DNA of 64,000 bases from Parapedobacter pyrenivorans (GTDB lineage Bacteria > Bacteroidota > Bacteroidia > Sphingobacteriales > Sphingobacteriaceae). Made by a program: the position numbers and the translations under genes. The notes under the pieces are model-generated. The model had not been told where the DNA came from. It did not search any database and saw nothing but the letters and a program-made list of their open reading frames with translations. The stretch is from positions 1,228,718 through 1,292,717 of the forward strand of contig NZ_BMER01000001.1 of assembly GCF_014636865.1 (NCBI RefSeq), in the 5' to 3' direction. Shown one piece after another: positions 1-64,000 of the stretch (positions are counted from its first letter, which is position 1; each line of letters opens with the position of its first letter).

Positions 1-1669
1 TTCCGACATGAATGTTCATACCATAGATATTTATTTTATTCGTCGTTTCTGCGATCAGCCACCTTCTGGTGTCAAAATAGCGATGGGTTTCAAAAGAAAG
101 TTCTACGCGCCGTTCATGTCGTATTTTTTCCCGCATCGCTTCCTTGCTTAAGCCGGGTGCCAGTCCAGGTAACCCCGACCGATCCCGCACGGCATTAACG
201 TAGGTATATACGGCATCCACCGGTCCCTGGGCTTCATTGAGTGCTTCGGCATAATTGAGGTATTGCTCTGCAAGCCTAAAATACACCCACGTTTTTAACA
301 CAAAACGGCCCTCCCGGATGTTCACATTCTGTTCATCCATAAACTTCTTTAGCAAGTATCCGTTTACGGTGTACAGCTCCGATCCGCCCTTTGACTTTCC
401 TTCTGCACCCGAGTTCCAGAATTGCAATTGCCGTCCCCGCCACCATGCACCGTTATAGTTGATGGTCGCGTAAAAGCGTGGCTCGCGGTTTACATACATA
501 TTTCGTATGCCTGCCGGGTAGTAGCCCGCTGGATGGGCTTCGCTTACATAGCCTTCTTCTTTGTACCCCGAAGCAGCATTGATGATGGGTTCACCATTCG
601 CTTGGTATCCGGTAATGGGCGTAGACCCATCGGCCATTTCGTATTCGTCTACGAGCCGTTGCAACGGACACAATCCGCTCCAGCCCCCCTCACTGTTGGG
701 TGCACCCCCCATTTCTTGCCAAGAGTGAACGCCCAGATTACGTGCAAAAAGCACCTCTTGATTATGTCGTTCCGTAAATACCTGCTGATAATTCTGAAGC
801 GGGTCGTTGCTCGGCGATCGATAAAGCCGATAACCAGCTGCTTCTGAGCGGTCGATACTGGCTTTTGCCGCATCAGCCGCCCGCTGCCAAAGCTGTGCAT
901 CATACGCGGGGAATAATTTGTTGCCCTCTGTATCCGTATAATCCACGTAGTCCGGATTACCGTTAAACAGGGGGCTTGCCGCGTAAAGCAACACGCGCGA
1001 TTTGAGTGCCAATGCCGCCGCCGCTGTTATGCGGCCTTCGCTGGCTGATGGTACGGTCATCGGCAGTTTCTGAATCGCATCATCGCACCGTGCAACGATA
1101 TATTCGATGCATTCCGATAGCGTATTGCGTTTGATATTAGTGAAATCCTCTGACGGCTGATACGAATGCGCGATAACGGGTACTGGCCCGTATAGTCTCA
1201 CCAATAGAAAATGGAAGAAGCCTTTCATGAATTCAGCCTCTCCAATCCAGGTCTGTTTAACCTGTTCCTCCATGGGCGTCGTCACGATATTTTCCGTAAA
1301 TAGATTAAGCCGCCTGATGGCCTGATAAGGTATTGACCAGTGTTGATCTGAGGGGACGTCGTTAGGACCCCAAGTGCCGCCATTCATCCGGTGGGAGAAC
1401 CGGTTCAACCACGACATTTCCATATCATCGGAAGCCCCGACAAACGGGTTTCTGCCCGGCAATTCGGCAAAATCAATTCCCGTCGGCAAGTAATTATAGG
1501 TTGCCGTCAAAAAACGTTCGGCATACTGCCGTTCAGCGAAGACGTCATCTATGGTGAGGTCTTCATCAGGTGCCTTGTCCAAAAAGCCTTTTTCGCAGGA
1601 TGCGAGTACGCTCGATACCAGCATCGCCAGCATCACGTATTTTATATATCCTTTCTTCATGATTTTCAT
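1..1669 (-). CDS. SusD/RagB-family outer-membrane lipoprotein, C-terminus cut by window edge
   Basis: Surface glycan-binding partner of the SusC porin encoded just upstream. The reading frame is open to base 1, so the C-terminus lies outside the window. The N-terminus has a lipoprotein signal ending in SVLASC (Cys about residue 25), then the SusD-typical GFLD start of the mature protein, helical TPR-like stretches and an ERRVELSFE-like segment near the visible end, as in the RagB/SusD C-terminal region. The start ATG at 1669-1667 overlaps the SusC stop (TAATG), implying translational coupling; an in-frame ATG at 1660 is the alternative. The ligand is not predictable from sequence. It belongs to the LacI-controlled locus 1. 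Confidence 0.93.
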   Translation of the reverse strand, partial: MKIMKKGYIKYVMLAMLVSSVLASCEKGFLDKAPDEDLTIDDVFAERQYAERFLTATYNYLPTGIDFAELPGRNPFVGASDDMEMSWLNRFSHRMNGGTWGPNDVPSDQHWSIPYQAIRRLNLFTENIVTTPMEEQVKQTWIGEAEFMKGFFHFLLVRLYGPVPVIAHSYQPSEDFTNIKRNTLSECIEYIVARCDDAIQKLPMTVPSASEGRITAAAALALKSRVLLYAASPLFNGNPDYVDYTDTEGNKLFPAYDAQLWQRAADAAKASIDRSEAAGYRLYRSPSNDPLQNYQQVFTERHNQEVLFARNLGVHSWQEMGGAPNSEGGWSGLCPLQRLVDEYEMADGSTPITGYQANGEPIINAASGYKEEGYVSEAHPAGYYPAGIRNMYVNREPRFYATINYNGAWWRGRQLQFWNSGAEGKSKGGSELYTVNGYLLKKFMDEQNVNIREGRFVLKTWVYFRLAEQYLNYAEALNEAQGPVDAVYTYVNAVRDRSGLPGLAPGLSKEAMREKIRHERRVELSFETHRYFDTRRWLIAETTNKINIYGMNIHVG

Positions 1670-4600
1670 TAATTAAAATTAACCTGAATACCAAAGTTGA
1701 TGCTCCGCTGGATTGGATAGCTGCCTACGCCGTCGTTCGATTCGGGGTCGATCACCTTTACCTGATCCCATGTAGCCAGATTCATCCCATTCACAAATAA
1801 CCGCAGCTGTTCAATACCGATCCGTCGGCTAACTTGTGTGGGAAAGGTATAGCCGACTTCTGCATTACGCAACCTGACATAGCTCGCATCGCGTTGGTAG
1901 ATGGTGCTAAACCGATAATTGTTCGGATTAATATCATCCGTTGCTGCCGGATACAACGCATTCTCAGTATTTTCCGGTGTCCACCGGTTGTCATAAAATT
2001 CGCGAAGGATGTTGTAAGAACCTTGGCCTTTTAAAAACGGCATAATGCTGGGGCCATTAAGATAGAGGCTTGTACGACCGGAACCGTTGAAAAAAACGCT
2101 CAAGTCTACCCCTTTAAAGGCAATGGTGCCACCAAAGCCATACATGATTTCAGGCGTACGGGGATAACCAATCGCCACCGCATCGAAATTGTCGACAACT
2201 CCGTCCTCGTTGACGTCTCTATATTTCACATCACCCACTCGCACCACGTCTTGAAACATCTGTTTCGGGCTATTGGCTACATCTTCAACGCTTTCAAAGA
2301 ATCCCAACGCTACCAGACCGAAAGGTTGATCTATCGGTTGACCCTTTGCCGATTGATAGGCCCAGCGTTGTACGGGCTCGTCGTTTTCTTCGATTCTGCT
2401 CCTCGCAAAGGTGAAGTTCCCCATGAACGAATAGAATATTCCGTTGTCTGTGTTCTTCTTTACTTCAATCATACCCTCTATCCCTCTGTTTGTTGCAACG
2501 CCTAAATTGCCATAAGGGATGGATGATGGATTAAATCCAGCGATGTTTGGAATGGTTCGCCGCTGGATCAAGATACCCTCCCTACGCTCATGGAAGGCAT
2601 CAACCTGCAAGGTAATCATGTTCAGGAGGTTCATATCGAAGCCAACATTTGATTTCGTAGACACCTCCCACGTTACGTCATCCGTTCCAATCTGCATTTC
2701 GTCAATTCCGGCCCAACTGGTCTGTTGGTCACCAAATAGATAACCTTGAGCGGTACGGGCGTTCATCGATGTGAGGTAGAGGAATCTACGCCCACCGATC
2801 TGATCGTTGCCCACCTGGCCATACGATCCCCGGATTTTCAATGAACCCAGGAAATCGACATCTTGCATAAACGATTCGTTGGAGACTACCCACCCTCCCG
2901 ATATGGAGGGAAAAAAGCCGAATCGCTGTCCTTTCGGGAAGTTTTCCGAACCATTGTAGCCCATATTAAACTCGGCAAAATAGGTATTTCTAAACCCATA
3001 CGTTGCCCTTGCAGCGATACCTTGCCGTCTAAACGGCAACCCATCGATGGAGGATCCCGCCGTAATGTTGATGTAGTCCCGTTGGTTGTAAAGCACCATC
3101 CCCGAGAGGTTGTGGTCGCCCAGGACCTTTTCATAATTCACAATAAAATCGGAGTAGATGGCCCGGTTTGAGCTATTCCAAAGCCAATAGTTCATTGGCT
3201 GCTCTTCGCGTAACACGGTATATTGGTCTTCGCCGGTCTGTTCATTCTTTCCCGTATAGTATTTAACTTCAAACGACTTATGCCGGTTGATGCCACCCGA
3301 GTAATGATGGTCATAGGAGAACCGACCGCTTACAGAAAGACCGGAGGTAACAACTGACGATAGATCCCACTTCGCGGAGAAAGTTCCTTGCACGTTGCTG
3401 TGCATGTGTACCGAATAACCGGCCTGTGTAGCGAGGCCCCAGGGGTTGTTTCCGATCAAAGTGGGCGTTCCCCCCGGGCTGCCATCCGGATTCCGGGCAC
3501 TATAGGCAATAGGCGGTGTAACCCGTACTGCATCCAACAGCGCGTCTGATCCGGTAGCCGGGAAATCGCCTTGCTGGATGATACCGGCAATTCCCAACTC
3601 GAAGACCAGGTCTTTACTCACATTAACATCCACATTCGATCGGAGATTGTACCGCCGCATGCGCACATTGGTTTTGTAGGCATTGGCCGGGTCATTTTTC
3701 CAAATACCGTTCTGATCGGTATAACCCGCATTGGCATAATAGCGGACAATTTCGCCTCCGCCCGTTACATTCAGGTTATTGATGGTTTGATATGTACTCT
3801 TCCGCATGATTTCGCTGGTCCAGTTGACATCCGGGTATAAGTAGGGGTCGCTACCATCCCTAAACTTTTCGAGCTGTTCGTCCGTCCACCGGGGGCGTTG
3901 CCCCACATGTTCGAGGCCCTCGTTCATTAAACTAGCGTATTCGGCGCCGTTGATGTAGTCGGGCAGCCGAATAGGTTGAAGTACCGCCGATTCCGATCGG
4001 AAAGCTACTTTCGGGCGGCCCATCACACCCTTCTTGGTGGTGATTACGATTACACCGTTTGCCCCCCGCACCCCATAGACAGCGGTTGCGGATGCGTCCT
4101 TTAACACCGAGAAGGTTTCGATTTCGTGCACGTTGACATTATCCAGGCTGCGCTCCACACCGTCGATAAGGACCATCGGCGAACGATTGCCCCACGTACC
4201 CATCCCGCGGATAAATATTTGTGCTTGATCGGATCCTGGTTCCGCGCTTGATTGCCTGGTCATGATCCCCGGCAAACGACCGCCCAATGCATTGGAAAGC
4301 GAGGGGGTACTCGTTTTGGCCAACTCCCGTGTGGCCACCGTTGAGATAGCCCCTGTTACGGATACTTTCTTCTGCGTGCCGAAACCGACCACCGTCACTT
4401 CATCGAGTTTCGCCTGCGCTTCGTTAATGGTTAACGAAAACCGCCGTTCACGATCGGTTCTCGCCTGCACCTCGAGTGGATAATACCCCACATAGGTAAT
4501 CAGGAGCATTTCTGTGGGATCGTCAATCTCCAGAACGAATTTACCATCCACATCGGTCGTAGCACTTCGCGTACTTCCTTTGATCACTACGCTGGCATTC

Positions 4601-4725
4601 GCCAGCGGGTCGTCGTTTTCATCCAGTACCCAGCCGGTGAGTACGTGTTGTGCACTGGCCACCATGGAGAGTAATAATAGGGGCAGCAACAGTAACACAG
4701 GGTGTTTGCGTTTCATTGTTTTCAT
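1669..4725 (-). CDS. SusC/RagA-family TonB-linked outer-membrane protein
   Basis: TonB-dependent outer-membrane importer of an oligosaccharide or glycoside, working with the SusD lipoprotein downstream. About 1018 residues: signal peptide 1-25 (ends VASA), a carboxypeptidase-regulatory-like beta domain (about 28-105, starting HVLTGWVLDENDDPL), a TonB plug (about 115-240, with VLIDGVER and VLKDASATAVYG) and a 22-strand barrel with a terminal aromatic/asparagine strand (INFGIQVNFN). I chose ATG 4725 because it gives a clean signal peptide. The frame extends upstream to a GTG at 4794, but that GTG lies inside a predicted LacI operator (4782-4795). Its own operator and a terminator just upstream indicate separate transcription from the preceding operon. 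Confidence 0.95.
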   Translation of the reverse strand: MKTMKRKHPVLLLLPLLLLSMVASAQHVLTGWVLDENDDPLANASVVIKGSTRSATTDVDGKFVLEIDDPTEMLLITYVGYYPLEVQARTDRERRFSLTINEAQAKLDEVTVVGFGTQKKVSVTGAISTVATRELAKTSTPSLSNALGGRLPGIMTRQSSAEPGSDQAQIFIRGMGTWGNRSPMVLIDGVERSLDNVNVHEIETFSVLKDASATAVYGVRGANGVIVITTKKGVMGRPKVAFRSESAVLQPIRLPDYINGAEYASLMNEGLEHVGQRPRWTDEQLEKFRDGSDPYLYPDVNWTSEIMRKSTYQTINNLNVTGGGEIVRYYANAGYTDQNGIWKNDPANAYKTNVRMRRYNLRSNVDVNVSKDLVFELGIAGIIQQGDFPATGSDALLDAVRVTPPIAYSARNPDGSPGGTPTLIGNNPWGLATQAGYSVHMHSNVQGTFSAKWDLSSVVTSGLSVSGRFSYDHHYSGGINRHKSFEVKYYTGKNEQTGEDQYTVLREEQPMNYWLWNSSNRAIYSDFIVNYEKVLGDHNLSGMVLYNQRDYINITAGSSIDGLPFRRQGIAARATYGFRNTYFAEFNMGYNGSENFPKGQRFGFFPSISGGWVVSNESFMQDVDFLGSLKIRGSYGQVGNDQIGGRRFLYLTSMNARTAQGYLFGDQQTSWAGIDEMQIGTDDVTWEVSTKSNVGFDMNLLNMITLQVDAFHERREGILIQRRTIPNIAGFNPSSIPYGNLGVATNRGIEGMIEVKKNTDNGIFYSFMGNFTFARSRIEENDEPVQRWAYQSAKGQPIDQPFGLVALGFFESVEDVANSPKQMFQDVVRVGDVKYRDVNEDGVVDNFDAVAIGYPRTPEIMYGFGGTIAFKGVDLSVFFNGSGRTSLYLNGPSIMPFLKGQGSYNILREFYDNRWTPENTENALYPAATDDINPNNYRFSTIYQRDASYVRLRNAEVGYTFPTQVSRRIGIEQLRLFVNGMNLATWDQVKVIDPESNDGVGSYPIQRSINFGIQVNFN

Positions 4726-4781
4726 TTGTTCATAATTTATGATGGTTTTTAATTTGCATACGTGGGTCGAACCTCCCAGAA

Positions 4782-4795
4782 AGTCAACGTTCACT
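4782..4795. promoter_or_regulatory. Predicted LacI operator upstream of susC/susD
   Basis: AGTCAACGTTCACT, an imperfect palindrome around AACGTT. It is the same element found twice between the LacI gene and the MFS operon (13091-13110 and 13163-13176). It lies 57 bp upstream of the chosen susC start, where a repressor could block transcription of susC/susD. Confidence 0.75.
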
Positions 4796-4850
4796 ATTTT
4801 TGGGAAAAAGCAAGTAATGCTTCACGAAAGCTCAGAAAGAAATGTCTAAA

Positions 4851-4873
4851 GGCGCTAGTAGGTAGCTAGCGCC
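4851..4873 (-). terminator. Rho-independent terminator of the locus 1 operon
   Basis: GGCGCTAG and CTAGCGCC pair as an 8-bp perfect stem around a 7-nt loop. On the minus strand the hairpin is followed by a T-rich tract. It overlaps the stop codon of the last operon gene (4855) and separates the operon from the independently controlled susC/susD pair. Confidence 0.7.
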
Positions 4874-5766
4874 CGATCATTTCCTATTTCTTTTAGGATT
4901 TTTTTAAGTCCGTTGATTTCATCAGACAGCCCCTTTGCGGCGTCTTCATTTGTATCATGGTTGATGATACCGATCGGGCCACGGTATGTACTCTTCCACA
5001 CCTGCCTGATCATCTCCTGTTCTACATCGCCTTGACCGGTTCTGAAAAAGCGGTCCGTAACGCCGGCCTGCAGCCCTGCTATATTCAGGGCATAAAGATG
5101 GGGCACAATCTTGGGGAAAAACTGCGGGAATCGCTCGTGATGCAACCGGGCGTGATGGAAATTATAAACGATGCCCACATTGTTGCGATTTACCGCCTCG
5201 ATGATTTCCAATTGGTTTTCTGGCTCCCCAAACCAACCGCCGTGGTTGTAGAGCGCCACCTGGCAGCCAAGTTCCTTTGCCCGATCCGCGATGTAAGCGA
5301 TGGGTTTGCTCATGGCCAAGACCTTGTTTCGTTGATTCAGCGCACTAAAGCCTCCCCACTCGCCCATCAACAACCAAATCTGTGTTTTAACCCGATTGCG
5401 TGCTATAAAGTCAAATATCTCCCGGATATATGGGTCGTCCTGAGGGTTATTCCCCGACGTCATCCAGAAAGCTGTTAAATCGATTCCATGTTTATTCAAG
5501 GCACGTAGCTCATCATCAAAGGTCGGGATGTGCTGTTCTCGCCAGTCATAGGCCAATTTGGTAATGCCCAGATCAGCCAGCATCGCTGCCCGCTCCTCGG
5601 GGCCACGTTGTTTCGAGTCAAAGGGAACCACGCACCAGGCAACGAGATTCTGTTTGGCAAACACATCGTTAACAGGCTTATTTTTCAGCACAGCACAGCC
5701 AGTAAGCAATGTGGTGGCACAAAAAATCACCGCAATGGCTAATCGTTTCATTTCTCGTTGTTTCAT
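4855..5766 (-). CDS. Xylose-isomerase-like TIM-barrel lipoprotein
   Basis: Probable sugar isomerase/epimerase or lyase of the AP-endonuclease-2/xylose isomerase-like TIM-barrel superfamily, exported and lipid-anchored. 303 residues; the N-terminus carries a lipobox LLTGC (Cys24). Conserved barrel segments include ITKLAYDWR, YNHGGWFGEP and VGIVYNFHHAR, which contain candidate metal-binding His/Asp/Glu residues. It is a paralogue of the preceding gene (5777-6685), with the same opening (LVAWCVVPFD) and the same motifs. The start at 5766 is 10 bp after that gene's stop; ATG 5751 is an alternative. Last gene of the LacI-controlled operon, with a terminator at its stop. A periplasmic or surface TIM-barrel is unusual for this mostly cytosolic fold. 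Substrate unknown. Confidence 0.85.
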   Translation of the reverse strand: MKQREMKRLAIAVIFCATTLLTGCAVLKNKPVNDVFAKQNLVAWCVVPFDSKQRGPEERAAMLADLGITKLAYDWREQHIPTFDDELRALNKHGIDLTAFWMTSGNNPQDDPYIREIFDFIARNRVKTQIWLLMGEWGGFSALNQRNKVLAMSKPIAYIADRAKELGCQVALYNHGGWFGEPENQLEIIEAVNRNNVGIVYNFHHARLHHERFPQFFPKIVPHLYALNIAGLQAGVTDRFFRTGQGDVEQEMIRQVWKSTYRGPIGIINHDTNEDAAKGLSDEINGLKKILKEIGNDRALATY

Positions 5767-5776
5767 AACGTAAAGT

Positions 5777-6685
5777 TTAGAAGTTAGTATGTGTAATCAG
5801 CTTTGTTTTTAGTTTGTTCAAACCCTTTCGCTCAGCAATAAGTGCTGCTTTTGCGTCACGGTCGGCCCGATGGTTCTGAATACTGATCGGCCCTGTGTAC
5901 CCGCTTTTATAGATCGTTTTCAATAGTATGTATTCGATATCACCTTCACCCAGTGGGGTTACATTGATCGGATCCCCGCTCGCAAGCCCGACAAGATTGA
6001 TGCATAGGAGGTGCTTTTGAATTTGCGGGTAAAATTCCGAAAAGCGATTGATATGGTGCCTGCCATGTTGAAAATTGTAAACTATTCCCACGTTATCCAT
6101 GTTTAAATGCTCAATAATCGCCACTTGATTTTCGGGTTCACCAAACCAACCTCCGTGATTGTATAAGCCCACCGTACAGCCGAGCCCCTTCGCTCGTTCG
6201 GCGACATACCGGATGGACGTAGAAATGGATTCGATCTGTTCTGGCCAAGACATTTCATGAAAGCCTTCGATCTGGTTTTCATACCCTTCAAACCAACCCG
6301 GCAGGTACCAAAGCTGTGTTTGGATACCGTTTCGCTCTAGAAATGCAAATACTTGTTCAATGTGTTCCTCGTTTGCTGGATCCGTATTTGAAGGTAACCA
6401 GAAGGCAAATAGCTCAATGCCATTGTCTTGGAGCGCCTTCCATTCGTGGTCAAACAGCGGCACGTGCTCGTCGCGCCAATCGTAAGCCAATTTGGTAATA
6501 CCCAGATCGGACAACATCTTTGCACGTGCTTCGGGGGTGCGTTGCGCTGCGTCAAACGGAACGATACACCACGCAGCAAGGTTCTCGGGGGCAAACAAAT
6601 CACCTCTCAAACGCTGAGCTGCCGCACCCTCCATGGCCAGTAGGAAAGCGGCGATTAGGGCAATCGTATTTATTACGTGTTTCAT
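5777..6685 (-). CDS. Secreted xylose-isomerase-like TIM-barrel protein
   Basis: 302-residue paralogue of the downstream lipoprotein. It has a classical signal peptide ending GAAA-Q near residue 23 instead of a lipobox. The barrel core has ITKLAYDWRDEHVP, YNHGGWFGEP and VGIVYNFQHGRHH, so the presumed active-site His/Glu/Asp residues match its paralogue. A longer frame reaching 6739 overlaps the PQQ gene; ATG 6685 is chosen because it gives the signal peptide and sits 4 bp after the PQQ-protein stop. Family members interconvert aldose/ketose sugars or process keto-sugars using a divalent metal. Placed directly after a periplasmic dehydrogenase gene, it may act on the dehydrogenase product. Confidence 0.85.
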   Translation of the reverse strand: MKHVINTIALIAAFLLAMEGAAAQRLRGDLFAPENLAAWCIVPFDAAQRTPEARAKMLSDLGITKLAYDWRDEHVPLFDHEWKALQDNGIELFAFWLPSNTDPANEEHIEQVFAFLERNGIQTQLWYLPGWFEGYENQIEGFHEMSWPEQIESISTSIRYVAERAKGLGCTVGLYNHGGWFGEPENQVAIIEHLNMDNVGIVYNFQHGRHHINRFSEFYPQIQKHLLCINLVGLASGDPINVTPLGEGDIEYILLKTIYKSGYTGPISIQNHRADRDAKAALIAERKGLNKLKTKLITHTNF

Positions 6686-6689
6686 GATG

Positions 6690-8798
6690 TCATTTTTGTA
6701 GCATGCGATCAGGCAAGGCAAACGCCACATAAGCGTCACCCGTCATGGTGCCCAATTTTCCGCCACCGGTGGCTGGAATGATAACATATTGTTTTCCACC
6801 CGCGCTGTAAGTACTTGGCACGGCAAATCCCCCGAATGGCAGCTTCGTTTCCCACAAAATCTCACCGGTATTCTTATCGAATGCCCGGAAGCGTTCATCG
6901 CGCGTAGCCCCCACAAATACCAGCCCTCCCGCGGTAGCGATACTGCCCCCGAAATTTTCGGTTCCCGTGAGCGGTATACCTTTGGCGGTCAGCTCCGGGT
7001 ATTCACCCAGCGGCACCTTCCACTTGATCTTGCCCGACTCGAGGTCAATCGCATTTAACGTACCCCAAGGCGGTTTAGTGGCTGGATACCCCTGCTCATC
7101 GAGGAACTTGTTGTAGCCCATCGAACGGTAATATGGTTTAGCGGCCACGGCTTCTTTTTCCTTACCCGCAACTTCCATATCCAGTAGGTAAGCGGCTATC
7201 AGTTGCACATCATCTTCCGGCAGATGCGCAAAAGGCGGCATGGCGCCTTTGCCTTTCTTGATGATGTCGACAACATCTTTTTGGGTGTATTTTTCAGCAA
7301 GATTTTTCAATACCGGTGTGCCATTCAATCCCTGGCGGTCGGCACCGTGGCAGCTGGCACAACCACTGGCAAGAAAAAGCCGTCGCCCGCCATGTTCGTT
7401 TTTATCTACTGTTGGCTGTTCGTTATTTACATCCTGCATGGTGATACGCCAAGCCAATTCATTCGAATTGACATAGATTACCTGATCAACTGGATCGTAT
7501 GAACCACCGCCCCATTCAGCACCACCATGTATGCCGTAATAGAGGATACCTTTAGTAGACGGGGGGATATACCAGCCCGCATCCACACTATTGAAGCGTT
7601 CACGTGCATAAGCATGCGCTTCCGCACTAATATTTGTCAAGTCATCGGCCGTAACCACCTGCTTTGAAAAAGGTTCCGGCCACTTCACGAATGGTTGCGT
7701 AGGGAAGGCATATTGGCCAGCTAGCGTACTGGCTGGTACCGGCCGTTCTTCCACCTCAGATAGCAGCTGACCGGTAAGCCGGTTGAATAGGAGCACGTTG
7801 CCTGTCTTTGTGAGCTGCACGACACCCGGCACCCGTTTTCCGTCTTGACGAAGGGTAGTCAGAATGGGTGCACAGGGCATATCCAAATCCCATAAATCGT
7901 GGTGTATCGCCTGGTAATGCCAAGCGCGTTTACCGGTTTCGGCATGCAGTGCCACGATGGAATTGCCAAATAGCTGCTCACCTTCGTTATCCGGCCTGTA
8001 AAAATCATCCTTCGGTTGTCCTGTAGAAAAATAGACCATCCCATTTTCGATGTCGACACTCAGACCGCCCCACACATTGACGCCTCCCCCCGTTTTCCAG
8101 AAATCTTGCGATCCCCAGGTTTCGTAGCCATGTTCTCCAGGCTGCGGAATGGTATGAAAGATCCACTCACGATCACCGGTCAGCACATTGAAAGCACTTA
8201 CATTTGCCGGGGAGGACCATGTCATGGCACCCACAATCACCAAATCGCCATAGATAACCGGCGCACCGGGGGAACTGATTCCCATCATGTCGGCCGGCTT
8301 TACCAAATTTTCGTTCAACGAAATGCGGCCTTGGCTTCCGAATTCAGGCACTGGTAATCCATTCGCTGCATAGATCGCGTTCAGGAAGCCACCACTCGTG
8401 AAAAATATTCGGTCCTGTTCGCCTTTTTTCCGCCAGAAAGAAATCCCTCGATTGATACCGCCGAACTGCTCGCCTTCCCTGGCGGGATTAAACCGCCAGA
8501 TTTTCGCACCCGTTACGCCATCCAGCGCAATCACCTCCTGCAGAGGTGTGGTGATATAAACCGTGCCGTCTACGATCAGCGGATTCATTTGCACATTCCC
8601 GGATTTCACCCCCGAGTTGAAAACCCACGCAACCTCTAGATCAGCTACATTTGAAGTATTGATTTGATCCAACGAAGAATATTTGGTTTGGCCGGCAGTA
8701 CCGCCGGGATACGCCCAATCAGCCTCCGAAAACGGATTGGGCGGATTGCAACCCGCAAATGCCAGTAGCGAAAATAACCAGGTAATGGGCAACCGCAT
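6690..8798 (-). CDS. PQQ-dependent dehydrogenase lipoprotein with inserted cytochrome c domain
   Basis: Predicted periplasmic or outer-membrane-anchored quinohaemoprotein that oxidises a sugar or alcohol and passes electrons to the respiratory chain. 702 residues with lipobox LAFAGC (Cys17). The N-terminal two thirds is a PQQ beta-propeller with repeats such as VIALDGVTGAKIWRF and VSAFNVLTGDREWIF. A haem-binding CASCH motif lies at about residues 479-483 (bases about 7349-7363), followed some 40 residues later by AMPPF, whose Met may be the axial ligand. Propeller repeats then resume (LNAIDLESGKIKWKV), so the cytochrome domain is inserted in the propeller. ATG 8798 is chosen over an upstream TTG because it begins the lipoprotein signal. 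PQQ synthesis genes are not in the window. Confidence 0.9.
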   Translation of the reverse strand: MRLPITWLFSLLAFAGCNPPNPFSEADWAYPGGTAGQTKYSSLDQINTSNVADLEVAWVFNSGVKSGNVQMNPLIVDGTVYITTPLQEVIALDGVTGAKIWRFNPAREGEQFGGINRGISFWRKKGEQDRIFFTSGGFLNAIYAANGLPVPEFGSQGRISLNENLVKPADMMGISSPGAPVIYGDLVIVGAMTWSSPANVSAFNVLTGDREWIFHTIPQPGEHGYETWGSQDFWKTGGGVNVWGGLSVDIENGMVYFSTGQPKDDFYRPDNEGEQLFGNSIVALHAETGKRAWHYQAIHHDLWDLDMPCAPILTTLRQDGKRVPGVVQLTKTGNVLLFNRLTGQLLSEVEERPVPASTLAGQYAFPTQPFVKWPEPFSKQVVTADDLTNISAEAHAYARERFNSVDAGWYIPPSTKGILYYGIHGGAEWGGGSYDPVDQVIYVNSNELAWRITMQDVNNEQPTVDKNEHGGRRLFLASGCASCHGADRQGLNGTPVLKNLAEKYTQKDVVDIIKKGKGAMPPFAHLPEDDVQLIAAYLLDMEVAGKEKEAVAAKPYYRSMGYNKFLDEQGYPATKPPWGTLNAIDLESGKIKWKVPLGEYPELTAKGIPLTGTENFGGSIATAGGLVFVGATRDERFRAFDKNTGEILWETKLPFGGFAVPSTYSAGGKQYVIIPATGGGKLGTMTGDAYVAFALPDRMLQK

Positions 8799-8828
8799 AT
8801 TGTCAAAAATCAATTATCGTTAGCTGAT

Positions 8829-9713
8829 TTATCCGGGAAAATTGTAACCCCATTTCCAGGTATCTTCCATGTTCGGATACTTCTTCCTGCAAGCCAGGTA
8901 ATCGTTCATCATCTCCTGCATGGTAGGGCTGAGGGTTTCGATGTAATCGGGCGTCAGCAACTGATCATTCAACAAATAGAAATGCCAGGTAGGTGGATAG
9001 GCCGCACTGTGGTAACCCATGTGCAATGTCCGCCGCGGAACTTTCATCACGTCGGTATAGCCCCTGTGTATGAGGTTGTTGTTGTAGAGCACTGCCTGGC
9101 CTGCTTTGAGCGGAACCGGAACACCGCCCGGCATTTCCACACCGACGGGTGCGTAGTGTTTGGAGCCTCCAAACGCTGCATTCTCAGCTTCCGTGTTCGG
9201 CCGATTATGGCTCCGGGGAACAATCCACAACGAGCTCTCGTCTACCAGGGGCAGGTTAATCTGCACACTGTTGTGAAATCGGTCAGGCGAAAAGAGCCAG
9301 TCTTCGATCTCATTCTGAGGTATCTGAATGATATCCCGATGCCAGCCCAGCGAATACGAAGTCCCTTCGTTGGCGGCCAGGATAGATGCGTTGTTAACGA
9401 TCAAGTCGGGGCCCAGGATCTGCTGCACAGCAGCCAATATAACCGGATGGTGGAAAGCATGATGAATCGATTCCGTCCCTGGCTTGGTAAGGAGGTGAAA
9501 ATAATACTGCCGTGCCTCTTTGCCAAAGTCGGCGAGATTATCGCCAAGATGCTGGAAAGACGAGCTGAGACTGCCACTTACATGATTGGCCTTGATTTCA
9601 GGATTGAGTAATGCGTCCATCAGCATGCGGAAATTCTGGATTTCGCGTTCGTTGAGGACATCAATGATTACATAGCCCTCCTGCAGGAATTGATCTTTTA
9701 ATGAAACTTCCAT
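8829..9713 (-). CDS. Phytanoyl-CoA dioxygenase (PhyH) family protein
   Basis: 294-residue Fe(II)/2-oxoglutarate-type dioxygenase fold, cytosolic (no signal). The HxD metal motif is H125-R-D127 in LGWHRDI, and a distal His is H216 in NNLIHRG. R228/R229 in PRRTLH are candidates for 2-oxoglutarate carboxylate binding. These residues support an intact hydroxylase. It lies 21 bp after the Gfo/Idh/MocA gene and 30 bp before the PQQ dehydrogenase gene, within the LacI-controlled operon. PhyH homologues commonly occur with Gfo/Idh/MocA and TIM-barrel genes in catabolic clusters of Bacteroidota and Planctomycetota. The substrate cannot be named from sequence. Confidence 0.88.
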   Translation of the reverse strand: MEVSLKDQFLQEGYVIIDVLNEREIQNFRMLMDALLNPEIKANHVSGSLSSSFQHLGDNLADFGKEARQYYFHLLTKPGTESIHHAFHHPVILAAVQQILGPDLIVNNASILAANEGTSYSLGWHRDIIQIPQNEIEDWLFSPDRFHNSVQINLPLVDESSLWIVPRSHNRPNTEAENAAFGGSKHYAPVGVEMPGGVPVPLKAGQAVLYNNNLIHRGYTDVMKVPRRTLHMGYHSAAYPPTWHFYLLNDQLLTPDYIETLSPTMQEMMNDYLACRKKYPNMEDTWKWGYNFPG

Positions 9714-9734
9714 GTTGTATCGAATTAGTAGGAT

Positions 9735-10889
9735 TTATAAAAATATGGTCTTCCGCTCCGTCGCCGATTGAAGCCCTGCTTCGAGCACGCGTATGGTCTC
9801 CAAGCCGGTCTCAAAATTTGGGGTAACGGGGCTATTCGTTGCGATGGCATCGAGAAAATCGACCGCTGCATGCACGAAGGTGTGTTCATAGCCGATGATA
9901 TGGCCCGCCGGCCACCAATGGTCCACATAGGGATGGCTTTCGTCGGTCGCCAATATCGTGGCAAACCCTTTCATACCTGCCTTGCCACGATTGTCGTAAT
10001 ACTTGAGCTCATTGAGGTTTTCCAGATTAAAGACCAGGCTGCCTTCGCTTCCGTATACCTCAAACGTCAGTCGATTCTTCCTGCCATTGGCAAAGCGCGT
10101 AGCCTCAAAGGAGCCCACCGCTCCGTTGCTGAATCTCACCATCATCAATGCGGCGTCTTCCACCGTTACCTCGCCCGTGCCCAAACCGCTGGCCCCCGCT
10201 TTCAGGTTGCCTGTCTGCTGTTCTTCGGCCAATGGGCGTTTCGTGATAAAATCAGCCGTCATAGCCGTTACTTCACGAATCTCACCGATGAGGTACTGCG
10301 CCAAATCGACGCAGTGCGAGTTGAGGTCCCATTGCGGTCCTGCTTTGGCCGTTTCGGCGCGCAACTGCCATGTGAGTGGAAACCCGGGGTCTGTGATCCA
10401 GTCCTGCTGGTAAGCACATCGCCAGTGATATATCGAGCCGAGCTCGCCCGAAGCGATCAGCTTTTTAGCAAGCGCCACAGCCGGCACCCGCCGATAGTTA
10501 TGGTTTAGGTAATGGGTAACCTTATTTTCTTCACAAACCCGCAACATCTCTTGCGCTTGCCGGATGTCCATGGCCATGGGTTTCTCACAGAAAATGTGTT
10601 TACCTGCGCGTGCAGCGGCAATGGCTATTTCATAATGCAAGTATTGTGGCGTGGAGATGTCGATGATATCAATGTCATCACGTTCGATCACCTTTTTCCA
10701 GTCGGTTTCAATTTCTTCCCAGCCCCACTTTTCAGCGAAAGCAGCCACGTCCTTTTCGTGGCGGCCACAGGCCACCTTAAGTACCGGTTGCATCAGGGTA
10801 TCAAAAAACAATGGCGCTTTCAGCCATGCATTACTATGGGCTCTTCCCATAAACTTATACCCGATGATGCCGATATTGACACTTTTCAT
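9735..10889 (-). CDS. Gfo/Idh/MocA-family NAD(P)-dependent oxidoreductase
   Basis: 384-residue cytosolic sugar/polyol dehydrogenase. The N-terminal Rossmann fold begins IGIIGYKFMGRAHSNAW, and the family EKP motif is at 102-104 (FCEKPMAM). The C-terminal substrate domain contains QWDLNSHCVDLAQ, which supplies the typical Asp/His active-site residues. Start ATG 10889 overlaps the stop of the TIM-barrel gene by four bases (ATGA), indicating translational coupling. Family members oxidise ring hydroxyls of sugars, inositols or glycosides. Together with the coupled TIM-barrel protein it plausibly forms a dehydrogenase/isomerase pair acting on the imported substrate. Confidence 0.92.
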   Translation of the reverse strand: MKSVNIGIIGYKFMGRAHSNAWLKAPLFFDTLMQPVLKVACGRHEKDVAAFAEKWGWEEIETDWKKVIERDDIDIIDISTPQYLHYEIAIAAARAGKHIFCEKPMAMDIRQAQEMLRVCEENKVTHYLNHNYRRVPAVALAKKLIASGELGSIYHWRCAYQQDWITDPGFPLTWQLRAETAKAGPQWDLNSHCVDLAQYLIGEIREVTAMTADFITKRPLAEEQQTGNLKAGASGLGTGEVTVEDAALMMVRFSNGAVGSFEATRFANGRKNRLTFEVYGSEGSLVFNLENLNELKYYDNRGKAGMKGFATILATDESHPYVDHWWPAGHIIGYEHTFVHAAVDFLDAIATNSPVTPNFETGLETIRVLEAGLQSATERKTIFL

Positions 10890-11758
10890 TGATTCCCAGA
10901 TTTTAGTCGATTTGCAATATTTTTCAACTCCTTAATGCTTTCCTTTACCACAGCTTCTTCCTGATTGGCATACGATGGGTGCAGGAAATCCACCTCAACG
11001 GCAAGAAATCCCGTATAGCCCTGATCTTCGAGCAACTGTGCGAGTTGATCATTGGCAATCAACCCCTTGCCGGTCGGCACACATGAAAAAAAGTACCATT
11101 CGTTTACCGGAACTTCTTTCACCGGGATCATATCCTTGATGTGGGTTGCAAAGACATGCGGGGCCAGCTTTTCCATGGCCTGGATAGGGTCATCCAATAC
11201 CCGCAGGAAGTTTCCCGAGTCAAAGTTGACACCGAAGTTAGGAGATGCCACGTTGTTGACCAAACGGAGTATCTCATCCGAATTGTAGTCGATGTGGTTT
11301 TCTACCGCGAGTTTTACACCCAGTTTAGACGCCAATTTGGTCGCTTCCGTAAATAGCTCGGATAGCTTCTCCAATTGCGGTTCGTGTGGCAGAAACCGAA
11401 ATTCCAGGCTGCTGCCCACTACCCGCATTACATCAGCCCCAATCTTGGGTGCATATTCGATATGCCGCAGCATATCCTCAAACGCCTGTTCATTTTGCCC
11501 ACCTTCCAGTCCATCCGGATGCCCCCAGGCGTACACACTATCATACCCCGATCGGTCTAACCACTGTTTAATGCCGGCTAAATAGGCATCGTCGAAGCGG
11601 GGGATGAAGCACGACTCCAGGGAAATGCCATCAATACCCAAATCATCCACTTTTTCCATGAACCCTTCAAAACTGAGTTCCTTTTCGGGTCTGTCCTGTC
11701 CGGGATAGACCTCACCGAATAAACGGTGGAAGCAATAACTATCTATTCCTACTTTCAT
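10886..11758 (-). CDS. Cytosolic sugar-phosphate isomerase/epimerase-like TIM-barrel protein
   Basis: 290-residue xylose-isomerase-like TIM barrel without a signal peptide, unlike the two exported family members in this operon. Candidate metal ligands sit in the expected order: AVENHIDY (Glu), NFDSGNF (Asp), ATHIKDM (His) and AVEVDFLHP (Glu). It overlaps the Gfo/Idh/MocA start by four bases and lies 33 bp after the MFS gene. The likely reaction is isomerisation or epimerisation of a keto-sugar. Exact specificity, for example towards inosose, 3-keto-glycoside or tagatose-type substrates, is undetermined. Confidence 0.88.
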   Translation of the reverse strand: MKVGIDSYCFHRLFGEVYPGQDRPEKELSFEGFMEKVDDLGIDGISLESCFIPRFDDAYLAGIKQWLDRSGYDSVYAWGHPDGLEGGQNEQAFEDMLRHIEYAPKIGADVMRVVGSSLEFRFLPHEPQLEKLSELFTEATKLASKLGVKLAVENHIDYNSDEILRLVNNVASPNFGVNFDSGNFLRVLDDPIQAMEKLAPHVFATHIKDMIPVKEVPVNEWYFFSCVPTGKGLIANDQLAQLLEDQGYTGFLAVEVDFLHPSYANQEEAVVKESIKELKNIANRLKSGNQ

Positions 11759-11791
11759 GATGTTCCTTTCATACCTACAAAAATCATAACC

Positions 11792-13072
11792 TTACTGCAT
11801 AGCTGTACTTGCCTTTCCGGCAGCACGCTTCCTTCTTGACAAATGGAGGGCAGCAAATACAACAACAAGTATCCCTGGGAGTACCGAAGCCAGACGCAAC
11901 GTATACGCGCCTGCATTAAGCTTCAGATCTGCCCAAAGCTGCATATCCGCTCCATCGGTCGAATCTTTTAGTTGCTCGACTGAAAAGCCGATGGGAACGG
12001 CGCCCAATAAATGAGTATCGAAGATTTGACCCAGCCAAGGCAATGCCAACGCCGTCGAAAAAAGCCCCGCTCCGCCCATTAACGACAAACCCAATGGCCC
12101 GGTTTTGGGAAGATTCTCCGAAACGAACCCGATCATTGTGGGCCAGAAAAAGCAGATGCCCATGGCGAAAATCCCTGCGGCCAAGAACGACAGATATCCG
12201 TGCGCATATCCCAATAATTGCAAGCCTAAAAAAGAAAGGACAGCCGATACAAAAAGCAGTTGCGTTACACTAAGGTGTTTCAGGATGTGCCTTGCATTGG
12301 CCCGTCCGATGGTCATAATGCCGTTGATAAACACCAATAACAAGATGGAGTGTACCCCCACCGCCGATAGCAACTCTACAATCCATTGGTTGGTAGCCAA
12401 CTCGGTAGCAGCGGTAAGCAACATGCAACACAACATTAATAGGAATAGCGGGCTCAGACACGCACGGAACATTTCCCGGTCAGATACACCCAGCTTCACT
12501 CGCTCAGATTTCGGGAAACGCTGCTTCCAGAACATTGCGCCGTAGGCTAATGTCGGAATCAACATCACAACCATTTGAACTTTCCAATTAAATCCCGCGG
12601 AGGTTAATAGGTAAGCCAATACCCCGCCGATGACAATACCGCCCGGAAACCAGATGTGCCAGTCATTTATCCGTTTAGTTTTATCCTCGTCCGCATAGAT
12701 ACTGCTCAACATGGAATAGCTTGCCGATTCGACAAAGCCATTGGCTAAGCCCACAAGCAAGGTTGATAAAAATAGCGACCGGTAGTCAGACGAAAAAATT
12801 GTCCATACAATGCCGATGGCATGGCCAAGGAATGCCAACAGAAACAGCCGTCCCATCCCGATCCAGTCGCATAATACCCCACCCAATACCATCGCACCGG
12901 TAAATCCCCAAAAAGCCGCAGCCGCCACATTGCCAATCTGCATCGCGGTGAGCTCAAATTCTTCTCCCAATACACCCAGTAGATTGGCCCGGATCGCAAA
13001 GGTCAGTGCGGTCACTACCAAGGCTACACAGGAAGCCCTATAAATTCGTTTCGTATGGATATTTCCGCTCAT
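11792..13072 (-). CDS. MFS sugar permease
   Basis: 426-residue inner-membrane transporter with about 12 hydrophobic segments and a loop after TM2 (GGVLCDWIGMGRLFLL) resembling MFS motif A. It starts MSGNIHTKRIY at ATG 13072, 18 bp downstream of the perfect operator palindrome 13091-13110. As the first gene of the LacI-controlled operon, it most likely imports the glycoside or the product of the periplasmic enzymes. The C-terminus is basic (RRKRAAG). The fold assignment is firm, the substrate inferred only from context. Confidence 0.88.
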   Translation of the reverse strand: MSGNIHTKRIYRASCVALVVTALTFAIRANLLGVLGEEFELTAMQIGNVAAAAFWGFTGAMVLGGVLCDWIGMGRLFLLAFLGHAIGIVWTIFSSDYRSLFLSTLLVGLANGFVESASYSMLSSIYADEDKTKRINDWHIWFPGGIVIGGVLAYLLTSAGFNWKVQMVVMLIPTLAYGAMFWKQRFPKSERVKLGVSDREMFRACLSPLFLLMLCCMLLTAATELATNQWIVELLSAVGVHSILLLVFINGIMTIGRANARHILKHLSVTQLLFVSAVLSFLGLQLLGYAHGYLSFLAAGIFAMGICFFWPTMIGFVSENLPKTGPLGLSLMGGAGLFSTALALPWLGQIFDTHLLGAVPIGFSVEQLKDSTDGADMQLWADLKLNAGAYTLRLASVLPGILVVVFAALHLSRRKRAAGKASTAMQ

Positions 13073-13090
13073 GGTTTTTAATTGGTGTTA

Positions 13091-13110
13091 AATAGTCAAC
13101 GTTGACTATT
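13091..13110. promoter_or_regulatory. Predicted LacI operator, perfect 20-bp palindrome
   Basis: The 14-bp core AGTCAACGTTGACT with flanking AAT/ATT makes a perfect 20-bp palindrome centred on AACGTT. It lies 18 bp upstream of the MFS start in the LacI-MFS divergent intergenic region. LacI-family dimers bind such CG-centred palindromes. It matches the elements at 13163-13176 and 4782-4795. Confidence 0.85.
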
Positions 13111-13162
13111 ATGGCGCAATTTTATAGATTAACTTCCAAACCGCCAAATTTTTTTACAAAAA

Positions 13163-13176
13163 AGTGAACGTTGACT
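13163..13176. promoter_or_regulatory. Predicted LacI operator upstream of the lacI-type gene
   Basis: AGTGAACGTTGACT, one mismatch from the perfect palindrome at 13091-13110, located 40 bp upstream of the regulator start. A TATTTTTG sequence (13186-13193), matching the Bacteroidota -7 element TAnnTTTG, follows it, so binding here would fit autorepression. The two sites are about 70 bp centre to centre, near seven DNA turns, which could allow looping. Confidence 0.8.
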
Positions 13177-13216
13177 ATTTTTTTGTATTTTTGTTTTTCA
13201 AGCTTACAATCGAAAA

Positions 13217-14299
13217 ATGGGGTCTGCAAAGAAACGAACCATAGGAATAAAAGATATTGCACGATATGCCGGTGTGTCCACAGGCCCAGTGGACAAGATT
13301 CTCAATAACCGCGGCGGCGTTTCCAAGGCAACCGAAGCCAAAATCCTCAAAGCCATCGAGGAACTGGGATACCAGCCCAATATATTTGCAAGCCGACTCA
13401 AATCGGCCAAAGAGTACCGTATCGCTGTCATCATGCCTTACGCCACGCATGATATCCCTTATTGGGGCCACCATCAGCAAGGCTTCGATGCTGCGATGCA
13501 TGAACTAAGCCCCTATGGTATTGAACTGGAGGCGTTATCCTTTAGCCAAAACAACACCCTTTCGTTTAAAGACGCCGTATCAAAAGCGATTCTCGGTAAT
13601 TTTCAGGGAATACTCATGGTGCCAGTATTTCACCAAGATACCGAGCGTCTGCTCAACGCCACCGCTAGAAAAAACATCCCGGTGGTTTTTTTTGACAGCA
13701 ACATCAGCGGGCTTGGACAGCTATCCTTTATCGGCCAGCATTCACGAGATAGCGGATACACAGCTGCCGAAATCATGGCGCGATGCGTGCCTGACCAATC
13801 TAAAATTCTGATCGCAACCATCAAGAAAAAAGACGACAATCACCTGCATTTCGCAAGCCGAGAAGCCGGCTTCATCAGCTATTTCAAAGAGAAAAGCCAC
13901 CGATTGATTACCTTTGAGAACCGAGTCGAAGACGAACAAACCATCGGAAAAGAACTGCTCGATATTATTCAATCAACCCCCGCCCTGTCAGGCATCTTTG
14001 TAACCAACGATATCCACAAATTGATTCGGCTACTTCCCGCAAGTGCCTTAGACAAGCTATGTCTGATTGGTTATGACTTAATCGATGCGAACATCGAATA
14101 CCTAAAAAAGGAGCACATCAGTTTTCTTATCTCCCAACAACCGCAGATGCAAGCTTACAAAGGGATTAGGGTACTATACGAATACCTGATCCTTAAGAAG
14201 AAACCCAGTCCCGAGATCTTCGTACCTATAGATATTATCACCCCTACCAACATCAAGTATTACAATACGATAGAGTTACGGGATGCTGTGCAGTTTTAA
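13217..14299 (+). CDS. LacI-family transcriptional regulator
   Basis: 360-residue repressor/activator. The N-terminal helix-turn-helix (about 8-60) reads IKDIARYAGVSTGPVDKILN, a variant common in Bacteroidota in place of the classical VSxxTVSR. The rest is a periplasmic-binding-like effector domain with the two-lobe pattern (IAVIMPYATHD, QGILMVPVF, LIGYDLIDANI). It is transcribed divergently from the MFS operon, with two operator palindromes in the 144-bp intergenic region and a third before susC. It probably senses an intermediate of the locus 1 pathway. Start ATG 13217 matches the family N-terminal length. Confidence 0.95.
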   Translation: MGSAKKRTIGIKDIARYAGVSTGPVDKILNNRGGVSKATEAKILKAIEELGYQPNIFASRLKSAKEYRIAVIMPYATHDIPYWGHHQQGFDAAMHELSPYGIELEALSFSQNNTLSFKDAVSKAILGNFQGILMVPVFHQDTERLLNATARKNIPVVFFDSNISGLGQLSFIGQHSRDSGYTAAEIMARCVPDQSKILIATIKKKDDNHLHFASREAGFISYFKEKSHRLITFENRVEDEQTIGKELLDIIQSTPALSGIFVTNDIHKLIRLLPASALDKLCLIGYDLIDANIEYLKKEHISFLISQQPQMQAYKGIRVLYEYLILKKKPSPEIFVPIDIITPTNIKYYNTIELRDAVQF

Positions 14300-14412
14300 C
14301 GCACCCTCAATCTCCCCCCCAAAAGAGGGATGTCTTGACAACGTTAAATCGCCGACCTTCGTTTTCGAACAATTGAGCATCTACTACCATTTATTCTGAC
14401 AAACATCTTATT

Positions 14413-15906
14413 ATGTCTAACTGTAATTTAACGTTTTACAAGAAAACCGACGGAAAAAAGGGAACCGATGGTTACAAGAACTATGATGGGCCGCAGGCTG
14501 TTGCAGACCTAAGCAAGGTTTTATGGGAAGGGATAACCTCCAATAACGATATGAAAGACGATATCAGCTGGGTCGACACCAGTTCCCAGGCCTGGGTACG
14601 GGTCTATTCCAAAGCCAACTTTCAGGGTAGAACAGCGCTCATCGGGCCCGATCAGCATGTCAGTATGAAAACGATCCGAGACGAGAGCGACGAGGACGAC
14701 ATGGATGACACCATCGAGAGTTTCCAGCTTTATGATCACAAGCCTGATGTTAACACCAGCACGATTATTAACAACCTATTGGCGCTCTATCCCGGGTCCG
14801 TGCGGTCTCGGAAAAATAATCGTTACGAAACAGAATGGTACGCGCAAGACTCCCAGTACCGTATCTACGATCCCTCCATCCAACTAAGCGGCAACACGTT
14901 AAGTTTCAGCATGGACCTCGATCATATCCAGCTCGAACAAGACGATCATGCCGTCATAACCTTCAGTATGGATTTAAACGGTGGTTTTGTTGATCAGATC
15001 AAAGTGACGTATGATATCGCCGACGCGACACAAGTTCCCGAATGGGCCATTAAGTTGATCGACGGCACCATCGAAGCGGCCAAATACGGTGCAATGGCCA
15101 TTGCCGATGGCGCCGTGATCGTCCTGACTGATGGGGTGGGCGTAGTTGCCACGGTAGAAATTAATCGACTCATTAAATACACTGCAGAAGCACTGACGTT
15201 CTGCGTCGATCATCTAAATATCGTACTCGGCGCGGTTTTCAAACTTCAGAGCGACGGCGGGACAGCCAACTTCCCGGCCATTGTGTCGCACGGTATCGCC
15301 AGGCTTATACTCGCTTATTATCAAGAATTATATGGGCCCGATCCGCATGATGCACTGGGGTTTAATGAACAACGCTTTTTAAACACACTGGATAAAAACC
15401 CATGGCAATATACCAAGCACAATCCATTCGTAGAATTCAGCGAAGACGCCTATTCCTACCGGTCATATTACCCCGATAACACATTTTTCTACGCCAAGGG
15501 CGGAGCATTGTCTACTGTCAAGATCGATGCAATCACAGACAACCGCATCGATGACCACCTGGTCTTGCAGGCTATCTTCGATCCGTATGGCAAGCTGTTC
15601 GCTGTGGCTGGATGCATCGATATTTTTTCCATAAAAAATAATACTTCAGATTACACGATGCCCGCAAGCGGTGTGTTTGCTTACAATGCCGAAGGGACGA
15701 TGATTCATGTCCTTCAGGGCGGTGAGGAGGTAACCGAAGTACAGAGCTATGACTCGTTGGAGACTGCCTTTGCCGATAGTCTGAGGAGTGCGCTGCGTCA
15801 AGCGGGAGACGAATACGACATCAAGCTAACGAATCAGCAGATCACCTTGATCGATGCATCCATCCGGGTTTTGAAGGCCATGGGTGAAGCAATCGCAAAT
15901 GGTTGA
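14413..15906 (+). CDS. Uncharacterised protein with a beta/gamma-crystallin-like N-terminal segment
   Basis: 497 residues, no signal peptide. The N-terminal ~105 residues include WVRVYSKANFQGRTALIGP, which resembles a beta/gamma-crystallin motif (aromatic, then FxG), and an acidic patch ESDEDDMDD. A central hydrophobic region (about 205-275; AIADGAVIVLTDGVGVVAT) could contact membranes. No known enzyme motif is visible in the remainder. The start at 14413 gives MSNCNLTFYKK. It is followed 42 bp later by two tandem exported paralogues, with which it may form a unit. I do not recognise the full-length family and assign no function. Confidence 0.75.
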   Translation: MSNCNLTFYKKTDGKKGTDGYKNYDGPQAVADLSKVLWEGITSNNDMKDDISWVDTSSQAWVRVYSKANFQGRTALIGPDQHVSMKTIRDESDEDDMDDTIESFQLYDHKPDVNTSTIINNLLALYPGSVRSRKNNRYETEWYAQDSQYRIYDPSIQLSGNTLSFSMDLDHIQLEQDDHAVITFSMDLNGGFVDQIKVTYDIADATQVPEWAIKLIDGTIEAAKYGAMAIADGAVIVLTDGVGVVATVEINRLIKYTAEALTFCVDHLNIVLGAVFKLQSDGGTANFPAIVSHGIARLILAYYQELYGPDPHDALGFNEQRFLNTLDKNPWQYTKHNPFVEFSEDAYSYRSYYPDNTFFYAKGGALSTVKIDAITDNRIDDHLVLQAIFDPYGKLFAVAGCIDIFSIKNNTSDYTMPASGVFAYNAEGTMIHVLQGGEEVTEVQSYDSLETAFADSLRSALRQAGDEYDIKLTNQQITLIDASIRVLKAMGEAIANG

Positions 15907-15948
15907 TGACCTTTGCTGCTGCTATCCGATAGGTCTATAAAAAGAGCG

Positions 15949-16677
15949 ATGAATAGCAGAAGAAATCGATTCAGGAGGAGTATCCGGGTCTTGGCCGCTG
16001 TCGTGGCGGGGCCGGTCATGTTGGCCGCAACGGAATATCAGCCTATACAGGCCACCGCTTCTTCGGCGTCAGGGGGCTGTCAGAGCACGGTCACAACAGG
16101 CAGCCTCAGTGCTACCACGGTAAGTAATTGGTATACCTTTGCTTCCAGCGGGGGTGGTCAAGTGGTCTTCCAGATCGGCGACGCCATCAACATCCGGCAC
16201 CGCGATTATCCAAACTTTGAAATCCAGCTATGGGGTGGAGAAACCTACCATACCTTCGAACACGAAAACCTGAATGGCAAGCACATCAAGGACTGGCTGG
16301 GCAATCGCCGCACGATCATCTTTCCCGACGGAGCCAAGGTGACGATAACCGTGGCGGGTACAGGCAGCGATCGGCGAGCGATATCCATGATGATCTATGA
16401 AGGTACACAGGTGCATCGGCTCGACCCGTCAACCGGGCAGCTTGAATATTCCCGCGAATTGTCAACGGAAGCGGTCCGCGAGCTAGACGATGCCGAAGCC
16501 GATGGCGAAACAAGTACTTTCGAGATCACCGGCAGCGGCTTGGTCTACTGCACCCTGTATACAGAAAATGTACCCGGGCAGAAAGTAGAAAGCCGCTATG
16601 ACCTGGGTTCATTGGTACTGGGCAATGACAACCAGATCAACGACTATTTTGACGATCCACGTATTGGCCATACCTAA
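15949..16677 (+). CDS. Uncharacterised exported protein, first of a tandem paralogue pair
   Basis: 242 residues beginning MNSRRNRFRRSIRVLAAVV, a basic then hydrophobic export signal. ATG 15949 is preferred over an upstream TTG at 15913 because it directly precedes that signal. Segments RRTIIFPDGAKVT, YEGTQVH, DAEADGE and LYTENVPGQK recur in the next gene, showing they are duplicates. Cysteines occur near the mature N-terminus and near the C-terminus. Predicted to be beta-rich. No family recognised. Confidence 0.75.
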   Translation: MNSRRNRFRRSIRVLAAVVAGPVMLAATEYQPIQATASSASGGCQSTVTTGSLSATTVSNWYTFASSGGGQVVFQIGDAINIRHRDYPNFEIQLWGGETYHTFEHENLNGKHIKDWLGNRRTIIFPDGAKVTITVAGTGSDRRAISMMIYEGTQVHRLDPSTGQLEYSRELSTEAVRELDDAEADGETSTFEITGSGLVYCTLYTENVPGQKVESRYDLGSLVLGNDNQINDYFDDPRIGHT

Positions 16678-16688
16678 ACGCACACACG

Positions 16689-17393
16689 ATGAATAGATTA
16701 TTGATGTTTTTGCTCCTATGTTTTCTGGCAAGCTGCAGGAAAGATAAGCCCACGCAAGAGCCGCTGCCCATACTCGGTACTTGCCAGGCCGTAAGCGAGT
16801 CGGGTTGTTTCAGTACGACCACTGCAAACGGCCTGCTTACCTACACCACCAGCGGGGGCGGTGAGATCATTGCCGACCTCGGATCGCCGGGATACCAGAC
16901 TATCTATATTCGCCACCGCATGTATCCGGCGCTCAATCTCACGCTTGTTGGGTACCGTTCACAGGGTGGCCGCACGTTCCATATGGAGCGCCTAAATAAT
17001 CGCCATATTAAAAACAGGCAATACAGCCGCCGCACGATTGTCTTTCCTGACGGGGCTAAGATGACGTTGGTGGCGGACAGTCCGGATGGTCCGGCGCGCT
17101 CGTTAAGTATTTATGATGGCACGCAGGCGCATCACTATAACCTCACGTGCGATGTATTGGAATACAGCAGCACCGCGTCAGCCGATCTGGCCCGCCGGAT
17201 GGATGAGGCCGAAGCCGATGGCGAGGCAGGCGGGATTGAAATCACAGAAAACGGAGTGCTGTTTTTCAATCTGTATACAGAGGATCAACCCGGCAAGGTC
17301 ATCAATAAGCGGTATAACCTCGGCGAGCTGCATCACAATGACCCCAGCAAGGTAACCGACCATTACGACGATCCCGGCCAGCCCAACACCTGA
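16689..17393 (+). CDS. Uncharacterised lipoprotein, second of a tandem paralogue pair
   Basis: 234 residues with lipobox FLASC (Cys16). It shares with the upstream gene the blocks RRTIVFPDGAKMT, YDGTQAH, EAEADGE, LYTEDQPGK and a C-terminal HYDDPG versus YFDDPR. The gap is 11 bp, so the two are co-transcribed. Anchoring differs: this copy is lipidated while its neighbour has a non-lipoprotein signal. Function unknown; the organisation suggests a surface or periplasmic pair. Confidence 0.78.
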   Translation: MNRLLMFLLLCFLASCRKDKPTQEPLPILGTCQAVSESGCFSTTTANGLLTYTTSGGGEIIADLGSPGYQTIYIRHRMYPALNLTLVGYRSQGGRTFHMERLNNRHIKNRQYSRRTIVFPDGAKMTLVADSPDGPARSLSIYDGTQAHHYNLTCDVLEYSSTASADLARRMDEAEADGEAGGIEITENGVLFFNLYTEDQPGKVINKRYNLGELHHNDPSKVTDHYDDPGQPNT

Positions 17394-17444
17394 TACTTAA
17401 GTAAAATATCGTCAAACGAAAGTGTCCGGCTAGCTCGGAGTTCA

Positions 17445-17739
17445 CTAGTCTTCCCTGATTGCTTTAATTGGATTGTTAGTCGCCGCGATGAAGCTACGGA
17501 TAAAAACAGTAGTTCCCGCAACAAAGAGGGTGGCCAGCAATCCCACGATAAAGTGTAGCGGTGTAATGCTGATTTGATAGGCAAATTCCTGTAGCCAGCT
17601 ATTCATGGCATACCAAGCAATGGGCACCGCGACAACAAAGGCAATGACAATCAGTAGGACGAAATCCCCTAAAAAGAGCATGGCAATATTTTGTACAGAT
17701 GCACCGAGTATTTTGCGTACACCGATCTCTTTACGAAGG
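17445..17739 (-). pseudogene. Truncated FtsX/MacB-type ABC transporter permease, C-terminal fragment
   Basis: About 97 residues of the end of a MacB/FtsX permease. They run from LRKEIGVRKILGASVQNIAM, the hallmark segment before the penultimate membrane helix, through two membrane spans to the typical C-terminal NNPIKAIRED. Everything upstream of base 17740 is missing: the sequence changes there to the end of an unrelated small gene whose stop codon lies inside the junction. Full-length family members are 400-800 residues, so this is a remnant left by deletion or rearrangement. It is not expected to be functional. Confidence 0.85.
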
Positions 17740-17991
17740 CTTATTTAAATTTCGTTCTTTTAAAAGAGCTGCCAACTCTTTGTTATTGTGTTTCGATTTA
17801 TTAATCAATACATATGCAAAAAACAAAGGGATTAGTGTCAGAAATCCCAAACTGTTTTTCATCACGCTGTAAAATACAATTCCTATCAGAAATCCTATCA
17901 ATACAGCATTAGTGATATTGGTTGATTTGCTTTTTTTGACTAGTTGTAATAATTCCTTGTCTGTTAATTCAGATAGACCTTTTTGCTTCAT
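17731..17991 (-). CDS. Small two-helix membrane protein
   Basis: 86 residues from ATG 17991 (MKQKGLSELTDKELL); ATG 18000 adds three residues. An N-terminal charged helix with a TDKELLQLVKK segment is followed by two hydrophobic spans (NAVLIGFLIGIVFYSV and LGFLTLIPLFFAYVLI) and a basic C-terminal tail ending LLKERNLNKPS. Small proteins of this layout are common in Bacteroidota with no known role. The last codons overlap the remnant FtsX sequence, so the final few residues may come from the rearrangement junction. AT-richer than neighbouring genes. Confidence 0.65.
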   Translation of the reverse strand: MKQKGLSELTDKELLQLVKKSKSTNITNAVLIGFLIGIVFYSVMKNSLGFLTLIPLFFAYVLINKSKHNNKELAALLKERNLNKPS

Positions 17992-18196
17992 CGGTGCCAT
18001 TGCGAGCTTTATTACTAGCCGTAAAAGTAAGGAAACTTCGGGAAATTTTGGATGCCGACGAAATAAACGTACCGCTTTCCCATAATTAGAACAGGTTTAG
18101 GTTGATAGCCCCTAATCCCATTGGGGCGGATTCCCGTTGTCTTTCAGATAACGAGTTTCTTTTGGTCATCCTATTGTCTGTTTAACATATCTTAAC

Positions 18197-18325
18197 AAAT
18201 CCGTTGCAACAAATCGGGGCCGTTATGCGTTATATAGTCAGTTATTAAAATTGTCTTTTCATAATTTAGGTTTATAATTGGTTAGTTAACAAGCCCCGAT
18301 TCTCCCCGTTTCGGGGCTTTGTTTT
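18197..18325 (+). ncRNA. Possible small RNA with alternative hairpins
   Basis: AATCGGGGC (18212-18220) is perfectly complementary to GCCCCGATT (18293-18301). The latter overlaps the 5' arm of a strong terminator hairpin (18291-18319), so the two foldings exclude each other. No protein gene follows on the plus strand, which favours a free-standing terminated RNA over a leader. The 5' end given is a guess. No recognised RNA family. Confidence 0.35.
18291..18325 (+). terminator. Rho-independent terminator
   Basis: AAGCCCCGA (18291-18299) and TCGGGGCTT (18311-18319) form a 9-bp GC-rich stem with an 11-nt loop, followed by TGTTTTT. Orientation is plus from the T-tract position. It terminates an unidentified transcript starting upstream. 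Confidence 0.7.
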
Positions 18326-18465
18326 TGGCCTGTACCGTGGTGTTTTGTACGAGGAGTTCGGCAAACAAACCCCCAGATAATTATACCTGCGGCGGAATGT
18401 GTGAGCTGTTGGCATGAAGTTTTAACGATAATGCATTTTCGGGACGACGCCTAATAAAAGCAAGG

Positions 18466-19023
18466 TCAAAAGCGTAACGACAGATCCAGCAATGATTTTC
18501 TCTTCCCGGTCGTTATCTCCGTGATCCGGATCTGCATAAATGTCTGGCCGGTATGTTCAAGTCGCCGGATGGTTATGCTGTATGAGCGCTTGCGCGGCCC
18601 CGCAGATTGTTTTCCAAGCCATCGCAGGCTGTGTACCTGCCGGTCGTTTTTTAAGCCATCTTCGCGGTCTACCACATTGGCCTCGTCGAGGTATGTTAGG
18701 TCGATGCTATCGATGCTGACCGTATTGCTCTCAAGATTGATCGAGATCTCATCCAAAATTAAATGTGCTGGTCGAGAAGCACCGTAAGTATAGAACCAGA
18801 CGCGTTTGCCATCACTGGCTATGGAAAAGTTTAGTTTTCCCGTTACTTTCATTTCTGCTCCTGCGGTCGAATAGACATCCTCCATGACATCGGCAATGAT
18901 TTCGCCCTCCGGCAACATCGCCTCGATAGCCTGCTTTATCCGTCCTGCGGGTGAGTTGTTCAATTGAGGTCTCGCGTTGAAACCCACCAATAGCAGCATG
19001 GCGAGCAAGATTGGTTCTTTCAT
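18466..19023 (-). CDS. Uncharacterised secreted protein
   Basis: 185 residues starting MKEPILLAMLLLVGFNARPQ, a probable signal peptide. The mature protein is predicted beta-rich, with KVTGKLNFSIASDGKRVWFYT and ILDEISINLESNTVSIDSIDL stretches, resembling small Bacteroidota exported proteins of unknown role. No catalytic motif is visible. It stands alone, with about 700 bp of non-coding or degraded sequence on its upstream side. Confidence 0.65.
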   Translation of the reverse strand: MKEPILLAMLLLVGFNARPQLNNSPAGRIKQAIEAMLPEGEIIADVMEDVYSTAGAEMKVTGKLNFSIASDGKRVWFYTYGASRPAHLILDEISINLESNTVSIDSIDLTYLDEANVVDREDGLKNDRQVHSLRWLGKQSAGPRKRSYSITIRRLEHTGQTFMQIRITEITTGKRKSLLDLSLRF

Positions 19024-19750
19024 GGTATTTTTAACAACCGGGGTAACATAATTTATGAACGCGCCACCTCCTTGTTCTTAGTCGTCTGATGCAAGAACTT
19101 GACAATGGTTTCTTTATTCTGTTGAACTTTTTCCATGCCTTTTACGAAGGTAAACATATCTATGTTGGCCTCCAAACATTTGCACTGTAACGCGTTGACT
19201 GTAATACTATTGATTAGCCTTCTTTGGCCATCGATATAAAGGTGCTTCGCCGTATTTGCCAAATACTTCGGTTCATGCTACCGGTTATACGACATACTGG
19301 CGCGAAATATGAATATGAAATGGCACAGCAACTTGCTGCCGTCGCAGTACGGCAAGTATATATATTGGTAATTCTGCCCAATAAGGAGACTGTTGCGGCT
19401 ATGCAAGAAATAAAGCAAGGCAAAGGCAAGCGATTTGATAGTGTAGATGCATTGTTTAAAGGTGTCTAACTTCAACAGTCTAACATATGTCTAAATATCA
19501 ACTTATAACCTCCACAAAGTTTCTGAGAGACCTCAAGCTACTCAAAAAAAGCGATTTTCCCCTCCCTCCCCCTAATATATAGCAAGTCCAAAAAAAAGAA
19601 CCGAGTGGCGCCGACCGCAGGGAGCGTTACCATTTCGTTGGGCTTGTCATGAAAAACTTAATCCTTACGTAATATAAAAGCCTCATATTTGCATCGATTC
19701 CAATGGTGCACAGCGCGTCAGCAAGAATCCTCAGCAACAACTACAAAAAA
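19024..19750. other. Largely non-coding, degraded intergenic region
   Basis: Apart from a possible antitoxin remnant (19275-19469), no convincing gene is visible. A minus-strand frame at 19053-19262 starts with TTG and matches nothing I recognise. Codon use is unlike the neighbouring genes and A/T content is higher. Confidence 0.5.
19275..19469 (+). pseudogene. Possible remnant of a type II antitoxin
   Basis: A short frame ending in MQEIKQGKGKRFDSVDALF, which resembles the C-terminal tail of RelB/Phd-type antitoxins (a charged helix, then SVD-xLF). The upstream part has no recognisable DNA-binding fold and no toxin gene follows, so it is probably a decayed fragment. ATG 19275 is the only ATG upstream within the better-looking part. 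Confidence 0.3.
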
Positions 19751-20637
19751 ATGAACATCAACAGCTTATTATTAAGCATCGTCGTGCTAAGTATGGCGAT
19801 GGTTTCGTTGCTAGGATGTGGCAACAACCAGCCCGAACGAAGAAAAGGCTTTTCCTTTGCTTTTATCACCGATGCCCATATCAAACCGGACAGCATGGTG
19901 ATCACGGCGTTTAATAAAGCGATCGATAGCATCAACAACGCCGGGGTTGATTTTGTGATTTCCGGCGGCGACCAGGTTTACGATGTGATGCGCGGCAACC
20001 AAGCCAAGAGCGATTCGTTGTTTACGCTCTATAAGACGTTGACCAGCCGCATCCAGGTGCCGGTACACAATACGGTGGGCAACCACGAGTTATTTGGGAT
20101 CTATGACGAGAGCCCCGAAGATTCTACCCATGCCGATTATAAATACGGCATGTTTGCCCGGTATTTTGGCGATACGTATTACGCATTCGATCACAAGGGT
20201 TGGCACTTTGTGGTGCTCAATACGCTGGATGTGGAAGGCAAGCGCTACATCGGGCGCATCGGTGCCGAGCAATTGCAATGGCTCAAAAGGGATCTGGCGG
20301 CATTGCCGGCCGAAACACCGATTGCCGTGGTGGTGCACCTCCCATTGGTATCGGCAATGAGCCAGGTATATCCCAAGCCGGGGCAGGCAACCGATGGCCG
20401 GCCGCTGGTACAGGATCGCGACTCGCTGCATTTGAAGATTATAACCTCAAACTGGTACTTCAGGGGCACCTGCACTGGTTTGAAGACCTTAATGTCGAAA
20501 ACAAGACCCATTTTATAACCGGCGGATCCATCGCGGGGCGGCCCTCTTGGCGCGGCACAAACCATGGTCCGCGGGGATTCCTCGTTTTCGATGTAAACGG
20601 GGAGGATTTCGAGTGGCGGTATGTGGCGTATGAATGA
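19751..20637 (+). pseudogene. Calcineurin-like metallophosphoesterase lipoprotein, frameshifted
   Basis: Starts at ATG 19751 with a lipobox SLLGC. Metallophosphatase motifs follow in order: FITDAHI, SGGDQVYD, TVGNHELFG and VVVHLPL. At about 20402-20427 one base appears to be missing. The original frame ends at 20518 in nonsense, while the family C-terminus (NLKLVLQGHLHWFED through RGFLVFDVNGEDFEWRYV) continues in another frame to 20637. GHLH carries a metal ligand, so the truncated product should be inactive. Family length would be about 295 residues. Either a real mutation or a sequencing error. Confidence 0.85.
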
Positions 20638-20739
20638 TGAAGTCTATCATGGAATTTTTTAAATTTGCTGATGCGCCGACGTGTGAATACGGGCAACCGG
20701 TGTCACGCTACGTATAACACACCACCAATAAAATAGGCT

Positions 20740-22389
20740 ATGCTTCGCAAACTTGTTTCCTTGTCTTTGCTGATAACCTTGCTCTGTTCATGGGATAAGG
20801 CAAACGACCACTATCCAAATAACCGTTATCCTTTAAAACGTAAGCCCTATGTGGAACTGCCCTTAGGGGCCATCAAGGCGAAGGGGTGGCTTTTGGAGAT
20901 GCTCAAAGTATTTCCGCTACCAGCTGGAAACATTGCCAACCGTTCCGCTGGGCAATTGGACATTTTGGGCGGAGTACCGCGCCAGTGATAACCTGCAGGC
21001 GGTTTACTGGCTTTATAACCTCACGGGTCAACCGTTTCTGCTTGACTTGGGAAAGCTGCTGCATAAACAGGGCTTTGATTTTGTCGACATGTTTCTCCAT
21101 CGCGATGGCCTGACGCGCTTTAATAGCATCCATTGCGTCAATCTTGCCCAAGGCATCAAGGCGCCGGTGATCTACTATCAGCAACAGCCTGAACAGCGTT
21201 TCCTGGATGCCGTAAAAAAGGCATTTCCGACATCCGGCAATATAACGGGCAACCCCAGGGGATGTACGGCGGCGATGAAGGGTTGCATGGCAGTAACCCA
21301 ACGCAGGGGTCTGAGCTTTGCTCTGCGGTGGAGCTGATGTTCTCGCTGGAGAAAATGATGGAAGTGACCGGTGATCTGGATTTTGCGGATCACCTGGAGC
21401 GTATTGCCTTCAATGCACTCCCTACCCAGATAACGGATGATTTCATGGACAAGCAATACCTCCAACAGGCGAATCAGGTGATGGTCACCCGCCATGTCCG
21501 CAACTTCTACGAAGATCACAACCACAGCGGTACAGACCTTACCTATGGGCTGCTCACCGGCTATCCGTGCTGTGCTTCAAACATGCACCAGGGATGGCCC
21601 AAATTCACCCAGCACCTGTGGTATGCCACGCCTGATAATGGCTTAGCGGCTTTGATCTACTCGCCATCCGAAGTAACAGCCAAGGTGGGAAACGGATCGG
21701 TTGTAAAAATTGTAGAAGAGACCCACTATCCGATGGACGACCGGCTCACGTTTACCATCCACGTGGTCGACCAAAAGGACAAAGCGGTGGAATTTCCGCT
21801 GCATCTCCGTGTGCCAGCGTGGTGTGTTGAGGCGGCCATTACCGTCAATGGCGTTCCGGATCAACAGGTGAAGGGCGGAGCAATGGCGGTCATCAGGCGC
21901 ACCTGGAAAAGCGGCGACAAAGTGGAACTGACACTGCCGATGGACATCAAAACGAGCCGCTGGTACGAGAACGCCATTGCTGTGGAACGCGGCCCGTTGG
22001 TATATGGGTTGAAGATGGCCGAAAATTGGGAAACAAAGACATTCGGTGAAGCCGAACAGACCCGATACGGAGACACATACCAGGAAGTTACTTCAACTAC
22101 CCCATGGAATTATGGGATTGTCACCTTTCGCGAGCAGGATATCCAACAGCATTTTGAGGTGGTGATTGACGAGCAGAAGCAAAAAGGAACCTACCCCTGG
22201 AATATCGAAAACGCACCCATCCAGATCAAAGCGAAAGCAAAACGGATCCCCTCCTGGCAATTGTACAACGAAATGACCGGTCCACTGCCGTATTCAACCG
22301 GGCATAGTGATGCACCGGTTGAAGAGATTATACTGATACCCTACGGTTGCACTACGTTACGCGTTTCGGAATTTCCACTGGTCAGGTAG
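20740..22389 (+). pseudogene. GH127/DUF1680 (beta-L-arabinofuranosidase-like) glycosidase, deleted and frameshifted
   Basis: The N-terminus (YVELPLGAIKAKGWLLEML) joins at about 20900-20908, in a different frame, to YFRYQLETLP and NWTFWAEYRASDNL. Roughly 200 residues of the family's N-terminal alpha/alpha barrel are absent. A second shift near 21226-21230 (KKAF to DIRQYNGQPQ) returns to the first frame and runs to 22389. The intact part keeps QGSELCSAVE and YPCCASNM, which match the conserved Glu/Cys and Cys-Cys sites of GH127, then the C-terminal beta domains. The gene is dead as it stands; two independent lesions argue against mere sequencing error. Confidence 0.88.
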
Positions 22390-22414
22390 AAGCCAAGATG
22401 AAGGGATATTGTCA

Positions 22415-23140
22415 CTAATCCGTGCTCAATTTTTTAAAGTAAACCATCAAGTGCGTGCGCATCTGGCTCCGGAATTGCTCCGGATCTCCATGCTTAAGGG
22501 TGTTGAGCAGATCCCGGTGGGTTATCGGGCTGAAGTCCTCGGGGATATTGGCAGCAAAAGCAGCGGTATTCTCGCCTAGTTTAGTATATACATGGTCAAA
22601 GACCGGTCTTAGCATCTTTTGAAAGCGCATGATCGTCTTGTTGCCTGAAAGCTTGTACAGCATGGAGTGGAATTCGATGTCGCATTTGACGATATCAATT
22701 TTTTTGGTGGCTTTTTCCTCCTTTTCGATGATCTTTTCCAAGGCGCCGAGATCGGCGTTGTGCTTTCTCAGAAATAACACGTCCCCTAAGCCCACTTCGA
22801 TCACCAATCGCATTTCGAAAATCTCATTCATCGTTTCGTCGTCGAGCAGCTGTGGATCCAGCACGCGCTCCATATTATTGAATACATCCGGTTTGGCGAT
22901 GATCATGCCCCGGTTTTTGCGCGACTCGATGATGCCCAGTGTACGGAAACGAGACAACGCTTCACGGATCGCCGTACGGCTTACGCCCATCGCCTGAGCC
23001 AGCTCTAGCTCCTTGGGTAGTGAATCGCCGGGCTGGAAATTTTCTGTCCGGAGGTATTCCTGTAGGCTCATTTCAATTTTATCAACCTGACTTAAATTCT
23101 CGACTGGGCGCAGTTTTTCAATGGACATTGATGTGGACAT
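22415..23140 (-). CDS. GntR/FadR-family transcriptional regulator
   Basis: 241 residues. The N-terminal winged helix-turn-helix (about 20-90) has LPKELELAQAMGVSRTAIREAL, followed by a helical FCD effector domain with FEMRLVIE, CDIEFHSMLYKLSGN and ITHRDLLNTLKHGD, whose Asp/His residues are candidate metal ligands. E. coli NanR, the sialic-acid regulator, belongs to this subfamily. Transcribed divergently from the 21-gene locus 2 operon. Two copies of TGTCGTACA, the FadR-subfamily operator pattern TGT-N3-ACA, lie between it and susC. Confidence 0.93.
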   Translation of the reverse strand: MSTSMSIEKLRPVENLSQVDKIEMSLQEYLRTENFQPGDSLPKELELAQAMGVSRTAIREALSRFRTLGIIESRKNRGMIIAKPDVFNNMERVLDPQLLDDETMNEIFEMRLVIEVGLGDVLFLRKHNADLGALEKIIEKEEKATKKIDIVKCDIEFHSMLYKLSGNKTIMRFQKMLRPVFDHVYTKLGENTAAFAANIPEDFSPITHRDLLNTLKHGDPEQFRSQMRTHLMVYFKKLSTD

Positions 23141-23168
23141 TAGTTTAAATTACCTTTTTCCAATTTAA

Positions 23169-23190
23169 TATGCTTGCAAAAGTAAGCATA
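23169..23190. promoter_or_regulatory. Inverted repeat over the probable gntR -7 box
   Basis: TATGCTT and AAGCATA form a 7-bp inverted repeat with an 8-bp spacer. The spacer contains CAAAAGTA (23177-23184), which on the minus strand reads TACTTTTG, a perfect Bacteroidota -7 element (TAnnTTTG) about 40 bp upstream of the regulator start. Confidence 0.5.
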
Positions 23191-23208
23191 TCTTTCCAAA
23201 AATAAATA

Positions 23209-23217
23209 TGTCGTACA
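23209..23217. promoter_or_regulatory. Predicted GntR/FadR operator, distal copy
   Basis: TGTCGTACA within ATATGTCGTACATTT, matching the FadR-subfamily pattern TGT-N3-ACA. It lies just upstream of the -33 element of the susC promoter. The same 9-mer recurs at 23272-23280. Confidence 0.6.
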
Positions 23218-23231
23218 TTTTTAAAATTTTA

Positions 23232-23262
23232 TTTGCTTTTATAGTTTTAGTAATTATATTTG
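23232..23262 (+). promoter_or_regulatory. Bacteroidota-type promoter of the locus 2 operon
   Basis: TTTG at 23232-23235, a 19-bp spacer and TATATTTG at 23255-23262. This matches the sigma-ABfr consensus TTTG-N19-TAnnTTTG in sequence and spacing. Transcription would start near 23268-23270, about 40 nt before the susC ATG. Confidence 0.8.
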
Positions 23263-23263
23263 C

Positions 23264-23288
23264 TATACATATGTCGTACATATGTATA
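23264..23288. promoter_or_regulatory. Predicted GntR/FadR operator over the transcription start
   Basis: TATACATATG and CATATGTATA form a perfect 10-bp inverted repeat around TCGTA, and the centre contains TGTCGTACA (23272-23280). It covers the predicted transcription start, a typical position for repression. Confidence 0.7.
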
Positions 23289-23306
23289 CAAACCCAACTG
23301 TATAAT

Positions 23307-26300
23307 ATGAAAAGAGAAAAACCAAAGTTTAAGTGTTTATGGGGTCTTATCCCTCTACTGCTGTTTTCCTTCGGTGTCGCTGCCCAAACCCAGGTGTCGG
23401 GCACAGTGAAGGATATGAGTGGCATCCCGCTTTCGGGTGTAAACGTCAGTGTTGCTGATAGCAACGGGGGGGTAAGCACGGATGATCAAGGCAATTTCAG
23501 CTTAACGATTTCCGATTTGCAGCAATCGCTGCGGTTTTCCTACATCGGTATGAAAGACAGGATCGTGCCGTTGGATGGCCGGCAGGTATTGGACGTTGTG
23601 CTCGAAGCGGACGCCCATAATTTGAGCGAAGTCGTCGTGATTGGTTACGGCCAGCAATCGCGGGCCACATTGACGACATCCATTTCAAAGGTAGACAACA
23701 AGGTGCTGGAAAATATCCCATTTGCCAATCCGGCATCGGCACTGCAGGGTACCGTGTCTGGGTTGCGCGTGCAAAGTACCTCGGGCCAGCCCGGTCAGGC
23801 GCCACGGGTGATCCTGCGGGGTAGCACATCGATAAATAATCCCAACGGCTCTGCTCCCCTTTACCTGATCGATGGGGTGATACGGAGCAACATGGACCAC
23901 CTCAATACCGATGACATCGAATCGCTGCAGGTGCTGAAAGATGCGGCGGCAACATCGATCTACGGCGCGAGGGGATCGAACGGCGTTATCCTGATCACAA
24001 CAAAATCCGGTAAGGCGGGTACCGCACGGATTTCATACGGCTATGACCTGACGACTTCCCAGCTGGGGCGACAGTATGACCTGGTTTCGGCAAAGGACTA
24101 CATCTATTTCCAGCGCCTGGGGATTGCAGCCCGCGGCCTTACGGATCCTACCCAGCTGGCTAAACTGACGCAAGCCTCTAGCGCGGGCACGGGTAACGAC
24201 CTCTCTAAAAATACGGCCTTTACCACGCAATACCTCTCTGCTGAAAATGAACATAAGCTGAATGAGGGCTGGCAAAGCATGCCGGATCCGATTGATCCCA
24301 CTAAAACGATCATCTTCAAAGAAACGGATTTCCAGGATGTATTGTTCAGGACGGGTATCTCACACAATCATTCCATCAATGCTTCCGGCGGGAATGATAA
24401 GGCAACGTTCAACGCGGGAGTCGGCTACTTGACAAATAATGGTATCGCCATAACAACAAACTACGAAAGGCTTTCGGTCAACCTCAATGGTGATCTGACC
24501 CTGCGAGACAACATCAAAGTGTTTGGAAGGGTGTTGTACGCTAACTCGGGCGACCGACAGGTGAGTAACCTATCGAATATCTTTTCGCGCTCAATTGCCA
24601 TTCCGGCTACCACCAAATACACCTACGAGGATGGTACGCTGGCCCCTGGCTTGAATGCTTCTATCGGGAATGTCGCCTATCACCTGAATACACAGGAAGC
24701 AAAAAATTCAGAATCGAACCTAACGGTGGCATTGGGTGGCCGATGGGAATTACTACCGGGCTTCGCATTCGAACCGCAGGTATCGCTATATACCATCAAT
24801 GCAGATAGCCGCTTTTTCCAGAAGGCGTATTACAACGGCCCGCTTCAGTTTGTCGATGCCCGTAATGCAACCGGTGGGGCGAGCAAGCAGGTGCAGCAGC
24901 AGGCGGATGCCTTGTTTACCTACGTGAAGTCTTTTCGAGAGCACAACCTGGATGTCACCGCCGGATTCTCGTATTTCGGGCGGTTGAACTCAGGGCTAAG
25001 CGCCAGCGGACAAGGAGCAGCGTCCGATCTGATTCCGACGTTGAACGCGTCGGGCATGCCTGTAGCTGTAAGTGGTACGGAATCTGAACAGGTAATCGCG
25101 GGTTTCCTATCGCGCGTCAACTACGACTATAAGCAGAAGTACCTCGTTTCATTGAATGCGCGATACGATGGCGCTTCAAACCTTGGCGATAACCACAAAT
25201 GGGGCTTTTTTCCCGGCGTCTCCGTAGGATGGAACATGCACCGTGAAGATTTCTGGGGCGAATCGCTTGCCAACCTGATGCAGCTCAAATTGCGTGCGAG
25301 CTACGGGGTGAATGGCAACATCAGCGGACTCGGCCCGTACCAAGCCCAGGGGCAGTACGCCGTTGGCCAGCGCTACGGCGGCTATGCTGCGATTCAAAAC
25401 ACAATATTGCCCAATATGGACCTGAAGTGGGAGCAGTCGAAAACCTTTAACGTGGGCGCCGACCTCGGATTGTGGAACAACCGCATCACCATGCTGGTGG
25501 ATGTATACCGCCGGGTTACCGACAACTTGCTTACCAGTATGAGCCTGCCGCAATCCACCGGATTTGCGAGCATCCTCACCAACCTGGGTAGCCTCGAAAA
25601 CCGTGGCGTCGAAATCGAGCTTTCGGCGGATCTGCTGCCAAGGGAATCTGCGGTGCAGTGGTTGTTGTCGTTCAATGCGTCCAAAGTGAAGAATAAGATA
25701 CTCAAATTGCCCAACAACGGCATCGAAAATAACCGGATCGGGGGGATATATGTGTGGGATCCGGCACGTGGCGACTATGCGTGGCTAGGGGGATTGCAAG
25801 AAGGAGGCAGGATCGGGGATCTGTTTGCTTACAAACAGCTGAGTATCTACGCGACGGATGAGGAGGCTGCCGGAGGGCCGACGGACATGATTATCCCGGG
25901 GGCAGACAAGACCAAATACGGTGGCAGCGTAAACTGGCTTGATGTAGACGGTAACGGGTTGATCGAAGCGACAGACCGCGTACATGTGGGGAATATCTAT
26001 CCGGTCTGGACGGGAGGGTTCTCCTCTTCGGTGAGTTATAAAAACCTCGCACTGAATGTGCGGATGGATTACACAACCGGTCATACCATCTATAATTACA
26101 CCCGTGCACAGGGTATCGGCCAGTTCGTCGGCGAGAATGGCTTGGTCTCCGATGTGCTGCGCTCTTGGCAGCAGCCTGGCGACCAGACCGACGTGCCTCG
26201 GGTTTATTGGGCCGACCAGCAAGCGCAGAACAACTTGTTCCGCGGAAACTCCAACTACTATGAACGCGGGGATTTCCTCGCCCTGCGGGAGCTTACCTTG

Positions 26301-26486
26301 AGCTACGCGCTGCCTTCACAATGGCTGCAACGGGTGAAAGTGAGCAGTTTGAGGCTCAACGTTACCGGCAATAATTTGTATTACTTCACGAAGTATGAGG
26401 GGCTAAACCCGGAAGAGGGCGGTGACGATAGGGGCCGTTACCCGGTACCGCGCAGTTTCATTTTCGGAATTAATGTAGGTTTTTAA
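23307..26486 (+). CDS. SusC/RagA-family TonB-linked outer-membrane protein (NanO-like by context)
   Basis: About 1059-residue TonB-dependent importer. ATG 23307 gives MKREKPKFKCLWG and a signal peptide ending GVAA; the frame extends upstream to 23208, but that part runs through the promoter and operator. Next come a carboxypeptidase-like domain (VSGTVKDMSGIPLSGVNV), a TonB plug (LYLIDGVIRSNMDHL, VLKDAAATSIYGARGSNG) and a beta barrel ending FIFGINVGF. First gene of the GntR-controlled operon. By analogy with Bacteroidota nan loci it would import sialylated or other ulosonic-acid glycans; specificity is inferred from neighbours only. Confidence 0.95.
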   Translation: MKREKPKFKCLWGLIPLLLFSFGVAAQTQVSGTVKDMSGIPLSGVNVSVADSNGGVSTDDQGNFSLTISDLQQSLRFSYIGMKDRIVPLDGRQVLDVVLEADAHNLSEVVVIGYGQQSRATLTTSISKVDNKVLENIPFANPASALQGTVSGLRVQSTSGQPGQAPRVILRGSTSINNPNGSAPLYLIDGVIRSNMDHLNTDDIESLQVLKDAAATSIYGARGSNGVILITTKSGKAGTARISYGYDLTTSQLGRQYDLVSAKDYIYFQRLGIAARGLTDPTQLAKLTQASSAGTGNDLSKNTAFTTQYLSAENEHKLNEGWQSMPDPIDPTKTIIFKETDFQDVLFRTGISHNHSINASGGNDKATFNAGVGYLTNNGIAITTNYERLSVNLNGDLTLRDNIKVFGRVLYANSGDRQVSNLSNIFSRSIAIPATTKYTYEDGTLAPGLNASIGNVAYHLNTQEAKNSESNLTVALGGRWELLPGFAFEPQVSLYTINADSRFFQKAYYNGPLQFVDARNATGGASKQVQQQADALFTYVKSFREHNLDVTAGFSYFGRLNSGLSASGQGAASDLIPTLNASGMPVAVSGTESEQVIAGFLSRVNYDYKQKYLVSLNARYDGASNLGDNHKWGFFPGVSVGWNMHREDFWGESLANLMQLKLRASYGVNGNISGLGPYQAQGQYAVGQRYGGYAAIQNTILPNMDLKWEQSKTFNVGADLGLWNNRITMLVDVYRRVTDNLLTSMSLPQSTGFASILTNLGSLENRGVEIELSADLLPRESAVQWLLSFNASKVKNKILKLPNNGIENNRIGGIYVWDPARGDYAWLGGLQEGGRIGDLFAYKQLSIYATDEEAAGGPTDMIIPGADKTKYGGSVNWLDVDGNGLIEATDRVHVGNIYPVWTGGFSSSVSYKNLALNVRMDYTTGHTIYNYTRAQGIGQFVGENGLVSDVLRSWQQPGDQTDVPRVYWADQQAQNNLFRGNSNYYERGDFLALRELTLSYALPSQWLQRVKVSSLRLNVTGNNLYYFTKYEGLNPEEGGDDRGRYPVPRSFIFGINVGF

Positions 26487-26503
26487 TCGAAAGAACGATC
26501 AAG

Positions 26504-27994
26504 ATGAAATTAATAGCTAAACAAAATATTATCAGGGGCTTCCTAGCGATGCTGGTCGCTACGATGATCCTATCGTCATGCCAGGATAACCTCTCATTGG
26601 ATCCCATCAGTGAGATTTCAAACTCTTCGTTCTGGAAGACGGAAGACGATGCGAGGGGCGGAATGTACGGGATGTACACACGGTTTCGCAGCGAGGCACA
26701 GACTAAACTCTTCCTTTGGGGCGAAGCGCGCAGTGATGTCATGGAGCGGAGTTTGGGCGGTACCAACAATTACGAGCGCTACTACCTGAATTCGCTGGAC
26801 CGGAATTTTGCCGGCCCGGATTGGATGGGCTTGTATACCGTGGTGCACGATGCGAATCTCCTGATCAAGAACGTACCGAACATTCCTTTCGCTGACGAAT
26901 CGGACAAACAAGCAATTTTAGCACAGGCGCATACCATGCGGGCATTCGTCTACTTTATCATGGCTCGTACCTGGGGCGGGGTGCCGCTGGTAACCGATCC
27001 CACGGAAGGTTATAGCCCGGATATGACGCAACGGGTAAAGGCTCCTGTATCGGAGATCTTCGGATTGATCAAGCAGGATATCGATCAGGCACTTGCCTAC
27101 TATCCCGACAATACGTTTCCCACCGGACGTTTCTTCTGGTCTAAACCGGCCGCGCTGACGCTCAAGGGGGACGTTTACCTCTGGACGGCCAAGCGCCAGG
27201 GTGGTGGCGACTCCGATGCAGAAATCGCAATGGCCGCATTGAACGAGGCTAGAAATGCAGATGTGACGTTGCTGGACGATTTCTCACAGGTGTCTGCCTA
27301 TGGCAACAAGGGAAATAAGGAAATCGTGATGGCGATCCGGTTCCAGGAGCTGGAGACGGGTAATATATCAGCGTATCAGGATATGTATATGTCCAGCGCA
27401 TTTCTATCGGCCGATATGGACGAAGCCACACGGGCAGCTATCGGCACGCTGGGCGGAAATCCGTATTGGCGTATTTCCGATGAGGTAAGGCCGCAATTTT
27501 CCGATGCTGACCAACGGAAGGCAGCGACCTACCTGGATATCTTTACGAATGGCGGCCAGGATCATTACGGTGCCGTGCAGCTAAAGTTTAAGGGTACGGT
27601 GATTGGTGGTGCACGCCAATTCATCGACGATTTTGTCATCTACCGGTATGCGGATATCTTGTTGTTGCTTGCAGAAGCGAAAAATGTGCTCGGCATGGAC
27701 CCCACTGAAGAAATGAATGCGGTCCGCGAACGTGCGTATGGTGAGCAGTTTGCGAGCCATGTGTTTGTAAACGCCGATCCCGAAGCGAATGACGAGGCGA
27801 TTCTACAAGAGCGGCTGTTTGAATTCGCATTGGAGGGTAAGCGTTGGTGGGACTTGGTGAGGTTTGGAAAAGCTTTCGAATTGGTGCCGTCACTGCGTGA
27901 CAGGGCCGATGAGCAGCACCTGCTACTTTTCCCGATTTCCGAAACAACCCTGAGCTTGGAGCCCAATGTGGAGCAGAATGACGGTTATAACTAA
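26504..27994 (+). CDS. SusD/RagB-family outer-membrane lipoprotein (NanU-like by context)
   Basis: 496 residues, lipobox MILSSC (Cys26), then a SusD fold: helical N-terminal half (SNSSFWKTEDDARGGMYGMYTRF), the AQAHTMRAFVYFIMARTWGGVPL segment typical of SusD, and a C-terminal FEFALEGKRWWDLVRFGKA block followed by a conserved LFPIS segment. It starts 17 bp after susC and is its surface partner. Ligand unknown; a sialic-acid-like sugar is inferred from the operon. Confidence 0.95.
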   Translation: MKLIAKQNIIRGFLAMLVATMILSSCQDNLSLDPISEISNSSFWKTEDDARGGMYGMYTRFRSEAQTKLFLWGEARSDVMERSLGGTNNYERYYLNSLDRNFAGPDWMGLYTVVHDANLLIKNVPNIPFADESDKQAILAQAHTMRAFVYFIMARTWGGVPLVTDPTEGYSPDMTQRVKAPVSEIFGLIKQDIDQALAYYPDNTFPTGRFFWSKPAALTLKGDVYLWTAKRQGGGDSDAEIAMAALNEARNADVTLLDDFSQVSAYGNKGNKEIVMAIRFQELETGNISAYQDMYMSSAFLSADMDEATRAAIGTLGGNPYWRISDEVRPQFSDADQRKAATYLDIFTNGGQDHYGAVQLKFKGTVIGGARQFIDDFVIYRYADILLLLAEAKNVLGMDPTEEMNAVRERAYGEQFASHVFVNADPEANDEAILQERLFEFALEGKRWWDLVRFGKAFELVPSLRDRADEQHLLLFPISETTLSLEPNVEQNDGYN

Positions 27995-28019
27995 TCAATA
28001 ATAAACACAGCGATAGGAA

Positions 28020-29177
28020 ATGAAGAAACTACGTAAAATGAGCAGCTTGGTCTTAGGTTTAGCCTGGCTGGTATTGGCAACGGTATCGTGCCAGCACAAT
28101 GCCGCCTCGGAGAATGGCGAAAACGTGACGGATAGCTTGGATAAGGAGCTCGTACTGAAACTGGCTCCCGGTGCTGATAATCCCCGAAACAGCGAGGGTG
28201 ATTTCATCACGTTGAAGGATGGACGGATCTTATTCGTATATAGCCGCTATACCGGGGAATCGACCAGCGACCATGCGCCAGCATACCTTGCCGGCCGCAT
28301 CTCTGCCGATAACGGAAAAACATGGACCGAAACGGATGAGCTCATCGTAGAGAAGGAGGGCGATATGAATGTGATGTCGGTCTCCTTGCTGCGCCTTCAA
28401 AATGGGAAGATCGCCTTGTTTTATTTGCGGAAAAATGCGGTGACCGACTGCATACCCATGATGCGGATTTCTGACGATGAAGCGAAAACATGGAGCGAAC
28501 CCATCGCCTGCATCACCGATAAGCAAGGGTATTTTGTACTGAATAACGACCGGGTCATCCAACTGGAAGATGGCCGGTTGATGATGGCCGTGGCGCTGCA
28601 TCAAACGCCGAATGGCGAATGGAAAAATGAGGCAACGTTATATGCGTATTATTCGGATGATGATGGGCAGACGTGGACATCGAGCGAGGCAGTTCCGAAT
28701 AATCAGGGTGTGATTACACAGGAGCCGGGGCTGATGGAATTGAAGGATGGTCGCATCATGATGTACATCCGGGCAAGTGGTGGAGCACAGCAGTTGTCAT
28801 ACTCGTCAGACAAGGGTAAAACCTGGAGTCCGATAGAAAAGAGCAATATCCCTTCGCCGCTTTCGCCGGCGACCATCAAGCGGATACCCGAAACCGGTGA
28901 TTTGCTGTTGGTCTGGAATAACAATGATGGCAGCAATCCAGCCATCAAGGACAAGCGGACACCGCTTACCATCGCCGTGTCCAAAGACGAAGGAAAGACG
29001 TGGTCGCACCAGCAGGATATCGAAACCGATCCGGACGGCTGGTATTGCTATATCGCCGTGCATTTTACCGATGACGGTCAGGTATTGTTGGGTTATTGCG
29101 CAGGCAGTATTGCCAAGAAAACCCACCTTTCCGTGACGGATATCACACGCTTGGGTTTGGACGAGGTTTATCGATGA
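28020..29177 (+). CDS. Sialidase-like beta-propeller lipoprotein 1
   Basis: 385 residues with lipobox ATVSC. Five Asp-box repeats (SADNGKTW, SDDEAKTW, SDDDGQTW, SSDKGKTW, SKDEGKTW) define the six-bladed sialidase superfamily fold. The canonical FRIP arginine motif of GH33 sialidases is not visible; the N-terminus instead has NPRNSEGDFITLKDGRI. It may cleave a related ulosonic acid or be a non-canonical glycosidase. The stop overlaps the next start by four bases. It shares family, but modest identity, with the propellers at 30796, 31997 and 36263. Confidence 0.85.
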   Translation: MKKLRKMSSLVLGLAWLVLATVSCQHNAASENGENVTDSLDKELVLKLAPGADNPRNSEGDFITLKDGRILFVYSRYTGESTSDHAPAYLAGRISADNGKTWTETDELIVEKEGDMNVMSVSLLRLQNGKIALFYLRKNAVTDCIPMMRISDDEAKTWSEPIACITDKQGYFVLNNDRVIQLEDGRLMMAVALHQTPNGEWKNEATLYAYYSDDDGQTWTSSEAVPNNQGVITQEPGLMELKDGRIMMYIRASGGAQQLSYSSDKGKTWSPIEKSNIPSPLSPATIKRIPETGDLLLVWNNNDGSNPAIKDKRTPLTIAVSKDEGKTWSHQQDIETDPDGWYCYIAVHFTDDGQVLLGYCAGSIAKKTHLSVTDITRLGLDEVYR

Positions 29178-30076
29178 ACGGATATTCAACGACTATGAAC
29201 GAAAAAGGGTTAGCAGGTGTCGTTATCGCCTTACCGACACCACTCCATCCGGATGAAACCGTGGATGTGGAATCGTTGTGCCGGCTTATGGACCATACCA
29301 TCAATGGCGATGCCGATGCGATCATGATCGGTGGGACGATGGGCGAAGGCGTGGCGTTGCTCGATAGCCAGAAGCGGATATTGGTTGAAACAGCAGCAGC
29401 CCATAATGCGGGGCGGATTACGTTGCTGGCAACCGTATCCGAAACGTCGACGAAACGGAGTATTGATTTTGTCCGATCGATCCGGCATTGCCCGGTTGAT
29501 TATTGGGTATGCACCAGCCCCTACTACAATAAGTTCCCTGATCCACAGAGTGTACTGACCCATATTGCGGAAATCAGAGGGAGCAGCGACCGGCCGCTGG
29601 TATTTTACAACGCACCGCTCGCCACTGGTAACCCCGTGGATGTGGATACCTTGGATCGCATATTGAACATGGAGGGTATCGCGGGTGTGAAAGATTCCAG
29701 CACAAACTTCGGCCTATTCATGGAAATGCTGCGCAGGTATCCTAAGGGAGACAGGCCGGCGTCCATCATGCAGGGGGATGAATCGGTGTTTGACGTAAGC
29801 TTGCTTCTGGGGGCTGATGGGGTAGTATCCGGCGGCGGCGTCGTATTCGTCGAGCTGCTGAAGGAGCTGTATGCTACGGCTTGTTCCAACAACCCGGCCC
29901 AATCGATGGAATTGCAACGCCGCTTGTCGCAAGAATTGCGTGCGTTGCTGGGGCCGCGGGCAGGAAGGGATTGGGTGGCTAAGATCAAGCAACGACTGGT
30001 CGATATGGATGTGATTGGTGCATCTCATGTGTCCGCGCCGTTTTTGACCAATATAGACACGGTGGGGGATGAATGA
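29174..30076 (+). CDS. DHDPS/N-acetylneuraminate-lyase-family aldolase 1
   Basis: 300-residue class I aldolase of the DapA/NanA family, cytosolic. Motifs: GGTMGEG for substrate carboxylate binding (canonical GTTGE or GSTGE), SPYYNK and FYNAP with the catalytic Tyr, and AGVKDSS with the Schiff-base Lys. In place of the NAL GSTYN segment it has SGGGVV, so it looks more like KDG/DHDPS-type enzymes than true NAL. ATG 29174 overlaps the preceding stop (ATGA); ATG 29195 is an alternative. It probably cleaves a 2-keto-3-deoxy acid to pyruvate plus an aldehyde. Confidence 0.9.
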   Translation: MNGYSTTMNEKGLAGVVIALPTPLHPDETVDVESLCRLMDHTINGDADAIMIGGTMGEGVALLDSQKRILVETAAAHNAGRITLLATVSETSTKRSIDFVRSIRHCPVDYWVCTSPYYNKFPDPQSVLTHIAEIRGSSDRPLVFYNAPLATGNPVDVDTLDRILNMEGIAGVKDSSTNFGLFMEMLRRYPKGDRPASIMQGDESVFDVSLLLGADGVVSGGGVVFVELLKELYATACSNNPAQSMELQRRLSQELRALLGPRAGRDWVAKIKQRLVDMDVIGASHVSAPFLTNIDTVGDE

Positions 30077-30803
30077 TCGCTGCCGCATCTTCCGCTTTGC
30101 CAGCATGGTTTTGCTTTTGGCGTTTGGTTGCCTGAAGAGCCAAGGTGCTGTGGTGGAAGGCGATACATTGGTAATCGTAGCGTTCGGTAATTCGACAACG
30201 GCACCACGCGCCGGTGTCGAAGCGGTGTATCCCGAGCGGTTGCATCGCATACTGGTAGATCGTGGCGTACCGAACCGGATCGTCAATGCTGGGCTTGGTG
30301 GCAGCCATACCGGATCTATTACGGACAATGCCCGCCATCAGGTTGCTCATGGCCGCGATCGCTTTAAGGAAGCGGTATTGGCGCATCAGCCCAAATGGGT
30401 CATCATCTGGTTCGGGATCAACGATGCCTGGGTAGATGACGAGACAACAGGGCAACCCCGGATTCCCCTTGCGGATTATAAGCAAAACTTGATTTTTTTC
30501 ATCCAATCGATTCGGCAAGCGGGCGGGGATGTGGTACTGCTCACACCCAACCCGTTGGGTGCACGGTATGAACCGTGGCGGCTTAACCGCTTGCAGCGGT
30601 ATCGCAAAGCGACAATACGGATTGCCCGGACGTACCACACGCAGCTTGTAGATGTCTGGGGGTTGTGTACGGATTACGTACGGCAGCATCGGGCAACGAT
30701 GGATAACCTTCTGCTGGATGGCATGCATCCGAATGATAGCATGCACAAACTCACCGCCGAAGCGGTGGCAGATCGGCTACTGACCAAAATAGATAATGAC
30801 TAA
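30069..30803 (+). CDS. SGNH/GDSL-family esterase 1
   Basis: 244 residues with an N-terminal hydrophobic signal (SMVLLLAFGCLKSQGA). SGNH blocks: FGNSTT (nucleophile Ser in a GNS variant of GDS), GLGGSHT (Gly), FGINDA (Asn) and DGMHPN (Asp and His). Likely an exported O-acetylesterase that deacetylates the sugar before cleavage, by analogy with NanS-type sialate O-acetylesterases. It overlaps the aldolase stop by eight bases and the next start by eight. Confidence 0.88.
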   Translation: MNDRCRIFRFASMVLLLAFGCLKSQGAVVEGDTLVIVAFGNSTTAPRAGVEAVYPERLHRILVDRGVPNRIVNAGLGGSHTGSITDNARHQVAHGRDRFKEAVLAHQPKWVIIWFGINDAWVDDETTGQPRIPLADYKQNLIFFIQSIRQAGGDVVLLTPNPLGARYEPWRLNRLQRYRKATIRIARTYHTQLVDVWGLCTDYVRQHRATMDNLLLDGMHPNDSMHKLTAEAVADRLLTKIDND

Positions 30804-31989
30804 AAATGAAAAACCAATGATGACGAAAAACATGATCGTGCTGTGCAAACGCTTGTCGTTTGTTTGGCTATTGGCTATTGCGGTTAATGTGCAGGCACAG
30901 CAGCCGAACCCAGGACCGGGCAGCTTTACTGACCAGGGACATTGGATACCGGAGGTCGCAAAAGAAATGAAGGGACTGAAAATGGGCCCCTTTGTGCGAC
31001 TCTCGGACGGCGGGATATTGACGATCGATGGCGCGCAGAGCTTCATCAGCCACGATAACGGGAAAAACTGGACGGCCTACACGATTTTCGCCGATAGTTC
31101 ACGCTATGAAATCCGGCCCGAGCGGGCGCTCCTGCGTACGTCAAGCGATGTGATCGTGCTTGCCTTTGCCAATGATCGCGAACGGGCAAACTGGAAGTGG
31201 GATGAGAAAATCTCCGATTCGCCGGGGGCTACGCTGCCCACGTATACCGTGCGGAGTACAGATGGCGGGAAGAGCTGGGAGGAGCCGCAGCAATTGCATA
31301 GCGAATGGACGGGTGCCATACGCGATATCATCGAGACCGCCGAGGGTAACATCGTGTTTACCACGATGATGATGCGGCACAACCCGGGCCATCACACCGT
31401 ATTGACCTATACGAGCAAAGACCAGGGGAAAACCTGGATACGCAGTAATGTCATTGACCTAGGGGGCGTAGGACACCACAGCGGTGTCACCGAATCAACG
31501 CTCGTTCAACTGAAGGATGGAAGGTTGTGGATGTTGCTACGGACCAATTGGGGTATGTTTTGGGAAGTTTATTCGAATGACGATGGACTGACGTGGACGG
31601 ATGTAAAGACCACCACGATCAATGCCAGTGCTTCACCAGGGATCATTAAAAGATTGGCCAGTGGCGGATTGGTATTGGTGTGGAACCGGCAGTTTCCCGA
31701 AGGCCGAACGGACTATCCGTTGATAGGCGGTGACAACCAATGGGCGGAAGTACGGGCAAGCGCGCATCGGGAAGAATTGTCGATCGCATTTTCGACAGAC
31801 GAAGGGAAAACCTGGAGTAAACCCCGGATCATTGCCAAATGTACCGAGAAATCGAAATACATGAAATTGCCGGGTGGGGGAAAGGATATTTCATACCCGT
31901 ATTTCTTTGAAGCCAACCCCGGTGAATTTTGGATAACGACCTGGCGTGGTGGTTTACGTGTTAAGCTCAACGAGGCCGACATCAACTAA
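30796..31989 (+). CDS. Sialidase-like beta-propeller protein 2
   Basis: 397 residues including a signal peptide ending VQAQ. Asp-box-type repeats include SHDNGKNW, STDGGKSW, SKDQGKTW, SNDDGLTW and STDEGKTW. There are several conserved Arg residues (FVRLSDGG, VLLRTNWG-like segment) but no clear FRIP motif. ATG 30796 overlaps the preceding stop; ATG 30817 gives a tighter signal peptide and is also possible. Periplasmic or secreted. Its closest relatives within the window are the propellers at 28020 and 31997. Confidence 0.85.
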   Translation: MTKNEKPMMTKNMIVLCKRLSFVWLLAIAVNVQAQQPNPGPGSFTDQGHWIPEVAKEMKGLKMGPFVRLSDGGILTIDGAQSFISHDNGKNWTAYTIFADSSRYEIRPERALLRTSSDVIVLAFANDRERANWKWDEKISDSPGATLPTYTVRSTDGGKSWEEPQQLHSEWTGAIRDIIETAEGNIVFTTMMMRHNPGHHTVLTYTSKDQGKTWIRSNVIDLGGVGHHSGVTESTLVQLKDGRLWMLLRTNWGMFWEVYSNDDGLTWTDVKTTTINASASPGIIKRLASGGLVLVWNRQFPEGRTDYPLIGGDNQWAEVRASAHREELSIAFSTDEGKTWSKPRIIAKCTEKSKYMKLPGGGKDISYPYFFEANPGEFWITTWRGGLRVKLNEADIN

Positions 31990-31996
31990 GACACGC

Positions 31997-33721
31997 ATGA
32001 AAGGGATACATTTCCTGGCAATGATTTGCGGTATCGCGTGCGGGTTCTTGCTGCCCGCGATGTCTTCAGCGCAACTGCCGCATGGAGCGAGCGAAGTCGA
32101 GGCTTCACTGCCTTCATCGGGCTTTGGCATGCGCCTCCGCCCGGCCCCACTTCATAGCAAAGCCGTGCGTGAACCGGCAATTGTCAAATCCGCCGCCAGC
32201 AATGAGGCAACGATGATCAGACGTTCTTCCGGTGAACTGGTCATTTTCTTTATCAACCGGCCAGGCGATGCAAACAAGATGATGGTTATCCGTTCGCATG
32301 ACGACGGGATTTCATGGAGTGAACCCGCCGTGGCGTTTGACCTACCCGGCCAAGCGTATTATGCCAATCAGGTCCTGGAGGATGATCAGGGTACATTACA
32401 TGTGGTCTTCCATCTCTTTTCTTCGGGAACAAACGGATACCGGGGGCGTCACCTCGATCTGTGGCACACCCAAAAGCGGTTGGATGCCGACTGGGAGAAG
32501 CCTAAAAAAATATATGATGGCTATGTGGGATCGATGCGTGGCTTCATCCAGCTATCGAACGGCCGCCTGTTGCTTGCATTCGCACGTGCCATGCCAGCCC
32601 GGGAACAGAAGCCTGCGCCGGGAGCGGCCGATTATGGGTGGAATGAGACCATTGCCTGCTATTCGGACGACCACGGCGATACGTGGGAGCTGTCGCCGGG
32701 CACCGTTAATATTGCGGTTGATCCAACAAATATCACGCGGTATGGGGGCGTAGAACCCGCAATCATCCAACTGACCGATGGTCGGGTATGGATGCTGGTC
32801 CGGACGAATAAGGGACAGCTGTATGAGTCGTTTTCAGGGGATGGTGGATCGACGTGGTCGCCACCGCAGCCCACACCCTTTATTTCATCGGATTCACCGG
32901 CAACATTGCTCCGACTCCGCGATGGCCGATTGGTCATACTCTGGTCGGCCAATCAACGGTATGACGATCAACGGAGCTATGCCAACGGCGGGCGGGAGGT
33001 GCTTCATGCAGCGATATCCAGCGATGACGGAAAGACCTGGAAAGGATTCAGGGAAGTGCTGGTGAGCCCGGTATCATCTGCCGAAAAGGGAGATCGGGGT
33101 ACGGCCTATCCTTCTGCCGTTGAAAACAGTGATGGCAAGGTGGTATTCGTGTCTGGACAAGCCGAAGAACGCGCGATCGTGATGTTTGATCCCGACTGGC
33201 TTGCACATCGCGCCGCGGGCGACGACTTCCGAAAAGGCTTCGTACAATGGACGTTTTTTGGCATCGATGCCGGCTTTTCATTGGATATTCCCGCGCGCGG
33301 GGAGAAAAAAGCGCTTTGCGTTCAGCCACAGGCATCAGCAGGCCATGCCGCCGTATGGAATTTCCCAGCTGCGGAAAGCGGGCAGCTTACCGTGCATTTT
33401 TACACAACAGACGTCAATCCCGGTATCGAATTGGCGTTGACCGATCACTTCAGCGTATCACATGATACGTTGGCTGCCAAACATGCAGTCGTTCGCTTTT
33501 CCTTACCGGAATCCAAAATCAGCGGATCCGGCAAATTGAAGGTCGAAATTACGTGGGATAGCCAACGTGGCGACGCCCATATCAAGGTTAATGGCAAACC
33601 TGCTGGCACAGCAGCATTCAGCCGGAATACGGATTTCGGACTGAACTACCTCCGCGTGGGACAAGCAAGCACCACGTCAAGCGGCTATTACCTCACATCG
33701 GTTAAATTTGAGGCAAAATAG
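31997..33721 (+). CDS. Sialidase-like protein 3 with C-terminal beta-sandwich
   Basis: 574 residues; signal peptide ends MSSA. The N-terminal propeller (about 30-400) carries Asp boxes SHDDGISW, SDDHGDTW, SGDGGSTW and SDDGKTW. A further ~150 residues after VQWTFFGIDAGFSLDI resemble a concanavalin-like carbohydrate-binding or laminin-G-type sandwich, ending SSGYYLTSVKFEAK. ATG 31997 is chosen, 7 bp after the previous stop; a longer frame from 31946 overlaps the preceding gene. A canonical FRIP motif is not apparent. It may act on polymeric substrate at the surface or periplasm. Confidence 0.85.
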   Translation: MKGIHFLAMICGIACGFLLPAMSSAQLPHGASEVEASLPSSGFGMRLRPAPLHSKAVREPAIVKSAASNEATMIRRSSGELVIFFINRPGDANKMMVIRSHDDGISWSEPAVAFDLPGQAYYANQVLEDDQGTLHVVFHLFSSGTNGYRGRHLDLWHTQKRLDADWEKPKKIYDGYVGSMRGFIQLSNGRLLLAFARAMPAREQKPAPGAADYGWNETIACYSDDHGDTWELSPGTVNIAVDPTNITRYGGVEPAIIQLTDGRVWMLVRTNKGQLYESFSGDGGSTWSPPQPTPFISSDSPATLLRLRDGRLVILWSANQRYDDQRSYANGGREVLHAAISSDDGKTWKGFREVLVSPVSSAEKGDRGTAYPSAVENSDGKVVFVSGQAEERAIVMFDPDWLAHRAAGDDFRKGFVQWTFFGIDAGFSLDIPARGEKKALCVQPQASAGHAAVWNFPAAESGQLTVHFYTTDVNPGIELALTDHFSVSHDTLAAKHAVVRFSLPESKISGSGKLKVEITWDSQRGDAHIKVNGKPAGTAAFSRNTDFGLNYLRVGQASTTSSGYYLTSVKFEAK

Positions 33722-33727
33722 GATCGT

Positions 33728-34537
33728 ATGCATTCACGAAGAGGCTTTCTGAAGACAGGTTTATGGAGTATCGGTGCAATTTCGTCGCTTGGGTGGCGGG
33801 GTCCTGAAATACAACGGGATATGGTCCCCGGCTCCGTGCAACCGGGCAGCGTGGGCGACGAACTGGACAGGCTACAGGAGTACCTTAACGCAAAGCAGCC
33901 GACCGTGTGGCTTTTCACGGGCGATAGCATCACGCAGGGAGCGAAGCACACGCACGGGTGGCGTGCTTACCAAGAAGTCTTTGCCGAACGTATCCGCTGG
34001 GAACTGGGGCGGGTCCGGGATGTCGTGATTAATACGGCCGTTAGCGGAAACACCACGGCGGATCTATTGGCTGATGCGGAATGGCGGATTATCCGGTTCA
34101 AGCCGCAGGTGGTGTCGGTGATGATGGGGACCAATGACTGTGCGGATACCAAAAACATAACCCCGATGGATTTTGAGCGATACCTTATCCGAATCGTTGA
34201 CCTCATCCGGGGCACCGGTGCGATTCCGTTGCTGCACGTGCCGGCGCCGATTATCATCGAAAAGGCAAACGAAAGACGCCGTATCGCCGAGTATGCCGAC
34301 GTCGTGCGCACGGTAGCCGATTCCCGGCAGGTGTTTGCCATCGACCATTGGTTGCATTGGCAGTCGGTGATGCATAATAAAGGCGAAAAGCAGGTGTTTG
34401 CTGACTGGTTGAATGATCCGCTGCACCCGAATGGTACCGGACATTTGGAAATGGCCAGACTGCTGTTTAAACGCCTGCAAATTTTTGATCCAAAAGCACC
34501 CACGTGCGGCGCACCCTATTATGAAGGAGACCATTGA
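33728..34537 (+). CDS. SGNH/GDSL-family esterase 2, possible Tat substrate
   Basis: 269 residues. The N-terminus MHSRRGFLKTGLW matches a twin-arginine (SRRxFLK) signal. SGNH blocks are intact: FTGDSIT (Ser), SGNTT (Gly), MGTNDC (Asn) and DPLHPNGTGH (Asp and His). Likely a second sugar O-acetylesterase with different specificity from the one at 30069. Starts 6 bp after the sialidase-like gene. Confidence 0.88.
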   Translation: MHSRRGFLKTGLWSIGAISSLGWRGPEIQRDMVPGSVQPGSVGDELDRLQEYLNAKQPTVWLFTGDSITQGAKHTHGWRAYQEVFAERIRWELGRVRDVVINTAVSGNTTADLLADAEWRIIRFKPQVVSVMMGTNDCADTKNITPMDFERYLIRIVDLIRGTGAIPLLHVPAPIIIEKANERRRIAEYADVVRTVADSRQVFAIDHWLHWQSVMHNKGEKQVFADWLNDPLHPNGTGHLEMARLLFKRLQIFDPKAPTCGAPYYEGDH

Positions 34538-34538
34538 G

Positions 34539-35474
34539 ATGAATCGCACCCTGCATATCGAAAGCGGCAACAGCGGACCGAAGGTGCTGTTACTGGCCGG
34601 GGTACATGGCGATGAATATGAGCCGATCGTTGCGCTGATGGAACTCGCTGAAGAGCTCGCTGGCGTAATCCACCGCGGCAGTGTACTGATCGACCCGCTG
34701 GTTAATGCAGGGGCATATGAGGCAGTTAGCCGTTTTGGTGCCGATGGCTTGGATCTTGCCCGGGTATGCGCAGGCAGCGCAGACGGCTCACCTACCGAAC
34801 AGGCGGCTTATCGCGTGAGTGAGCGGATTAAGAATGCTGATGTGGTCATCGATTTACATACCGGCGGAATGGCGTTTGATATCTACCCGCTGGCCGGGTA
34901 TATGCTGCATCCGAATGCATCGGTATTGGAGCAGCAGCGCCAACTGGCACTGTCTACGGGCATGCCGTTGCTATGGGGCACCGACCATCGACCCGATGGC
35001 CGGACGCTCTCTGTGGCGCGGGATGCCGATATACCGGCCATTTACCTGGAATATGGCGGCGGAAGCGGATTTCGGAAACACGTTGCCGAACATTACAAAG
35101 AAGCCGTAAAGCGGATACTCGCCCAACTGAATATGCTCCGGAGCGACGGTATGAACATCCCCCAGTGGAAGTATTGGCTGGAAGACTACCGCACCGACAG
35201 CGGCTACTTGCAAAGCAGGATGCCCGCACCGGTGTCGGGCATGTTCGTACCCGATGTCGCTGTGGGCGATTGGGCACTGGCTGGACAACGTTTTGGCTGT
35301 ATTATCGACCCGTATACGCGCTCGAAACACGAGCTATTTGTGGAAGAGGCCGGACTGGTATTCTTACTGCAGCAACGGGTGTCCGTACAAAAAGGCGATG
35401 CCCTGGGCGGAATTATGAACGTAACATTAAACGAAAAAATCAGCATCGACAATGGAGAAGGTAGCAATCATTAG
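34539..35474 (+). CDS. Succinylglutamate desuccinylase/aspartoacylase-family zinc hydrolase
   Basis: 311 residues, cytosolic, M14-like AstE/AspA fold. Zinc ligands appear in GVHGDEYEP (His and Glu) and DLHTGG (His); the catalytic Glu is likely in IYLEYGGG. The family removes N-acyl groups from amino acids or amino sugars, which would fit deacylation of an N-acylated substrate. ATG 34539 is chosen because it follows a strong AAGGAG ribosome site (34524-34529) by 9 bp; ATG 34521 is possible. The downstream SDR start overlaps its end by 23 bases. Confidence 0.88.
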   Translation: MNRTLHIESGNSGPKVLLLAGVHGDEYEPIVALMELAEELAGVIHRGSVLIDPLVNAGAYEAVSRFGADGLDLARVCAGSADGSPTEQAAYRVSERIKNADVVIDLHTGGMAFDIYPLAGYMLHPNASVLEQQRQLALSTGMPLLWGTDHRPDGRTLSVARDADIPAIYLEYGGGSGFRKHVAEHYKEAVKRILAQLNMLRSDGMNIPQWKYWLEDYRTDSGYLQSRMPAPVSGMFVPDVAVGDWALAGQRFGCIIDPYTRSKHELFVEEAGLVFLLQQRVSVQKGDALGGIMNVTLNEKISIDNGEGSNH

Positions 35475-36261
35475 CGGTGCCTCACGGGGTATCGGATACG
35501 AGACCGCGGTGAAATTTGCCGAGCAGGGTTATCGGCTGGCCATTATGGCAAGGGAAGAGCATGACCTCCTGAAAGTACGGGATGCTATTGAAGGCCGATT
35601 TGGTACGCAGGTGTTGGTCCTGGCGGGCGACTTGGCCGAGCCCAGCTATTGGAATGCCGTTGTGGAAACGACAGTGGCCCGTTGGGGGCGCATCGATGTG
35701 TTAGTGAACAATGCCGCATGGCGGACGATCGACACGCTGAAGACTATACCACTGGACGATTGGGAACGAACCGTGCGGATCTGTTTGACCGCCCCGGCTT
35801 TCCTAACCAAATATGTGGCAGCCGTGATGGAACGTCAGCAAGAGGCCGGCGTCATCATCAATATCTCCAGTGTCATGGCTCAACGGGCGGGCGGTTACAG
35901 TCCGGCTTATATCGCCTGTAAGGGTGGTATCGAAAGCTTAACCTATGAAATGGCCACGTGTTACGGAAGAGACGGTATTCGTGTGGTGGGGGTAAGTCCG
36001 GGGAATGTACAGACGGCCATGAGCGGGGATTACCAAGACGTGAAAGGGAATAACATTTCCAAGCAGCTGGAGGCCGAGATGAATGAGATGACACCCTTGG
36101 GTAGGGCAGCCACACCCGGTGAAATCGCCGACCTGATCGCGTGGTTGGCGTCAGATCAGGCGTCTTTCATTACCGGCACGACGATTCTCGCCGATGGTGG
36201 GTTCAGCCATAATTTCAATAGCTATGCCAGTAAGAAACTCCAATTTCCTAAAGCGTTTTGA
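35452..36261 (+). CDS. SDR-family oxidoreductase 1
   Basis: 269-residue classical short-chain dehydrogenase. Cofactor motif SGASRGIG, NNAA, catalytic Ser in NISSVMAQ and YxxxK in AYIACKGG. A cytosolic NAD(P)-dependent oxidoreductase acting on a sugar hydroxyl or keto group. Its start lies inside the preceding gene (23-base overlap), so it is translationally coupled to the deacylase-like gene. Confidence 0.93.
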   Translation: MEKVAIISGASRGIGYETAVKFAEQGYRLAIMAREEHDLLKVRDAIEGRFGTQVLVLAGDLAEPSYWNAVVETTVARWGRIDVLVNNAAWRTIDTLKTIPLDDWERTVRICLTAPAFLTKYVAAVMERQQEAGVIINISSVMAQRAGGYSPAYIACKGGIESLTYEMATCYGRDGIRVVGVSPGNVQTAMSGDYQDVKGNNISKQLEAEMNEMTPLGRAATPGEIADLIAWLASDQASFITGTTILADGGFSHNFNSYASKKLQFPKAF

Positions 36262-36262
36262 A

Positions 36263-37510
36263 ATGAAGAAAATGATAAACCCCCGTCGCATTTGCAGACC
36301 CCTGCCGGTTCTTGCACTCTGCTTGTTTTTAAATTTCTCGCTCGTGGAAAGGACGGAACGCCTTCCATTCCGCGTGCAAACCGAAGTTGCCCATCAGGCG
36401 TTGAATCCAACATTCGCATGGTTCCATCCCCGTGCAGCTGCTATACCTGGGTATGGTGAAGATGGGAAACCTGCGGTGATGATGACGCTGCAAAAACACC
36501 TTAAAGTCAGCGATTTTTATTCCGGACTGTACTACATGAGAACCAATGACCTTGGCAAAACCTGGACCGATCCCATCGAGGTGCCCGAACTGGCGTGGAC
36601 CTATGAGCCGGATGGTACGACCGTCAGCGTTGCCGATGTGACGCCCGGATGGCATGAAAAGACGGGGAAGCTGCTCGGCATTGGGATCAAAGTGAGGTAT
36701 GATAAAGCGGGGAAACAACTGGTTAACGAACCCCGCGCCCGTGATGCCCATTATACGGTATTTGATCCGGTAGAGAATAGTTGGACTCCTTGGCGGGCGA
36801 TAGCGGGCATCCCCGAGGAAAATGGGAAGTTCTTTTCGGTTAACCCCGGTTGTACACAATGGTTGGTTAAGCCAAATGGAAATATATTGCTACCCATTTA
36901 CTTCCGGGGTCCGGGCGGAGGGGATTACTCCGTTACGGTGCTGGAGTGTTCGTTTGATGGTTTGACATTATCCTATCTGCAACACGGTACGGAAATGACC
37001 GTGGAAGGAGGCCGAGGTCTCGTCGAACCGTCGCTGGCCTTTTATGACGACACCTATTACCTGACCTTGAGAAACGATAAAGCTGCATATGTGACGACAA
37101 GCAGGGATGGGTTAAACTGGGAGGAATTTAGGCCCTGGAAATTTGACAACGGAGAAGTACTGGGCAGCTACAATACGCAAGCACATTGGTTGGTGCACAG
37201 CGACGGACTGTTTTTGTCTTATACAAGAAAGGGGGCAGATAACGACCACATCATGCGCAATCGGGCACCCTTGTTTTTGGCGCAGGTAAACCCAGAAGAA
37301 CTGCACGTTATCCGGGCTACCGAGCAGATACTGATGTCGGAGCGCGGCGTTATGCTGGGTAATTTTGGCGCCTCATCGATTACAAAGGATGAATCATGGG
37401 TTACCGATGCGGAATTCATGATTGGTGATGAGCCCCATCCAAGAGGTGCCAATGGGACCTTATGGAATGCCCGGATTATCTGGGGAAAAGAGAATAAACT
37501 GGTATTTTGA
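36263..37510 (+). CDS. Sialidase-like beta-propeller protein 4
   Basis: 415 residues with an N-terminal hydrophobic signal (PLPVLALCLFLNFSLV). Propeller repeats include TNDLGKTW and SRDGLNW. Clear Asp boxes are fewer than in the other three propellers, so it is the most divergent. Extended segments GLVEPSLAFYDDTYYLTLR and RGANGTLWNARI are typical of uncharacterised sialidase-fold proteins. ATG 36263 is 1 bp after the SDR stop. Hydrolase activity is uncertain. Confidence 0.8.
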   Translation: MKKMINPRRICRPLPVLALCLFLNFSLVERTERLPFRVQTEVAHQALNPTFAWFHPRAAAIPGYGEDGKPAVMMTLQKHLKVSDFYSGLYYMRTNDLGKTWTDPIEVPELAWTYEPDGTTVSVADVTPGWHEKTGKLLGIGIKVRYDKAGKQLVNEPRARDAHYTVFDPVENSWTPWRAIAGIPEENGKFFSVNPGCTQWLVKPNGNILLPIYFRGPGGGDYSVTVLECSFDGLTLSYLQHGTEMTVEGGRGLVEPSLAFYDDTYYLTLRNDKAAYVTTSRDGLNWEEFRPWKFDNGEVLGSYNTQAHWLVHSDGLFLSYTRKGADNDHIMRNRAPLFLAQVNPEELHVIRATEQILMSERGVMLGNFGASSITKDESWVTDAEFMIGDEPHPRGANGTLWNARIIWGKENKLVF

Positions 37511-38622
37511 AAGGAATTTGGACCTATCACGAACTACTCCCGGAGGTGGAGAATCGTGCGCGGATGTCGCTCGGGGAGGGACATACGCCCTTGGTGAAAT
37601 CACGGTTTATCGGTCCGGCGCTCGGATTGGATAACCTGTACTTCAAATTGGAAAACCTGAACCCTACGGGGTCCTACAAAGACCGATTTGCGGCCATGGC
37701 CCTATCACGTTTTGTGCAGCAGGGCGTGAAGGTCTGCTTGGCGACATCGAGCGGAAATACCGGGGCTGCCCTCGCTGCGTACTGCGCTGCGGCACAACTG
37801 CCATGCATCATGGCCATTGTGGACGGCGCCCCCGAAGGCAAGCTTCAGCAAATGCGAGTGTACGGAGCTGCAACGCTGATGGTGAAGGATTTTGGCAGAA
37901 GTCCTGCGGTGACCGATCAGGTCATGACGATGCTTGGGCGCCTGGCCGAAGAACAACAAACCTCCGTGCAGATCAGTGCATACTGCTTTTGCCCGGAGGC
38001 GATGGAAGGGGTGCAGACCATTGCCTATGAGATTGCTGAGGCGTTTGACGAAGGGGCGCAGGTGTTTGTGCCCGCCGGCGGGGGCGGGCTAACTTTGGCG
38101 GTTGCGCGTGGCTTTGAGCGCTGGAAGCAACAGCATGAAACCGCCCGCCATCACGTGGTGCACTGCGTGCAGCCGGAAGGTAATGACACGATTGTCTCGG
38201 CATTGGCAAGCGGGCAGATGCATCCCACGGCTGTGCCGCATAGTGAGACAGCCATCAGTGGTTTGCAGGTGCCGAATGTATTGGATGGCCTTGAAGTCAT
38301 CGCTGCGTGCCGGAGAAGCGGCGGCACGGGGTTTGGCGTCCAGGACGAACACGTGTGGGAATGCCAGGATTGGCTGGCGAAAAAGGAAGGGATTTTTTGC
38401 GAACCCGCCGGAGCCGTGGCTTTGGCAGGCGTACGCCGTGCGCTGGCCGAGGGATCGTTAGCCCCCGAGCAACCCATCGTTTGCCTGATAACAGGACACG
38501 GCTTTAAGGATATGCAGCGCGCGTCAGTCATGGCGTCGACCAGCGGAAATGCTTATTTGGCCAATGAGGCAGGACTTAAGAATTACATCATACAATTAAT
38601 AACTAAGAAGAATGAACGATAA
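37507..38622 (+). CDS. Threonine-synthase-like PLP-dependent enzyme
   Basis: 371-residue fold-type II PLP enzyme. The catalytic Lys is in NPTGSYKDRFA, the phosphate loop is GGGG in FVPAGGGGLTL, and SSGNTGAAL is the family Ser-Ser-Gly-Asn motif. It resembles threonine synthase or diaminopropionate ammonia-lyase and may catalyse beta- or gamma-elimination. The start appears to be TTG 37507, which overlaps the previous TGA; the next ATG (37564) would remove the conserved LWxYxxLLP-like N-terminus. Placement in a sugar operon beside RidA and an aminotransferase is unusual for this family. Confidence 0.88.
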   Translation: MKGIWTYHELLPEVENRARMSLGEGHTPLVKSRFIGPALGLDNLYFKLENLNPTGSYKDRFAAMALSRFVQQGVKVCLATSSGNTGAALAAYCAAAQLPCIMAIVDGAPEGKLQQMRVYGAATLMVKDFGRSPAVTDQVMTMLGRLAEEQQTSVQISAYCFCPEAMEGVQTIAYEIAEAFDEGAQVFVPAGGGGLTLAVARGFERWKQQHETARHHVVHCVQPEGNDTIVSALASGQMHPTAVPHSETAISGLQVPNVLDGLEVIAACRRSGGTGFGVQDEHVWECQDWLAKKEGIFCEPAGAVALAGVRRALAEGSLAPEQPIVCLITGHGFKDMQRASVMASTSGNAYLANEAGLKNYIIQLITKKNER

Positions 38623-39505
38623 ATTAAGTGGATTGTGGCCCGCCATGTTTACGCCGGTAACGGATGACGGGGAACCGGCTATTGACCAGCTGGAAGCGTT
38701 GACCGATTTGTTGATCGGGCAGGGACTGGATGGGCTGTACATACTGGGTTCGACCGGACAGGGCGTGCTTTTTACCGAAGCGCAACGCAAGCAGGTGGCA
38801 GAAAGGGTATTGTCGGTAACCGCCGGACGTGTGCCCGTGATGGTGCAGGTGGGTGCACTGACTTCCGCCGAATCGGTACGACTGGCGCAACATGCCGAAG
38901 ACGCTGGCGCCGATGCAGTCTCCTCGGTTGGGCCTATTTACTTTACCGGAAACTCGGCAACGGCACTGGAACACTACCGGCAAATCGCAGCGGCTACCGC
39001 ACTGCCGTTCTTTCCTTATCAACTGGGCAACAATACGATGGGCGATATTCCGTCATTTATTGATCAATTGCTGGAAATGCCGAATGTAACCGGTATGAAG
39101 CTGACTACAGGGCAGTTGCTGGAAATCAGTACCATAAATTTACACGCTGGCGAACGGTTGCGCTTATTCAGCGGCGCGGACGAATTGATGTGCCATGCGT
39201 CGCTATGCGGCACCTGCGGCGCAATCGGTACATTTTATAACTTATGGGGTGAGGTGTGCCAACAGGTATTGTCGGATTTTCAAAATGGAAATTTCGAACG
39301 TGGAAAAGCGTTTATGTTGGAATTCCAGCGGATTATTTTGTTTGTCTTGCCCAATATCTGGACCTTTCTCAGGAAAGCGATGTTGCTCAAGTATGGTGTT
39401 GATATCGGTGCGACCAAGGCACCGCTCGGCACGATGCAACAGGAGTGGGCGGATGAGGAAGTACGACGCATTCTGGACAAGATGGATGCATTTTTAATAA
39501 ACTAA
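38612..39505 (+). CDS. N-acetylneuraminate-lyase-like aldolase 2
   Basis: 297-residue DapA/NanA-family enzyme. GSTGQGV matches the GSTGE carboxylate site with Glu replaced by Gln, the catalytic Tyr lies in FFPYQLGN, the Schiff-base Lys in GMKLTTGQ, and GTFYN corresponds to the NAL GSTYN segment. It is closer to NAL than the aldolase at 29174. Likely cleaves a nonulosonic or hexulosonic acid into pyruvate and an amino sugar. It overlaps the PLP enzyme by 11 bases. Confidence 0.9.
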   Translation: MNDKLSGLWPAMFTPVTDDGEPAIDQLEALTDLLIGQGLDGLYILGSTGQGVLFTEAQRKQVAERVLSVTAGRVPVMVQVGALTSAESVRLAQHAEDAGADAVSSVGPIYFTGNSATALEHYRQIAAATALPFFPYQLGNNTMGDIPSFIDQLLEMPNVTGMKLTTGQLLEISTINLHAGERLRLFSGADELMCHASLCGTCGAIGTFYNLWGEVCQQVLSDFQNGNFERGKAFMLEFQRIILFVLPNIWTFLRKAMLLKYGVDIGATKAPLGTMQQEWADEEVRRILDKMDAFLIN

Positions 39506-39517
39506 TCGAACAGGGAT

Positions 39518-39901
39518 ATGGAGGAGAAAAAGTATATTTCAGGAACGGGCGTGCCACAGAGTTTTCTGCCGTTTTCGCCAGCTGTGCAAGCCGGACCGTA
39601 TGTGTTTATTTCAGGACAGGCGTCCGTGGATGACCAAGGAGCTATTGTAAAGGGTACTTTTGAGGAAGAATGCCGGCGATCGTTTGATAACCTGGGAAAG
39701 ATACTTGCGGCGGCTGGCTTAGGGTTCGAAGACGTGGTGCAGGTGCGGAATTATGTCGGGCAGCAAAGCGACCTTGCGCAATTTAATGCGATTTATAAGG
39801 AATATTTCAAGAGTCCGTATCCGGCAAGGACCACGCTGATGGGCTGTTTGGGCGACTTGCTGAAATTTGAAGTGGATGCCGTGGCGATGGTAAAAAAGTA
39901 A
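39518..39901 (+). CDS. RidA/YjgF-family enamine/imine deaminase
   Basis: 127 residues, complete. The substrate-binding Arg lies in PYPARTTLMG and the segment VRNYV precedes it, as in RidA. These proteins hydrolyse 2-aminoacrylate and other imines made by PLP-dependent eliminases. Its position two genes after the threonine-synthase-like enzyme therefore supports elimination chemistry in the pathway. Confidence 0.92.
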   Translation: MEEKKYISGTGVPQSFLPFSPAVQAGPYVFISGQASVDDQGAIVKGTFEEECRRSFDNLGKILAAAGLGFEDVVQVRNYVGQQSDLAQFNAIYKEYFKSPYPARTTLMGCLGDLLKFEVDAVAMVKK

Positions 39902-39903
39902 GC

Positions 39904-41370
39904 ATGAGTTTCCGGGTAGCCTTGATAGGGATTTATCACGAGTCGAATACGTTTATCGACACCTTGACTTATGCGGCTGATTTCCGGAATAGCCATTGGC
40001 TGTGGGGAGCCGACATCCGGAACGAATATCGGGATGCTCACCATGAAATCGGGGGAATGCTTGAGGTGATGGATCGGGAAGGGGTCGAGGTGATTCCCGT
40101 TGTATTTGCCGAGGCAACGCCAGGGGGTGTGGTACACCATGAGGCGTATCGGGCGCTATTGGATGAGATACTGGAGGGACTGCAGCGTGCAATGCCGATA
40201 GACGGTTGTCTGGTCGTGCCGCATGGAGCGGGAGTTAGCGAACAGGAACGCGACATGGATGGGCATTGGCTGGAAGCGGTGCGCAGGATGGTGGGACCTG
40301 AAGTACCCGTAGTAGGTACGCTGGACCTTCATGCCAATGTGAGCGAGCGGATGGTCGATGTGACCGACGGACTGGTTGTGTATAAACGGAATCCCCACCT
40401 CGACCAGCGCGAGCGAGGCAAAGAAGCTGCGGAGCTGATGATCCGTTGCCTGCGGGAAAGAACGAAGCTTTTTCAGAAACTGGTGCAACTGCCGCTGGCA
40501 ATCAGTATCGAACAGCAGGGCACGGATGTGCAGCCCTGCAAAGGGATATACGAATATGCCCGACAGCTCGAGAAAGAAGATGGCGTGTGCTCCGTGAGCG
40601 TGGCGCTGGGATTTCCCTATGCCGATGTGCCGGAGATGGGTAGTTCGATCATCGTGGTGACCGAGGGCGATGCCGCGCTGGCGGATCGCATTGCGCAACA
40701 GCTGGAAGCGTATATCCTCGAGCGAAAGTCTGGCTTTGTAGGCGACAAGATCGGCGTGGCGGAAGCCGTGGCGAAACTGCCCCACTTGCCGAAGTCCGTG
40801 CTGTTGCTGGATATGGGCGACAACATTGGCGGGGGTACACCCGGTAATGGGCTGGCGCTCGTGAAGGCGTTGGAAACCCGTGGGCTGCGGTATTTCAGTT
40901 ATCAACACGATGCCGCCGCGGTGAGGGATGCAGCCGCGGTGCCGGTTGGCGCTTCTTTCGATCTTTGCCTTTCCGGCTTTGACGAAGAAGGACGAAAACC
41001 CTGGAAACAACGAGTGACACTAAAAGACCGGGTGGCTGGAAAATTTACGGAACAGACCCCAAGACATGGCGGGCAGGTCCGGTTTGACATGGGCGAAACC
41101 TTGATCATTGGTACGGAAGGCGGCGGTACCCTAATGGTGAGTACGTTGCGTATCCCACCCTTCAGCCTCCGGCAGCTGACGGCTTTTGGCCTCGATCCGG
41201 AAGCGTTCGATGTGTTGGTGGCCAAAGGAGTCAACGCGCCGCTGGCTGCGTACGGGCCGGTTTGCCGGAGCGTCCTGCAAGTGGATACGCCCGGCCCAAG
41301 CCGGGCGGACATGAGCAAACTGCCTTATCGATTCCGGCGGAAACCGCTTTTCCCTTTTGAATCTATATAG
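39904..41370 (+). CDS. M81/MlrC-family metallohydrolase
   Basis: 488 residues, cytosolic. Metal-binding and active-site motifs of the MlrC/M81 family: YHESNTF at the N-terminus, PHGAG, TLDLHANV and MGDNIGGGTPGNG. The prototype opens linearised microcystin peptides, but most members occur in amino-acid or amide catabolic operons. Here it may hydrolyse an amide or peptide bond on the substrate. It starts 2 bp after ridA. Confidence 0.9.
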   Translation: MSFRVALIGIYHESNTFIDTLTYAADFRNSHWLWGADIRNEYRDAHHEIGGMLEVMDREGVEVIPVVFAEATPGGVVHHEAYRALLDEILEGLQRAMPIDGCLVVPHGAGVSEQERDMDGHWLEAVRRMVGPEVPVVGTLDLHANVSERMVDVTDGLVVYKRNPHLDQRERGKEAAELMIRCLRERTKLFQKLVQLPLAISIEQQGTDVQPCKGIYEYARQLEKEDGVCSVSVALGFPYADVPEMGSSIIVVTEGDAALADRIAQQLEAYILERKSGFVGDKIGVAEAVAKLPHLPKSVLLLDMGDNIGGGTPGNGLALVKALETRGLRYFSYQHDAAAVRDAAAVPVGASFDLCLSGFDEEGRKPWKQRVTLKDRVAGKFTEQTPRHGGQVRFDMGETLIIGTEGGGTLMVSTLRIPPFSLRQLTAFGLDPEAFDVLVAKGVNAPLAAYGPVCRSVLQVDTPGPSRADMSKLPYRFRRKPLFPFESI

Positions 41371-41371
41371 C

Positions 41372-42214
41372 ATGGCAATTGATTTCACGAAGCAGATAAG
41401 CGTTCGCCGGGAAGTCCTGTTTGAAGGCGCATTTTACACCGAGGGACCGGTCTGTGACGACAAGGGTGGTGTTTATTTTACGGACCTGACGGGTGGAGCT
41501 ATTTGGTATTGGCACGTAGAAACGGGCGCATCGCGCTGTGTGGAGGGAGGATGGCCCAATGGGCAAGCCCGAGACGCGAAGGGCAATTGGCTGGTATGCG
41601 ACAGCAAAACCCGGCAATTGAGGCGCTATGATGCCAAAGGGAATTTTACGGGCAATGCCATCGACGGGCATTGTGCCGGCAAATCGGTGACAACACCGAA
41701 CGACGTCATTACAGACAGCCGGGGCGGTTTTTATTTTACAGATTCGGTGCGCCATCGGGGCTATGTGTTTTACCAATCGAACACGGGTGAAGAACGTATC
41801 GTGGCGGAAGGATTGGACTATCCGAACGGCCTTGTACTTTCCGCTGACGAGCAACATCTTTTCGTGGCAGAGAGTTATGCCAACCGGTTGATCCGCATCC
41901 GGTTGCACGGGCCGGGTGATGCAAAAGGCTGGGACGCATTTTGTGAGTTACCACACCACACGTCTGGGCTTCCGCAGGCAAATCTGCCCGATGGCCTGGC
42001 AATTGACAGATCGGGACAGGTGTGGGTAGCCCACTACGGGATGGGTGCCCTTCAGGTGGTGGACAATCAAGGGAATTTACGCGCATCCATTCCAACGGGG
42101 ATTCCGTTGACCAGCAACGTCTGCTTGTTGGGGCCGGGCTGTGCCATCGTTACCGGTGGTGATGCCGAACCGGGCCCGGGAAAGGTTGTGAAATTAACGC
42201 TTGAGAACAAATGA
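41372..42214 (+). CDS. SMP-30/gluconolactonase-family lactonase
   Basis: 280-residue six-bladed propeller. Characteristic metal-site segments: FYTEGPV (Glu), TPNDVITDSRGGFYFTDS (Asn), YPNGLVLSADEQ (Asn) and NLPDGLAID (Asp). Probably hydrolyses a sugar lactone generated by one of the operon dehydrogenases. ATG 41372 is 1 bp after the M81 stop; a slightly longer frame is not needed. Cytosolic, no signal visible. Confidence 0.9.
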   Translation: MAIDFTKQISVRREVLFEGAFYTEGPVCDDKGGVYFTDLTGGAIWYWHVETGASRCVEGGWPNGQARDAKGNWLVCDSKTRQLRRYDAKGNFTGNAIDGHCAGKSVTTPNDVITDSRGGFYFTDSVRHRGYVFYQSNTGEERIVAEGLDYPNGLVLSADEQHLFVAESYANRLIRIRLHGPGDAKGWDAFCELPHHTSGLPQANLPDGLAIDRSGQVWVAHYGMGALQVVDNQGNLRASIPTGIPLTSNVCLLGPGCAIVTGGDAEPGPGKVVKLTLENK

Positions 42215-43314
42215 ACACGACGAATAAACTAATTTCGATGATCGGATTGATCGTAACGACGATGATAACGTATGAGACGAGGGCGCAGGAACCCATTGTG
42301 TGGTCAGAATTGCCACCATTGCCCGATACCGCAGGGCGTGCGGGCATGTTTGCCGGGGTAAGCCAGGGGCGTCTGTTCTCCATGGGAGGGGCTAATTTTC
42401 CGGATGGATATCCGTGGGAAGGAGGGCGGAAGAAATGGCACAACGATATCTTCATGCTGGAAGCCGGTGCCAACCAATGGCGGCAGTTAGCCGACGTATT
42501 GCCCGGTGGATTGGCCTATGGCGTGTCGGTATCTTACAAGGATTGTATTTTTCTGGTGGGCGGGAGCACGGCTACCTTACATAGTGACGAAACGTGGTTA
42601 TTGCGATGGGGAAATGGCATACTGGACATGGAAGCAGGACCGCGGCTTCCCCATCCACTGGCGAATATGGCTGGAACAAGGGTGGGTTCGTTGCTGATTG
42701 TGGTGGGTGGAATGGACAAGCCGGATGGGGCACCGCTTCTTTGCTGTTATGGTCTGGATCTGGATGCGCCGGATAACGGGTGGTTTGCGTTGCCGGAGTG
42801 GCCGGGTGAAGGGCGGATTTTTCCGGTTACGGGAAGCTTCGCGGGTAAATTTTACCTCTTCAGCGGCGAGAACAAGAAACGGAATGCCGTAGGGTTGGAC
42901 CAACGGCATATCTTCCAGGATGCATTTTGTTTTGCACCTGCAAAGACCGGTAACCGCTGGAGCGGCGAGTGGCATCGGCTGAGTGATCTGCCGGTGGGCA
43001 TGTCGGCAGGAGCAAACCCCGCGCCACTGGTAGCCGGCCGGGCATTCCTCTTCTGGGGAGGCGTGGATCGGCTAACGGCTCTGCATTCCGTTCCGCAGGC
43101 ACATCCCGGCATTGGCGGAGAGTTGCTTTGGTATAATCCGGAAACAGATCGCTGGGGGTATGACGAAGGGATGGAAAGGGAGCCCGGCCGGGTAACACTT
43201 CCGACGGTCAACTGGAATGGCCGGACCTATTACATCAGTGGTGAAGTTAAACCGGGTATCCGCACGAATCGGATAACCGGAGTGACAGCAGAAAAAAAAC
43301 AGCAAAAGCCATGA
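42211..43314 (+). CDS. NanM-like Kelch-repeat sialate epimerase (cyclically permuted mutarotase family)
   Basis: 367 residues with a signal peptide ending ETRAQ and Kelch repeats: SMGGANFPDG, FLVGGSTATLHSD, IVVGGMDKPDG, FLFWGGV. The opening LPPLPDTAGRAGMFAGVS is typical of N-acetylneuraminate epimerase NanM, which interconverts sialic-acid anomers in the periplasm. It supports a free ulosonic acid as pathway intermediate. ATGA overlaps with both neighbours indicate coupling. Confidence 0.9.
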   Translation: MNTTNKLISMIGLIVTTMITYETRAQEPIVWSELPPLPDTAGRAGMFAGVSQGRLFSMGGANFPDGYPWEGGRKKWHNDIFMLEAGANQWRQLADVLPGGLAYGVSVSYKDCIFLVGGSTATLHSDETWLLRWGNGILDMEAGPRLPHPLANMAGTRVGSLLIVVGGMDKPDGAPLLCCYGLDLDAPDNGWFALPEWPGEGRIFPVTGSFAGKFYLFSGENKKRNAVGLDQRHIFQDAFCFAPAKTGNRWSGEWHRLSDLPVGMSAGANPAPLVAGRAFLFWGGVDRLTALHSVPQAHPGIGGELLWYNPETDRWGYDEGMEREPGRVTLPTVNWNGRTYYISGEVKPGIRTNRITGVTAEKKQQKP

Positions 43315-44225
43315 AGGTATCACCACTTACATTGGGGACGGTCCAGTTGGGTTTAAACTACGGGATAGCCAACGACGGCGGCAAGCCGGATAGGGCGGTG
43401 GGCGAAGCGATACTGAAAGCGGCGGTGCAATCGGGGATCACCACGTGGGATACTTCCCGGTACTATGGCAATTCGGAAGAGGTAATCGGTAATTTCTTGG
43501 CCGCCAACAGCCAAGACGCGGCAGAATTGCTGGTCGTCAGTAAATTTAAATGGAGCGCTGCGGCGATGGTCGATTTGCAGAAAGCCCGGCAAGAAGCAAA
43601 AGATAACGTACGGCAAAGCCTGAAAGCACTGGGTATCCCGGTGCTACCTATCTTGCTTTACCACCAGGGTAAGGATGAGCCCATTGAGCAGTTGATCCGG
43701 TTTCTGCCGATGGTGGTAACGGAGCTTCAGGAAGAGGGGTTGATCCGCAAAGGAGGGATATCGCTGTATTATCCAGACGAGGCAATGGCCATCGTGGATG
43801 AACGTTCGTTGCAAGCGGTACAGGTGCCGGTCAATATTTTTGACCAGCGCGTGGTCCGCAACGGCGGGTTGGCACGGATGAAGGAGCGGGGAAGTTTGGT
43901 ATTTGCCCGCAGTGTCTTTTTGCAGGGACTTTTCTTTTTGGACGAGGGCAGCGTTCCGCCGCACCTTCAAGCAGCCATACCCTTTTTGCAACGGCTGCGG
44001 CAGCTTGCTAAAAAGGCTCAGGTGGATGTTGCTCAACTTGCGTTTTCGTATGTAAGGGATTTGCCAGGTGTAACCAGCGTGGTGTTCGGTGCGGAACATC
44101 CGGATCAGGTAAAACAAAATGCAGTGTTGCAACAGGTACCCGCGCTCCCCTTGGAAATAAGGGAGGAGGCGGCAGACACCTTTCAGCAACTTCCCCTGAA
44201 GGTAATTACCCCGGGGATGTGGTAA
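43311..44225 (+). CDS. Aldo/keto reductase
   Basis: 304-residue TIM-barrel NAD(P)H-dependent reductase. The catalytic tetrad is present: Asp and Tyr in TTWDTSRYYGNSE, Lys in VVSKFKW and His in LLYHQG. Similar to L-galactose dehydrogenase-like AKRs. Probably oxidises or reduces the aldehyde or sugar released by the aldolases. It overlaps the nanM-like gene by four bases. Confidence 0.92.
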   Translation: MKVSPLTLGTVQLGLNYGIANDGGKPDRAVGEAILKAAVQSGITTWDTSRYYGNSEEVIGNFLAANSQDAAELLVVSKFKWSAAAMVDLQKARQEAKDNVRQSLKALGIPVLPILLYHQGKDEPIEQLIRFLPMVVTELQEEGLIRKGGISLYYPDEAMAIVDERSLQAVQVPVNIFDQRVVRNGGLARMKERGSLVFARSVFLQGLFFLDEGSVPPHLQAAIPFLQRLRQLAKKAQVDVAQLAFSYVRDLPGVTSVVFGAEHPDQVKQNAVLQQVPALPLEIREEAADTFQQLPLKVITPGMW

Positions 44226-44245
44226 TTTTTAACGAGTTTGATGAT

Positions 44246-45043
44246 ATGAATGTTCGAGATAGTTTTGATTTAACAGACCGCGTATGCGTGGTAACCGGCG
44301 GTGCGGGATTGTATGGTAAACCCATCGCGTGGGCGCTGGCCGAGGCGGGGGCAAGCGTGGTGATCGCTTCGCGCAATGCGGAGCACTGTCAGGCGGCCGC
44401 GGCCGAACTGGTTGCTGAAGGGTACCAGGCGGTGGGTATGCGACTGGATTTGGGCGAAGAAACGTCCATTGTGCGGCTTGTGGATGATGTTGTAAAACGG
44501 TTTGGACAGCTGGATGTGCTGGTGAACAACGCGGTTTCCCGCGAAGGCTTCAAAACGCTCGACCAGATGGAAAAGTCAGAATGGGAGGCCTCGCAACGGA
44601 TCAATTCAACCGGATTGATGTTGATGACTAAATACGCCGTCCAACACATGGTCACCAACGGCAAAGGGGTGATCATCAATATCGGCTCCATACAAGGGGT
44701 GGTCGGGCCCAATTTTCCGGTCTACGGCGATACGGGCATGACCAGCCCGGTAAACTATACATATGACAAATCGGCGATGGTTGGCTTTACCAAATGGCTC
44801 GCCAATTACTACGGGCAGTATGGGATCCGTGCCAATTGCATCAGTCCCGGTGGATACGGGCCGGGCGTAGAAGAACGATACGGAGACAATGAATTTGTGT
44901 CCAACTACAAGCGGCTAACGCCGCTGGGCAGGTTTGCCGATGAATCAGACATCAAGGGACCGATTGTATTTTTGGCATCTGAGGCATCGCGTTACGTAAC
45001 CGGGCACAATTTGCTCGTAGACGGCGGCTGGACCAGTTGGTAA
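44246..45043 (+). CDS. SDR-family oxidoreductase 2
   Basis: 265 residues. Cofactor loop TGGAGLYGKP (a variant of TGxxxGxG), NNAVS, Ser in NIGSIQG and YxxxK in YTYDKSAM. ATG 44246 is preferred to a GTG at 44219 that overlaps the AKR stop. A second sugar dehydrogenase in the operon, with its own insert around YGDTGMTSPVNYTYD. Confidence 0.92.
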   Translation: MNVRDSFDLTDRVCVVTGGAGLYGKPIAWALAEAGASVVIASRNAEHCQAAAAELVAEGYQAVGMRLDLGEETSIVRLVDDVVKRFGQLDVLVNNAVSREGFKTLDQMEKSEWEASQRINSTGLMLMTKYAVQHMVTNGKGVIINIGSIQGVVGPNFPVYGDTGMTSPVNYTYDKSAMVGFTKWLANYYGQYGIRANCISPGGYGPGVEERYGDNEFVSNYKRLTPLGRFADESDIKGPIVFLASEASRYVTGHNLLVDGGWTSW

Positions 45044-45060
45044 TTTAAAGCAAAAAAGAG

Positions 45061-46311
45061 ATGATCATGGAAGAAACTCCCCGTACCCCTATTAAAGTGC
45101 CCCGAGCGTGGCTGACCGTAGGCCTGCTCGTTGTTATAGCCCTGTTGAATTACATCGATAGAACCATGATCACCACGATGCGCGGTTCGATCGTAGATGC
45201 GATACCGATGACAGACGCCCAGTTTGGGCTATTGACGGCGGTTTTTCTCTGGATTTATGGGTTGTTGAGTCCCATGGCGGGGTTTATGGCCGACCGGCTC
45301 GGCAAAAGCCGGGTGATATTGGGCAGCCTTTTCGTGTGGTCGTTGGTGACGTGGCTAACGGCGTACGCCACCACCTTCGAGCAGCTGCTGGTTACCCGCG
45401 CGCTGATGGGCATCAGCGAGGCGTGCTATATCCCGGCAGCGCTGGCCCTGATCATGGATTACCACCGCGGCCCGACGCGATCCCTGGCTACCGGTATCCA
45501 CATGGCCGGCATCATGGCCGGCCAGAGTTTGGGCTTTGTAGGCGGCTGGATCGCCGAAAACCATGCATGGAATACAGCTTTCCTGCTGTTTGGTATATTT
45601 GGAGTGGGCTATTCGCTTGCACTGATTTTCCTGCTGAAGGAAGCTCCCAAACAAGACGAAATACTTGATCGTGAACCGGGAGAAAAAATTGGGTTTGGAA
45701 AGGGGCTAGCCTATCTATTTAAACAACGATCATTTATCCTGTTGGTGATATTCTTTGCCCTAGTGAGCATACTCACGTGGTTGGTCGTGGGCTGGTTGCC
45801 TACCTATTTCACCGAGCAGTTTGGCCTTTCACAAACCGTGGCCGGACTGTATTCAACGGCCTATATCTTTACATCGGCCATCTTTGGCGTGCTATTGGGC
45901 GGTTTTCTGGCTGATCGCTGGAGCAAAATCAATCCAAGGGGTAGAATCTGGGTGCCTGCCATCGGGCTATGTATCGCTGCCCCGGCAATTTTCATGGCCA
46001 GTTACACCACCGTTTTGCCGATTGCCATCGGCTGTTTCATCGCTTACACTGTCACCAAATCATTCAGTGATGCGAATACCATGCCTATACTGAGTATGAT
46101 CATCGATTCACGCTACCGCGCTACTGGCTACGGTATCCTAAATTGCTGCGGCACCATCGTTGGCGGAATCGCGCTTTATTATGGCGGTTTTTTGAGGGAC
46201 GCCAATATCGGACTTACTACAGTTTATCAATTTGCAGCGTTATTTATTGTCCTGGCCGCCGTGGCACTCTTCCTCATTAAGCCCAAAAAGAAATTTATCG
46301 AACCGCAATAA
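45061..46311 (+). CDS. MFS transporter (anion:cation symporter-like)
   Basis: 416 residues, 12 predicted TM helices. YIDRTMI in TM1 and ADRLGKSR (motif A) are typical of the ACS/sugar-acid branch of MFS, which also includes sialic-acid NanT-like and hexuronate carriers. Likely inner-membrane importer of the acidic sugar freed in the periplasm. A second start at 45067 is possible. Second-to-last gene of the operon. Confidence 0.9.
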   Translation: MIMEETPRTPIKVPRAWLTVGLLVVIALLNYIDRTMITTMRGSIVDAIPMTDAQFGLLTAVFLWIYGLLSPMAGFMADRLGKSRVILGSLFVWSLVTWLTAYATTFEQLLVTRALMGISEACYIPAALALIMDYHRGPTRSLATGIHMAGIMAGQSLGFVGGWIAENHAWNTAFLLFGIFGVGYSLALIFLLKEAPKQDEILDREPGEKIGFGKGLAYLFKQRSFILLVIFFALVSILTWLVVGWLPTYFTEQFGLSQTVAGLYSTAYIFTSAIFGVLLGGFLADRWSKINPRGRIWVPAIGLCIAAPAIFMASYTTVLPIAIGCFIAYTVTKSFSDANTMPILSMIIDSRYRATGYGILNCCGTIVGGIALYYGGFLRDANIGLTTVYQFAALFIVLAAVALFLIKPKKKFIEPQ

Positions 46312-46331
46312 TCAAATCTTTCATTCAAATC

Positions 46332-47633
46332 ATGAATAGCAACTACGAAAAATCAGCACAATTGCTGGAGCGCGCCAAAAAAGTACTAGCATCAGGCGTC
46401 TCTTCCGAATTCCGCAAATATAACCATCCCCACGCCCTATTTTATACGCACGGAAAAGGTACACGTATCTACGATGTGGATGGCAACGAATACCTGGATT
46501 TTACCCTGAGCCAGGGGCCGCTTATCCTGGGGCACTCCCATCCGGAGGTACTGCAGGCGGTACATGACTATTCCGCCCAGGGTCAGCTGTATGCCGGTCA
46601 GCACCTGCAGGAAATCGAATTGGCAGAGAAGCTGAATGAATTGATTCCATCGGCTGAACTCATGCGATTCTGTTTGGACGGTTCGGAAGCCGTGCAAACC
46701 GCATTTCGGGTAGCGCGCGCAAAGACCGGTCGACAGAAATTTCTGCGTTTCGAAGGCCATTATCACGGCTGGCTGGACAACGTAGCCTATGGCATCTCCG
46801 CACCATCGGCCGAGGCGCTTGGCGATCGTGAAGATCCGAATGTATTTCCATGGACGGCTGGGCTACCCGATTCCTCCCGGGCGGATTTCATTGTTCTCCC
46901 GTGGAATGATTTGGATTTGGTGAGCCGGACGCTTGAAGAACGGCACGAGGAGTTGGCCGCAATCATCACGGAGCCCATCATGTGCAACAATGGGTGTATC
47001 GTACCAAAAGAGGGCTTTTTGGCCGGATTACGGGACCTTTGTAACCGCTACGGTATTGCACTGATATTTGATGAGGTGATCACCGGTTTCCGGGTCGGAT
47101 TAGGTGGAGCGCAACGCCATTTCGGGATTACACCCGACCTGTCGATCTTTGCCAAAGCCATGGGAAGCGGCTATCCCATCAGCGCAGTGGTCGGAAAGCG
47201 GGATTGGATGGAACTGATTGAACAAGGAAAGGTGATCCATGCCGGCACGATGAATTCCGGTAATCCTACGGTAGCCGCGGCCCTTGCAACGATACGCGTA
47301 TTAGAACGCGAAATGCCCTATGACCGGATGTATCGATTAGGCCAGCAGCTGATGGCCGGCCTCCGGGAAGCCGCTTCGGAAGCCGGTCAGAATCTAGTGG
47401 TTCAAGGCCTTGGGCCGATGTTTGTGACGTATTTCGGAAATGAGGGCGAATTGACGGACTACCGGGACACCTTCCATGCAGACAAAGGTAAACTGAACAG
47501 GTTTATCGCCGGCCTGCACGACGAAGGAATCCGGGTCATCGGCCGCGGCCTTTGGTACATCAGTGCGGCACATACCGAAGCGGATATTGCGGATGCAATT
47601 GCAGCTTCAGCCCGCGTGTTGGCGAGGTTATAA
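46332..47633 (+). CDS. Class-III aminotransferase, glutamate-1-semialdehyde aminomutase-like
   Basis: 433-residue fold-type I PLP enzyme. PLP lysine in FAKAMGSGYP, IFDEVITGFR with the PLP-pyridine Asp, and GHYHGW are typical of the GSA-aminomutase/aspartate aminotransferase III family. The first residues SSEFRKYNHPHALF resemble GSAM. It is separated from haem-biosynthesis genes and closes the catabolic operon, so it more likely transaminates an amino sugar or amino acid derived from the substrate. Confidence 0.9.
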   Translation: MNSNYEKSAQLLERAKKVLASGVSSEFRKYNHPHALFYTHGKGTRIYDVDGNEYLDFTLSQGPLILGHSHPEVLQAVHDYSAQGQLYAGQHLQEIELAEKLNELIPSAELMRFCLDGSEAVQTAFRVARAKTGRQKFLRFEGHYHGWLDNVAYGISAPSAEALGDREDPNVFPWTAGLPDSSRADFIVLPWNDLDLVSRTLEERHEELAAIITEPIMCNNGCIVPKEGFLAGLRDLCNRYGIALIFDEVITGFRVGLGGAQRHFGITPDLSIFAKAMGSGYPISAVVGKRDWMELIEQGKVIHAGTMNSGNPTVAAALATIRVLEREMPYDRMYRLGQQLMAGLREAASEAGQNLVVQGLGPMFVTYFGNEGELTDYRDTFHADKGKLNRFIAGLHDEGIRVIGRGLWYISAAHTEADIADAIAASARVLARL

Positions 47634-47855
47634 CGAATCTGGCAGCATGTTGAACCCCACAAGAAAATTAGCCGACCGTTCGCATAATTTCAATGGGTCC
47701 GGCAAGTCGGACGCAGGCCAATTGGATAACCAAAGGTATTCGATTTCAACTTCACAGTCCCCTCTTCATTTCTTACCTTAAGTCAAGTGAAGCATTATTC
47801 CCGTCGGTTACCTTTGTACCGAAATTACAGGTCATTTCAAGTAAAATTTATCAGT

Positions 47856-48299
47856 ATGACGCAGTCAGTTTATGTAAAATTGGTTTTGATCCTTGCAGGT
47901 GTTATCGGCATTTCGGTTGGCATTGGCCAATTATTTTTTCCGGTAACCTTTGAAGCATCTGCCGGTATCCGTGTGGCGGGCGAGACCAATTTATTAAGTG
48001 AAATAAGGGCCGCGGGTGGCACCCTATTACTAGCCGGAATCGTGATGTTGTTTGGTGCTTTTAAACCGTCGTCAACTGATTTCGCACTTTCTCTAGCCGT
48101 GTTGTTTTACCTGGCTTACGGTTTGTCGCGTAGTTACGGTATGGTAATAGACGGGATTCCGAGCCAATCTCTGGTGATGGTGACGATCGTTGAAATCGTT
48201 ATAGGGCTTGCTGCCTACGTTAGCTATGCTATGCGGAGAAAAGGGCGGCTATTCCTTTTCGGGAGAAGTAACGATTCGCCTTCTGATTCTACTCAGTGA
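47856..48299 (+). CDS. DUF4345-like small membrane protein
   Basis: 147 residues with about four hydrophobic helices (LVLILAGVIGISVGIGQLFF, AAGGTLLLAGIVMLFGAF, ALSLAVLFYLAYGLS, VMVTIVEIVIGLAAYV). ATG 47856 fits the family N-terminus; the frame extends upstream to 47787 without support. The last 17 codons overlap, tail to tail, the 3' end of the Crp/Fnr gene. Function unknown. Confidence 0.8.
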   Translation: MTQSVYVKLVLILAGVIGISVGIGQLFFPVTFEASAGIRVAGETNLLSEIRAAGGTLLLAGIVMLFGAFKPSSTDFALSLAVLFYLAYGLSRSYGMVIDGIPSQSLVMVTIVEIVIGLAAYVSYAMRRKGRLFLFGRSNDSPSDSTQ

Positions 48300-48836
48300 C
48301 TCCGGAGTGATACCCAGGTAGCTTGAAATATAAACAAGGGGTATCCGATTCAAAATGCCAGGACGTGATTTCATTAACAGGAGATACCGCTCCTCCGGAC
48401 TGAAGCCGTTGAGGAGTGTGATGTAATTTTCAGCCTTTTTATAGTCTTCAAACATTAGGCTGGCCATCAAATGTTCAGTGGATGGATTGGCGCGGTGCAT
48501 GGCGATCTCTTGTGCCTTTGTGCCACTGATGAGGATTGAGTCTTCAATACATTGAATTGTACAATCAGCGGGTTTACCATTCAGGTAACTGGCATACAGC
48601 ACAATAGGATCGCCCTCGGTGAAAAAATTCATTGTCCTTTCCTCGCCATTCACGATTTTGAGTTGACGAAGGCATCCCTTTAAAATAAAATAGCATTTGT
48701 CGCAAATTTTCCCTTCGCGAACGGGGGAATCGCCTTTTTTGAACGTCTCAACAGAAGTATTTGCGATGATCTGGTCGATATCATCGGATTTAAACCGGTC
48801 GAACTTACGGAGGTATTCCTTTGCCAGTTCATTCAT
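48249..48836 (-). CDS. Crp/Fnr-family transcriptional regulator
   Basis: 195 residues. A cyclic-nucleotide-binding-like beta roll (about 15-125; VREGKICDKCYFILKGCLRQL) is followed by a C-terminal winged helix ending YLGITPESLSRIRRR. ATG 48836 (MNELAKEYL) is preferred over an upstream TTG at 48896. The cAMP-binding Arg/Ser signature is not obvious, as in many Bacteroidota members that sense other signals. It converges on and overlaps the DUF4345-like gene. Confidence 0.92.
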   Translation of the reverse strand: MNELAKEYLRKFDRFKSDDIDQIIANTSVETFKKGDSPVREGKICDKCYFILKGCLRQLKIVNGEERTMNFFTEGDPIVLYASYLNGKPADCTIQCIEDSILISGTKAQEIAMHRANPSTEHLMASLMFEDYKKAENYITLLNGFSPEERYLLLMKSRPGILNRIPLVYISSYLGITPESLSRIRRRIVTSPEKE

Positions 48837-49046
48837 GACTATGCTTTTGTCGTAATCGCCAGCATCAAACTTAGCTAAATTTGTTTTTATATACAATGTA
48901 ATCGGGTAGCAAAATCATGTTTCCTTTTCCCACCCGCGGTCATAGCCGATCAAGGCGATACAGGCTATTCGATTTCAGAATGAAATAAGGAAAAGATAAA
49001 CGAAGTAGTGACATTATTCGTAAGTTAGTCCCCATTCGTTAGTGAT

Positions 49047-49871
49047 ATGTACAATCGGCTCGTCACCTACCAAAACCATCGGATAATCCTCTCACATGAG
49101 CGGACAAAAGCGGCTACCATGGATATTTACCCTTCGCAGCACTTGCTCACCTTCATCCGGGAGGGAGTATTGAAAGTGACGCAGGGCGGAACGGTCATGC
49201 AGTTTACGCCGGGCGAGTTTGTGCTGTTCAGGAAATTCACACCGGCAACGATCACCAAAACAGGGCAAGGGAATGACACGAGATTTTCGAGCATCGTTTT
49301 TTCGTTTCATGAAGACCTCGTCAACGAATCGCTTCAACAGCTGAAAATTCACCCGCCGACGGAAAGCAAGGCGCCCTTACGTCAGGTGTTCGGTATCGCA
49401 TCGACACCCATTCTCGATCAATTTATCCAGTCGCTTCACTTGTTTTTCGAACAGGGGGTTGCCATGGATGATCAGCTGGCCAAGCTTAAAACCATGGAAG
49501 CTCTTATCGGATTGATCAAGGCCGACCGCCAGCTGGCCTATCAGCTTCAGCATTTTTCCGGGCGCAGCAAGGCCGATCTATTTGCATACATGAATGTTCA
49601 TTACCTCGAAAACAGGAAATTGGCGACCTTTGCACGTGGTTCGGGACGCAGCCTGACGGTTTTTAAGAAAGATTTCAAGGTACTCTACGGCACGACACCC
49701 GCAAAATGGCTCAAACAGAAGCGGCTCGACCACGCTTACCAACTGCTGACCACCACACCGCGTAAGGCTTCGGAGATCTATTTGGAGTGCGGCTTCGAAG
49801 ACCTAGCGCATTTCAGCAAGTCCTTCAAAAAACAGTTCAACATCAACCCGTCGCGCGTTACGCCTTTTTAG
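49047..49871 (+). CDS. AraC-family transcriptional regulator
   Basis: 274 residues. An N-terminal cupin-like domain (about 1-110) is followed by two C-terminal helix-turn-helix motifs (about 180-274: LATFARGSGRSLTVFKKDFK and ASEIYLECGFEDLAHFSKSF). No signal or membrane segment. It lies 98 bp upstream of the MBL lactonase-like gene and is a candidate activator of the 49970-52006 genes. The effector is unknown. Confidence 0.93.
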   Translation: MYNRLVTYQNHRIILSHERTKAATMDIYPSQHLLTFIREGVLKVTQGGTVMQFTPGEFVLFRKFTPATITKTGQGNDTRFSSIVFSFHEDLVNESLQQLKIHPPTESKAPLRQVFGIASTPILDQFIQSLHLFFEQGVAMDDQLAKLKTMEALIGLIKADRQLAYQLQHFSGRSKADLFAYMNVHYLENRKLATFARGSGRSLTVFKKDFKVLYGTTPAKWLKQKRLDHAYQLLTTTPRKASEIYLECGFEDLAHFSKSFKKQFNINPSRVTPF

Positions 49872-49969
49872 ACAAGCAAATACGCCTTCTTAGCCCTTTT
49901 TCCCTGCTGCCAACGTCCGAATTTTGTACCTGATTTAGGAATTAGGTATGAACCTGACATTATTAAACT

Positions 49970-50734
49970 ATGAATGTACACATTTTAGACGGCGGTGAGA
50001 TGGCATGCACCGATGGGTCGTTTTTGAGCAGCCAGTATAACCAAGGGATGCACATCGCACTGGCGAATCCCGTATTCTTGATCGAACACCCCAAGGGTCG
50101 GGTTTTATGGGATACTGGCCTTGCCGATGGATTGCACACCGAAAAAGACGGAGTCGAAAACTGGATTTTCAAGTTAAAGGTCAACCAGACGCTGTTGAAG
50201 CAGCTAAACGAATTGGAGCTGCGGCCTGGCGATATCGACTACCTGGCGTTTTCGCACATGCACATCGATCACACAGGCAATGCTAATTATTTCCCGCACT
50301 CAACGATTATCATGCAAGAGGCCGAATATGCCCATGCATTCGCTGCACCGAGCAAACCCATGAACTATGCTGATTACGAAGGACTGAGCGATTCGACCTT
50401 CATGAAGCTGGATGGCGATTACGACTTGTTTGGCGATGGCTTAATTACCTTTATAGCTACCCCGGGCCACACGCCAGGACACCAATCACTCATGCTGCGG
50501 CTGCAGGATACGACGATGATCATCTCCGGCGACGTGAGCTATACCCAGCACCATTTTGATAGCGAAGGGATACCCATTTTTAACACCGACCCCGAGGCAA
50601 GCAGGCAATCCATCGCCAAAATTCGGCGCTGGTTGGTAGACCACGATGCGCAACTTTGGATACAGCACGATGTGGAGCATTACGCTTCTCGCAAAGCTAA
50701 GAACCGACGCAACGAACGAATTACCAGAAAATGA
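49970..50734 (+). CDS. MBL-fold hydrolase similar to N-acyl-homoserine lactonase
   Basis: 254 residues. The metal motif HMHIDHTGN (HxHxDH), TPGHTPGH with a further His, SGDVSY with the bridging Asp and a C-terminal IQHD define an AiiA-like two-zinc MBL enzyme. Likely opens a lactone, possibly quorum-sensing acyl-homoserine lactones. No AHL synthase or LuxR gene is in the window, so quorum quenching of other bacteria is the more likely role if this specificity holds. Confidence 0.88.
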   Translation: MNVHILDGGEMACTDGSFLSSQYNQGMHIALANPVFLIEHPKGRVLWDTGLADGLHTEKDGVENWIFKLKVNQTLLKQLNELELRPGDIDYLAFSHMHIDHTGNANYFPHSTIIMQEAEYAHAFAAPSKPMNYADYEGLSDSTFMKLDGDYDLFGDGLITFIATPGHTPGHQSLMLRLQDTTMIISGDVSYTQHHFDSEGIPIFNTDPEASRQSIAKIRRWLVDHDAQLWIQHDVEHYASRKAKNRRNERITRK

Positions 50735-50740
50735 TACATT

Positions 50741-51118
50741 ATGGACATTGAAGCGCTCCACGCGACCACCATTAGGAATTATCTTCACGGTGCATTTAAC
50801 GAAACAGATATCGACGCTTTCAAAGCCGCCTTCCACCCCGAATTTGCCATCATCAATATCCTCGAAGACGGCAGCATGGCTCATTTTACCCGGTCCATGT
50901 GGGAATGTGCGCTCAAGAAAAGATTGGAAGACAACGATTTCGATCCGCTCTCAGCGGCCCTGACTGCGCGGTTAAGAACCGTCGACTGGGTTGGCGACAA
51001 AGCCTGCGCAACCCTCGATCTTCTGTGCGGTGAACGCGTCGTTTATACCGATTTCCTTCTCCTCGCAAAAATTGCCGGGGTCTGGCAGATCGTTTCGAAA
51101 ATTTATCATCAGCACTGA
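50741..51118 (+). CDS. NTF2-like/lumazine-binding-fold protein
   Basis: 125 residues. The cone-shaped SnoaL/NTF2-like layout is suggested by IRNYLHGAFNETDIDAFKAAFHP at the N-terminus and VYTDFLLLAKIAGVWQIVSKIYH at the C-terminus. Starts 6 bp after the MBL gene, probably co-transcribed. Small family with varied binding or enzymatic roles; no specific function assigned. Confidence 0.85.
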   Translation: MDIEALHATTIRNYLHGAFNETDIDAFKAAFHPEFAIINILEDGSMAHFTRSMWECALKKRLEDNDFDPLSAALTARLRTVDWVGDKACATLDLLCGERVVYTDFLLLAKIAGVWQIVSKIYHQH

Positions 51119-51136
51119 CTAATCGTTCCAACCGCC

Positions 51137-52006
51137 ATGCGTGCCGTACTTTGCCTTGTTGCCGCAGCCTTGATGTGGGGGTTGAACTTCCACTTGTTGA
51201 AAATCATGATCGGCAGCGTGCATGTTATGGAAGCAGGCTTCTGGCGCTACCTGTTTGCGGTCTGTTCGTTGGTGTTTTTACTTCGGAAAGACGTGGCCGG
51301 CTGGGCTGCTTTCCGAGCAAACAGTAAGGGTGTGCTGCTTGTCGGGCTATTGGGATTGTTTTGTTTCAACCTATTCCTGTTTTCCGGACTGAACCACACG
51401 ACGTCGATCAACGCATCGTTGGTCATGAGTTTGAATCCAGTTGCTACCATTTTAGTCGCGCGGCTGTTCTTAAAGACAAACCTGTCTCCCCGGCAAATCG
51501 CCGCAGCCATTCTAGGCGTAACCGGGGTTATCTATTTAGTGAGCAAAGGGAATATCCACGACTTGAGGCAGCTGGTGTTTTTGAAAGGCGATCTGTTGGT
51601 GGTGATAGCCATGCTGCTCTCAGCCGGTTATAACAGCTGGGTAACGAAGTACCGGGGGGCACTTGACAATCAGTCTTTCACCTTCTTCACCAACCTAATT
51701 TGCCTACTTGCCTTCGTCGTTATTCTTCCGTTTTTTGCGCACCCCCGCCCTATGGAATATGAAACCTCCTTCTGGATAGCCGCTGTCACTTTCGGCGTTT
51801 TGGGAACGGGCGTCACTTATTTACTCTGGAATTACGGACTTAGTCGGCTGGGAGCCAGCCGTGCCGGGGTATTCATGAACATCATTCCGCTAGCTACCGC
51901 TGCGACGGCCGTTTTGTTTGGCGAAGAACTGATGACGTATCATTACGTTTCAGGCGCGTTGATTTTGGTGGCCTTGTTGGTCGCTCAGCGATTTACCGGC
52001 CGATAG
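51137..52006 (+). CDS. EamA/DMT-family transporter
   Basis: 289 residues with ten hydrophobic segments and the two EamA repeats (N-terminal AALMWGLNFHLLKIM; C-terminal WNYGLSRLGASRAGVFMNIIPL, ATAATAVLFGEEL). An inner-membrane drug/metabolite exporter, starting 18 bp after the NTF2-like gene. Substrate unknown. Confidence 0.92.
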   Translation: MRAVLCLVAAALMWGLNFHLLKIMIGSVHVMEAGFWRYLFAVCSLVFLLRKDVAGWAAFRANSKGVLLVGLLGLFCFNLFLFSGLNHTTSINASLVMSLNPVATILVARLFLKTNLSPRQIAAAILGVTGVIYLVSKGNIHDLRQLVFLKGDLLVVIAMLLSAGYNSWVTKYRGALDNQSFTFFTNLICLLAFVVILPFFAHPRPMEYETSFWIAAVTFGVLGTGVTYLLWNYGLSRLGASRAGVFMNIIPLATAATAVLFGEELMTYHYVSGALILVALLVAQRFTGR

Positions 52007-52034
52007 GAGAATCGTGGTGTTTTATTTCTTTGCC

Positions 52035-53645
52035 TTATTTCAGCGCTTTGTTATAAGCATCCAAAAACCGGTTGTCGTTCTCATCGGAATCGTTGTAGGC
52101 TTTCCGGGTTTCATCCAACTTCTGGTGCATGGTTTCCCGGACCTGCTTGTATGCGGGATCGTCATAGACATTGAGCATCTCCTTGGGATCCTGCTCCAAA
52201 TCATAGAGTTCCCACTCATCGATATCATAGTAAAAGTGGATCAGTTTGTAGCGGTCCGTGCGGATACCGTAGTGACGCTTAACCATGTGGATCGACGGGT
52301 ACTCATAATACGTATAATAGATGGCGTCACGCCAATCCGTCGTTTCGCCGGATACCAGTTGCCTAAACGATTGGCCCTGGATATCGGCGGGGATGGGTAC
52401 GCCGGCATAGTCCAAAAACGTGGGTGCGAAATCCAGGTTCTGCACCAACGCATCGATTTTCGTACCAGCCTTTATCTCTTTGGGATAACGGATTGCCAAC
52501 GGCGTCCTGAGCGACTCTTCATACATAAACCGCTTATCGAACCATCCATGCTCCCCTAGGTAGAACCCTTGGTCTGACGTGTACACCACGATGGTGTTTT
52601 CCTCCAAGCCATGAGCACGTAGGTAATCCAGTAATCTGCCTACCCCGTCGTCTACAGCTGCTATGGTCGCCAGGTAATCTTGCATGTACCGTTGATAGCG
52701 CCACCTCATCAGCTCTTCCTTAGTCATCGACGGATAGCGTTTCCGGAAATCCTCGACGATCGGGTCGTACACGGCATCCCACGCTTTCCGTTGTGCCGAA
52801 TCCATGCGCCCCAGGTTATTTTCATAGGCATTCTTGTCCCAATTAAGCGTGCTCGGAATACCTAGCTCGTCCATTATCGATGGCGGTATTTTGGAGTCCC
52901 CTGCCCAGTTCATATCCTTCAAGATATTCATCTCTGCGGATTTTGCAGCTGTACCGCGTCCTTTATAGTCGTCGAATAGGGTTTCCGGCTCGGGAAAGGT
53001 CAGCTGCGTGTATTCCTTGTAGTGCCGCTCTGCAGGCAGCCATTCCCGGTGGGGAGCCTTTTGATGGAAGAGCAAACAGAAGGGCTTGTCCTTGTCGCGT
53101 TCACCCAGCCATTGCAGCGCGAGATCTGTGGTGATATCGGTGACATATCCATGAAACCGTTCTTTCTGGCCGTTGACGAAAAAGTCCGGGTTATAATAAT
53201 CACCTTGCCCCGGCACCACCGCAGAATAGTCAAACCCCTGTGGTAGCCCGTCCATATGGATTTTGCCCACCATTGCCGTTTGGTAACCCGCCCGCTGCAA
53301 CAGCTTTGGGAAGTTATCCTGTGACCAGTCAAACGGCGACATGTTATCCACCTTTCCATTGACGAAACTATGTTTGCCCGTGAGCAATACCGCCCTGCTG
53401 GGCGCACACAATGAGTTGGTAACCGTGGCCCGGGTAAACAGTGCCCCTTCCTGCGCAATGCGATCAATGTTAGGTGTGCTGTTGATGCCATACCCATAAG
53501 CGCTGACCGCTTGGTAGCCATGGTCATCGCTCATGATATAGATAATATTGGGTTGGCTCGAAGCCTGTTGCTTTTTCTGTACCGGGTTGCATGCCATGGC
53601 CATTGCCATGGTCAGCAATATGAAACCGATCTGCTGTTTGCTCAT
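52035..53645 (-). CDS. S1-family sulfatase lipoprotein 1
   Basis: 536 residues with lipobox ending AC at Cys19. The formylglycine motif CAPSR is at Cys80, and metal-binding IMSDDHGY lies at about 37-44. Later catalytic regions: MVGKIHMDG (Lys, His), HQKAPHREW and TSDQGFYLGEHGWFDKR. It hydrolyses sulfate esters on a carbohydrate in the periplasm or at the surface; a sulfatase-maturating enzyme is needed and is not in the window. The ATG overlaps the stop of the upstream sulfatase by four bases. Confidence 0.93.
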   Translation of the reverse strand: MSKQQIGFILLTMAMAMACNPVQKKQQASSQPNIIYIMSDDHGYQAVSAYGYGINSTPNIDRIAQEGALFTRATVTNSLCAPSRAVLLTGKHSFVNGKVDNMSPFDWSQDNFPKLLQRAGYQTAMVGKIHMDGLPQGFDYSAVVPGQGDYYNPDFFVNGQKERFHGYVTDITTDLALQWLGERDKDKPFCLLFHQKAPHREWLPAERHYKEYTQLTFPEPETLFDDYKGRGTAAKSAEMNILKDMNWAGDSKIPPSIMDELGIPSTLNWDKNAYENNLGRMDSAQRKAWDAVYDPIVEDFRKRYPSMTKEELMRWRYQRYMQDYLATIAAVDDGVGRLLDYLRAHGLEENTIVVYTSDQGFYLGEHGWFDKRFMYEESLRTPLAIRYPKEIKAGTKIDALVQNLDFAPTFLDYAGVPIPADIQGQSFRQLVSGETTDWRDAIYYTYYEYPSIHMVKRHYGIRTDRYKLIHFYYDIDEWELYDLEQDPKEMLNVYDDPAYKQVRETMHQKLDETRKAYNDSDENDNRFLDAYNKALK

Positions 53646-55084
53646 ATACTATCTCTTGCTAGCGTACTTTTCATATTTTGGGGCCATGCGCTGTATGCAG
53701 GATCGCCGTGTTGTTCCATCCACCGAAACAGCGCAGCCCTCATCGTTGCTACCTCATCTTGATAATCGGGATGATCTATCAAGTTGTGCAATGCATCAGG
53801 ATCACGTTCGAGGTCATAAAATTCCTCGGGCGTCCTATGTGAAAAGAACGTCGTCCGCCGTAGTACATCCGGGTGTAATGCCGCGGCTCGCTGCATCGCC
53901 CGCCAAGTGCGGCCCGTTTGCGACTCATTACGGAAGACCTGCTCACCATTGGCCCAGAAGTTGTAAATATAGCCATAGTTTTCGGTCTGTATGCAGCGCA
54001 TGGGAAATTCTTCCCGAGCACTGGTTTCGTAAAACTGCGTAAACACGGCCGTCCTACCGGATTGCTTTTTTCCATTCAGCACGGATACAAAGGAAGTGCC
54101 GTCGGTCCCTGCGGGAACCGGCACACCCGCCGCTTCCAATATCGTGGGGAAGAAATCGATGCCCGAAATAAAATGTTCGTTGTCCAAACTGGCCGGTTGC
54201 ACATATCCCGGCCATCGAACAATCCATGGCGTCTTGGTACTGTTGAGGTAGCAGTTGGTTTTCGCAAAGGGAAACGCCATACCGTTGTCTGACAAGAACA
54301 TGACCATGGTATGGTCGGCAAGTCCCGCATTGTCCAGCACGTCGAGCACGACACCGACCAAATCGTCGAGTCGCTTAACCGAGCTATAATATTCAGCCAG
54401 TTCCTGCCTGATTTCGGGCAAATCGGGCAGGAATTCCGGCACAGGGACATCCGCAGGGCTATAGGCGTTCGACGGCGGCACGATGCGGGTCTCCGGCCAC
54501 ATCTCTTTTTCTTGGTCGCTACCCGAAAAAGGCCGGTGGGGATCGTTGGAGTTGAGCATCAGGTAAAATGGCTGGCTGCTGGCGCGGGATTGTGCGATGA
54601 ATGCTTCCATTTCTTCGCGATAGCGGTCCTTATCACGCCCCATCCCCAGCGATTGCATATCTACTAGAAAATCCCAGGGTGTATCTTTCGTGGGCGATGA
54701 GTGTTCCACCTTGCTCAGTATGCCGCAAAAATATCCAATGTCCTTCAGCAGCGGAACAAGGGTGGGGATCGGCTTTTCGGTGTGGAAAAAACCCGTTATG
54801 CCCGATCGGTAGGGGTACCTGCCTGTGGCAAGCGCCCCTCGAGATGGTTGACAGACTGCAACGGTCACATGGGCGCGGTTGAAACGCATCCCCTCCGCTG
54901 CCAACTGGTCTATGTTCGGCGTGATGTCGTTAATCGGACTTCCAAAAGCACCGACCGAATTCCAATTCAAATCATCGGCTACGATAATCAAGAAATTTAG
55001 ACGATCAGGACGCTTGTCCGCACTACAGCCCGCACCGGCCAACAACGCCAACAACAAACAAGATAGGCTAACCATATGCATCAT
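53642..55084 (-). CDS. S1-family sulfatase lipoprotein 2 (N-sulfoglucosamine sulfohydrolase-like)
   Basis: 480 residues with lipobox LAGAGC (Cys20). Metal-site VADDLNWNSVG, formylglycine motif CQPSR (Cys78), ILSKVEHSSP and LSDNGMAFPFAKTN. The short TKTPWIVRWPG C-terminal half resembles heparan N-sulfatase (SGSH)-type S1 enzymes. ATG 55084 gives MMHMV; nearby Mets are alternatives. It lies 93 bp after the DHDPS-like gene of locus 3, probably in the same transcription unit. Confidence 0.9.
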   Translation of the reverse strand: MMHMVSLSCLLLALLAGAGCSADKRPDRLNFLIIVADDLNWNSVGAFGSPINDITPNIDQLAAEGMRFNRAHVTVAVCQPSRGALATGRYPYRSGITGFFHTEKPIPTLVPLLKDIGYFCGILSKVEHSSPTKDTPWDFLVDMQSLGMGRDKDRYREEMEAFIAQSRASSQPFYLMLNSNDPHRPFSGSDQEKEMWPETRIVPPSNAYSPADVPVPEFLPDLPEIRQELAEYYSSVKRLDDLVGVVLDVLDNAGLADHTMVMFLSDNGMAFPFAKTNCYLNSTKTPWIVRWPGYVQPASLDNEHFISGIDFFPTILEAAGVPVPAGTDGTSFVSVLNGKKQSGRTAVFTQFYETSAREEFPMRCIQTENYGYIYNFWANGEQVFRNESQTGRTWRAMQRAAALHPDVLRRTTFFSHRTPEEFYDLERDPDALHNLIDHPDYQDEVATMRAALFRWMEQHGDPAYSAWPQNMKSTLARDSI

Positions 55085-55177
55085 CTTTCATTAAGGTATA
55101 TCATCGCCCCGGTAGTGCCGCCACTGCCTTTCTTTCCGTACCTACGGTACATGTTGCCACAGCTACGTCAGGTGATT

Positions 55178-56200
55178 TCATTTTTCGCGAATCAATTCAG
55201 GATAAGCCTGCATAACCCGATCTATTTCGGCGAGTTGCCCGTCAGATAGCTTTTCTTCCGGGCTCAAACACCACACACCTTCCAAAAGGCCAGCTCGGCG
55301 CAGGACTTCTTGGATACCGGCAATACTGCCTTTGAAGTGATGCTTGGCATCGAACAGCGCGGCGTTCATATCGGTTACTTTACCGCCGGTTTCCAATAAT
55401 GCTGCCACCCCTGTATAATCCGTAGCGATACAATGCTTAATCCGCCGCAACAGTGCGACGGCAGATTCCGTCCAAACGGCCCAATGTCCAAGCAATCCAC
55501 CAACGAAATGTTTGGTCACTGGCTGACCATTTACGTCAAAACGGTATGGAGTCAGCAAATCAACCACAATGTTGTCGTCGTTTCCGGTATATAAAGCAAT
55601 ATCGTCTCTTCGAGACGAGTTACAAACGGCACGGACTACATCCAGCGTTTGGTACCGGTTAAATGCCGCTACCTTGATTGCCTCCACGTTTGGAATCTCT
55701 GCAAATTCACGCCAAAATGTGTAACTAAGCACACGACCGCCCACCGCAGGCTGAAGGTAAAACCCAAATACGGGTATAATTGCCGCTACCGCACGGGTCC
55801 GTTCCAGTAAGTCAGCCTCGGATAGATGCTGCAATCCACCCATGCTAAGCAGCCCCAAGTCGTAGCCGTGTTTCAACGCTACTTCCGCTTCACGACAGGC
55901 TTGGTCTGTGGGTCCGCAAATCCCGGCCACCTGTATAAACGGCCGCTGCAAATCCGCAGCACGAATTTCTTCAGATGCCAGCCGCAGCACGGGCTCGTAT
56001 AGATCAATCCCCGGTTGTCGAATCTCGAATTGTGTCGTATGCACGCCTACGGCTACGCCGCCTGCACCGGCATCGATGTAATATCGGCTAAGACGCCGTT
56101 GCCGTTCGGCATCCAGACGAAGAGACGCATTTAATGCCAGTGGATGAGCTGGTATAACAGTTCCGGAATGCAGCAAGTCTCGAATCGGCTTTGATAACAT
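55178..56200 (-). CDS. Divergent DHDPS/NAL-superfamily protein 3
   Basis: 340 residues. The Schiff-base Lys is in AIKVAAFNRYQT, with a Tyr in FGFYLQPAVGG; the canonical GTTGE loop is replaced by GGVAVGVHTT. A C-terminal extension is longer than in DapA. ATG 56200 is chosen over GTG 56227, which overlaps the upstream gene. Probably an aldolase or dehydratase of a 2-keto-3-deoxy acid in locus 3. Divergence makes the exact reaction uncertain. Confidence 0.82.
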   Translation of the reverse strand: MLSKPIRDLLHSGTVIPAHPLALNASLRLDAERQRRLSRYYIDAGAGGVAVGVHTTQFEIRQPGIDLYEPVLRLASEEIRAADLQRPFIQVAGICGPTDQACREAEVALKHGYDLGLLSMGGLQHLSEADLLERTRAVAAIIPVFGFYLQPAVGGRVLSYTFWREFAEIPNVEAIKVAAFNRYQTLDVVRAVCNSSRRDDIALYTGNDDNIVVDLLTPYRFDVNGQPVTKHFVGGLLGHWAVWTESAVALLRRIKHCIATDYTGVAALLETGGKVTDMNAALFDAKHHFKGSIAGIQEVLRRAGLLEGVWCLSPEEKLSDGQLAEIDRVMQAYPELIREK

Positions 56201-56210
56201 CGCTTTTCGG

Positions 56211-57227
56211 TTAAAATTTTCCTTCACGTTCCTGAAAATGAGTGGGTTTATTCAGTGTTCGTCCGTCCTCCTCGACCCACTTAGCGATCAATTCAATCAT
56301 CTGCTTGAGGGTAACTTTTGGATACCCAAAGATTCGGAACGCTTCTGCAGCATTGCTCAATAGGGCCGACGGCTGTTCTTCGTCAACAAAAATTGGTGAT
56401 CTGCCGAATAGCTTGCCGAACTCGTGAGCAGCCCACCGGATGGAAACGGTTTCCGGTCCGCTGATATTGAGTATCCTGGCCGGATATTGGCAATGCAGCA
56501 GGCTTCTCAGCGCCATCTCGTTGGCGTCATGTTGCCATATCACATTCACGTGGCCCATGGCTAACGATATCTCGCGGCCCGAAAATACGGATTTGGCAAT
56601 TTCGAGCAGCACCCCGTACGATACGTCATTCGCATAGTTTAATCGATAAACCAATGTCGGCGTTTGATGCAGACCCGCATAGTATTGAAATAGGCGTTCC
56701 CGCCCGAGGCACGATTGTGCATATTCGCCGATGGGCGCCGGTGGCGTTTCTTCAGTAGCCCCACCTTCAGCGACAGGGGTAAGCGGATACACGTTGCCCG
56801 TGGAAAATACGACCATGTTGGATGATTTGAATTGCTGGGCAATCCTACCGGGAAGGTAGCTGTTCATCGCCCAAGTAATCCCCTCATTGCCGGTAGTGCC
56901 GAATTTGGTTCCTGCGAGGTAAAGCACATGTGTTGCGGTAGGCAACCGCTGCAAATCGCTGTCATCCAATAAATCGGCTTGGATGGTTGTTACCCCAGCG
57001 GCGTTCAATGTCCTTAAAATGCCCGGCTCCGAAAAGCGGGACACCGCTATCACTTTTGTCGATAAGCCGGCCAAATCCATGGCCTGCTTGGCCAATAGGG
57101 CCAAAGAAGGTCCCATTTTCCCGCCGGCACCCAAAATCAATATATCGTCATTCAAGGCTGCAACATCAGCGATCAGCTCCGCCGATGGGCGGAGGTACGC
57201 TTGGTATAATGCTGTTGTCGTATCCAT
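56211..57227 (-). CDS. NAD-dependent epimerase/dehydratase
   Basis: 338 residues, extended SDR-like Rossmann fold: ILGAGGKMGPSLAL cofactor loop and VFSTGNVYPL where the catalytic Ser/Thr would lie. The canonical YxxxK is altered around EYAQSCLGRER, so catalysis may differ from UDP-sugar epimerases. Probably acts on the sugar-acid substrate of locus 3. Lies 21 bp after the NRAMP-like gene. Confidence 0.85.
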   Translation of the reverse strand: MDTTTALYQAYLRPSAELIADVAALNDDILILGAGGKMGPSLALLAKQAMDLAGLSTKVIAVSRFSEPGILRTLNAAGVTTIQADLLDDSDLQRLPTATHVLYLAGTKFGTTGNEGITWAMNSYLPGRIAQQFKSSNMVVFSTGNVYPLTPVAEGGATEETPPAPIGEYAQSCLGRERLFQYYAGLHQTPTLVYRLNYANDVSYGVLLEIAKSVFSGREISLAMGHVNVIWQHDANEMALRSLLHCQYPARILNISGPETVSIRWAAHEFGKLFGRSPIFVDEEQPSALLSNAAEAFRIFGYPKVTLKQMIELIAKWVEEDGRTLNKPTHFQEREGKF

Positions 57228-57248
57228 CAGCGTGTAATTATATATGGT

Positions 57249-58469
57249 TCACAATAAGATCAAAGACCGTAGCCCAGCTACGGCAAGAAAAATTATCAAG
57301 AGCAGTCCCAGTGCACCCCAGAAATTAGTAAAAAGTGAGTTAGCAGAGTTTCCCATGATCCGTTTGTCACGCGCAATCAGGAACATAGCAACCCCAATGA
57401 TGGGCACGATGAATACCGTGACACCCTGCGCTAAAACGATCAATTGCAGTGGGACCCTACCAAAAAGGATGGACACGATCACACCCGCAAGCATCACCAG
57501 GGCAATGCAAATACGAACCGCACGCGAGCTGAAATGGTGACCATATCCCAGGGCATCGGCCAGTAAGGTGCCGCCTACCGTGGCATTACCAACCAGCGAA
57601 GAGAATGAAGCTGCAAACAAACCGATAAGGAATATAGCAGCAGCCCGTTGACCAAAAAGCGGTTCCAACGCGCTGCCCATGTCGGATGCCGTTTGAATAG
57701 CAATGCCCGCCGGATGCAGGATGCTGGCCGAGCATACCATCACCGCCATGCTCATGAACCCCAATATCAGCATACCGGCGATACTTTTGTCTTTGGCAAC
57801 TAGCTGATCGGCAAGGTGGCTGACCCGGCGATTTTCCTGGACCAGATAGGATTGGTAGAAAGCGCCAACAATGGAGAAGCACGACGCGATAAATGCAATG
57901 ACGAGTACCTCAGACCCCTTCGGTAATGATGGACGGAAACCTATAGATACCGCACGCCATTCAGGCGTTGCCAAAAAAAGCGTGGCGACGAAAGCGAGCA
58001 ACATGACAATGACCATCGCTGTCATGAAAGTCTCCAACAGCTTGTAAAATGACCTAAAGAAAAGCAATCCTGCGGCAAGGAGACTGAACAATACGATTGT
58101 TATCCGCGGCGAAACCCCCGTCAATTCGCTCAGCGAAATACCTGTACCTGCGGCATTACCTGCCTGAAAGGAAGCGGTTACCAAAAAAATACAACCACCA
58201 ATCGTGATGGCTATCGCTTTTCCCCATCGCTGCTTGATGGTCGATAGCAGCGATTGTTGGGTGGCTAAACCAATACGAGCGGCCATCGTCGTATAGGTAA
58301 TCATAAAGAAAATCGCAACGATCACAATCCATAAAAGAGCATATCCATAATCCGCACCCAACTGGGAGGTAATGGTCATTTTACTTGGTCCGAAGACCAG
58401 CGCCGCGGTGATGATGCCGGGTCCGATCGCATGAAGCCAACTTCTCATCCGGCCGATTTTGTTGTTCAT
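57249..58469 (-). CDS. NRAMP-superfamily transporter lacking the canonical DPGN motif
   Basis: 406 residues, about 11 TM helices and the NRAMP fold signature IGPGIITAA. The TM1 metal motif DPGN is replaced by GPSK (27-30), and the TM6 MPH region by VGAFYQS. Loss of the metal-coordinating Asp and Asn suggests it does not carry Mn/Fe. In this sugar cluster it may move an organic substrate or another ion. The start overlaps the MFS stop by four bases. Confidence 0.85.
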   Translation of the reverse strand: MNNKIGRMRSWLHAIGPGIITAALVFGPSKMTITSQLGADYGYALLWIVIVAIFFMITYTTMAARIGLATQQSLLSTIKQRWGKAIAITIGGCIFLVTASFQAGNAAGTGISLSELTGVSPRITIVLFSLLAAGLLFFRSFYKLLETFMTAMVIVMLLAFVATLFLATPEWRAVSIGFRPSLPKGSEVLVIAFIASCFSIVGAFYQSYLVQENRRVSHLADQLVAKDKSIAGMLILGFMSMAVMVCSASILHPAGIAIQTASDMGSALEPLFGQRAAAIFLIGLFAASFSSLVGNATVGGTLLADALGYGHHFSSRAVRICIALVMLAGVIVSILFGRVPLQLIVLAQGVTVFIVPIIGVAMFLIARDKRIMGNSANSLFTNFWGALGLLLIIFLAVAGLRSLILL

Positions 58470-59803
58470 CCTTTCGTTTCCCTCCCTAATCGGTGGCCTT
58501 TTACGGCATAATAAAAAATCACCAAGTAACAGGGCAACATAATCAGGTAGGCCTGCTGTGAAGCATCTGCCGTAGCCATAACCTTAGCTACCCCCGCAGA
58601 CATTGACTGCTGCACTTGGTGGTCAATAGTCGCCCCGTAAATAAGTGGAATGATGGCCCCTCCAGAAATGCCCATGATAAGTAAAGACGACGCAGCCTTG
58701 GTATATCGGCCCAAGCCTGCAAGCGTCAGTGGCCAGATGGCCGGCCACATAAGCGAATTGGCCAAGCCCAGCAGGGCCACGGATCCAACGGATAGGTAAC
58801 CCTCAGCAAATACCGCACTGATCGTCAGCACAAGCCCTAATAAAGCACTTACTTTTAGCACATTTTGCTGGCTGATGTATCGAGGTACCGCAAACGTACC
58901 GATGATATACCCGATGACCATGGCGACCAATGTACCGGTGGTAAAGAGTTTTGCTGTAGCAAAGGGGATACCCTGCGAAAGCCCGTAACTAATGATCGTA
59001 TCGCCCGCCATCACTTCAACGCCTACATATAAGAAGAGCGTGAAAACGCCTAAGATCACATGCGGAAACTGGAACACACTTTTCTTGCCAACCGCCTGAA
59101 CGGCCGCGTGGTCATCTTCGGCGTTCGTATCGATTTCAGGAAGGCCGGATTTAAATATAAGATAGGCTAGCACCAACAATACCACAATAATAGCGATATA
59201 GGGCGGTATAACGCGTATGGCCATTTCGTCGAGCGCGGCAGCTCTTGCCGTAGCCGAAAGGGAATTGATGCGCGCCAGCAGGTGATCGGTGTCGTCTAAT
59301 TTTAAGAACAACCCGAGCATAATCGGTGCCAGGGCGCCTGCCAGTTTGTTGCAGATACCCATGATGCTCATGCGTTTCACCGCTGATTCGATCGGGCCAA
59401 CAATGGTAATGTAAGGATTGGATGCGGTTTGCAGGATGGCCAACCCGCTGCCCATGATGAATAAGCCCGTCAAAAAGAGAAAATACGTTCGGCTGAGTGC
59501 TGCAGGAATAAACAGCAGCGCGCCGAATGCCATGATGAGCAGCCCTACGCCCATGCCATTTTTGAAACCAAAGCGACGGAGTGTAGCTGTCGATAGTGGC
59601 GCCATGATCAGGTACGCCATATAGAACGCAAACGTGACAAAATACGATTGGAATTTATTCAGCTCGCACGCAATCTCGAGGTAGGGTATCAGTACCGAAT
59701 TAAGCCAAGTAACGAAGCCAAATATAAAAAACAAGGCACCAATGATAGCTATGGGGCTGATGTTTCTTTTATGTTTTACGATGGGATTTTCCAATATAGA
59801 CAA
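58466..59803 (-). CDS. FucP/GGP-type sugar MFS transporter
   Basis: 445 residues with 12 TM helices. FFIFGFVTWLNSVLIPYL and LQTASNPYITIVG are hallmarks of the fucose/glucose/galactose:H+ symporter subfamily. No ATG precedes the conserved N-terminus. A TAA lies two codons upstream of TTG 59803, so translation must start at that TTG or at TTG 59794. Inner-membrane importer of a monosaccharide or sugar acid for locus 3. Confidence 0.92.
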   Translation of the reverse strand: MSILENPIVKHKRNISPIAIIGALFFIFGFVTWLNSVLIPYLEIACELNKFQSYFVTFAFYMAYLIMAPLSTATLRRFGFKNGMGVGLLIMAFGALLFIPAALSRTYFLFLTGLFIMGSGLAILQTASNPYITIVGPIESAVKRMSIMGICNKLAGALAPIMLGLFLKLDDTDHLLARINSLSATARAAALDEMAIRVIPPYIAIIVVLLVLAYLIFKSGLPEIDTNAEDDHAAVQAVGKKSVFQFPHVILGVFTLFLYVGVEVMAGDTIISYGLSQGIPFATAKLFTTGTLVAMVIGYIIGTFAVPRYISQQNVLKVSALLGLVLTISAVFAEGYLSVGSVALLGLANSLMWPAIWPLTLAGLGRYTKAASSLLIMGISGGAIIPLIYGATIDHQVQQSMSAGVAKVMATADASQQAYLIMLPCYLVIFYYAVKGHRLGRETKG

Positions 59804-59833
59804 AATTTAGAAATGAAATTGAACTACGCTGTT

Positions 59834-60931
59834 TTAAATGGTAATCCGTTCGCAGTTTTTTAAAAACTGCTCATCTGCGTCTGCTCCCAAGCCTGGTTCA
59901 TCGTTGATATCCAATGTAAAATCGGCATATTGAACACCGCCGACTACAGGATCAGCTAAATGACCAAGGAGGCAAGAGTCCATATCATAGTACACAATAC
60001 CCGGGCAAGCATAAATCAGATGTAGGCTCGCGCTAAGCGCAATGCGACTCTCTAGCATCCCGCCCATCATACATGGGATACCTGCCTGCTGTGCCACATG
60101 ATGTAATTGCAAGGCCTCGTGTATTCCACCTGACTTGGCTAACTTGATATTGATGGCATCGCAAGCTCCTGCTGCGATGAGGCGCCGGGCATCATGGTGA
60201 TCATAACAGCTTTCATCTGCCATGATTTTAACCAGCGAATGGCTTCTGAGTTTCGGTAGAAGATGATCATCCCAACTGCGCATTGGTTGTTCACAGAATT
60301 CAATATTCAGTTCTCGCGTAGCTTGTAGTATATGCAATGCGTCTGTATAAGTCCAGCCTTGATTGGCATCTACGCGAATTTGAATATCCGGGCCGACCAC
60401 CTGGCGTATTTTAGTTAACCGCTTGAGATCAGATCTCACGTCGTTGCCCAGTTTAATCTTAAGTATCGTTGCTCCTTGTGCTACAAACATCATCGCTCGC
60501 TCAGCCATTTCATCCACCGTAGCTATTCCTACGGTAACATCGGTAACGACCTGCCTTTTTTTTCCCCCCAGAAACTCCCACAGCGGCTGACCAGCAGTTT
60601 TAGCAGCCAAATCATACAGACACATATCAAAAGCACTCTTAATGGTGCTATTGCCATCAATAAAATGGTGTAGCTCCTGCATGCGCGATTCGATATCCAT
60701 GGGATCGCGTCCCTTCCAAAGCCGGGCAAAGTCTTGGGCCACAACGAGGCAGGTATCCTGTGTTTCTCCGACAATCATCGGAAAGGCAGAGCATTCGCCG
60801 ACTCCATATAGGTTTTCATCCGTATGAACTCGGATAAACACGTTTTGGGCGTGAAGCATGGTGCCTGTTGCGATTGCAAAAGGCACCATGGGAATGCTAA
60901 ACCGATAAATATCAATATGGGAAATGATCAT
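59834..60931 (-). CDS. Enolase-superfamily protein, dipeptide-epimerase-like
   Basis: 365 residues. Muconate-lactonizing subgroup: KxK in ILKIKLGND, metal ligands in RVDANQGW (Asp), EFCEQP (Glu) and MADES (Asp), and the second-side Lys in INIKLAKSGG. YYDMDS near the C-terminus matches the DxD motif that binds the dipeptide amino group in L-Ala-D/L-Glu-type epimerases. In a SusCD operon this suggests epimerisation of an amino-acid or peptide moiety; a sugar-acid substrate cannot be excluded. Confidence 0.88.
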   Translation of the reverse strand: MIISHIDIYRFSIPMVPFAIATGTMLHAQNVFIRVHTDENLYGVGECSAFPMIVGETQDTCLVVAQDFARLWKGRDPMDIESRMQELHHFIDGNSTIKSAFDMCLYDLAAKTAGQPLWEFLGGKKRQVVTDVTVGIATVDEMAERAMMFVAQGATILKIKLGNDVRSDLKRLTKIRQVVGPDIQIRVDANQGWTYTDALHILQATRELNIEFCEQPMRSWDDHLLPKLRSHSLVKIMADESCYDHHDARRLIAAGACDAINIKLAKSGGIHEALQLHHVAQQAGIPCMMGGMLESRIALSASLHLIYACPGIVYYDMDSCLLGHLADPVVGGVQYADFTLDINDEPGLGADADEQFLKNCERITI

Positions 60932-60939
60932 GAAATGTG

Positions 60940-62448
60940 TTAATTAGGCGGAAACATGCCTTGATTCGGATGCGTATAGGGGAGTCCGGGCTTTTTATCC
61001 CACCATACCTTGCTAAGGAATGTGTCGCCGCCGGGAAGCTGATCGATCGCCTGACGAAGATTTTCCTCATTTTTCCCAAACTCGTCGATCGGATACGTCA
61101 TTCGCCGGGGGATCTGCCCATTGGTAGCCCCTTTCATGCTTCCAGTCCACATGGCTGGATATCCGGTCCGGCGCCATTCGGCCCATGCTTCCGTGGCATT
61201 GGGGTAAATGGCGATGTATTTTTGTAAAATAATTTTCTTTAGCTGTTCTTCCTCGTCGCCGGCTAAAATCACTAACGGTTTGGCCATATAGGCGGCAGCT
61301 TCGTCTTCAATGCCCACCTGTGCCATGGATTGTTGAATGCCTTGTTGATACATCTGCTGCGCATTTTCGGACGATAAGCCGGCCAGCGCAGCTTCCGCAC
61401 GGAGAAAATATACTTCAGCGCTATTCATCACCACGATATCAGCGACTTCGCCCGTTAGCAACGGTCCGATTTCGGCCGTATTCGTGCGGCTGTAGTAGTT
61501 CCGCTCTTCCTCACCTTCCAGTTGGATTGGCCGGCCTTTATAGCCGCTCACGCCGTCGGTAGCGGCAACCGCATAGGCCGGTAATCGTGGATCTTCTCGC
61601 TCCATCATCACTTCGGAGATGGCAAAACCGAACCGGATCGGGTTAGCCCCCGAGAGGCCGCTGTTGTAAACGGGGTTCACGTTTCCCGCAGGTGTGGTGC
61701 CACCCGGAGGCAAGGTCGTTAGCAACGCATTCTGGGAGTTATCTTCCAACAAGGGGGCGGTCACCACCTCCTGGATGTGTTGGCCTGCTAATGTGGCGTC
61801 AGCATAACGGATGCGCATGGCCATGCGAAGGCGCAATGAATTGGCAAACCGCCGCCACAATTCCGGATCGCCTTGATAGATAAGGTCTGCATTACCGAAC
61901 GAAATCTGATCGGGTGCGCTGCTAAGTATTTGAGCCGCTTCTTTCAACTCATTCATTAAATTCGCATAAATCGAAGCCTGCGGCTCGTAAACCGGCTGGT
62001 TGATCACATTGGCGGGATCTTTTGCCGCTTCACTGTACGGGATGTCGCCATAAGCATCGGTCATACGCTGATAAAGAAACGCATTCCAGATCCGGGCAAT
62101 GGCCACCTGGTTGCTTTTTCGAGGATCAGGAGCGGCTAGCCTGATCAGTTCATTTAAATTGACAATAAACCGGCGATAATAATTGAAGGGATTGGCACAG
62201 TCGCAAGGGAGAAAAATGTCACCTGTTTCTTCATAGGCGACATAACCGGCATATTCTCTGATAGACCACGGCGTGTTCGGGCCGAAATATTCAAAAACAG
62301 AATGCTTCAGTGACCACGTAAGCAGCATCTCCGGTTTTAAATTTTCCTCTTTTATCATCGCGGGATTCGTATTAATCTCCTCGAAATTTTGGGTGCACGA
62401 ACCACCCAATAAAGCGATCAGTGCAAGCTGTAAATATCTCTTTTTCAT
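60940..62448 (-). CDS. SusD/RagB-family lipoprotein (SusD-like type 2)
   Basis: 502 residues. MKKRYLQLALIALLGGSC is a lipoprotein signal (Cys18); ATG 62448 is preferred to ATG 62463. The mature region EEINTNPAMIKEE, then WNAFLYQRMTDAYGDIPYSEA, matches the SusD_2 subgroup often found with peptide- or glycan-type SusC proteins. Follows the SusC gene directly. Confidence 0.92.
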   Translation of the reverse strand: MKKRYLQLALIALLGGSCTQNFEEINTNPAMIKEENLKPEMLLTWSLKHSVFEYFGPNTPWSIREYAGYVAYEETGDIFLPCDCANPFNYYRRFIVNLNELIRLAAPDPRKSNQVAIARIWNAFLYQRMTDAYGDIPYSEAAKDPANVINQPVYEPQASIYANLMNELKEAAQILSSAPDQISFGNADLIYQGDPELWRRFANSLRLRMAMRIRYADATLAGQHIQEVVTAPLLEDNSQNALLTTLPPGGTTPAGNVNPVYNSGLSGANPIRFGFAISEVMMEREDPRLPAYAVAATDGVSGYKGRPIQLEGEEERNYYSRTNTAEIGPLLTGEVADIVVMNSAEVYFLRAEAALAGLSSENAQQMYQQGIQQSMAQVGIEDEAAAYMAKPLVILAGDEEEQLKKIILQKYIAIYPNATEAWAEWRRTGYPAMWTGSMKGATNGQIPRRMTYPIDEFGKNEENLRQAIDQLPGGDTFLSKVWWDKKPGLPYTHPNQGMFPPN

Positions 62449-62471
62449 GTTAAACAAGATCATATGATAAA

Positions 62472-64000
62472 TTATAACGCAAATGATAGATTGAAGCCAA
62501 ACGTCCTTGTCGTTGGAAGTGTTGCTACTTCATACCCCTGCGCCGCTGAATTAGGAGCAAAAGCGCCTTCGGGTGTAATCCCCATCTGCTTCATTTGCGG
62601 GTCGCGTTTGAGGTAAAACAGGTTCCGGCCTACCAAAGACAATTTAACACTATTGAAAGGTGTTTTCGCCAAGAAACCCGGCCTAAACGCATACCCTAAT
62701 GTTAACTCCCGCAATGCAATGTAATCGGCATCCAACACAAAATCCTCTCCGACGTTTCCCCACGCCCGCTGTGCGTAGTAGTCTTGAGAAGTTAGCACGA
62801 TATCACTTTGCTTATACGTGCCATCTTCCTGCAAGATAACCCCGTCATTGATCAGGTTTTCCCTATCGCTGGTGAATACACCGGTTCCTTTGCGTGTCTG
62901 CTGATCTTTACTGAACGAATAGACCTGTCCGCCCAAGCGGATATCGAACAGCCCACTTAGCGAAAGGCCTTTATAAGCAAACGTGCTCGTCAACCCACCA
63001 AGAAAATCAGGTTGAATATTCCCCAAAACCACTTGCTCTGCGGCACGTTGAACAATACCCGTTTCGCCAAGCAACAAGCGGCCGTCATCCGTACGGAGAA
63101 ACGGGAACCCGACGATATTACCATAGGCTTCACCAACTCTCGCCTCTATTCGTCCGTTTGCGTTATCAATCAGTACGTGCGTCGAAATATTTGGAGCCAA
63201 CGAAATGACTTTTGAACGGTTTCTTGAAAAGTTCAGTGAAAGATCCCAGCGGAAATTGCCTATCGCAAGCGGTGTTCCGTTAACCAGTAACTCAACGCCA
63301 TGGTTTCGTATTTCACCTGCATTGATTACGCGTGTAGCGTAGCCCGTGGCCATCGATACCTGAACCGGTAAGATCTGGTTTTTGGTGGATTGCGAATAAT
63401 AGGTGAAATCGATCGCCAACCGGTTCTTAAAAAACCTCAACTCGGTGCCGGCTTCATAGCCGGTAGTCAGCTCATTCTTCAAGTCAATAAGCGGCACCTG
63501 GCTGCGCAATGTGGCATACGGCAACCCCGCTCCATATCCCACCATGTCAAGGGCGTAGCCGCCAGTCGTTTGAAAGGGCAACGCATCGTTACCCGCCTGC
63601 GCAACAGAGAGCCGAATTTTACCGAAAGACAATACCGGGTTGTTGCTCATGCCAAGCGCGTCCGTGAAGACGAAACTCGCGGCAACGGATGGATAGAAAA
63701 ACGAATTGTTGTTTAGTCCCAAGGTGGACGACCAGTCGTTCCGCCCGGTGATGTCCAAAAACAAATAGTCTTTAAAGCCGACCTGCCCCGCGAAGTATAC
63801 GGAATTCATCTGTTTCCGACTCAACGAATTCCGCGGCGTTACCAGCTGCGCATTGCTGATGTGATACACGTAGGGGATATTCAGATTCTGTCCGTCTAAT
63901 CCGACAACCTCCTGTTTACGATTTAAGTGGTTTGCACCCACAGAAAAATACCCTTTGAAATTTTCCGACAGGTCGCCATTTGCAGTTAATAACAGGTCGA
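62472..64000 (-). CDS. SusC/RagA-family TonB-linked outer-membrane protein, N-terminus cut by window edge
   Basis: About 508 C-terminal residues of a TonB-linked barrel; the frame is open to base 64000. Visible parts include barrel strands (YLFLDITGRNDWSSTL, FYPSVAASFVF), DADYIALRELTLGYAF and a terminal strand TRTFGFNLSFAL. It heads the locus 3 operon; signal, plug and promoter lie outside the window. Confidence 0.93.
   Translation of the reverse strand, partial: DLLLTANGDLSENFKGYFSVGANHLNRKQEVVGLDGQNLNIPYVYHISNAQLVTPRNSLSRKQMNSVYFAGQVGFKDYLFLDITGRNDWSSTLGLNNNSFFYPSVAASFVFTDALGMSNNPVLSFGKIRLSVAQAGNDALPFQTTGGYALDMVGYGAGLPYATLRSQVPLIDLKNELTTGYEAGTELRFFKNRLAIDFTYYSQSTKNQILPVQVSMATGYATRVINAGEIRNHGVELLVNGTPLAIGNFRWDLSLNFSRNRSKVISLAPNISTHVLIDNANGRIEARVGEAYGNIVGFPFLRTDDGRLLLGETGIVQRAAEQVVLGNIQPDFLGGLTSTFAYKGLSLSGLFDIRLGGQVYSFSKDQQTRKGTGVFTSDRENLINDGVILQEDGTYKQSDIVLTSQDYYAQRAWGNVGEDFVLDADYIALRELTLGYAFRPGFLAKTPFNSVKLSLVGRNLFYLKRDPQMKQMGITPEGAFAPNSAAQGYEVATLPTTRTFGFNLSFAL

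What the first reader, a model, noticed from the sequence alone, without database searches (positions are those of the whole stretch)
4855..13072. Candidate periplasm-plus-cytoplasm oxidative glycoside pathway
A lipoprotein PQQ/haem c dehydrogenase is co-transcribed with two exported TIM-barrel proteins, an MFS permease, a cytosolic TIM-barrel/Gfo-Idh-MocA pair and a PhyH dioxygenase. Known 3-keto-glycoside routes use Gfo/Idh/MocA enzymes and TIM-barrel partners. Here a PQQ enzyme could perform the oxidation outside the cytoplasm, with exported TIM-barrels acting on the keto product before uptake. I know of no described pathway with this exact combination.
Basis: inference. Interest (0 to 1): 0.62.

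Follow-up and report, generated by a model that had tools for sequence, protein, structure and literature searches.

The report
Periplasmic PQQ-and-TIM-barrel sugar oxidation regulon
A conserved, sugar-regulated gene cluster in soil Bacteroidota pairs a cell-envelope PQQ dehydrogenase with an exported TIM-barrel enzyme of unknown reaction, and probably oxidises and takes apart a glycoside or sugar outside the cytoplasm before finishing it inside, a combination not yet described biochemically.

Summary
Seven tightly packed minus-strand genes at 4855-13072 encode MFS, TIM barrel, Gfo/Idh/MocA, PhyH, PQQ/haem-c lipoprotein and two exported TIM barrels.

Among 201 genomes of the order, the PQQ clade occurs in 6, all with the exported TIM barrel (7 genomes). 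Parts recur in Parapedobacter, Desertivirga, Mucilaginibacter and Siphonobacter. In Verrucomicrobia the exported TIM barrel and the PQQ enzyme are fused in one protein, and the fused PQQ parts fall in the same clade. More distant PQQ paralogues in Pleomorphovibrio are fused to a 3-keto-disaccharide hydrolase domain, which supports the 3-keto idea.

The linear pathway is not established. The exported TIM barrel occurs with the PQQ enzyme alone, or with Gfo/TIM/PhyH without that PQQ clade, so it is the hub. It also lacks the usual E/D/H/E metal ligands. P. soli suggests C1 oxidation as a live rival.

Verdict: a real, conserved new variant of oxidative glycoside/sugar catabolism; substrate and regiochemistry unknown.

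The parts
1..1669 (-). SusD-type lipoprotein, 3' end runs about 133 bases beyond the left edge of the window
   Evidence: ORF in L034 6585-8387; follows SusC; same arrangement in P. defluvii L025; family read from position and N-terminus, not scanned
1669..4794 (-). SusC/RagA TonB-linked outer-membrane transporter (true start probably ATG at 4725)
   Evidence: TIGR04056 962 bits against cut-off 368
4781..4796 (.). LacI-type operator, 1 mismatch to TAGTSAACGTTSACTA, upstream of SusC
   Evidence: 3 sites in window, 0.05 expected; equivalent site in P. defluvii
4855..5766 (-). TIMx2, exported lipoprotein xylose-isomerase-like TIM barrel without the usual metal ligands
   Evidence: PF01261; lipobox LLTGC; alignments
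5777..6739 (-). TIMx1, exported TIM barrel, tandem paralogue of TIMx2 (about 46% identical; start probably 6685)
   Evidence: PF01261
6690..8813 (-). PQQ dehydrogenase lipoprotein with haem-c domain inserted in the propeller (start probably 8798)
   Evidence: PF01011 556 bits, PF13442; HHDLWD, TKTGN and CxxCH motifs
8829..9713 (-). PhyH-family Fe(II)/2-oxoglutarate dioxygenase
   Evidence: PF05721; H125, D127, H216, R227/R228 invariant
9735..10889 (-). Gfo/Idh/MocA dehydrogenase, relative of levoglucosan dehydrogenase
   Evidence: E102, K103, D188, H192 invariant in alignment A6
10886..11758 (-). TIMc, cytosolic xylose-isomerase-like TIM barrel with intact metal site E153/D180/H206/E255
   Evidence: PF01261 103 bits
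11792..13072 (-). MFS permease
   Evidence: PF07690; orthologues 62% in Desertivirga and 67% in G113
13093..13108 (.). LacI operator, perfect palindrome TAGTCAACGTTGACTA
   Evidence: identical site in Pleomorphovibrio
13162..13177 (.). second LacI operator, 1 mismatch
13217..14299 (+). LacI-family regulator, divergent
   Evidence: PF00356 and PF13407; orthologues with the cluster in P. defluvii, Pleomorphovibrio, Siphonobacter

Best explanation
A LacI-controlled catabolic regulon for one class of glycoside or sugar taken up through SusC/SusD. In the periplasm the PQQ/haem-c lipoprotein oxidises a secondary hydroxyl (most likely C3) of the sugar ring and passes electrons through its haem to the respiratory chain. 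The exported TIM barrels then act on the activated keto-sugar, by elimination, hydration or epimerisation, and so open or cleave it without a classical glycoside hydrolase. The product is imported by the MFS permease, and the Gfo/Idh/MocA enzyme, the metal-dependent TIM barrel and the PhyH dioxygenase complete its conversion in the cytosol, with the Gfo enzyme acting on the same C3 position as reductase or dehydrogenase. Shown here: gene content, regulon, conservation, functional linkage PQQ-TIMx, intact catalytic motifs. Inferred: C3 regiochemistry, the TIMx reaction, the order of steps, the substrate.
For: Gene linkage: TIMc-GFO-PhyH-PQQ-TIMx plus LacI in Parapedobacter defluvii; TIMc-GFO-PhyH-MFS-PQQ-TIMx in Desertivirga; the parts in one 30-40 kb locus in Mucilaginibacter-type genomes, and PQQ-GH5-SusCD-TIMc-GFO-PhyH-TIMx in Siphonobacter. 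PQQ clade in 6 of 201 genomes of the order, all six with TIMx (7 of 201) (hypergeometric 8e-11, ignoring kinship); 10 of 10 clade members lie near TIMx. TIMx-PQQ-haem c fused in Verrucomicrobia, in the same PQQ clade with support 100/97. PQQ paralogues fused to the 3-keto-disaccharide hydrolase domain PF06439 twice in Pleomorphovibrio; PF06439 4 kb from the clade PQQ in Siphonobacter and beside a PQQ-TIM pair elsewhere in the window's genome. GFO is nearest to levoglucosan dehydrogenase, a C3 dehydrogenase (PMC7676230). The operon has SusCD but no glycoside hydrolase. One operator joins both units.
Against: TIMx is paired with GFO/TIMc/PhyH without this PQQ clade in Pleomorphovibrio, and with PQQ without the GFO clade in P. 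soli and G025, so the two halves are separable. The PF06439-fused PQQ enzymes are a different subclade from the window's. In P. soli the pair sits with lactonase-like and sugar-acid-dehydratase-like genes, which suggests C1 oxidation. The PQQ domain scores best against the glucose/quinate/shikimate subfamily, though below its cut-off. Nothing fixes the substrate or the role of PhyH.
Confidence: 0.45

Rival explanations
1. The PQQ enzyme is a periplasmic C1 sugar dehydrogenase (aldose to lactone), as in membrane glucose dehydrogenase, and TIMx is a lactonase, mutarotase or epimerase for the sugar or sugar acid. The cytosolic enzymes process the aldonate.
For: PQQ domain most similar to the glucose/quinate/shikimate subfamily (TIGR03074 424 bits against TIGR03075 232) with the HHDLWD and TKTGN motifs. 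P. soli operon RhaT-like symporter, galactarate/altronate-dehydratase-like, L-fuconolactonase-like, PQQ, TIMx. Another PQQ paralogue of the window genome sits with a mandelate-racemase-type dehydratase and a KDPG aldolase.
Against: The window cluster itself has no sugar-acid dehydratase, kinase or aldolase. GFO is closest to a C3 dehydrogenase. PQQ relatives are fused to 3-keto-disaccharide hydrolases.
Confidence: 0.27
2. TIMx is the hub. It acts first and releases or isomerises a sugar from the imported glycan; the PQQ enzyme (periplasm) and the GFO/TIMc/PhyH set (cytosol) are two alternative or parallel oxidations of that same product, not successive steps.
For: TIMx is the only common member: with PQQ and without the GFO clade (P. 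soli, G025), with GFO/TIMc/PhyH without clade PQQ (Pleomorphovibrio), with GFO alone (Dyadobacter).
Against: Fusion and tight adjacency of TIMx to the PQQ enzyme suggest direct substrate transfer. TIMx has no recognisable hydrolase motif and lacks the usual metal site.
Confidence: 0.18
3. The PQQ protein does not use PQQ in this organism, or serves mainly to dump electrons, and the working pathway is a levoglucosan-type cytosolic route (GFO, TIMc) with accessory exported proteins.
For: No pqqE match over cut-off and no pqqC match in the cluster genomes (the pqqC search had no positive control). GFO-TIMc resembles LgdA-LgdB1 (PMC10066097).
Against: PQQ scavenging without synthesis is reported to be usual in Bacteroidota that carry the importer PqqU (PMC12124388). 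Catalytic Asp/Lys motifs and the haem site are conserved. The genome keeps at least six such proteins.
Confidence: 0.08

Closest known systems
Levoglucosan dehydrogenase pathway LgdA-LgdB1-LgdB2-LgdC (Bacillus smithii, PMC7676230; Paenarthrobacter, PMC10066097)
   Same: Gfo/Idh/MocA dehydrogenase closest to LgdA plus PF01261 TIM barrels; glycosidic bond opened by oxidation, elimination, hydration, reduction
   Different: No PQQ dehydrogenase, exported TIM barrel, PhyH or SusCD is described there; the window GFO scores 366 bits against the LGDH equivalog cut-off of 650
Bacteroides 3-keto-glycoside pathway (BT_2157-BT_2160 type: glycoside 3-dehydrogenases, PF06439 3-keto-disaccharide hydrolase, PF01261 partner; from memory, NCBIfam models NF058561 and NF058563 exist)
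   Same: Oxidation at C3, TIM-barrel partners, envelope-located steps
   Different: NAD-linked Gfo/Idh/MocA enzymes do the oxidation there; the window GFO is far below those models (37 and 31 bits against 750 and 650); no PF06439 gene in this operon
Periplasmic FAD/cytochrome glucoside 3-dehydrogenases (Agrobacterium type, from memory)
   Same: C3 oxidation of glycosides outside the cytoplasm, electrons to cytochrome c
   Different: FAD enzyme of another fold, not PQQ
PQQ enzymes of the glucose/quinate/shikimate subfamily; type II quinohaemoprotein alcohol dehydrogenases (1kv9, 1yiq)
   Same: PQQ propeller with haem c
   Different: Haem-c domain is inserted inside the propeller (residues 475-545) rather than at the C-terminus; scores below the subfamily cut-offs
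DepA-type PQQ dehydrogenases that oxidise a C3 hydroxyl of deoxynivalenol (PMC10975547, abstract only)
   Same: PQQ oxidation of a secondary ring hydroxyl to a 3-keto product
   Different: Terpenoid substrate, no TIM-barrel partner known to me

Membership tests
Levoglucosan dehydrogenase (LgdA equivalog NF052479) | whole-protein score over the curated cut-off of 650 | tested here: not met
   366 bits, E 1.6e-109
Levoglucosan dehydrogenase (LgdA) | catalytic Glu and His of the Gfo/Idh/MocA fold (E103, H193 in LgdA of LG01, PMC10066097) | tested here: met
   E102, K103, D188 and H192 invariant in 10 relatives; equivalence judged from motif and spacing
Bacteroides glycoside/disaccharide 3-dehydrogenase (NF058561, NF058563) | score over curated cut-offs | tested here: not met
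   37 against 750 and 31 against 650 bits
3-keto-glycoside (C3 oxidation) pathway in general | 3-keto-disaccharide hydrolase PF06439 in the cluster | tested here: not met
   None at the window cluster; present near PQQ in Siphonobacter, beside another PQQ-TIM locus of this genome, fused to PQQ in Pleomorphovibrio
3-keto-glycoside pathway in general | production of a 3-keto sugar | not testable with these tools
   Needs enzyme assay
PQQ-dependent dehydrogenase, glucose/quinate/shikimate subfamily (TIGR03074) | score over curated cut-off 833 | tested here: not met
   424 bits, better than the methanol/ethanol subfamily 232; Pfam PQQ PF01011 met, 556 bits
PQQ-dependent dehydrogenase | catalytic Asp and PQQ-contacting Lys motifs; haem-c site | tested here: met
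   HHDLWDLD, TKTGN, CASCH present in the window protein; the first motif differs in Siphonobacter
Xylose-isomerase-like metal-dependent TIM barrel (PF01261), TIMc | Pfam cut-off and E/D/H/E metal ligands | tested here: met
   103 bits against 31; E153, D180, H206, E255 invariant
Xylose-isomerase-like metal-dependent TIM barrel, exported TIMx | E/D/H/E metal ligands | tested here: not met
   Y173, N202/H204, N228, Ile/Leu at the four aligned places across 40 sequences; Pfam cut-off itself met
PhyH Fe/2OG dioxygenase | HxD...H iron triad and 2OG-binding Arg | tested here: met
   H125, D127, H216, R227/R228 invariant in 9
Polysaccharide utilisation locus | SusC/SusD pair co-regulated with catabolic genes, usually with glycoside hydrolases | tested here: inconclusive
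   SusCD and shared operator present, no glycoside hydrolase in the window operon; GH5, GH78, GH130 and apiosidase-like genes in the Mucilaginibacter and Siphonobacter loci

The most novel reading that the evidence does not exclude
PQQ dehydrogenase plus metal-ligand-free exported TIM barrel is a new, respiratory-chain-coupled way of cleaving glycosides in the periplasm (C3 oxidation by PQQ, then TIM-barrel elimination or hydration), used as two proteins in Bacteroidota and as one fused protein in Verrucomicrobia, with a related TIM barrel joined to other, possibly redox, modules (DUF6797, cupredoxin) in Planctomycetes.
Probability: 0.35. Interest if true: 0.78.

Novelty: new variant of a known kind. 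Interest (0 to 1): 0.58.

Why it matters
If right, glycosides can be opened in the periplasm by a PQQ enzyme that feeds electrons straight to the respiratory chain, with no hydrolase and no NAD. It would give a reaction to a widespread uncharacterised exported TIM-barrel family (more than 500 matches in genome contigs, Bacteroidota to Planctomycetes), and explain part of why Bacteroidota that seem unable to make PQQ keep several PQQ dehydrogenases. The operator and regulon make the inducer directly testable.

Tried and rejected
Viral contigs: no relative of GFO. Search for other members of the LacI regulon: the only other own-genome operator match lies inside an aspartokinase/homoserine-dehydrogenase-like gene and one in P. 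defluvii lies near a PorP/SprF-like gene; both judged chance. Considered that the PQQ-PF06439 fusion might be general: not seen in 296 Bacteroidota, where matches covered only the PQQ part. Considered that the PQQ clade might occur without TIMx: no case in 201 genomes of the order or 24 TIMx genomes; a sample of 395 of the phylum held only the window genome, so it says only that the clade is rare. Tree first built with one wrongly cut paralogue, then repeated correctly, same result. Literature searches for PQQ with 3-keto-glycosides or SusCD loci found no description; searches cover open-licence papers only.
Full report
WHAT IS THERE. In order of transcription: MFS permease (11792-13072), cytosolic TIM barrel TIMc (10886-11758), Gfo/Idh/MocA enzyme GFO (9735-10889), PhyH dioxygenase (8829-9713), PQQ/haem-c dehydrogenase (6690-8813), exported TIM barrels TIMx1 (5777-6739) and TIMx2 (4855-5766). 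Spacing runs from a 4-base overlap to 33 bases. SusC follows (1669-4794, TIGR04056 962 bits), then SusD, which runs off the left edge. A LacI-family gene is divergent (13217-14299).

REGULON. A perfect palindrome TAGTCAACGTTGACTA lies at 13093-13108 between LacI and the operon, a one-mismatch copy at 13162-13177, and another at 4781-4796 in the 129-base gap before SusC. Three matches are found in the window with up to two mismatches, against 0.05 expected. P. defluvii has matches at the two equivalent places, and Pleomorphovibrio has the identical palindrome before TIMc. The only other own-genome match is inside an amino-acid biosynthesis gene. So MFS-to-TIMx2 and SusCD most likely form one small LacI regulon. 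It contains an outer-membrane glycan transporter but no glycoside hydrolase (sequence observation). Binding of LacI to these sites is inferred from conservation and position, not shown.

CONSERVATION. In 201 genomes of the order, TIMx-type proteins occur in 7, the PQQ clade in 6, all among those 7, and the GFO clade (over 600 bits) in 4, all among those 7; hypergeometric 8e-11 and 5e-7, ignoring kinship. In 24 genomes chosen for TIMx, PQQ matches fall into two classes: nine at 983-1346 bits, all near TIMx, and paralogues at 655 bits or less. Of the ten clade members counting the window, eight are directly beside TIMx; in two Siphonobacter genomes PQQ is about 9.5 kb away in the same locus. P. 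defluvii keeps LacI, TIMc, GFO, PhyH, PQQ, TIMx, SusC, SusD. Desertivirga keeps TIMc, GFO, PhyH, MFS, PQQ, TIMx. Mucilaginibacter-type genomes hold the parts in one 30-40 kb locus with GH5, GH78, GH130, apiosidase-like, esterase and SusCD genes. Siphonobacter has PQQ, GH5, SusCD, TIMc, GFO, PhyH, TIMx, apiosidase-like, esterase, LacI. Pleomorphovibrio has LacI, TIMc, GFO, PhyH, TIMx but no clade PQQ; several Dyadobacter have GFO-TIMx; Bryobacterales and Solibacter MAGs have TIMc-GFO-TIMx.

FUSIONS. In two Verrucomicrobia MAGs one ORF holds a TIMx domain, the PQQ propeller and the haem-c domain (L076, L102). A tree of 32 PQQ sequences puts these two with the ten TIMx-linked PQQ enzymes against 20 others, support 100/97. 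In Planctomycetes and one Verrucomicrobiales MAG TIMx is fused to DUF6797, in two of the four such ORFs scanned also to a plastocyanin-like domain. In Pleomorphovibrio two PQQ paralogues of another subclade carry a C-terminal 3-keto-disaccharide hydrolase domain PF06439 in the same ORF. This fusion was not seen in 296 other Bacteroidota. PF06439 genes also lie 4 kb from the clade PQQ in Siphonobacter and beside a PQQ-exported TIM pair elsewhere in the window's own genome. PF06439 is itself common here (25 matches in the window genome), so single adjacencies weigh little; the fusions weigh more.

CATALYTIC SITES. PQQ: HHDLWDLD and TKTGN, the places of the catalytic Asp and the PQQ-contacting Lys in glucose dehydrogenase (from memory), and CxxCH are present; the first motif differs in Siphonobacter. 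GFO: E102, K103, D188, H192 invariant; the nearest characterised relative is levoglucosan dehydrogenase (6a3f, E 3.9e-92; NCBIfam 366 bits against cut-off 650). TIMc: E153, D180, H206, E255 invariant. PhyH: H125, D127, H216, R227/R228 invariant. TIMx: at the four metal-ligand places 40 sequences have Tyr173, Asn202 (or His204, depending on the alignment), Asn228 and mostly Ile/Leu, while D50, D74, R76, E86, H175, N184, N202, H205, N228 and D275 are invariant.

COFACTOR. No pqqE match over cut-off in ten cluster genomes and no pqqC match in twelve, though the latter search had no positive control. PMC12124388 reports that PQQ synthesis genes were absent from Bacteroidota carrying the importer PqqU, which suggests scavenging.

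MECHANISM. Preferred model: SusCD import, periplasmic PQQ oxidation at C3 with electrons to the respiratory chain, TIMx action on the keto-sugar, import by MFS, completion by GFO, TIMc and PhyH. Gene content, conservation and linkage are shown; regiochemistry, the TIMx reaction, order and substrate are inferred. Two facts limit the linear reading: TIMx occurs with PQQ but without the GFO clade (P. soli, G025) and with GFO/TIMc/PhyH but without the PQQ clade (Pleomorphovibrio); and in P. soli the PQQ-TIMx pair follows a RhaT-like symporter, a galactarate/altronate-dehydratase-like and an L-fuconolactonase-like gene, which fits C1 oxidation. TIMx is the one constant member and is therefore the best first target.

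COMPARISON WITH THE KNOWN. Levoglucosan catabolism joins LgdA (Gfo/Idh/MocA) to PF01261 TIM barrels by oxidation, elimination, hydration and reduction (PMC7676230, PMC10066097). Bacteroides 3-keto-glycoside enzymes and Agrobacterium FAD glucoside 3-dehydrogenase are known from memory and from NCBIfam names. None of these uses PQQ. PQQ oxidation of a C3 ring hydroxyl is known for deoxynivalenol (PMC10975547). No paper found describes PQQ enzymes with 3-keto-glycoside enzymes or TIM barrels. I therefore file it as a new variant of a known kind.

Noticed in passing
window 23208-47633 (+): Large co-directional locus: SusC/SusD, two BNR (sialidase-like) proteins, GDSL esterase, SDR, PALP enzyme, DHDPS/NanA-type aldolase, MlrC (M81), NANM-like kelch protein, aldo-keto reductase, MFS, class III aminotransferase; looks like a sialic-acid-type catabolic locus with unusual amino-acid-type enzymes.
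   Followed up: partly
window 21262-22389 (+): GH127-like ORF matches only the last quarter of the catalytic domain plus the middle domain; probably a truncated or frameshifted gene.
   Followed up: no
window 15913-16677 and 16689-17393 (+): Two neighbouring exported proteins that look like tandem paralogues (similar RHRxYP...HIK...RRTIxFPDGAK stretches); families not searched.
   Followed up: no
L030 7810-19347 (own genome C1:1737809-1749346): Second PQQ locus: mandelate-racemase-type dehydratase, two PQQ enzymes, a probable transporter, an exported TIM barrel and an FG-GAP protein with a 3-keto-disaccharide hydrolase domain.
   Followed up: partly
L145 9966-12977 and L160 1619-4540 (Pleomorphovibrio): Natural fusions of a PQQ/haem-c dehydrogenase with a C-terminal 3-keto-disaccharide hydrolase domain.
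   Followed up: yes
L100, L089, L108, L081 (Planctomycetes and Verrucomicrobia): TIMx domain fused to DUF6797, in L100 and L089 also to a cupredoxin domain; function unknown.
   Followed up: partly
L024 4598-11039 (P. soli): PQQ-TIMx pair in an operon with RhaT-like symporter, galactarate/altronate-dehydratase-like and L-fuconolactonase-like genes.
   Followed up: partly
own genome G000: 25 matches to PF06439 (3-keto-disaccharide hydrolase) and at least six PQQ/haem-c dehydrogenases of this family in one genome with no pqqE over cut-off.
   Followed up: partly

Follow-up and report, generated by a model that had tools for sequence, protein, structure and literature searches.

The Bacteroidota bacterium Parapedobacter pyrenivorans carries a compact 21-gene operon that joins hallmarks of sialic acid utilization to a set of oxidative, amide-hydrolysing and PLP-dependent enzymes. 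With a confidence that is about evenly balanced, we read it as a nonulosonate locus, most likely for an N-acylneuraminate, that has its own oxidative, non-phosphorylated downstream route. To our knowledge, known bacterial sialate catabolism relies on an epimerase and a kinase to turn ManNAc into glucosamine-6-phosphate, and Bacteroidota nan loci comprise a lyase, a NanE/AGE epimerase, a kinase, SusCD, a sialidase and an esterase. The operon shares with these loci, as far as the accessible part of their description goes (PMC2693436), a FadR/GntR regulator, SusCD, a sialidase, SGNH esterases, an NAL-family lyase, NanM and an MFS carrier. In contrast to them, its core consists of SDR1, SGL, AstE, PALP, RidA and M81.

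The DNA examined is a 64-kb stretch (the window; NZ_BMER01000001.1, 1,228,718–1,292,717, assembly GCF_014636865.1). Open reading frame (ORF) calls place 21 plus-strand genes at 23307–47633, from SusC through the class-III aminotransferase, with spacings of −125 to +25 bp between neighbours, bearing out the first-pass annotation, which had described a 21-gene same-strand operon with genes overlapping or within 25 bp of each other. Likelier internal starts for AstE, Sia4 and Sia3L, read from the sequence, cancel most of the long overlaps, and the SusC start at 23307 is likelier than that at 23208 because both predicted operators precede 23307. A Pfam scan of 20 of the 22 genes, counting the regulator among them (SusC and SusD were identified by inspection), recovered the nan-hallmark families named earlier (GntR/FCD, BNR_2, two SGNH hydrolases, two DHDPS/NAL-family aldolases, NanM/kelch and MFS) as well as two SDRs, AKR, SGL, PALP, RidA, AstE/AspA, M81/MlrC and a class-III aminotransferase. 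BNR_2 exceeded its cut-off in three proteins, with Sia4 below it (24.0 versus 31.4 bits). Conserved synteny had been named as a check, and the same gene order does recur in other genera, so the arrangement is not due to chance: the operon is real and conserved. Conservation was counted over 36 Bacteroidota loci collected with PALP as the search anchor, which places PALP in 36 of 36 by construction.

Table 1 Features of the operon and its control region. Positions are those of the window; fractions are Bacteroidota loci with a relative.
Feature	Position	Strand	Basis and occurrence
NanR/FadR-type GntR regulator, divergent	22415..23140	-	GntR + FCD domains
Second operator copy, predicted	23206..23220	AAATGTACGACATAT on - strand	5/6 palindromic
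Palindromic operator ATATGTcgtACATAT, predicted	23269..23283	.	Pattern match
SusC-type TonB-dependent receptor	23307..26486	+	Named by eye; ORF open from 23208
SusD-type lipoprotein	26504..27994	+	Named by eye; lipobox; 21/36
Sia1, GH33-fold exo-sialidase-like lipoprotein	28020..29177	+	Pfam, fold model, residues
NAL1, second DHDPS-family aldolase, DHDPS/KDG-like, candidate KDG aldolase	29192..30076	+	Pfam, NCBIfam
SGNH1, SGNH hydrolase with hydrophobic leader, candidate O-acylesterase	30069..30803	+	Pfam
Sia2, BNR_2 sialidase-like, hydrophobic leader	30796..31989	+	Pfam; 17/36
Sia3L, BNR_2, hydrophobic leader, C-terminal extension	31997..33721	+	ORF from 31946; start inferred
SGNH2, SGNH hydrolase with RR-type leader	33728..34537	+	Pfam; 18/36
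AstE, AstE/AspA-type deacylase, candidate N-acetylmannosaminate deacetylase	34521..35474	+	ORF from 34413; start inferred; 34/36
SDR1, candidate ManNAc 1-dehydrogenase	35452..36261	+	NCBIfam; 36/36
Sia4, divergent BNR-like, hydrophobic leader	36263..37510	+	ORF from 36194; start inferred
PALP, threonine-synthase-like fold-II PLP enzyme, candidate mannosaminate ammonia-lyase	37507..38622	+	Pfam, NCBIfam; 36/36 (anchor)
NAL2, N-acylneuraminate-lyase-like aldolase	38612..39505	+	PDB match, residues; 33/36
RidA-family protein, candidate imine/enamine deaminase	39518..39901	+	R104, E118 kept; 36/36
M81/MlrC-family metallohydrolase	39904..41370	+	Pfam; 34/36
SGL, SMP-30/gluconolactonase-type lactonase	41357..42214	+	E29, N115, N157, D212 kept; 36/36
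NanM-like kelch mutarotase, hydrophobic leader	42211..43314	+	Pfam NANM; 33/36
AKR	43311..44225	+	Catalytic tetrad D47 Y52 K78 H118; 18/36
SDR2, gluconate-5-dehydrogenase/KduD-like	44219..45043	+	NCBIfam; 18/36
MFS carrier	45061..46311	+	Pfam; 25/36
AT3, class-III (GSA-aminomutase-like) PLP aminotransferase	46332..47633	+	Pfam, NCBIfam

The regulator is closest among NCBIfam models to NanR (PRK03837; 82.7 bits, under the 260-bit cut-off), and relatives of it are found beside the cluster at 12 of the 36 loci, from several genera. The pattern WTRTGTNNNACAWAT matches the window once, at the predicted operator, with 0.05 matches expected, and the exact form ATATGTcgtACATAT occurs once in the whole genome; the shorter pattern WTGTNNNACANA is not enriched in the window (5 seen versus 3.5 expected). 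Palindromes of the operator type lie upstream of 12 of 16 regulators, the window's own counted.

Sialidases bind the C1 carboxylate of ulosonic acids through an arginine triad. Sia1 is predicted to adopt the GH33 propeller fold with this triad and the catalytic Asp, Glu and Tyr: its model (pLDDT 90.8) superposes on the M. viridifaciens sialidase with a Z score of 36.6 and an rmsd of 2.4 over 315 residues, and its best 28 structural matches comprise 27 sialidases and one designed metalloprotein. The catalytic set is complete (R56, D84, E235, R251, R313 and Y344) and kept at at least 93% across 65 aligned proteins; the residue roles, which we take to be those of sialidases generally, were placed by spacing against a sialidase of the same genome. 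Sia1 reads RNSEG where the sialidases of the genome's two other nan-type loci read RIP. Relatives of Sia1 occur in 30 of the 36 loci and those of SusC in 15, many loci stopping short of the SusC position. Sia2 and Sia3L keep the Glu/Arg pair, the third Arg and the Tyr, their first Arg and Asp not being placed, and the Sia4 model, built from four sequences, is too poor to judge the fold (pLDDT 64.6).

As the complete GH33 set was placed for Sia1 only and Sia4 falls short of BNR_2, the operon could conceivably handle no nonulosonate at all. The sialidase-fold enzymes would then have a different acidic sugar as their substrate, the two aldolases would be of the 2-keto-3-deoxy-acid type, and the amide and PLP genes would process a linked N-acyl amino acid or aldonate. 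At several loci of other phyla (L078, L083, L099 and L104 among them), the DNA examined does contain AstE, SDR1, PALP and M81 but neither a sialidase-like nor an NAL-like gene, so this module can serve other inputs. We nevertheless regard this explanation as unlikely, given the arginine triad and structural neighbours of Sia1, the proximity of NAL2 to NAL in the PDB, and the frequency of the NanM-like protein and, to a lesser extent, of a NanR-like regulator at these loci.

NAL2 finds its best PDB match in E. coli NAL (1nal, E 1.9e-33) and retains S47, T48, Y136, K163, T165, D190, E191 and S/T207, each kept in at least 36 of 38 sequences, although it scores 157.4 bits against the NCBIfam NAL model, which needs 281, and all nan-type NCBIfam models stay under their cut-offs in the operon genes scanned. 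The predicted GH33 fold of Sia1, its complete catalytic set and this sialate-lyase residue set argue for an ulosonic acid substrate, as had been suggested. That substrate may differ from Neu5Ac, because Q50 replaces a Glu of E. coli NAL and NAL2 lacks the IPAL(S/T)G stretch present in the lyases of the genome's two other nan-type loci. M81, the aminotransferase and these pocket differences point towards a modified sugar. The first-pass annotation had gone further, suggesting a modified nonulosonic or other ulosonic acid; that the sugar is a modified nonulosonate rather than ordinary Neu5Ac or Neu5Gc is not established. Glu192 of NAL binds O8/O9 of Neu5Ac in the accessible part of the structural account (PMC3014015), and NAL2 keeps this C8/C9-diol-binding residue, making 9-deoxy sugars less likely.

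The usual epimerase and kinase, reported earlier as absent, are indeed missing from the 20 genes scanned by Pfam (SusC and SusD lay outside the scan), as is a KdgK-type kinase; the claim does not extend to the genome, which has AGE-family genes at three places, one at 254 bits, and six ROK-family matches. Such genes would permit ordinary Neu5Ac use, in which the product of NAL2 would pass to an AGE epimerase and to a kinase, of the ROK family or another, encoded elsewhere, the PLP, amide and redox genes processing a co-occurring glycan component. One genome (G064) has an AGE gene and an NAL2 relative just upstream of the cluster, and each of the 30 carrier genomes yields at least one AGE-family match that passes the curated cut-off. 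Co-regulation, the other half of what had been named as refuting an atypical route, is not seen at the operator level: the 20 kb surrounding the strongest AGE match, which adjoins its own ROK-type regulator, contain no operator site with at most one mismatch. AGE-family matches reach at least 219 bits in 14 of the 30 carriers, whereas 16 have none above 170 bits. No convincing ManNAc-6P 2-epimerase of the NanE type was found in 31 genomes, the cut-off being reached in three, each time by a part-length match within an ORF of ~500 residues. Moreover, SDR1, SGL and RidA are steadier members of the cluster than the sialidase or the aldolase. We therefore think ordinary use improbable.

Under the preferred reading, an N-acylneuraminate with an oxidative fate, the SGNH esterases would strip O-acyl groups and Sia1, with Sia2–4, would free the sugar outside the cytoplasm; SusCD would take it across the outer membrane, NanM would mutarotate it and the MFS carrier would bring it inward. 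NanM is well supported by Pfam (NANM 115.6 bits, cut-off 45) with NCBIfam models under cut-off, and the carrier is weakly nearest to D-galactonate transporters (NCBIfam, 136 bits, 395 needed). In the cytoplasm, NAL2 would release pyruvate and N-acyl-mannosamine, SDR1 would oxidize C1 to a lactone, and SGL would open this to N-acetylmannosaminate. AstE would then remove the acetyl group, and PALP, aided by RidA, would catalyse the loss of water and ammonia, forming 2-keto-3-deoxygluconate (KDG), to be cleaved into pyruvate and glyceraldehyde by NAL1 or, in other genomes, by an RraA-like or HpcH/HpaI aldolase. Inspection for hydrophobic leaders divides the genes as this scheme requires.

The enzymes proposed for these steps form the most constant part of the cluster: SDR1, RidA and SGL, then AstE, then NAL2 and NanM (Table 1). 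SDR1 retains S140/Y153/K157 and is best matched by PRK07231 of the glucose 1-dehydrogenase subfamily (196.3 bits, 215 needed). AstE has the Pfam AstE_AspA_cat domain; its best NCBIfam model is DoeB, N(2)-acetyl-L-2,4-diaminobutanoate deacetylase (67.7 bits, 402.7 needed), and two of its six PDB matches are DoeB-type. PALP retains the PLP lysine K58 and is nearest to threonine synthase rather than to any known aldonate ammonia-lyase. AstE is thus a relative of an N2-acetyl-L-amino-acid deacetylase, and PALP of threonine-handling fold-II enzymes. A second pyruvate aldolase, drawn from three different families, occurs in 22 of the 36 loci, and none was seen within the DNA stretch examined in 14.

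The ManNAc dehydrogenase of EC 1.1.1.233 is an SDR from a Flavobacterium, to which SDR1, proposed for the first oxidative step, is likened by family and proposed activity. That this activity yields a lactone is known (PMC4016182, accessible part). The closest precedent for the later steps is the ong cluster of Pseudoalteromonas prydzensis, in which, according to the accessible part of the report, an oxidative chitin pathway leads from GlcNAc-1-acid to KDG: a D-aminoacylase relative deacetylates the acid, a D-amino-acid-deaminase relative yields KDG, and a RidA protein is required for growth (PMC9537276). In the scheme proposed here, as in that pathway, an N-acetyl aldonate would lose its acetyl group and then be converted to KDG by a deaminating PLP enzyme, no phosphorylation being involved, and RidA is encoded alongside deacetylase and deaminase. 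So far as that report describes it, the ong substrate arises from LPMO action, has a D-configured C2 and is met by D-aminoacylase and fold-III D-amino-acid-deaminase relatives. Neither family was found among the 20 genes scanned here, which instead encode an AstE/DoeB-like deacylase and a fold-II threonine-synthase-like PLP enzyme, and the aldolase, dehydrogenase and lactonase proposed to act upstream are in the operon as well. Mannosamine C2 becomes L-configured once C1 is a carboxylate, hence the proposed use of L-type relatives; in our reading, the route may be an L-configured counterpart of the ong pathway. The conserved SDR1/SGL/AstE/PALP/RidA core and this D-configured precedent favour the non-phosphorylated oxidative route that had been suggested. 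A similar pairing, an N2-acetyl-L-amino-acid deacetylase family beside a threonine-dehydratase-fold enzyme, is seen in ectoine DoeB/EutB; unlike there, no other ectoine gene was noticed, and the DoeB/EutB models score far under their cut-offs.

The genome's two other nan-type loci and its AGE-family epimerases count against the preferred reading, since with them ordinary Neu5Ac use seems already covered. Nor does the scheme give M81, AT3, AKR or SDR2 a firm step. A one-amide sugar requires a single deacylase, yet M81 belongs to the core and has relatives in all 30 carrier genomes; a one-nitrogen sugar leaves AT3 no task, yet AT3, present in 7 of the 36 loci, occurs in 28 of the 30 genomes. AKR and SDR2 occur in the same 18 loci. 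M81 and the aminotransferase thereby leave room for a bacterial nonulosonate with two N-acyl groups, such as legionaminic acid, a substrate that we hold to be doubtful. NAL2 would here yield a 2,4-diacetamido-trideoxy-hexose; AstE and PALP would deal with the amide and amine at C2, M81 with the amide at C4 and AT3 with the amine there; SDR2 and AKR would process the ketone or aldehyde that results, the second aldolase acting last. This would employ both members of each pair of amide hydrolases, PLP enzymes, SDRs and aldolases, in a genome that already has two other nan-type loci whose lyases differ from NAL2 in the pocket. Legionaminate, however, lacks O9, AT3 is missing from two of the 30 genomes and often lies in another cluster, and many loci show no second aldolase. 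NAL2 also keeps D190, E191 and S/T207, whose NAL equivalents contact ManNAc, Glu192 binding the C8/C9 diol, in the accessible part of the structural account (PMC3014015). As M81 and AT3 (often) are found in other gene clusters too, both may serve another pathway. A dedicated route in which AstE/M81 and PALP/AT3 remove two nitrogens and two pyruvates are released without phosphorylation seems less probable still.

Reduced versions of the cluster occur in Verrucomicrobiota and Planctomycetota. Among 38 loci of these phyla, counted with no identity cut-off and with many relatives at 25–45%, an AstE relative accompanies PALP in 28, of which 25 also have an SDR; 11 of those 25 additionally carry a NanM- or sialidase-like gene, and several Planctomycetota loci have PALP without any partner gene.

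If the proposed route is correct, it would be a conserved oxidative alternative in many Bacteroidota genera and, in reduced form, two further phyla, adding an outlet for sialic acid carbon and giving the known ManNAc dehydrogenase activity a physiological setting. The choice of deacylase and ammonia-lyase families would then be predictable from C2 stereochemistry, with L-type families here and D-type ones in the chitin-acid pathway, and AstE-, PALP-, M81- and NanM-like genes, now annotated by fold alone, would gain testable substrates. For di-N-acylated bacterial nonulosonates, a limited literature search found no described catabolic route, and we know of none earlier; should such a sugar be the substrate, the operon would open the catabolism of these bacterial surface sugars.

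The 5.9-Mb genome around the window carries, on the plus strand, an operon of 21 genes that starts with SusC, ends with a class-III aminotransferase (AT3), has spacings of at most 25 bp and lies beside a divergent GntR/FCD regulator. This arrangement is as the first-pass annotation had described it, and the gene families named there were confirmed by Pfam scans for 20 of the 22 genes (regulator included), SusC and SusD being identified by eye. All scores against the NCBIfam NanR, NAL and NanM models fell under their cut-offs, and a canonical nan gene name is therefore not assignable by name alone. Downstream (3′ of 47633), a search for terminators or RNA folds returned nothing above shuffled sequences. 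Just upstream of the regulator, a GH127-type β-L-arabinofuranosidase gene is apparently split into overlapping frames, with Pfam GH127 in the second piece only and no match in the first, pointing to a frameshift or an error in sequencing; a calcineurin-like phosphoesterase frame also seems to stop early and likely continues in another frame. At the far end of the window, two sulfatase genes and another SusC/SusD locus (by eye) accompany an MR/MLE-type enolase-superfamily gene, an MFS carrier and Nramp-like, epimerase-like and distant DHDPS-like genes, possibly for a different sugar acid.

Coordinates of features in the window, in contigs C1 and C2 of the same genome, and in four loci of other genomes (L035, L036, L037 and L039)
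Feature	Position	Strand	Remark
Calcineurin-like phosphoesterase	19703-20518 and 20200-20637	+	two frames
GH127-type gene, first piece	20933-21337	+	
GH127-type gene, second piece	21262-22389	+	
GntR/FCD regulator	22415-23140		facing away from operon
Second operator copy	23206-23220		one mismatch
ATATGTcgtACATAT	23269-23283		between regulator and SusC
Operon	23307-47633	+	21 genes
Sulfatase and SusC/SusD locus	52035-63941	-	
Further nan-type locus (L127, L029)	C1:2717212-2734217		
Further nan-type locus (L032, L128)	C2 ~143500-154900		
Operator-like site	C1:2718000		between regulator and next gene
Operator-like site	C2:154091		between regulator and next gene
Region around best AGE gene	C1:1555500-1575400		
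~300-residue family member	L035:5151-6077		
~300-residue family member	L036:1362-2249		
~300-residue family member	L037:2978-3847		
~300-residue family member	L039:1905-2801		

Genes for the threonine-synthase-like PLP enzyme (PALP) occur in 7 of the 151 family genomes searched, spread over four genera, and in all six genomes other than the window's own they sit in an extended stretch of matching neighbours. A scan with one genome per species listed 80 PALP loci, among at least 573 confirmed relatives, in Bacteroidota, Verrucomicrobiota and Planctomycetota. Thirty-six of these (records of at least 13 kb) form the Bacteroidota count, from which six short contigs were set aside (L040, where no partner gene was seen, L045, L064, L089, L093 and L098); the other 38, from the other groups, were counted separately. 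Genes more than 10 kb from PALP score as absent, and counts from related species are not independent. Among the Bacteroidota loci, at an identity of at least 35% (30% for NanM and AKR), the dehydrogenase SDR1, the RidA protein and the lactonase SGL each occur in 36/36, as does PALP, by construction as the search anchor. The deacylase AstE and the MlrC-type metallohydrolase M81 follow with 34 each, the aldolase NAL2 and NanM with 33 each, the sialidase-like protein Sia1 with 30, MFS with 25, SusD with 21, SusC with 15 and AT3 with 7. The cluster is one conserved unit. SDR2 and AKR occur in the same 18 loci, a Gfo/Idh gene in six others and neither in 12; this distribution suggests that Gfo/Idh replaces the pair, but five of the six Gfo/Idh loci belong to one genus, Cyclobacterium. 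In Verrucomicrobiota and Planctomycetota, at E 1e-6 and with no identity cut-off, an AstE relative accompanies PALP in 28/38 loci and an SDR as well in 25/38; loci with both also hold a DHDPS-family gene in 13/38 and a NanM- or sialidase-like gene in 11/38. M81 stands together with AstE in 9/38, the AstE relative of Opitutae-type loci lies on the opposite strand at 26–34% identity, and at least 8/38 loci hold PALP without any partner.

At the entry of the proposed route, E. coli NAL is the best PDB match of NAL2, in which S47, T48, Y136, K163, T165, D190, E191 and S/T207 are individually conserved in at least 36 of 38 sequences. In NAL, as described in the excerpted text of the source, ManNAc is in contact with Asp191, Glu192 and Ser208, the second of which holds the diol of O8 and O9 (PMC3014015). 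NAL2 differs from other lyases in Q50 (36/38) and in lacking an IPAL(S/T)G stretch that is present in both lyases of the genome's other nan loci; both differences are constant or nearly so. The operon's second aldolase, NAL1, has no GxDE arrangement and is closer to DHDPS-type enzymes. A second pyruvate aldolase is found in 22 of the 36 Bacteroidota loci (RraA-like in 20, HpcH/HpaI in 2, NAL1-like in 1), and its recurrence from different families is in keeping with a 2-keto-3-deoxy acid as intermediate.

Sia1 keeps R56, D84, E235, R251, R313 and Y344 at 93% or more across 65 aligned proteins, and the six are invariant in a 43-sequence alignment that drew on 42 of 54 relatives found; the roles given to these residues are those generally described for sialidases. 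Its spacings (E to R, 16; R to S, 8) are shared by a RIP-type sialidase that the same genome encodes, RNSEG standing in place of the RIP motif. The predicted structure (pLDDT 90.8) aligns with a Micromonospora sialidase over 315 residues (Z 36.6, rmsd 2.4), and its Foldseek matches are likewise sialidases, the top one being a Dyadobacter protein of unknown function. In Sia2 and Sia3L the Glu/Arg pair, third Arg and Tyr are kept, the whole catalytic set not being placed; the predicted structure of Sia4, whose alignment has four rows only, was discarded for poor quality. Separately, genes for one protein family, about 300 residues long and with a twin-arginine-kind leader, lie among the sialidase genes in 4/36 loci; the L037 member, when scanned, had no Pfam match.

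A hydropathy scan, a simpler tool than a trained predictor, marks hydrophobic leaders in SusC, SusD, Sia1 to Sia4, SGNH1 and NanM, a lipobox in Sia1 and SusD and an RR-type leader in SGNH2, and finds no leader-like segment in AstE, SDR1, PALP, both aldolases, RidA, M81, SGL, AKR, SDR2 or AT3. Between regulator and operon, ATATGTcgtACATAT is the sole match to WTRTGTNNNACAWAT in the 64 kb (0.05 expected), and ATATGTNNNACATAT occurs exactly once in the genome; the short pattern WTGTNNNACANA, with 5 matches in the window against 3.5 expected, shows no enrichment. We regard ATATGTnnnACATAT as the putative operator of the regulator. Palindromes of this type, a pattern picked after inspection of the sequences, are present upstream of 12 of 16 regulators, the window's included. 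When one mismatch is allowed, the genome holds 19 sites against 17 for a reversed control, so that single sites mean little; two of the 19 lie in the genome's two other nan-type loci. Each of these loci has a FadR-type regulator, SusCD, a NAL-like lyase and NanM-like genes, and the one on C1 carries two sialidases of the RIP type, a pair of NanM-like genes and an additional DHDPS-family gene.

Beyond the lyase, sialic acid would pass through ManNAc, its lactone and N-acetylmannosaminate to 2-keto-3-deoxygluconate (KDG). AstE, PALP, RidA, SGL, AKR and both SDRs keep the catalytic residues expected of their families. Against the PDB, SDR1 has no match at E 1e-40; a looser cut-off brings many sugar and other SDRs, with no named ManNAc dehydrogenase among the best 60 of 134, and likewise none among the best 60 of 81 for SDR2. 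The nearest NCBIfam model to AstE, at a score far under cut-off, is DoeB, which deacetylates an N2-acetyl-L-amino acid, and two of six PDB matches are the DoeB enzyme; PALP is nearest to threonine synthase. Drawn as a Fischer projection with its carboxylate uppermost, the D-mannosamine-derived aldonate has its nitrogen on the left and is an L-amino acid; the D-glucosamine-derived aldonate has it on the right and is a D-amino acid. The manno sugar would be supplied by the NAL-type aldolase, and the manno acid would be handled by an L-amino-acid-family deacylase and PLP enzyme, with RidA; AstE and PALP, otherwise odd families here, would then stand together because the manno acid is an L-amino acid. 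An NAD enzyme that oxidises ManNAc to the lactone is already known, as the excerpted source has it (PMC4016182). In the ong pathway, as excerpts of two papers describe it, the gluco acid is converted to KDG by relatives of D-aminoacylase and D-serine deaminase, and growth requires a RidA protein to which the authors assign no definite role (PMC9537276; PMC12017989). D-type families serve a gluco acid there, whereas the operon has L-amino-acid families and a proposed manno sugar, with RidA in both.

The usual epimerase route was sought genome-wide. NanE has no convincing match in 31 genomes (30 carriers and the window's own), the three hits above cut-off being part-length matches to ORFs of about 500 residues. 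Searches for AGE, M81 and AT3 covered 30 of the 36 genomes, all except those of L033, L036, L047, L055, L062 and L081. PF07221, which also holds other epimerases, is found in 30/30 carriers, scoring at least 219 bits in just 14 and no more than 170 in the remainder. The best AGE gene of the window's genome (254 bits) lies about 0.3 Mb from the cluster and adjoins an MFS gene and a ROK-type regulator, and no operator site at up to one mismatch lies in the region around it. In one carrier genome (G064) an AGE gene stands directly upstream of the cluster, which speaks for a ManNAc-type intermediate and against strict independence from the epimerase.

M81 is a core gene of the cluster, yet the one-amide scheme has no step for it. 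Genome-wide, M81 is present in 30/30 carriers and AT3 in 28/30, whereas within the family AT3 occurs in 9 of 101 genomes, four of which also have PALP; though co-occurring in genomes, AT3 lies mostly outside the locus. Either both serve as general, shared enzymes or a second amide is present on the substrate, and for this reason we keep a legionaminate-type substrate in view, as an unlikely reading. For a substrate with two nitrogens we count AT3 as weak evidence and not as proof: a different recurrent cluster occupies 12 of 21 AT3 neighbourhoods (L155-L164, L167 and L168). That cluster comprises two 3HCDH-type dehydrogenases, an M19 dipeptidase and an alkaline-ceramidase-like protein, with RidA in 10/12 and a D-serine-dehydratase-like PLP enzyme in 7/12. 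Nor is M81 retained as a second amidase, another genomic home existing for it too. By eye, M81 in four other neighbourhoods (L154, L171, L172 and L174) accompanies exported RidA-like, gamma-glutamyltransferase-like and SelA-like genes, with amidohydrolase-like genes beside it in three.

Open-licence PMC titles and abstract openings, among the matches listed, contain no ManNAc-acid pathway, legionaminate or pseudaminate catabolism or non-phosphorylated sialate route, which does not prove absence in print. The first-pass annotation had proposed catabolism of a modified nonulosonic or other ulosonic acid by a non-phosphorylated oxidative route, and that interpretation is supported in part. What stands is a conserved nonulosonate-utilisation operon, with an outlet predicted to be oxidative and non-phosphorylated.
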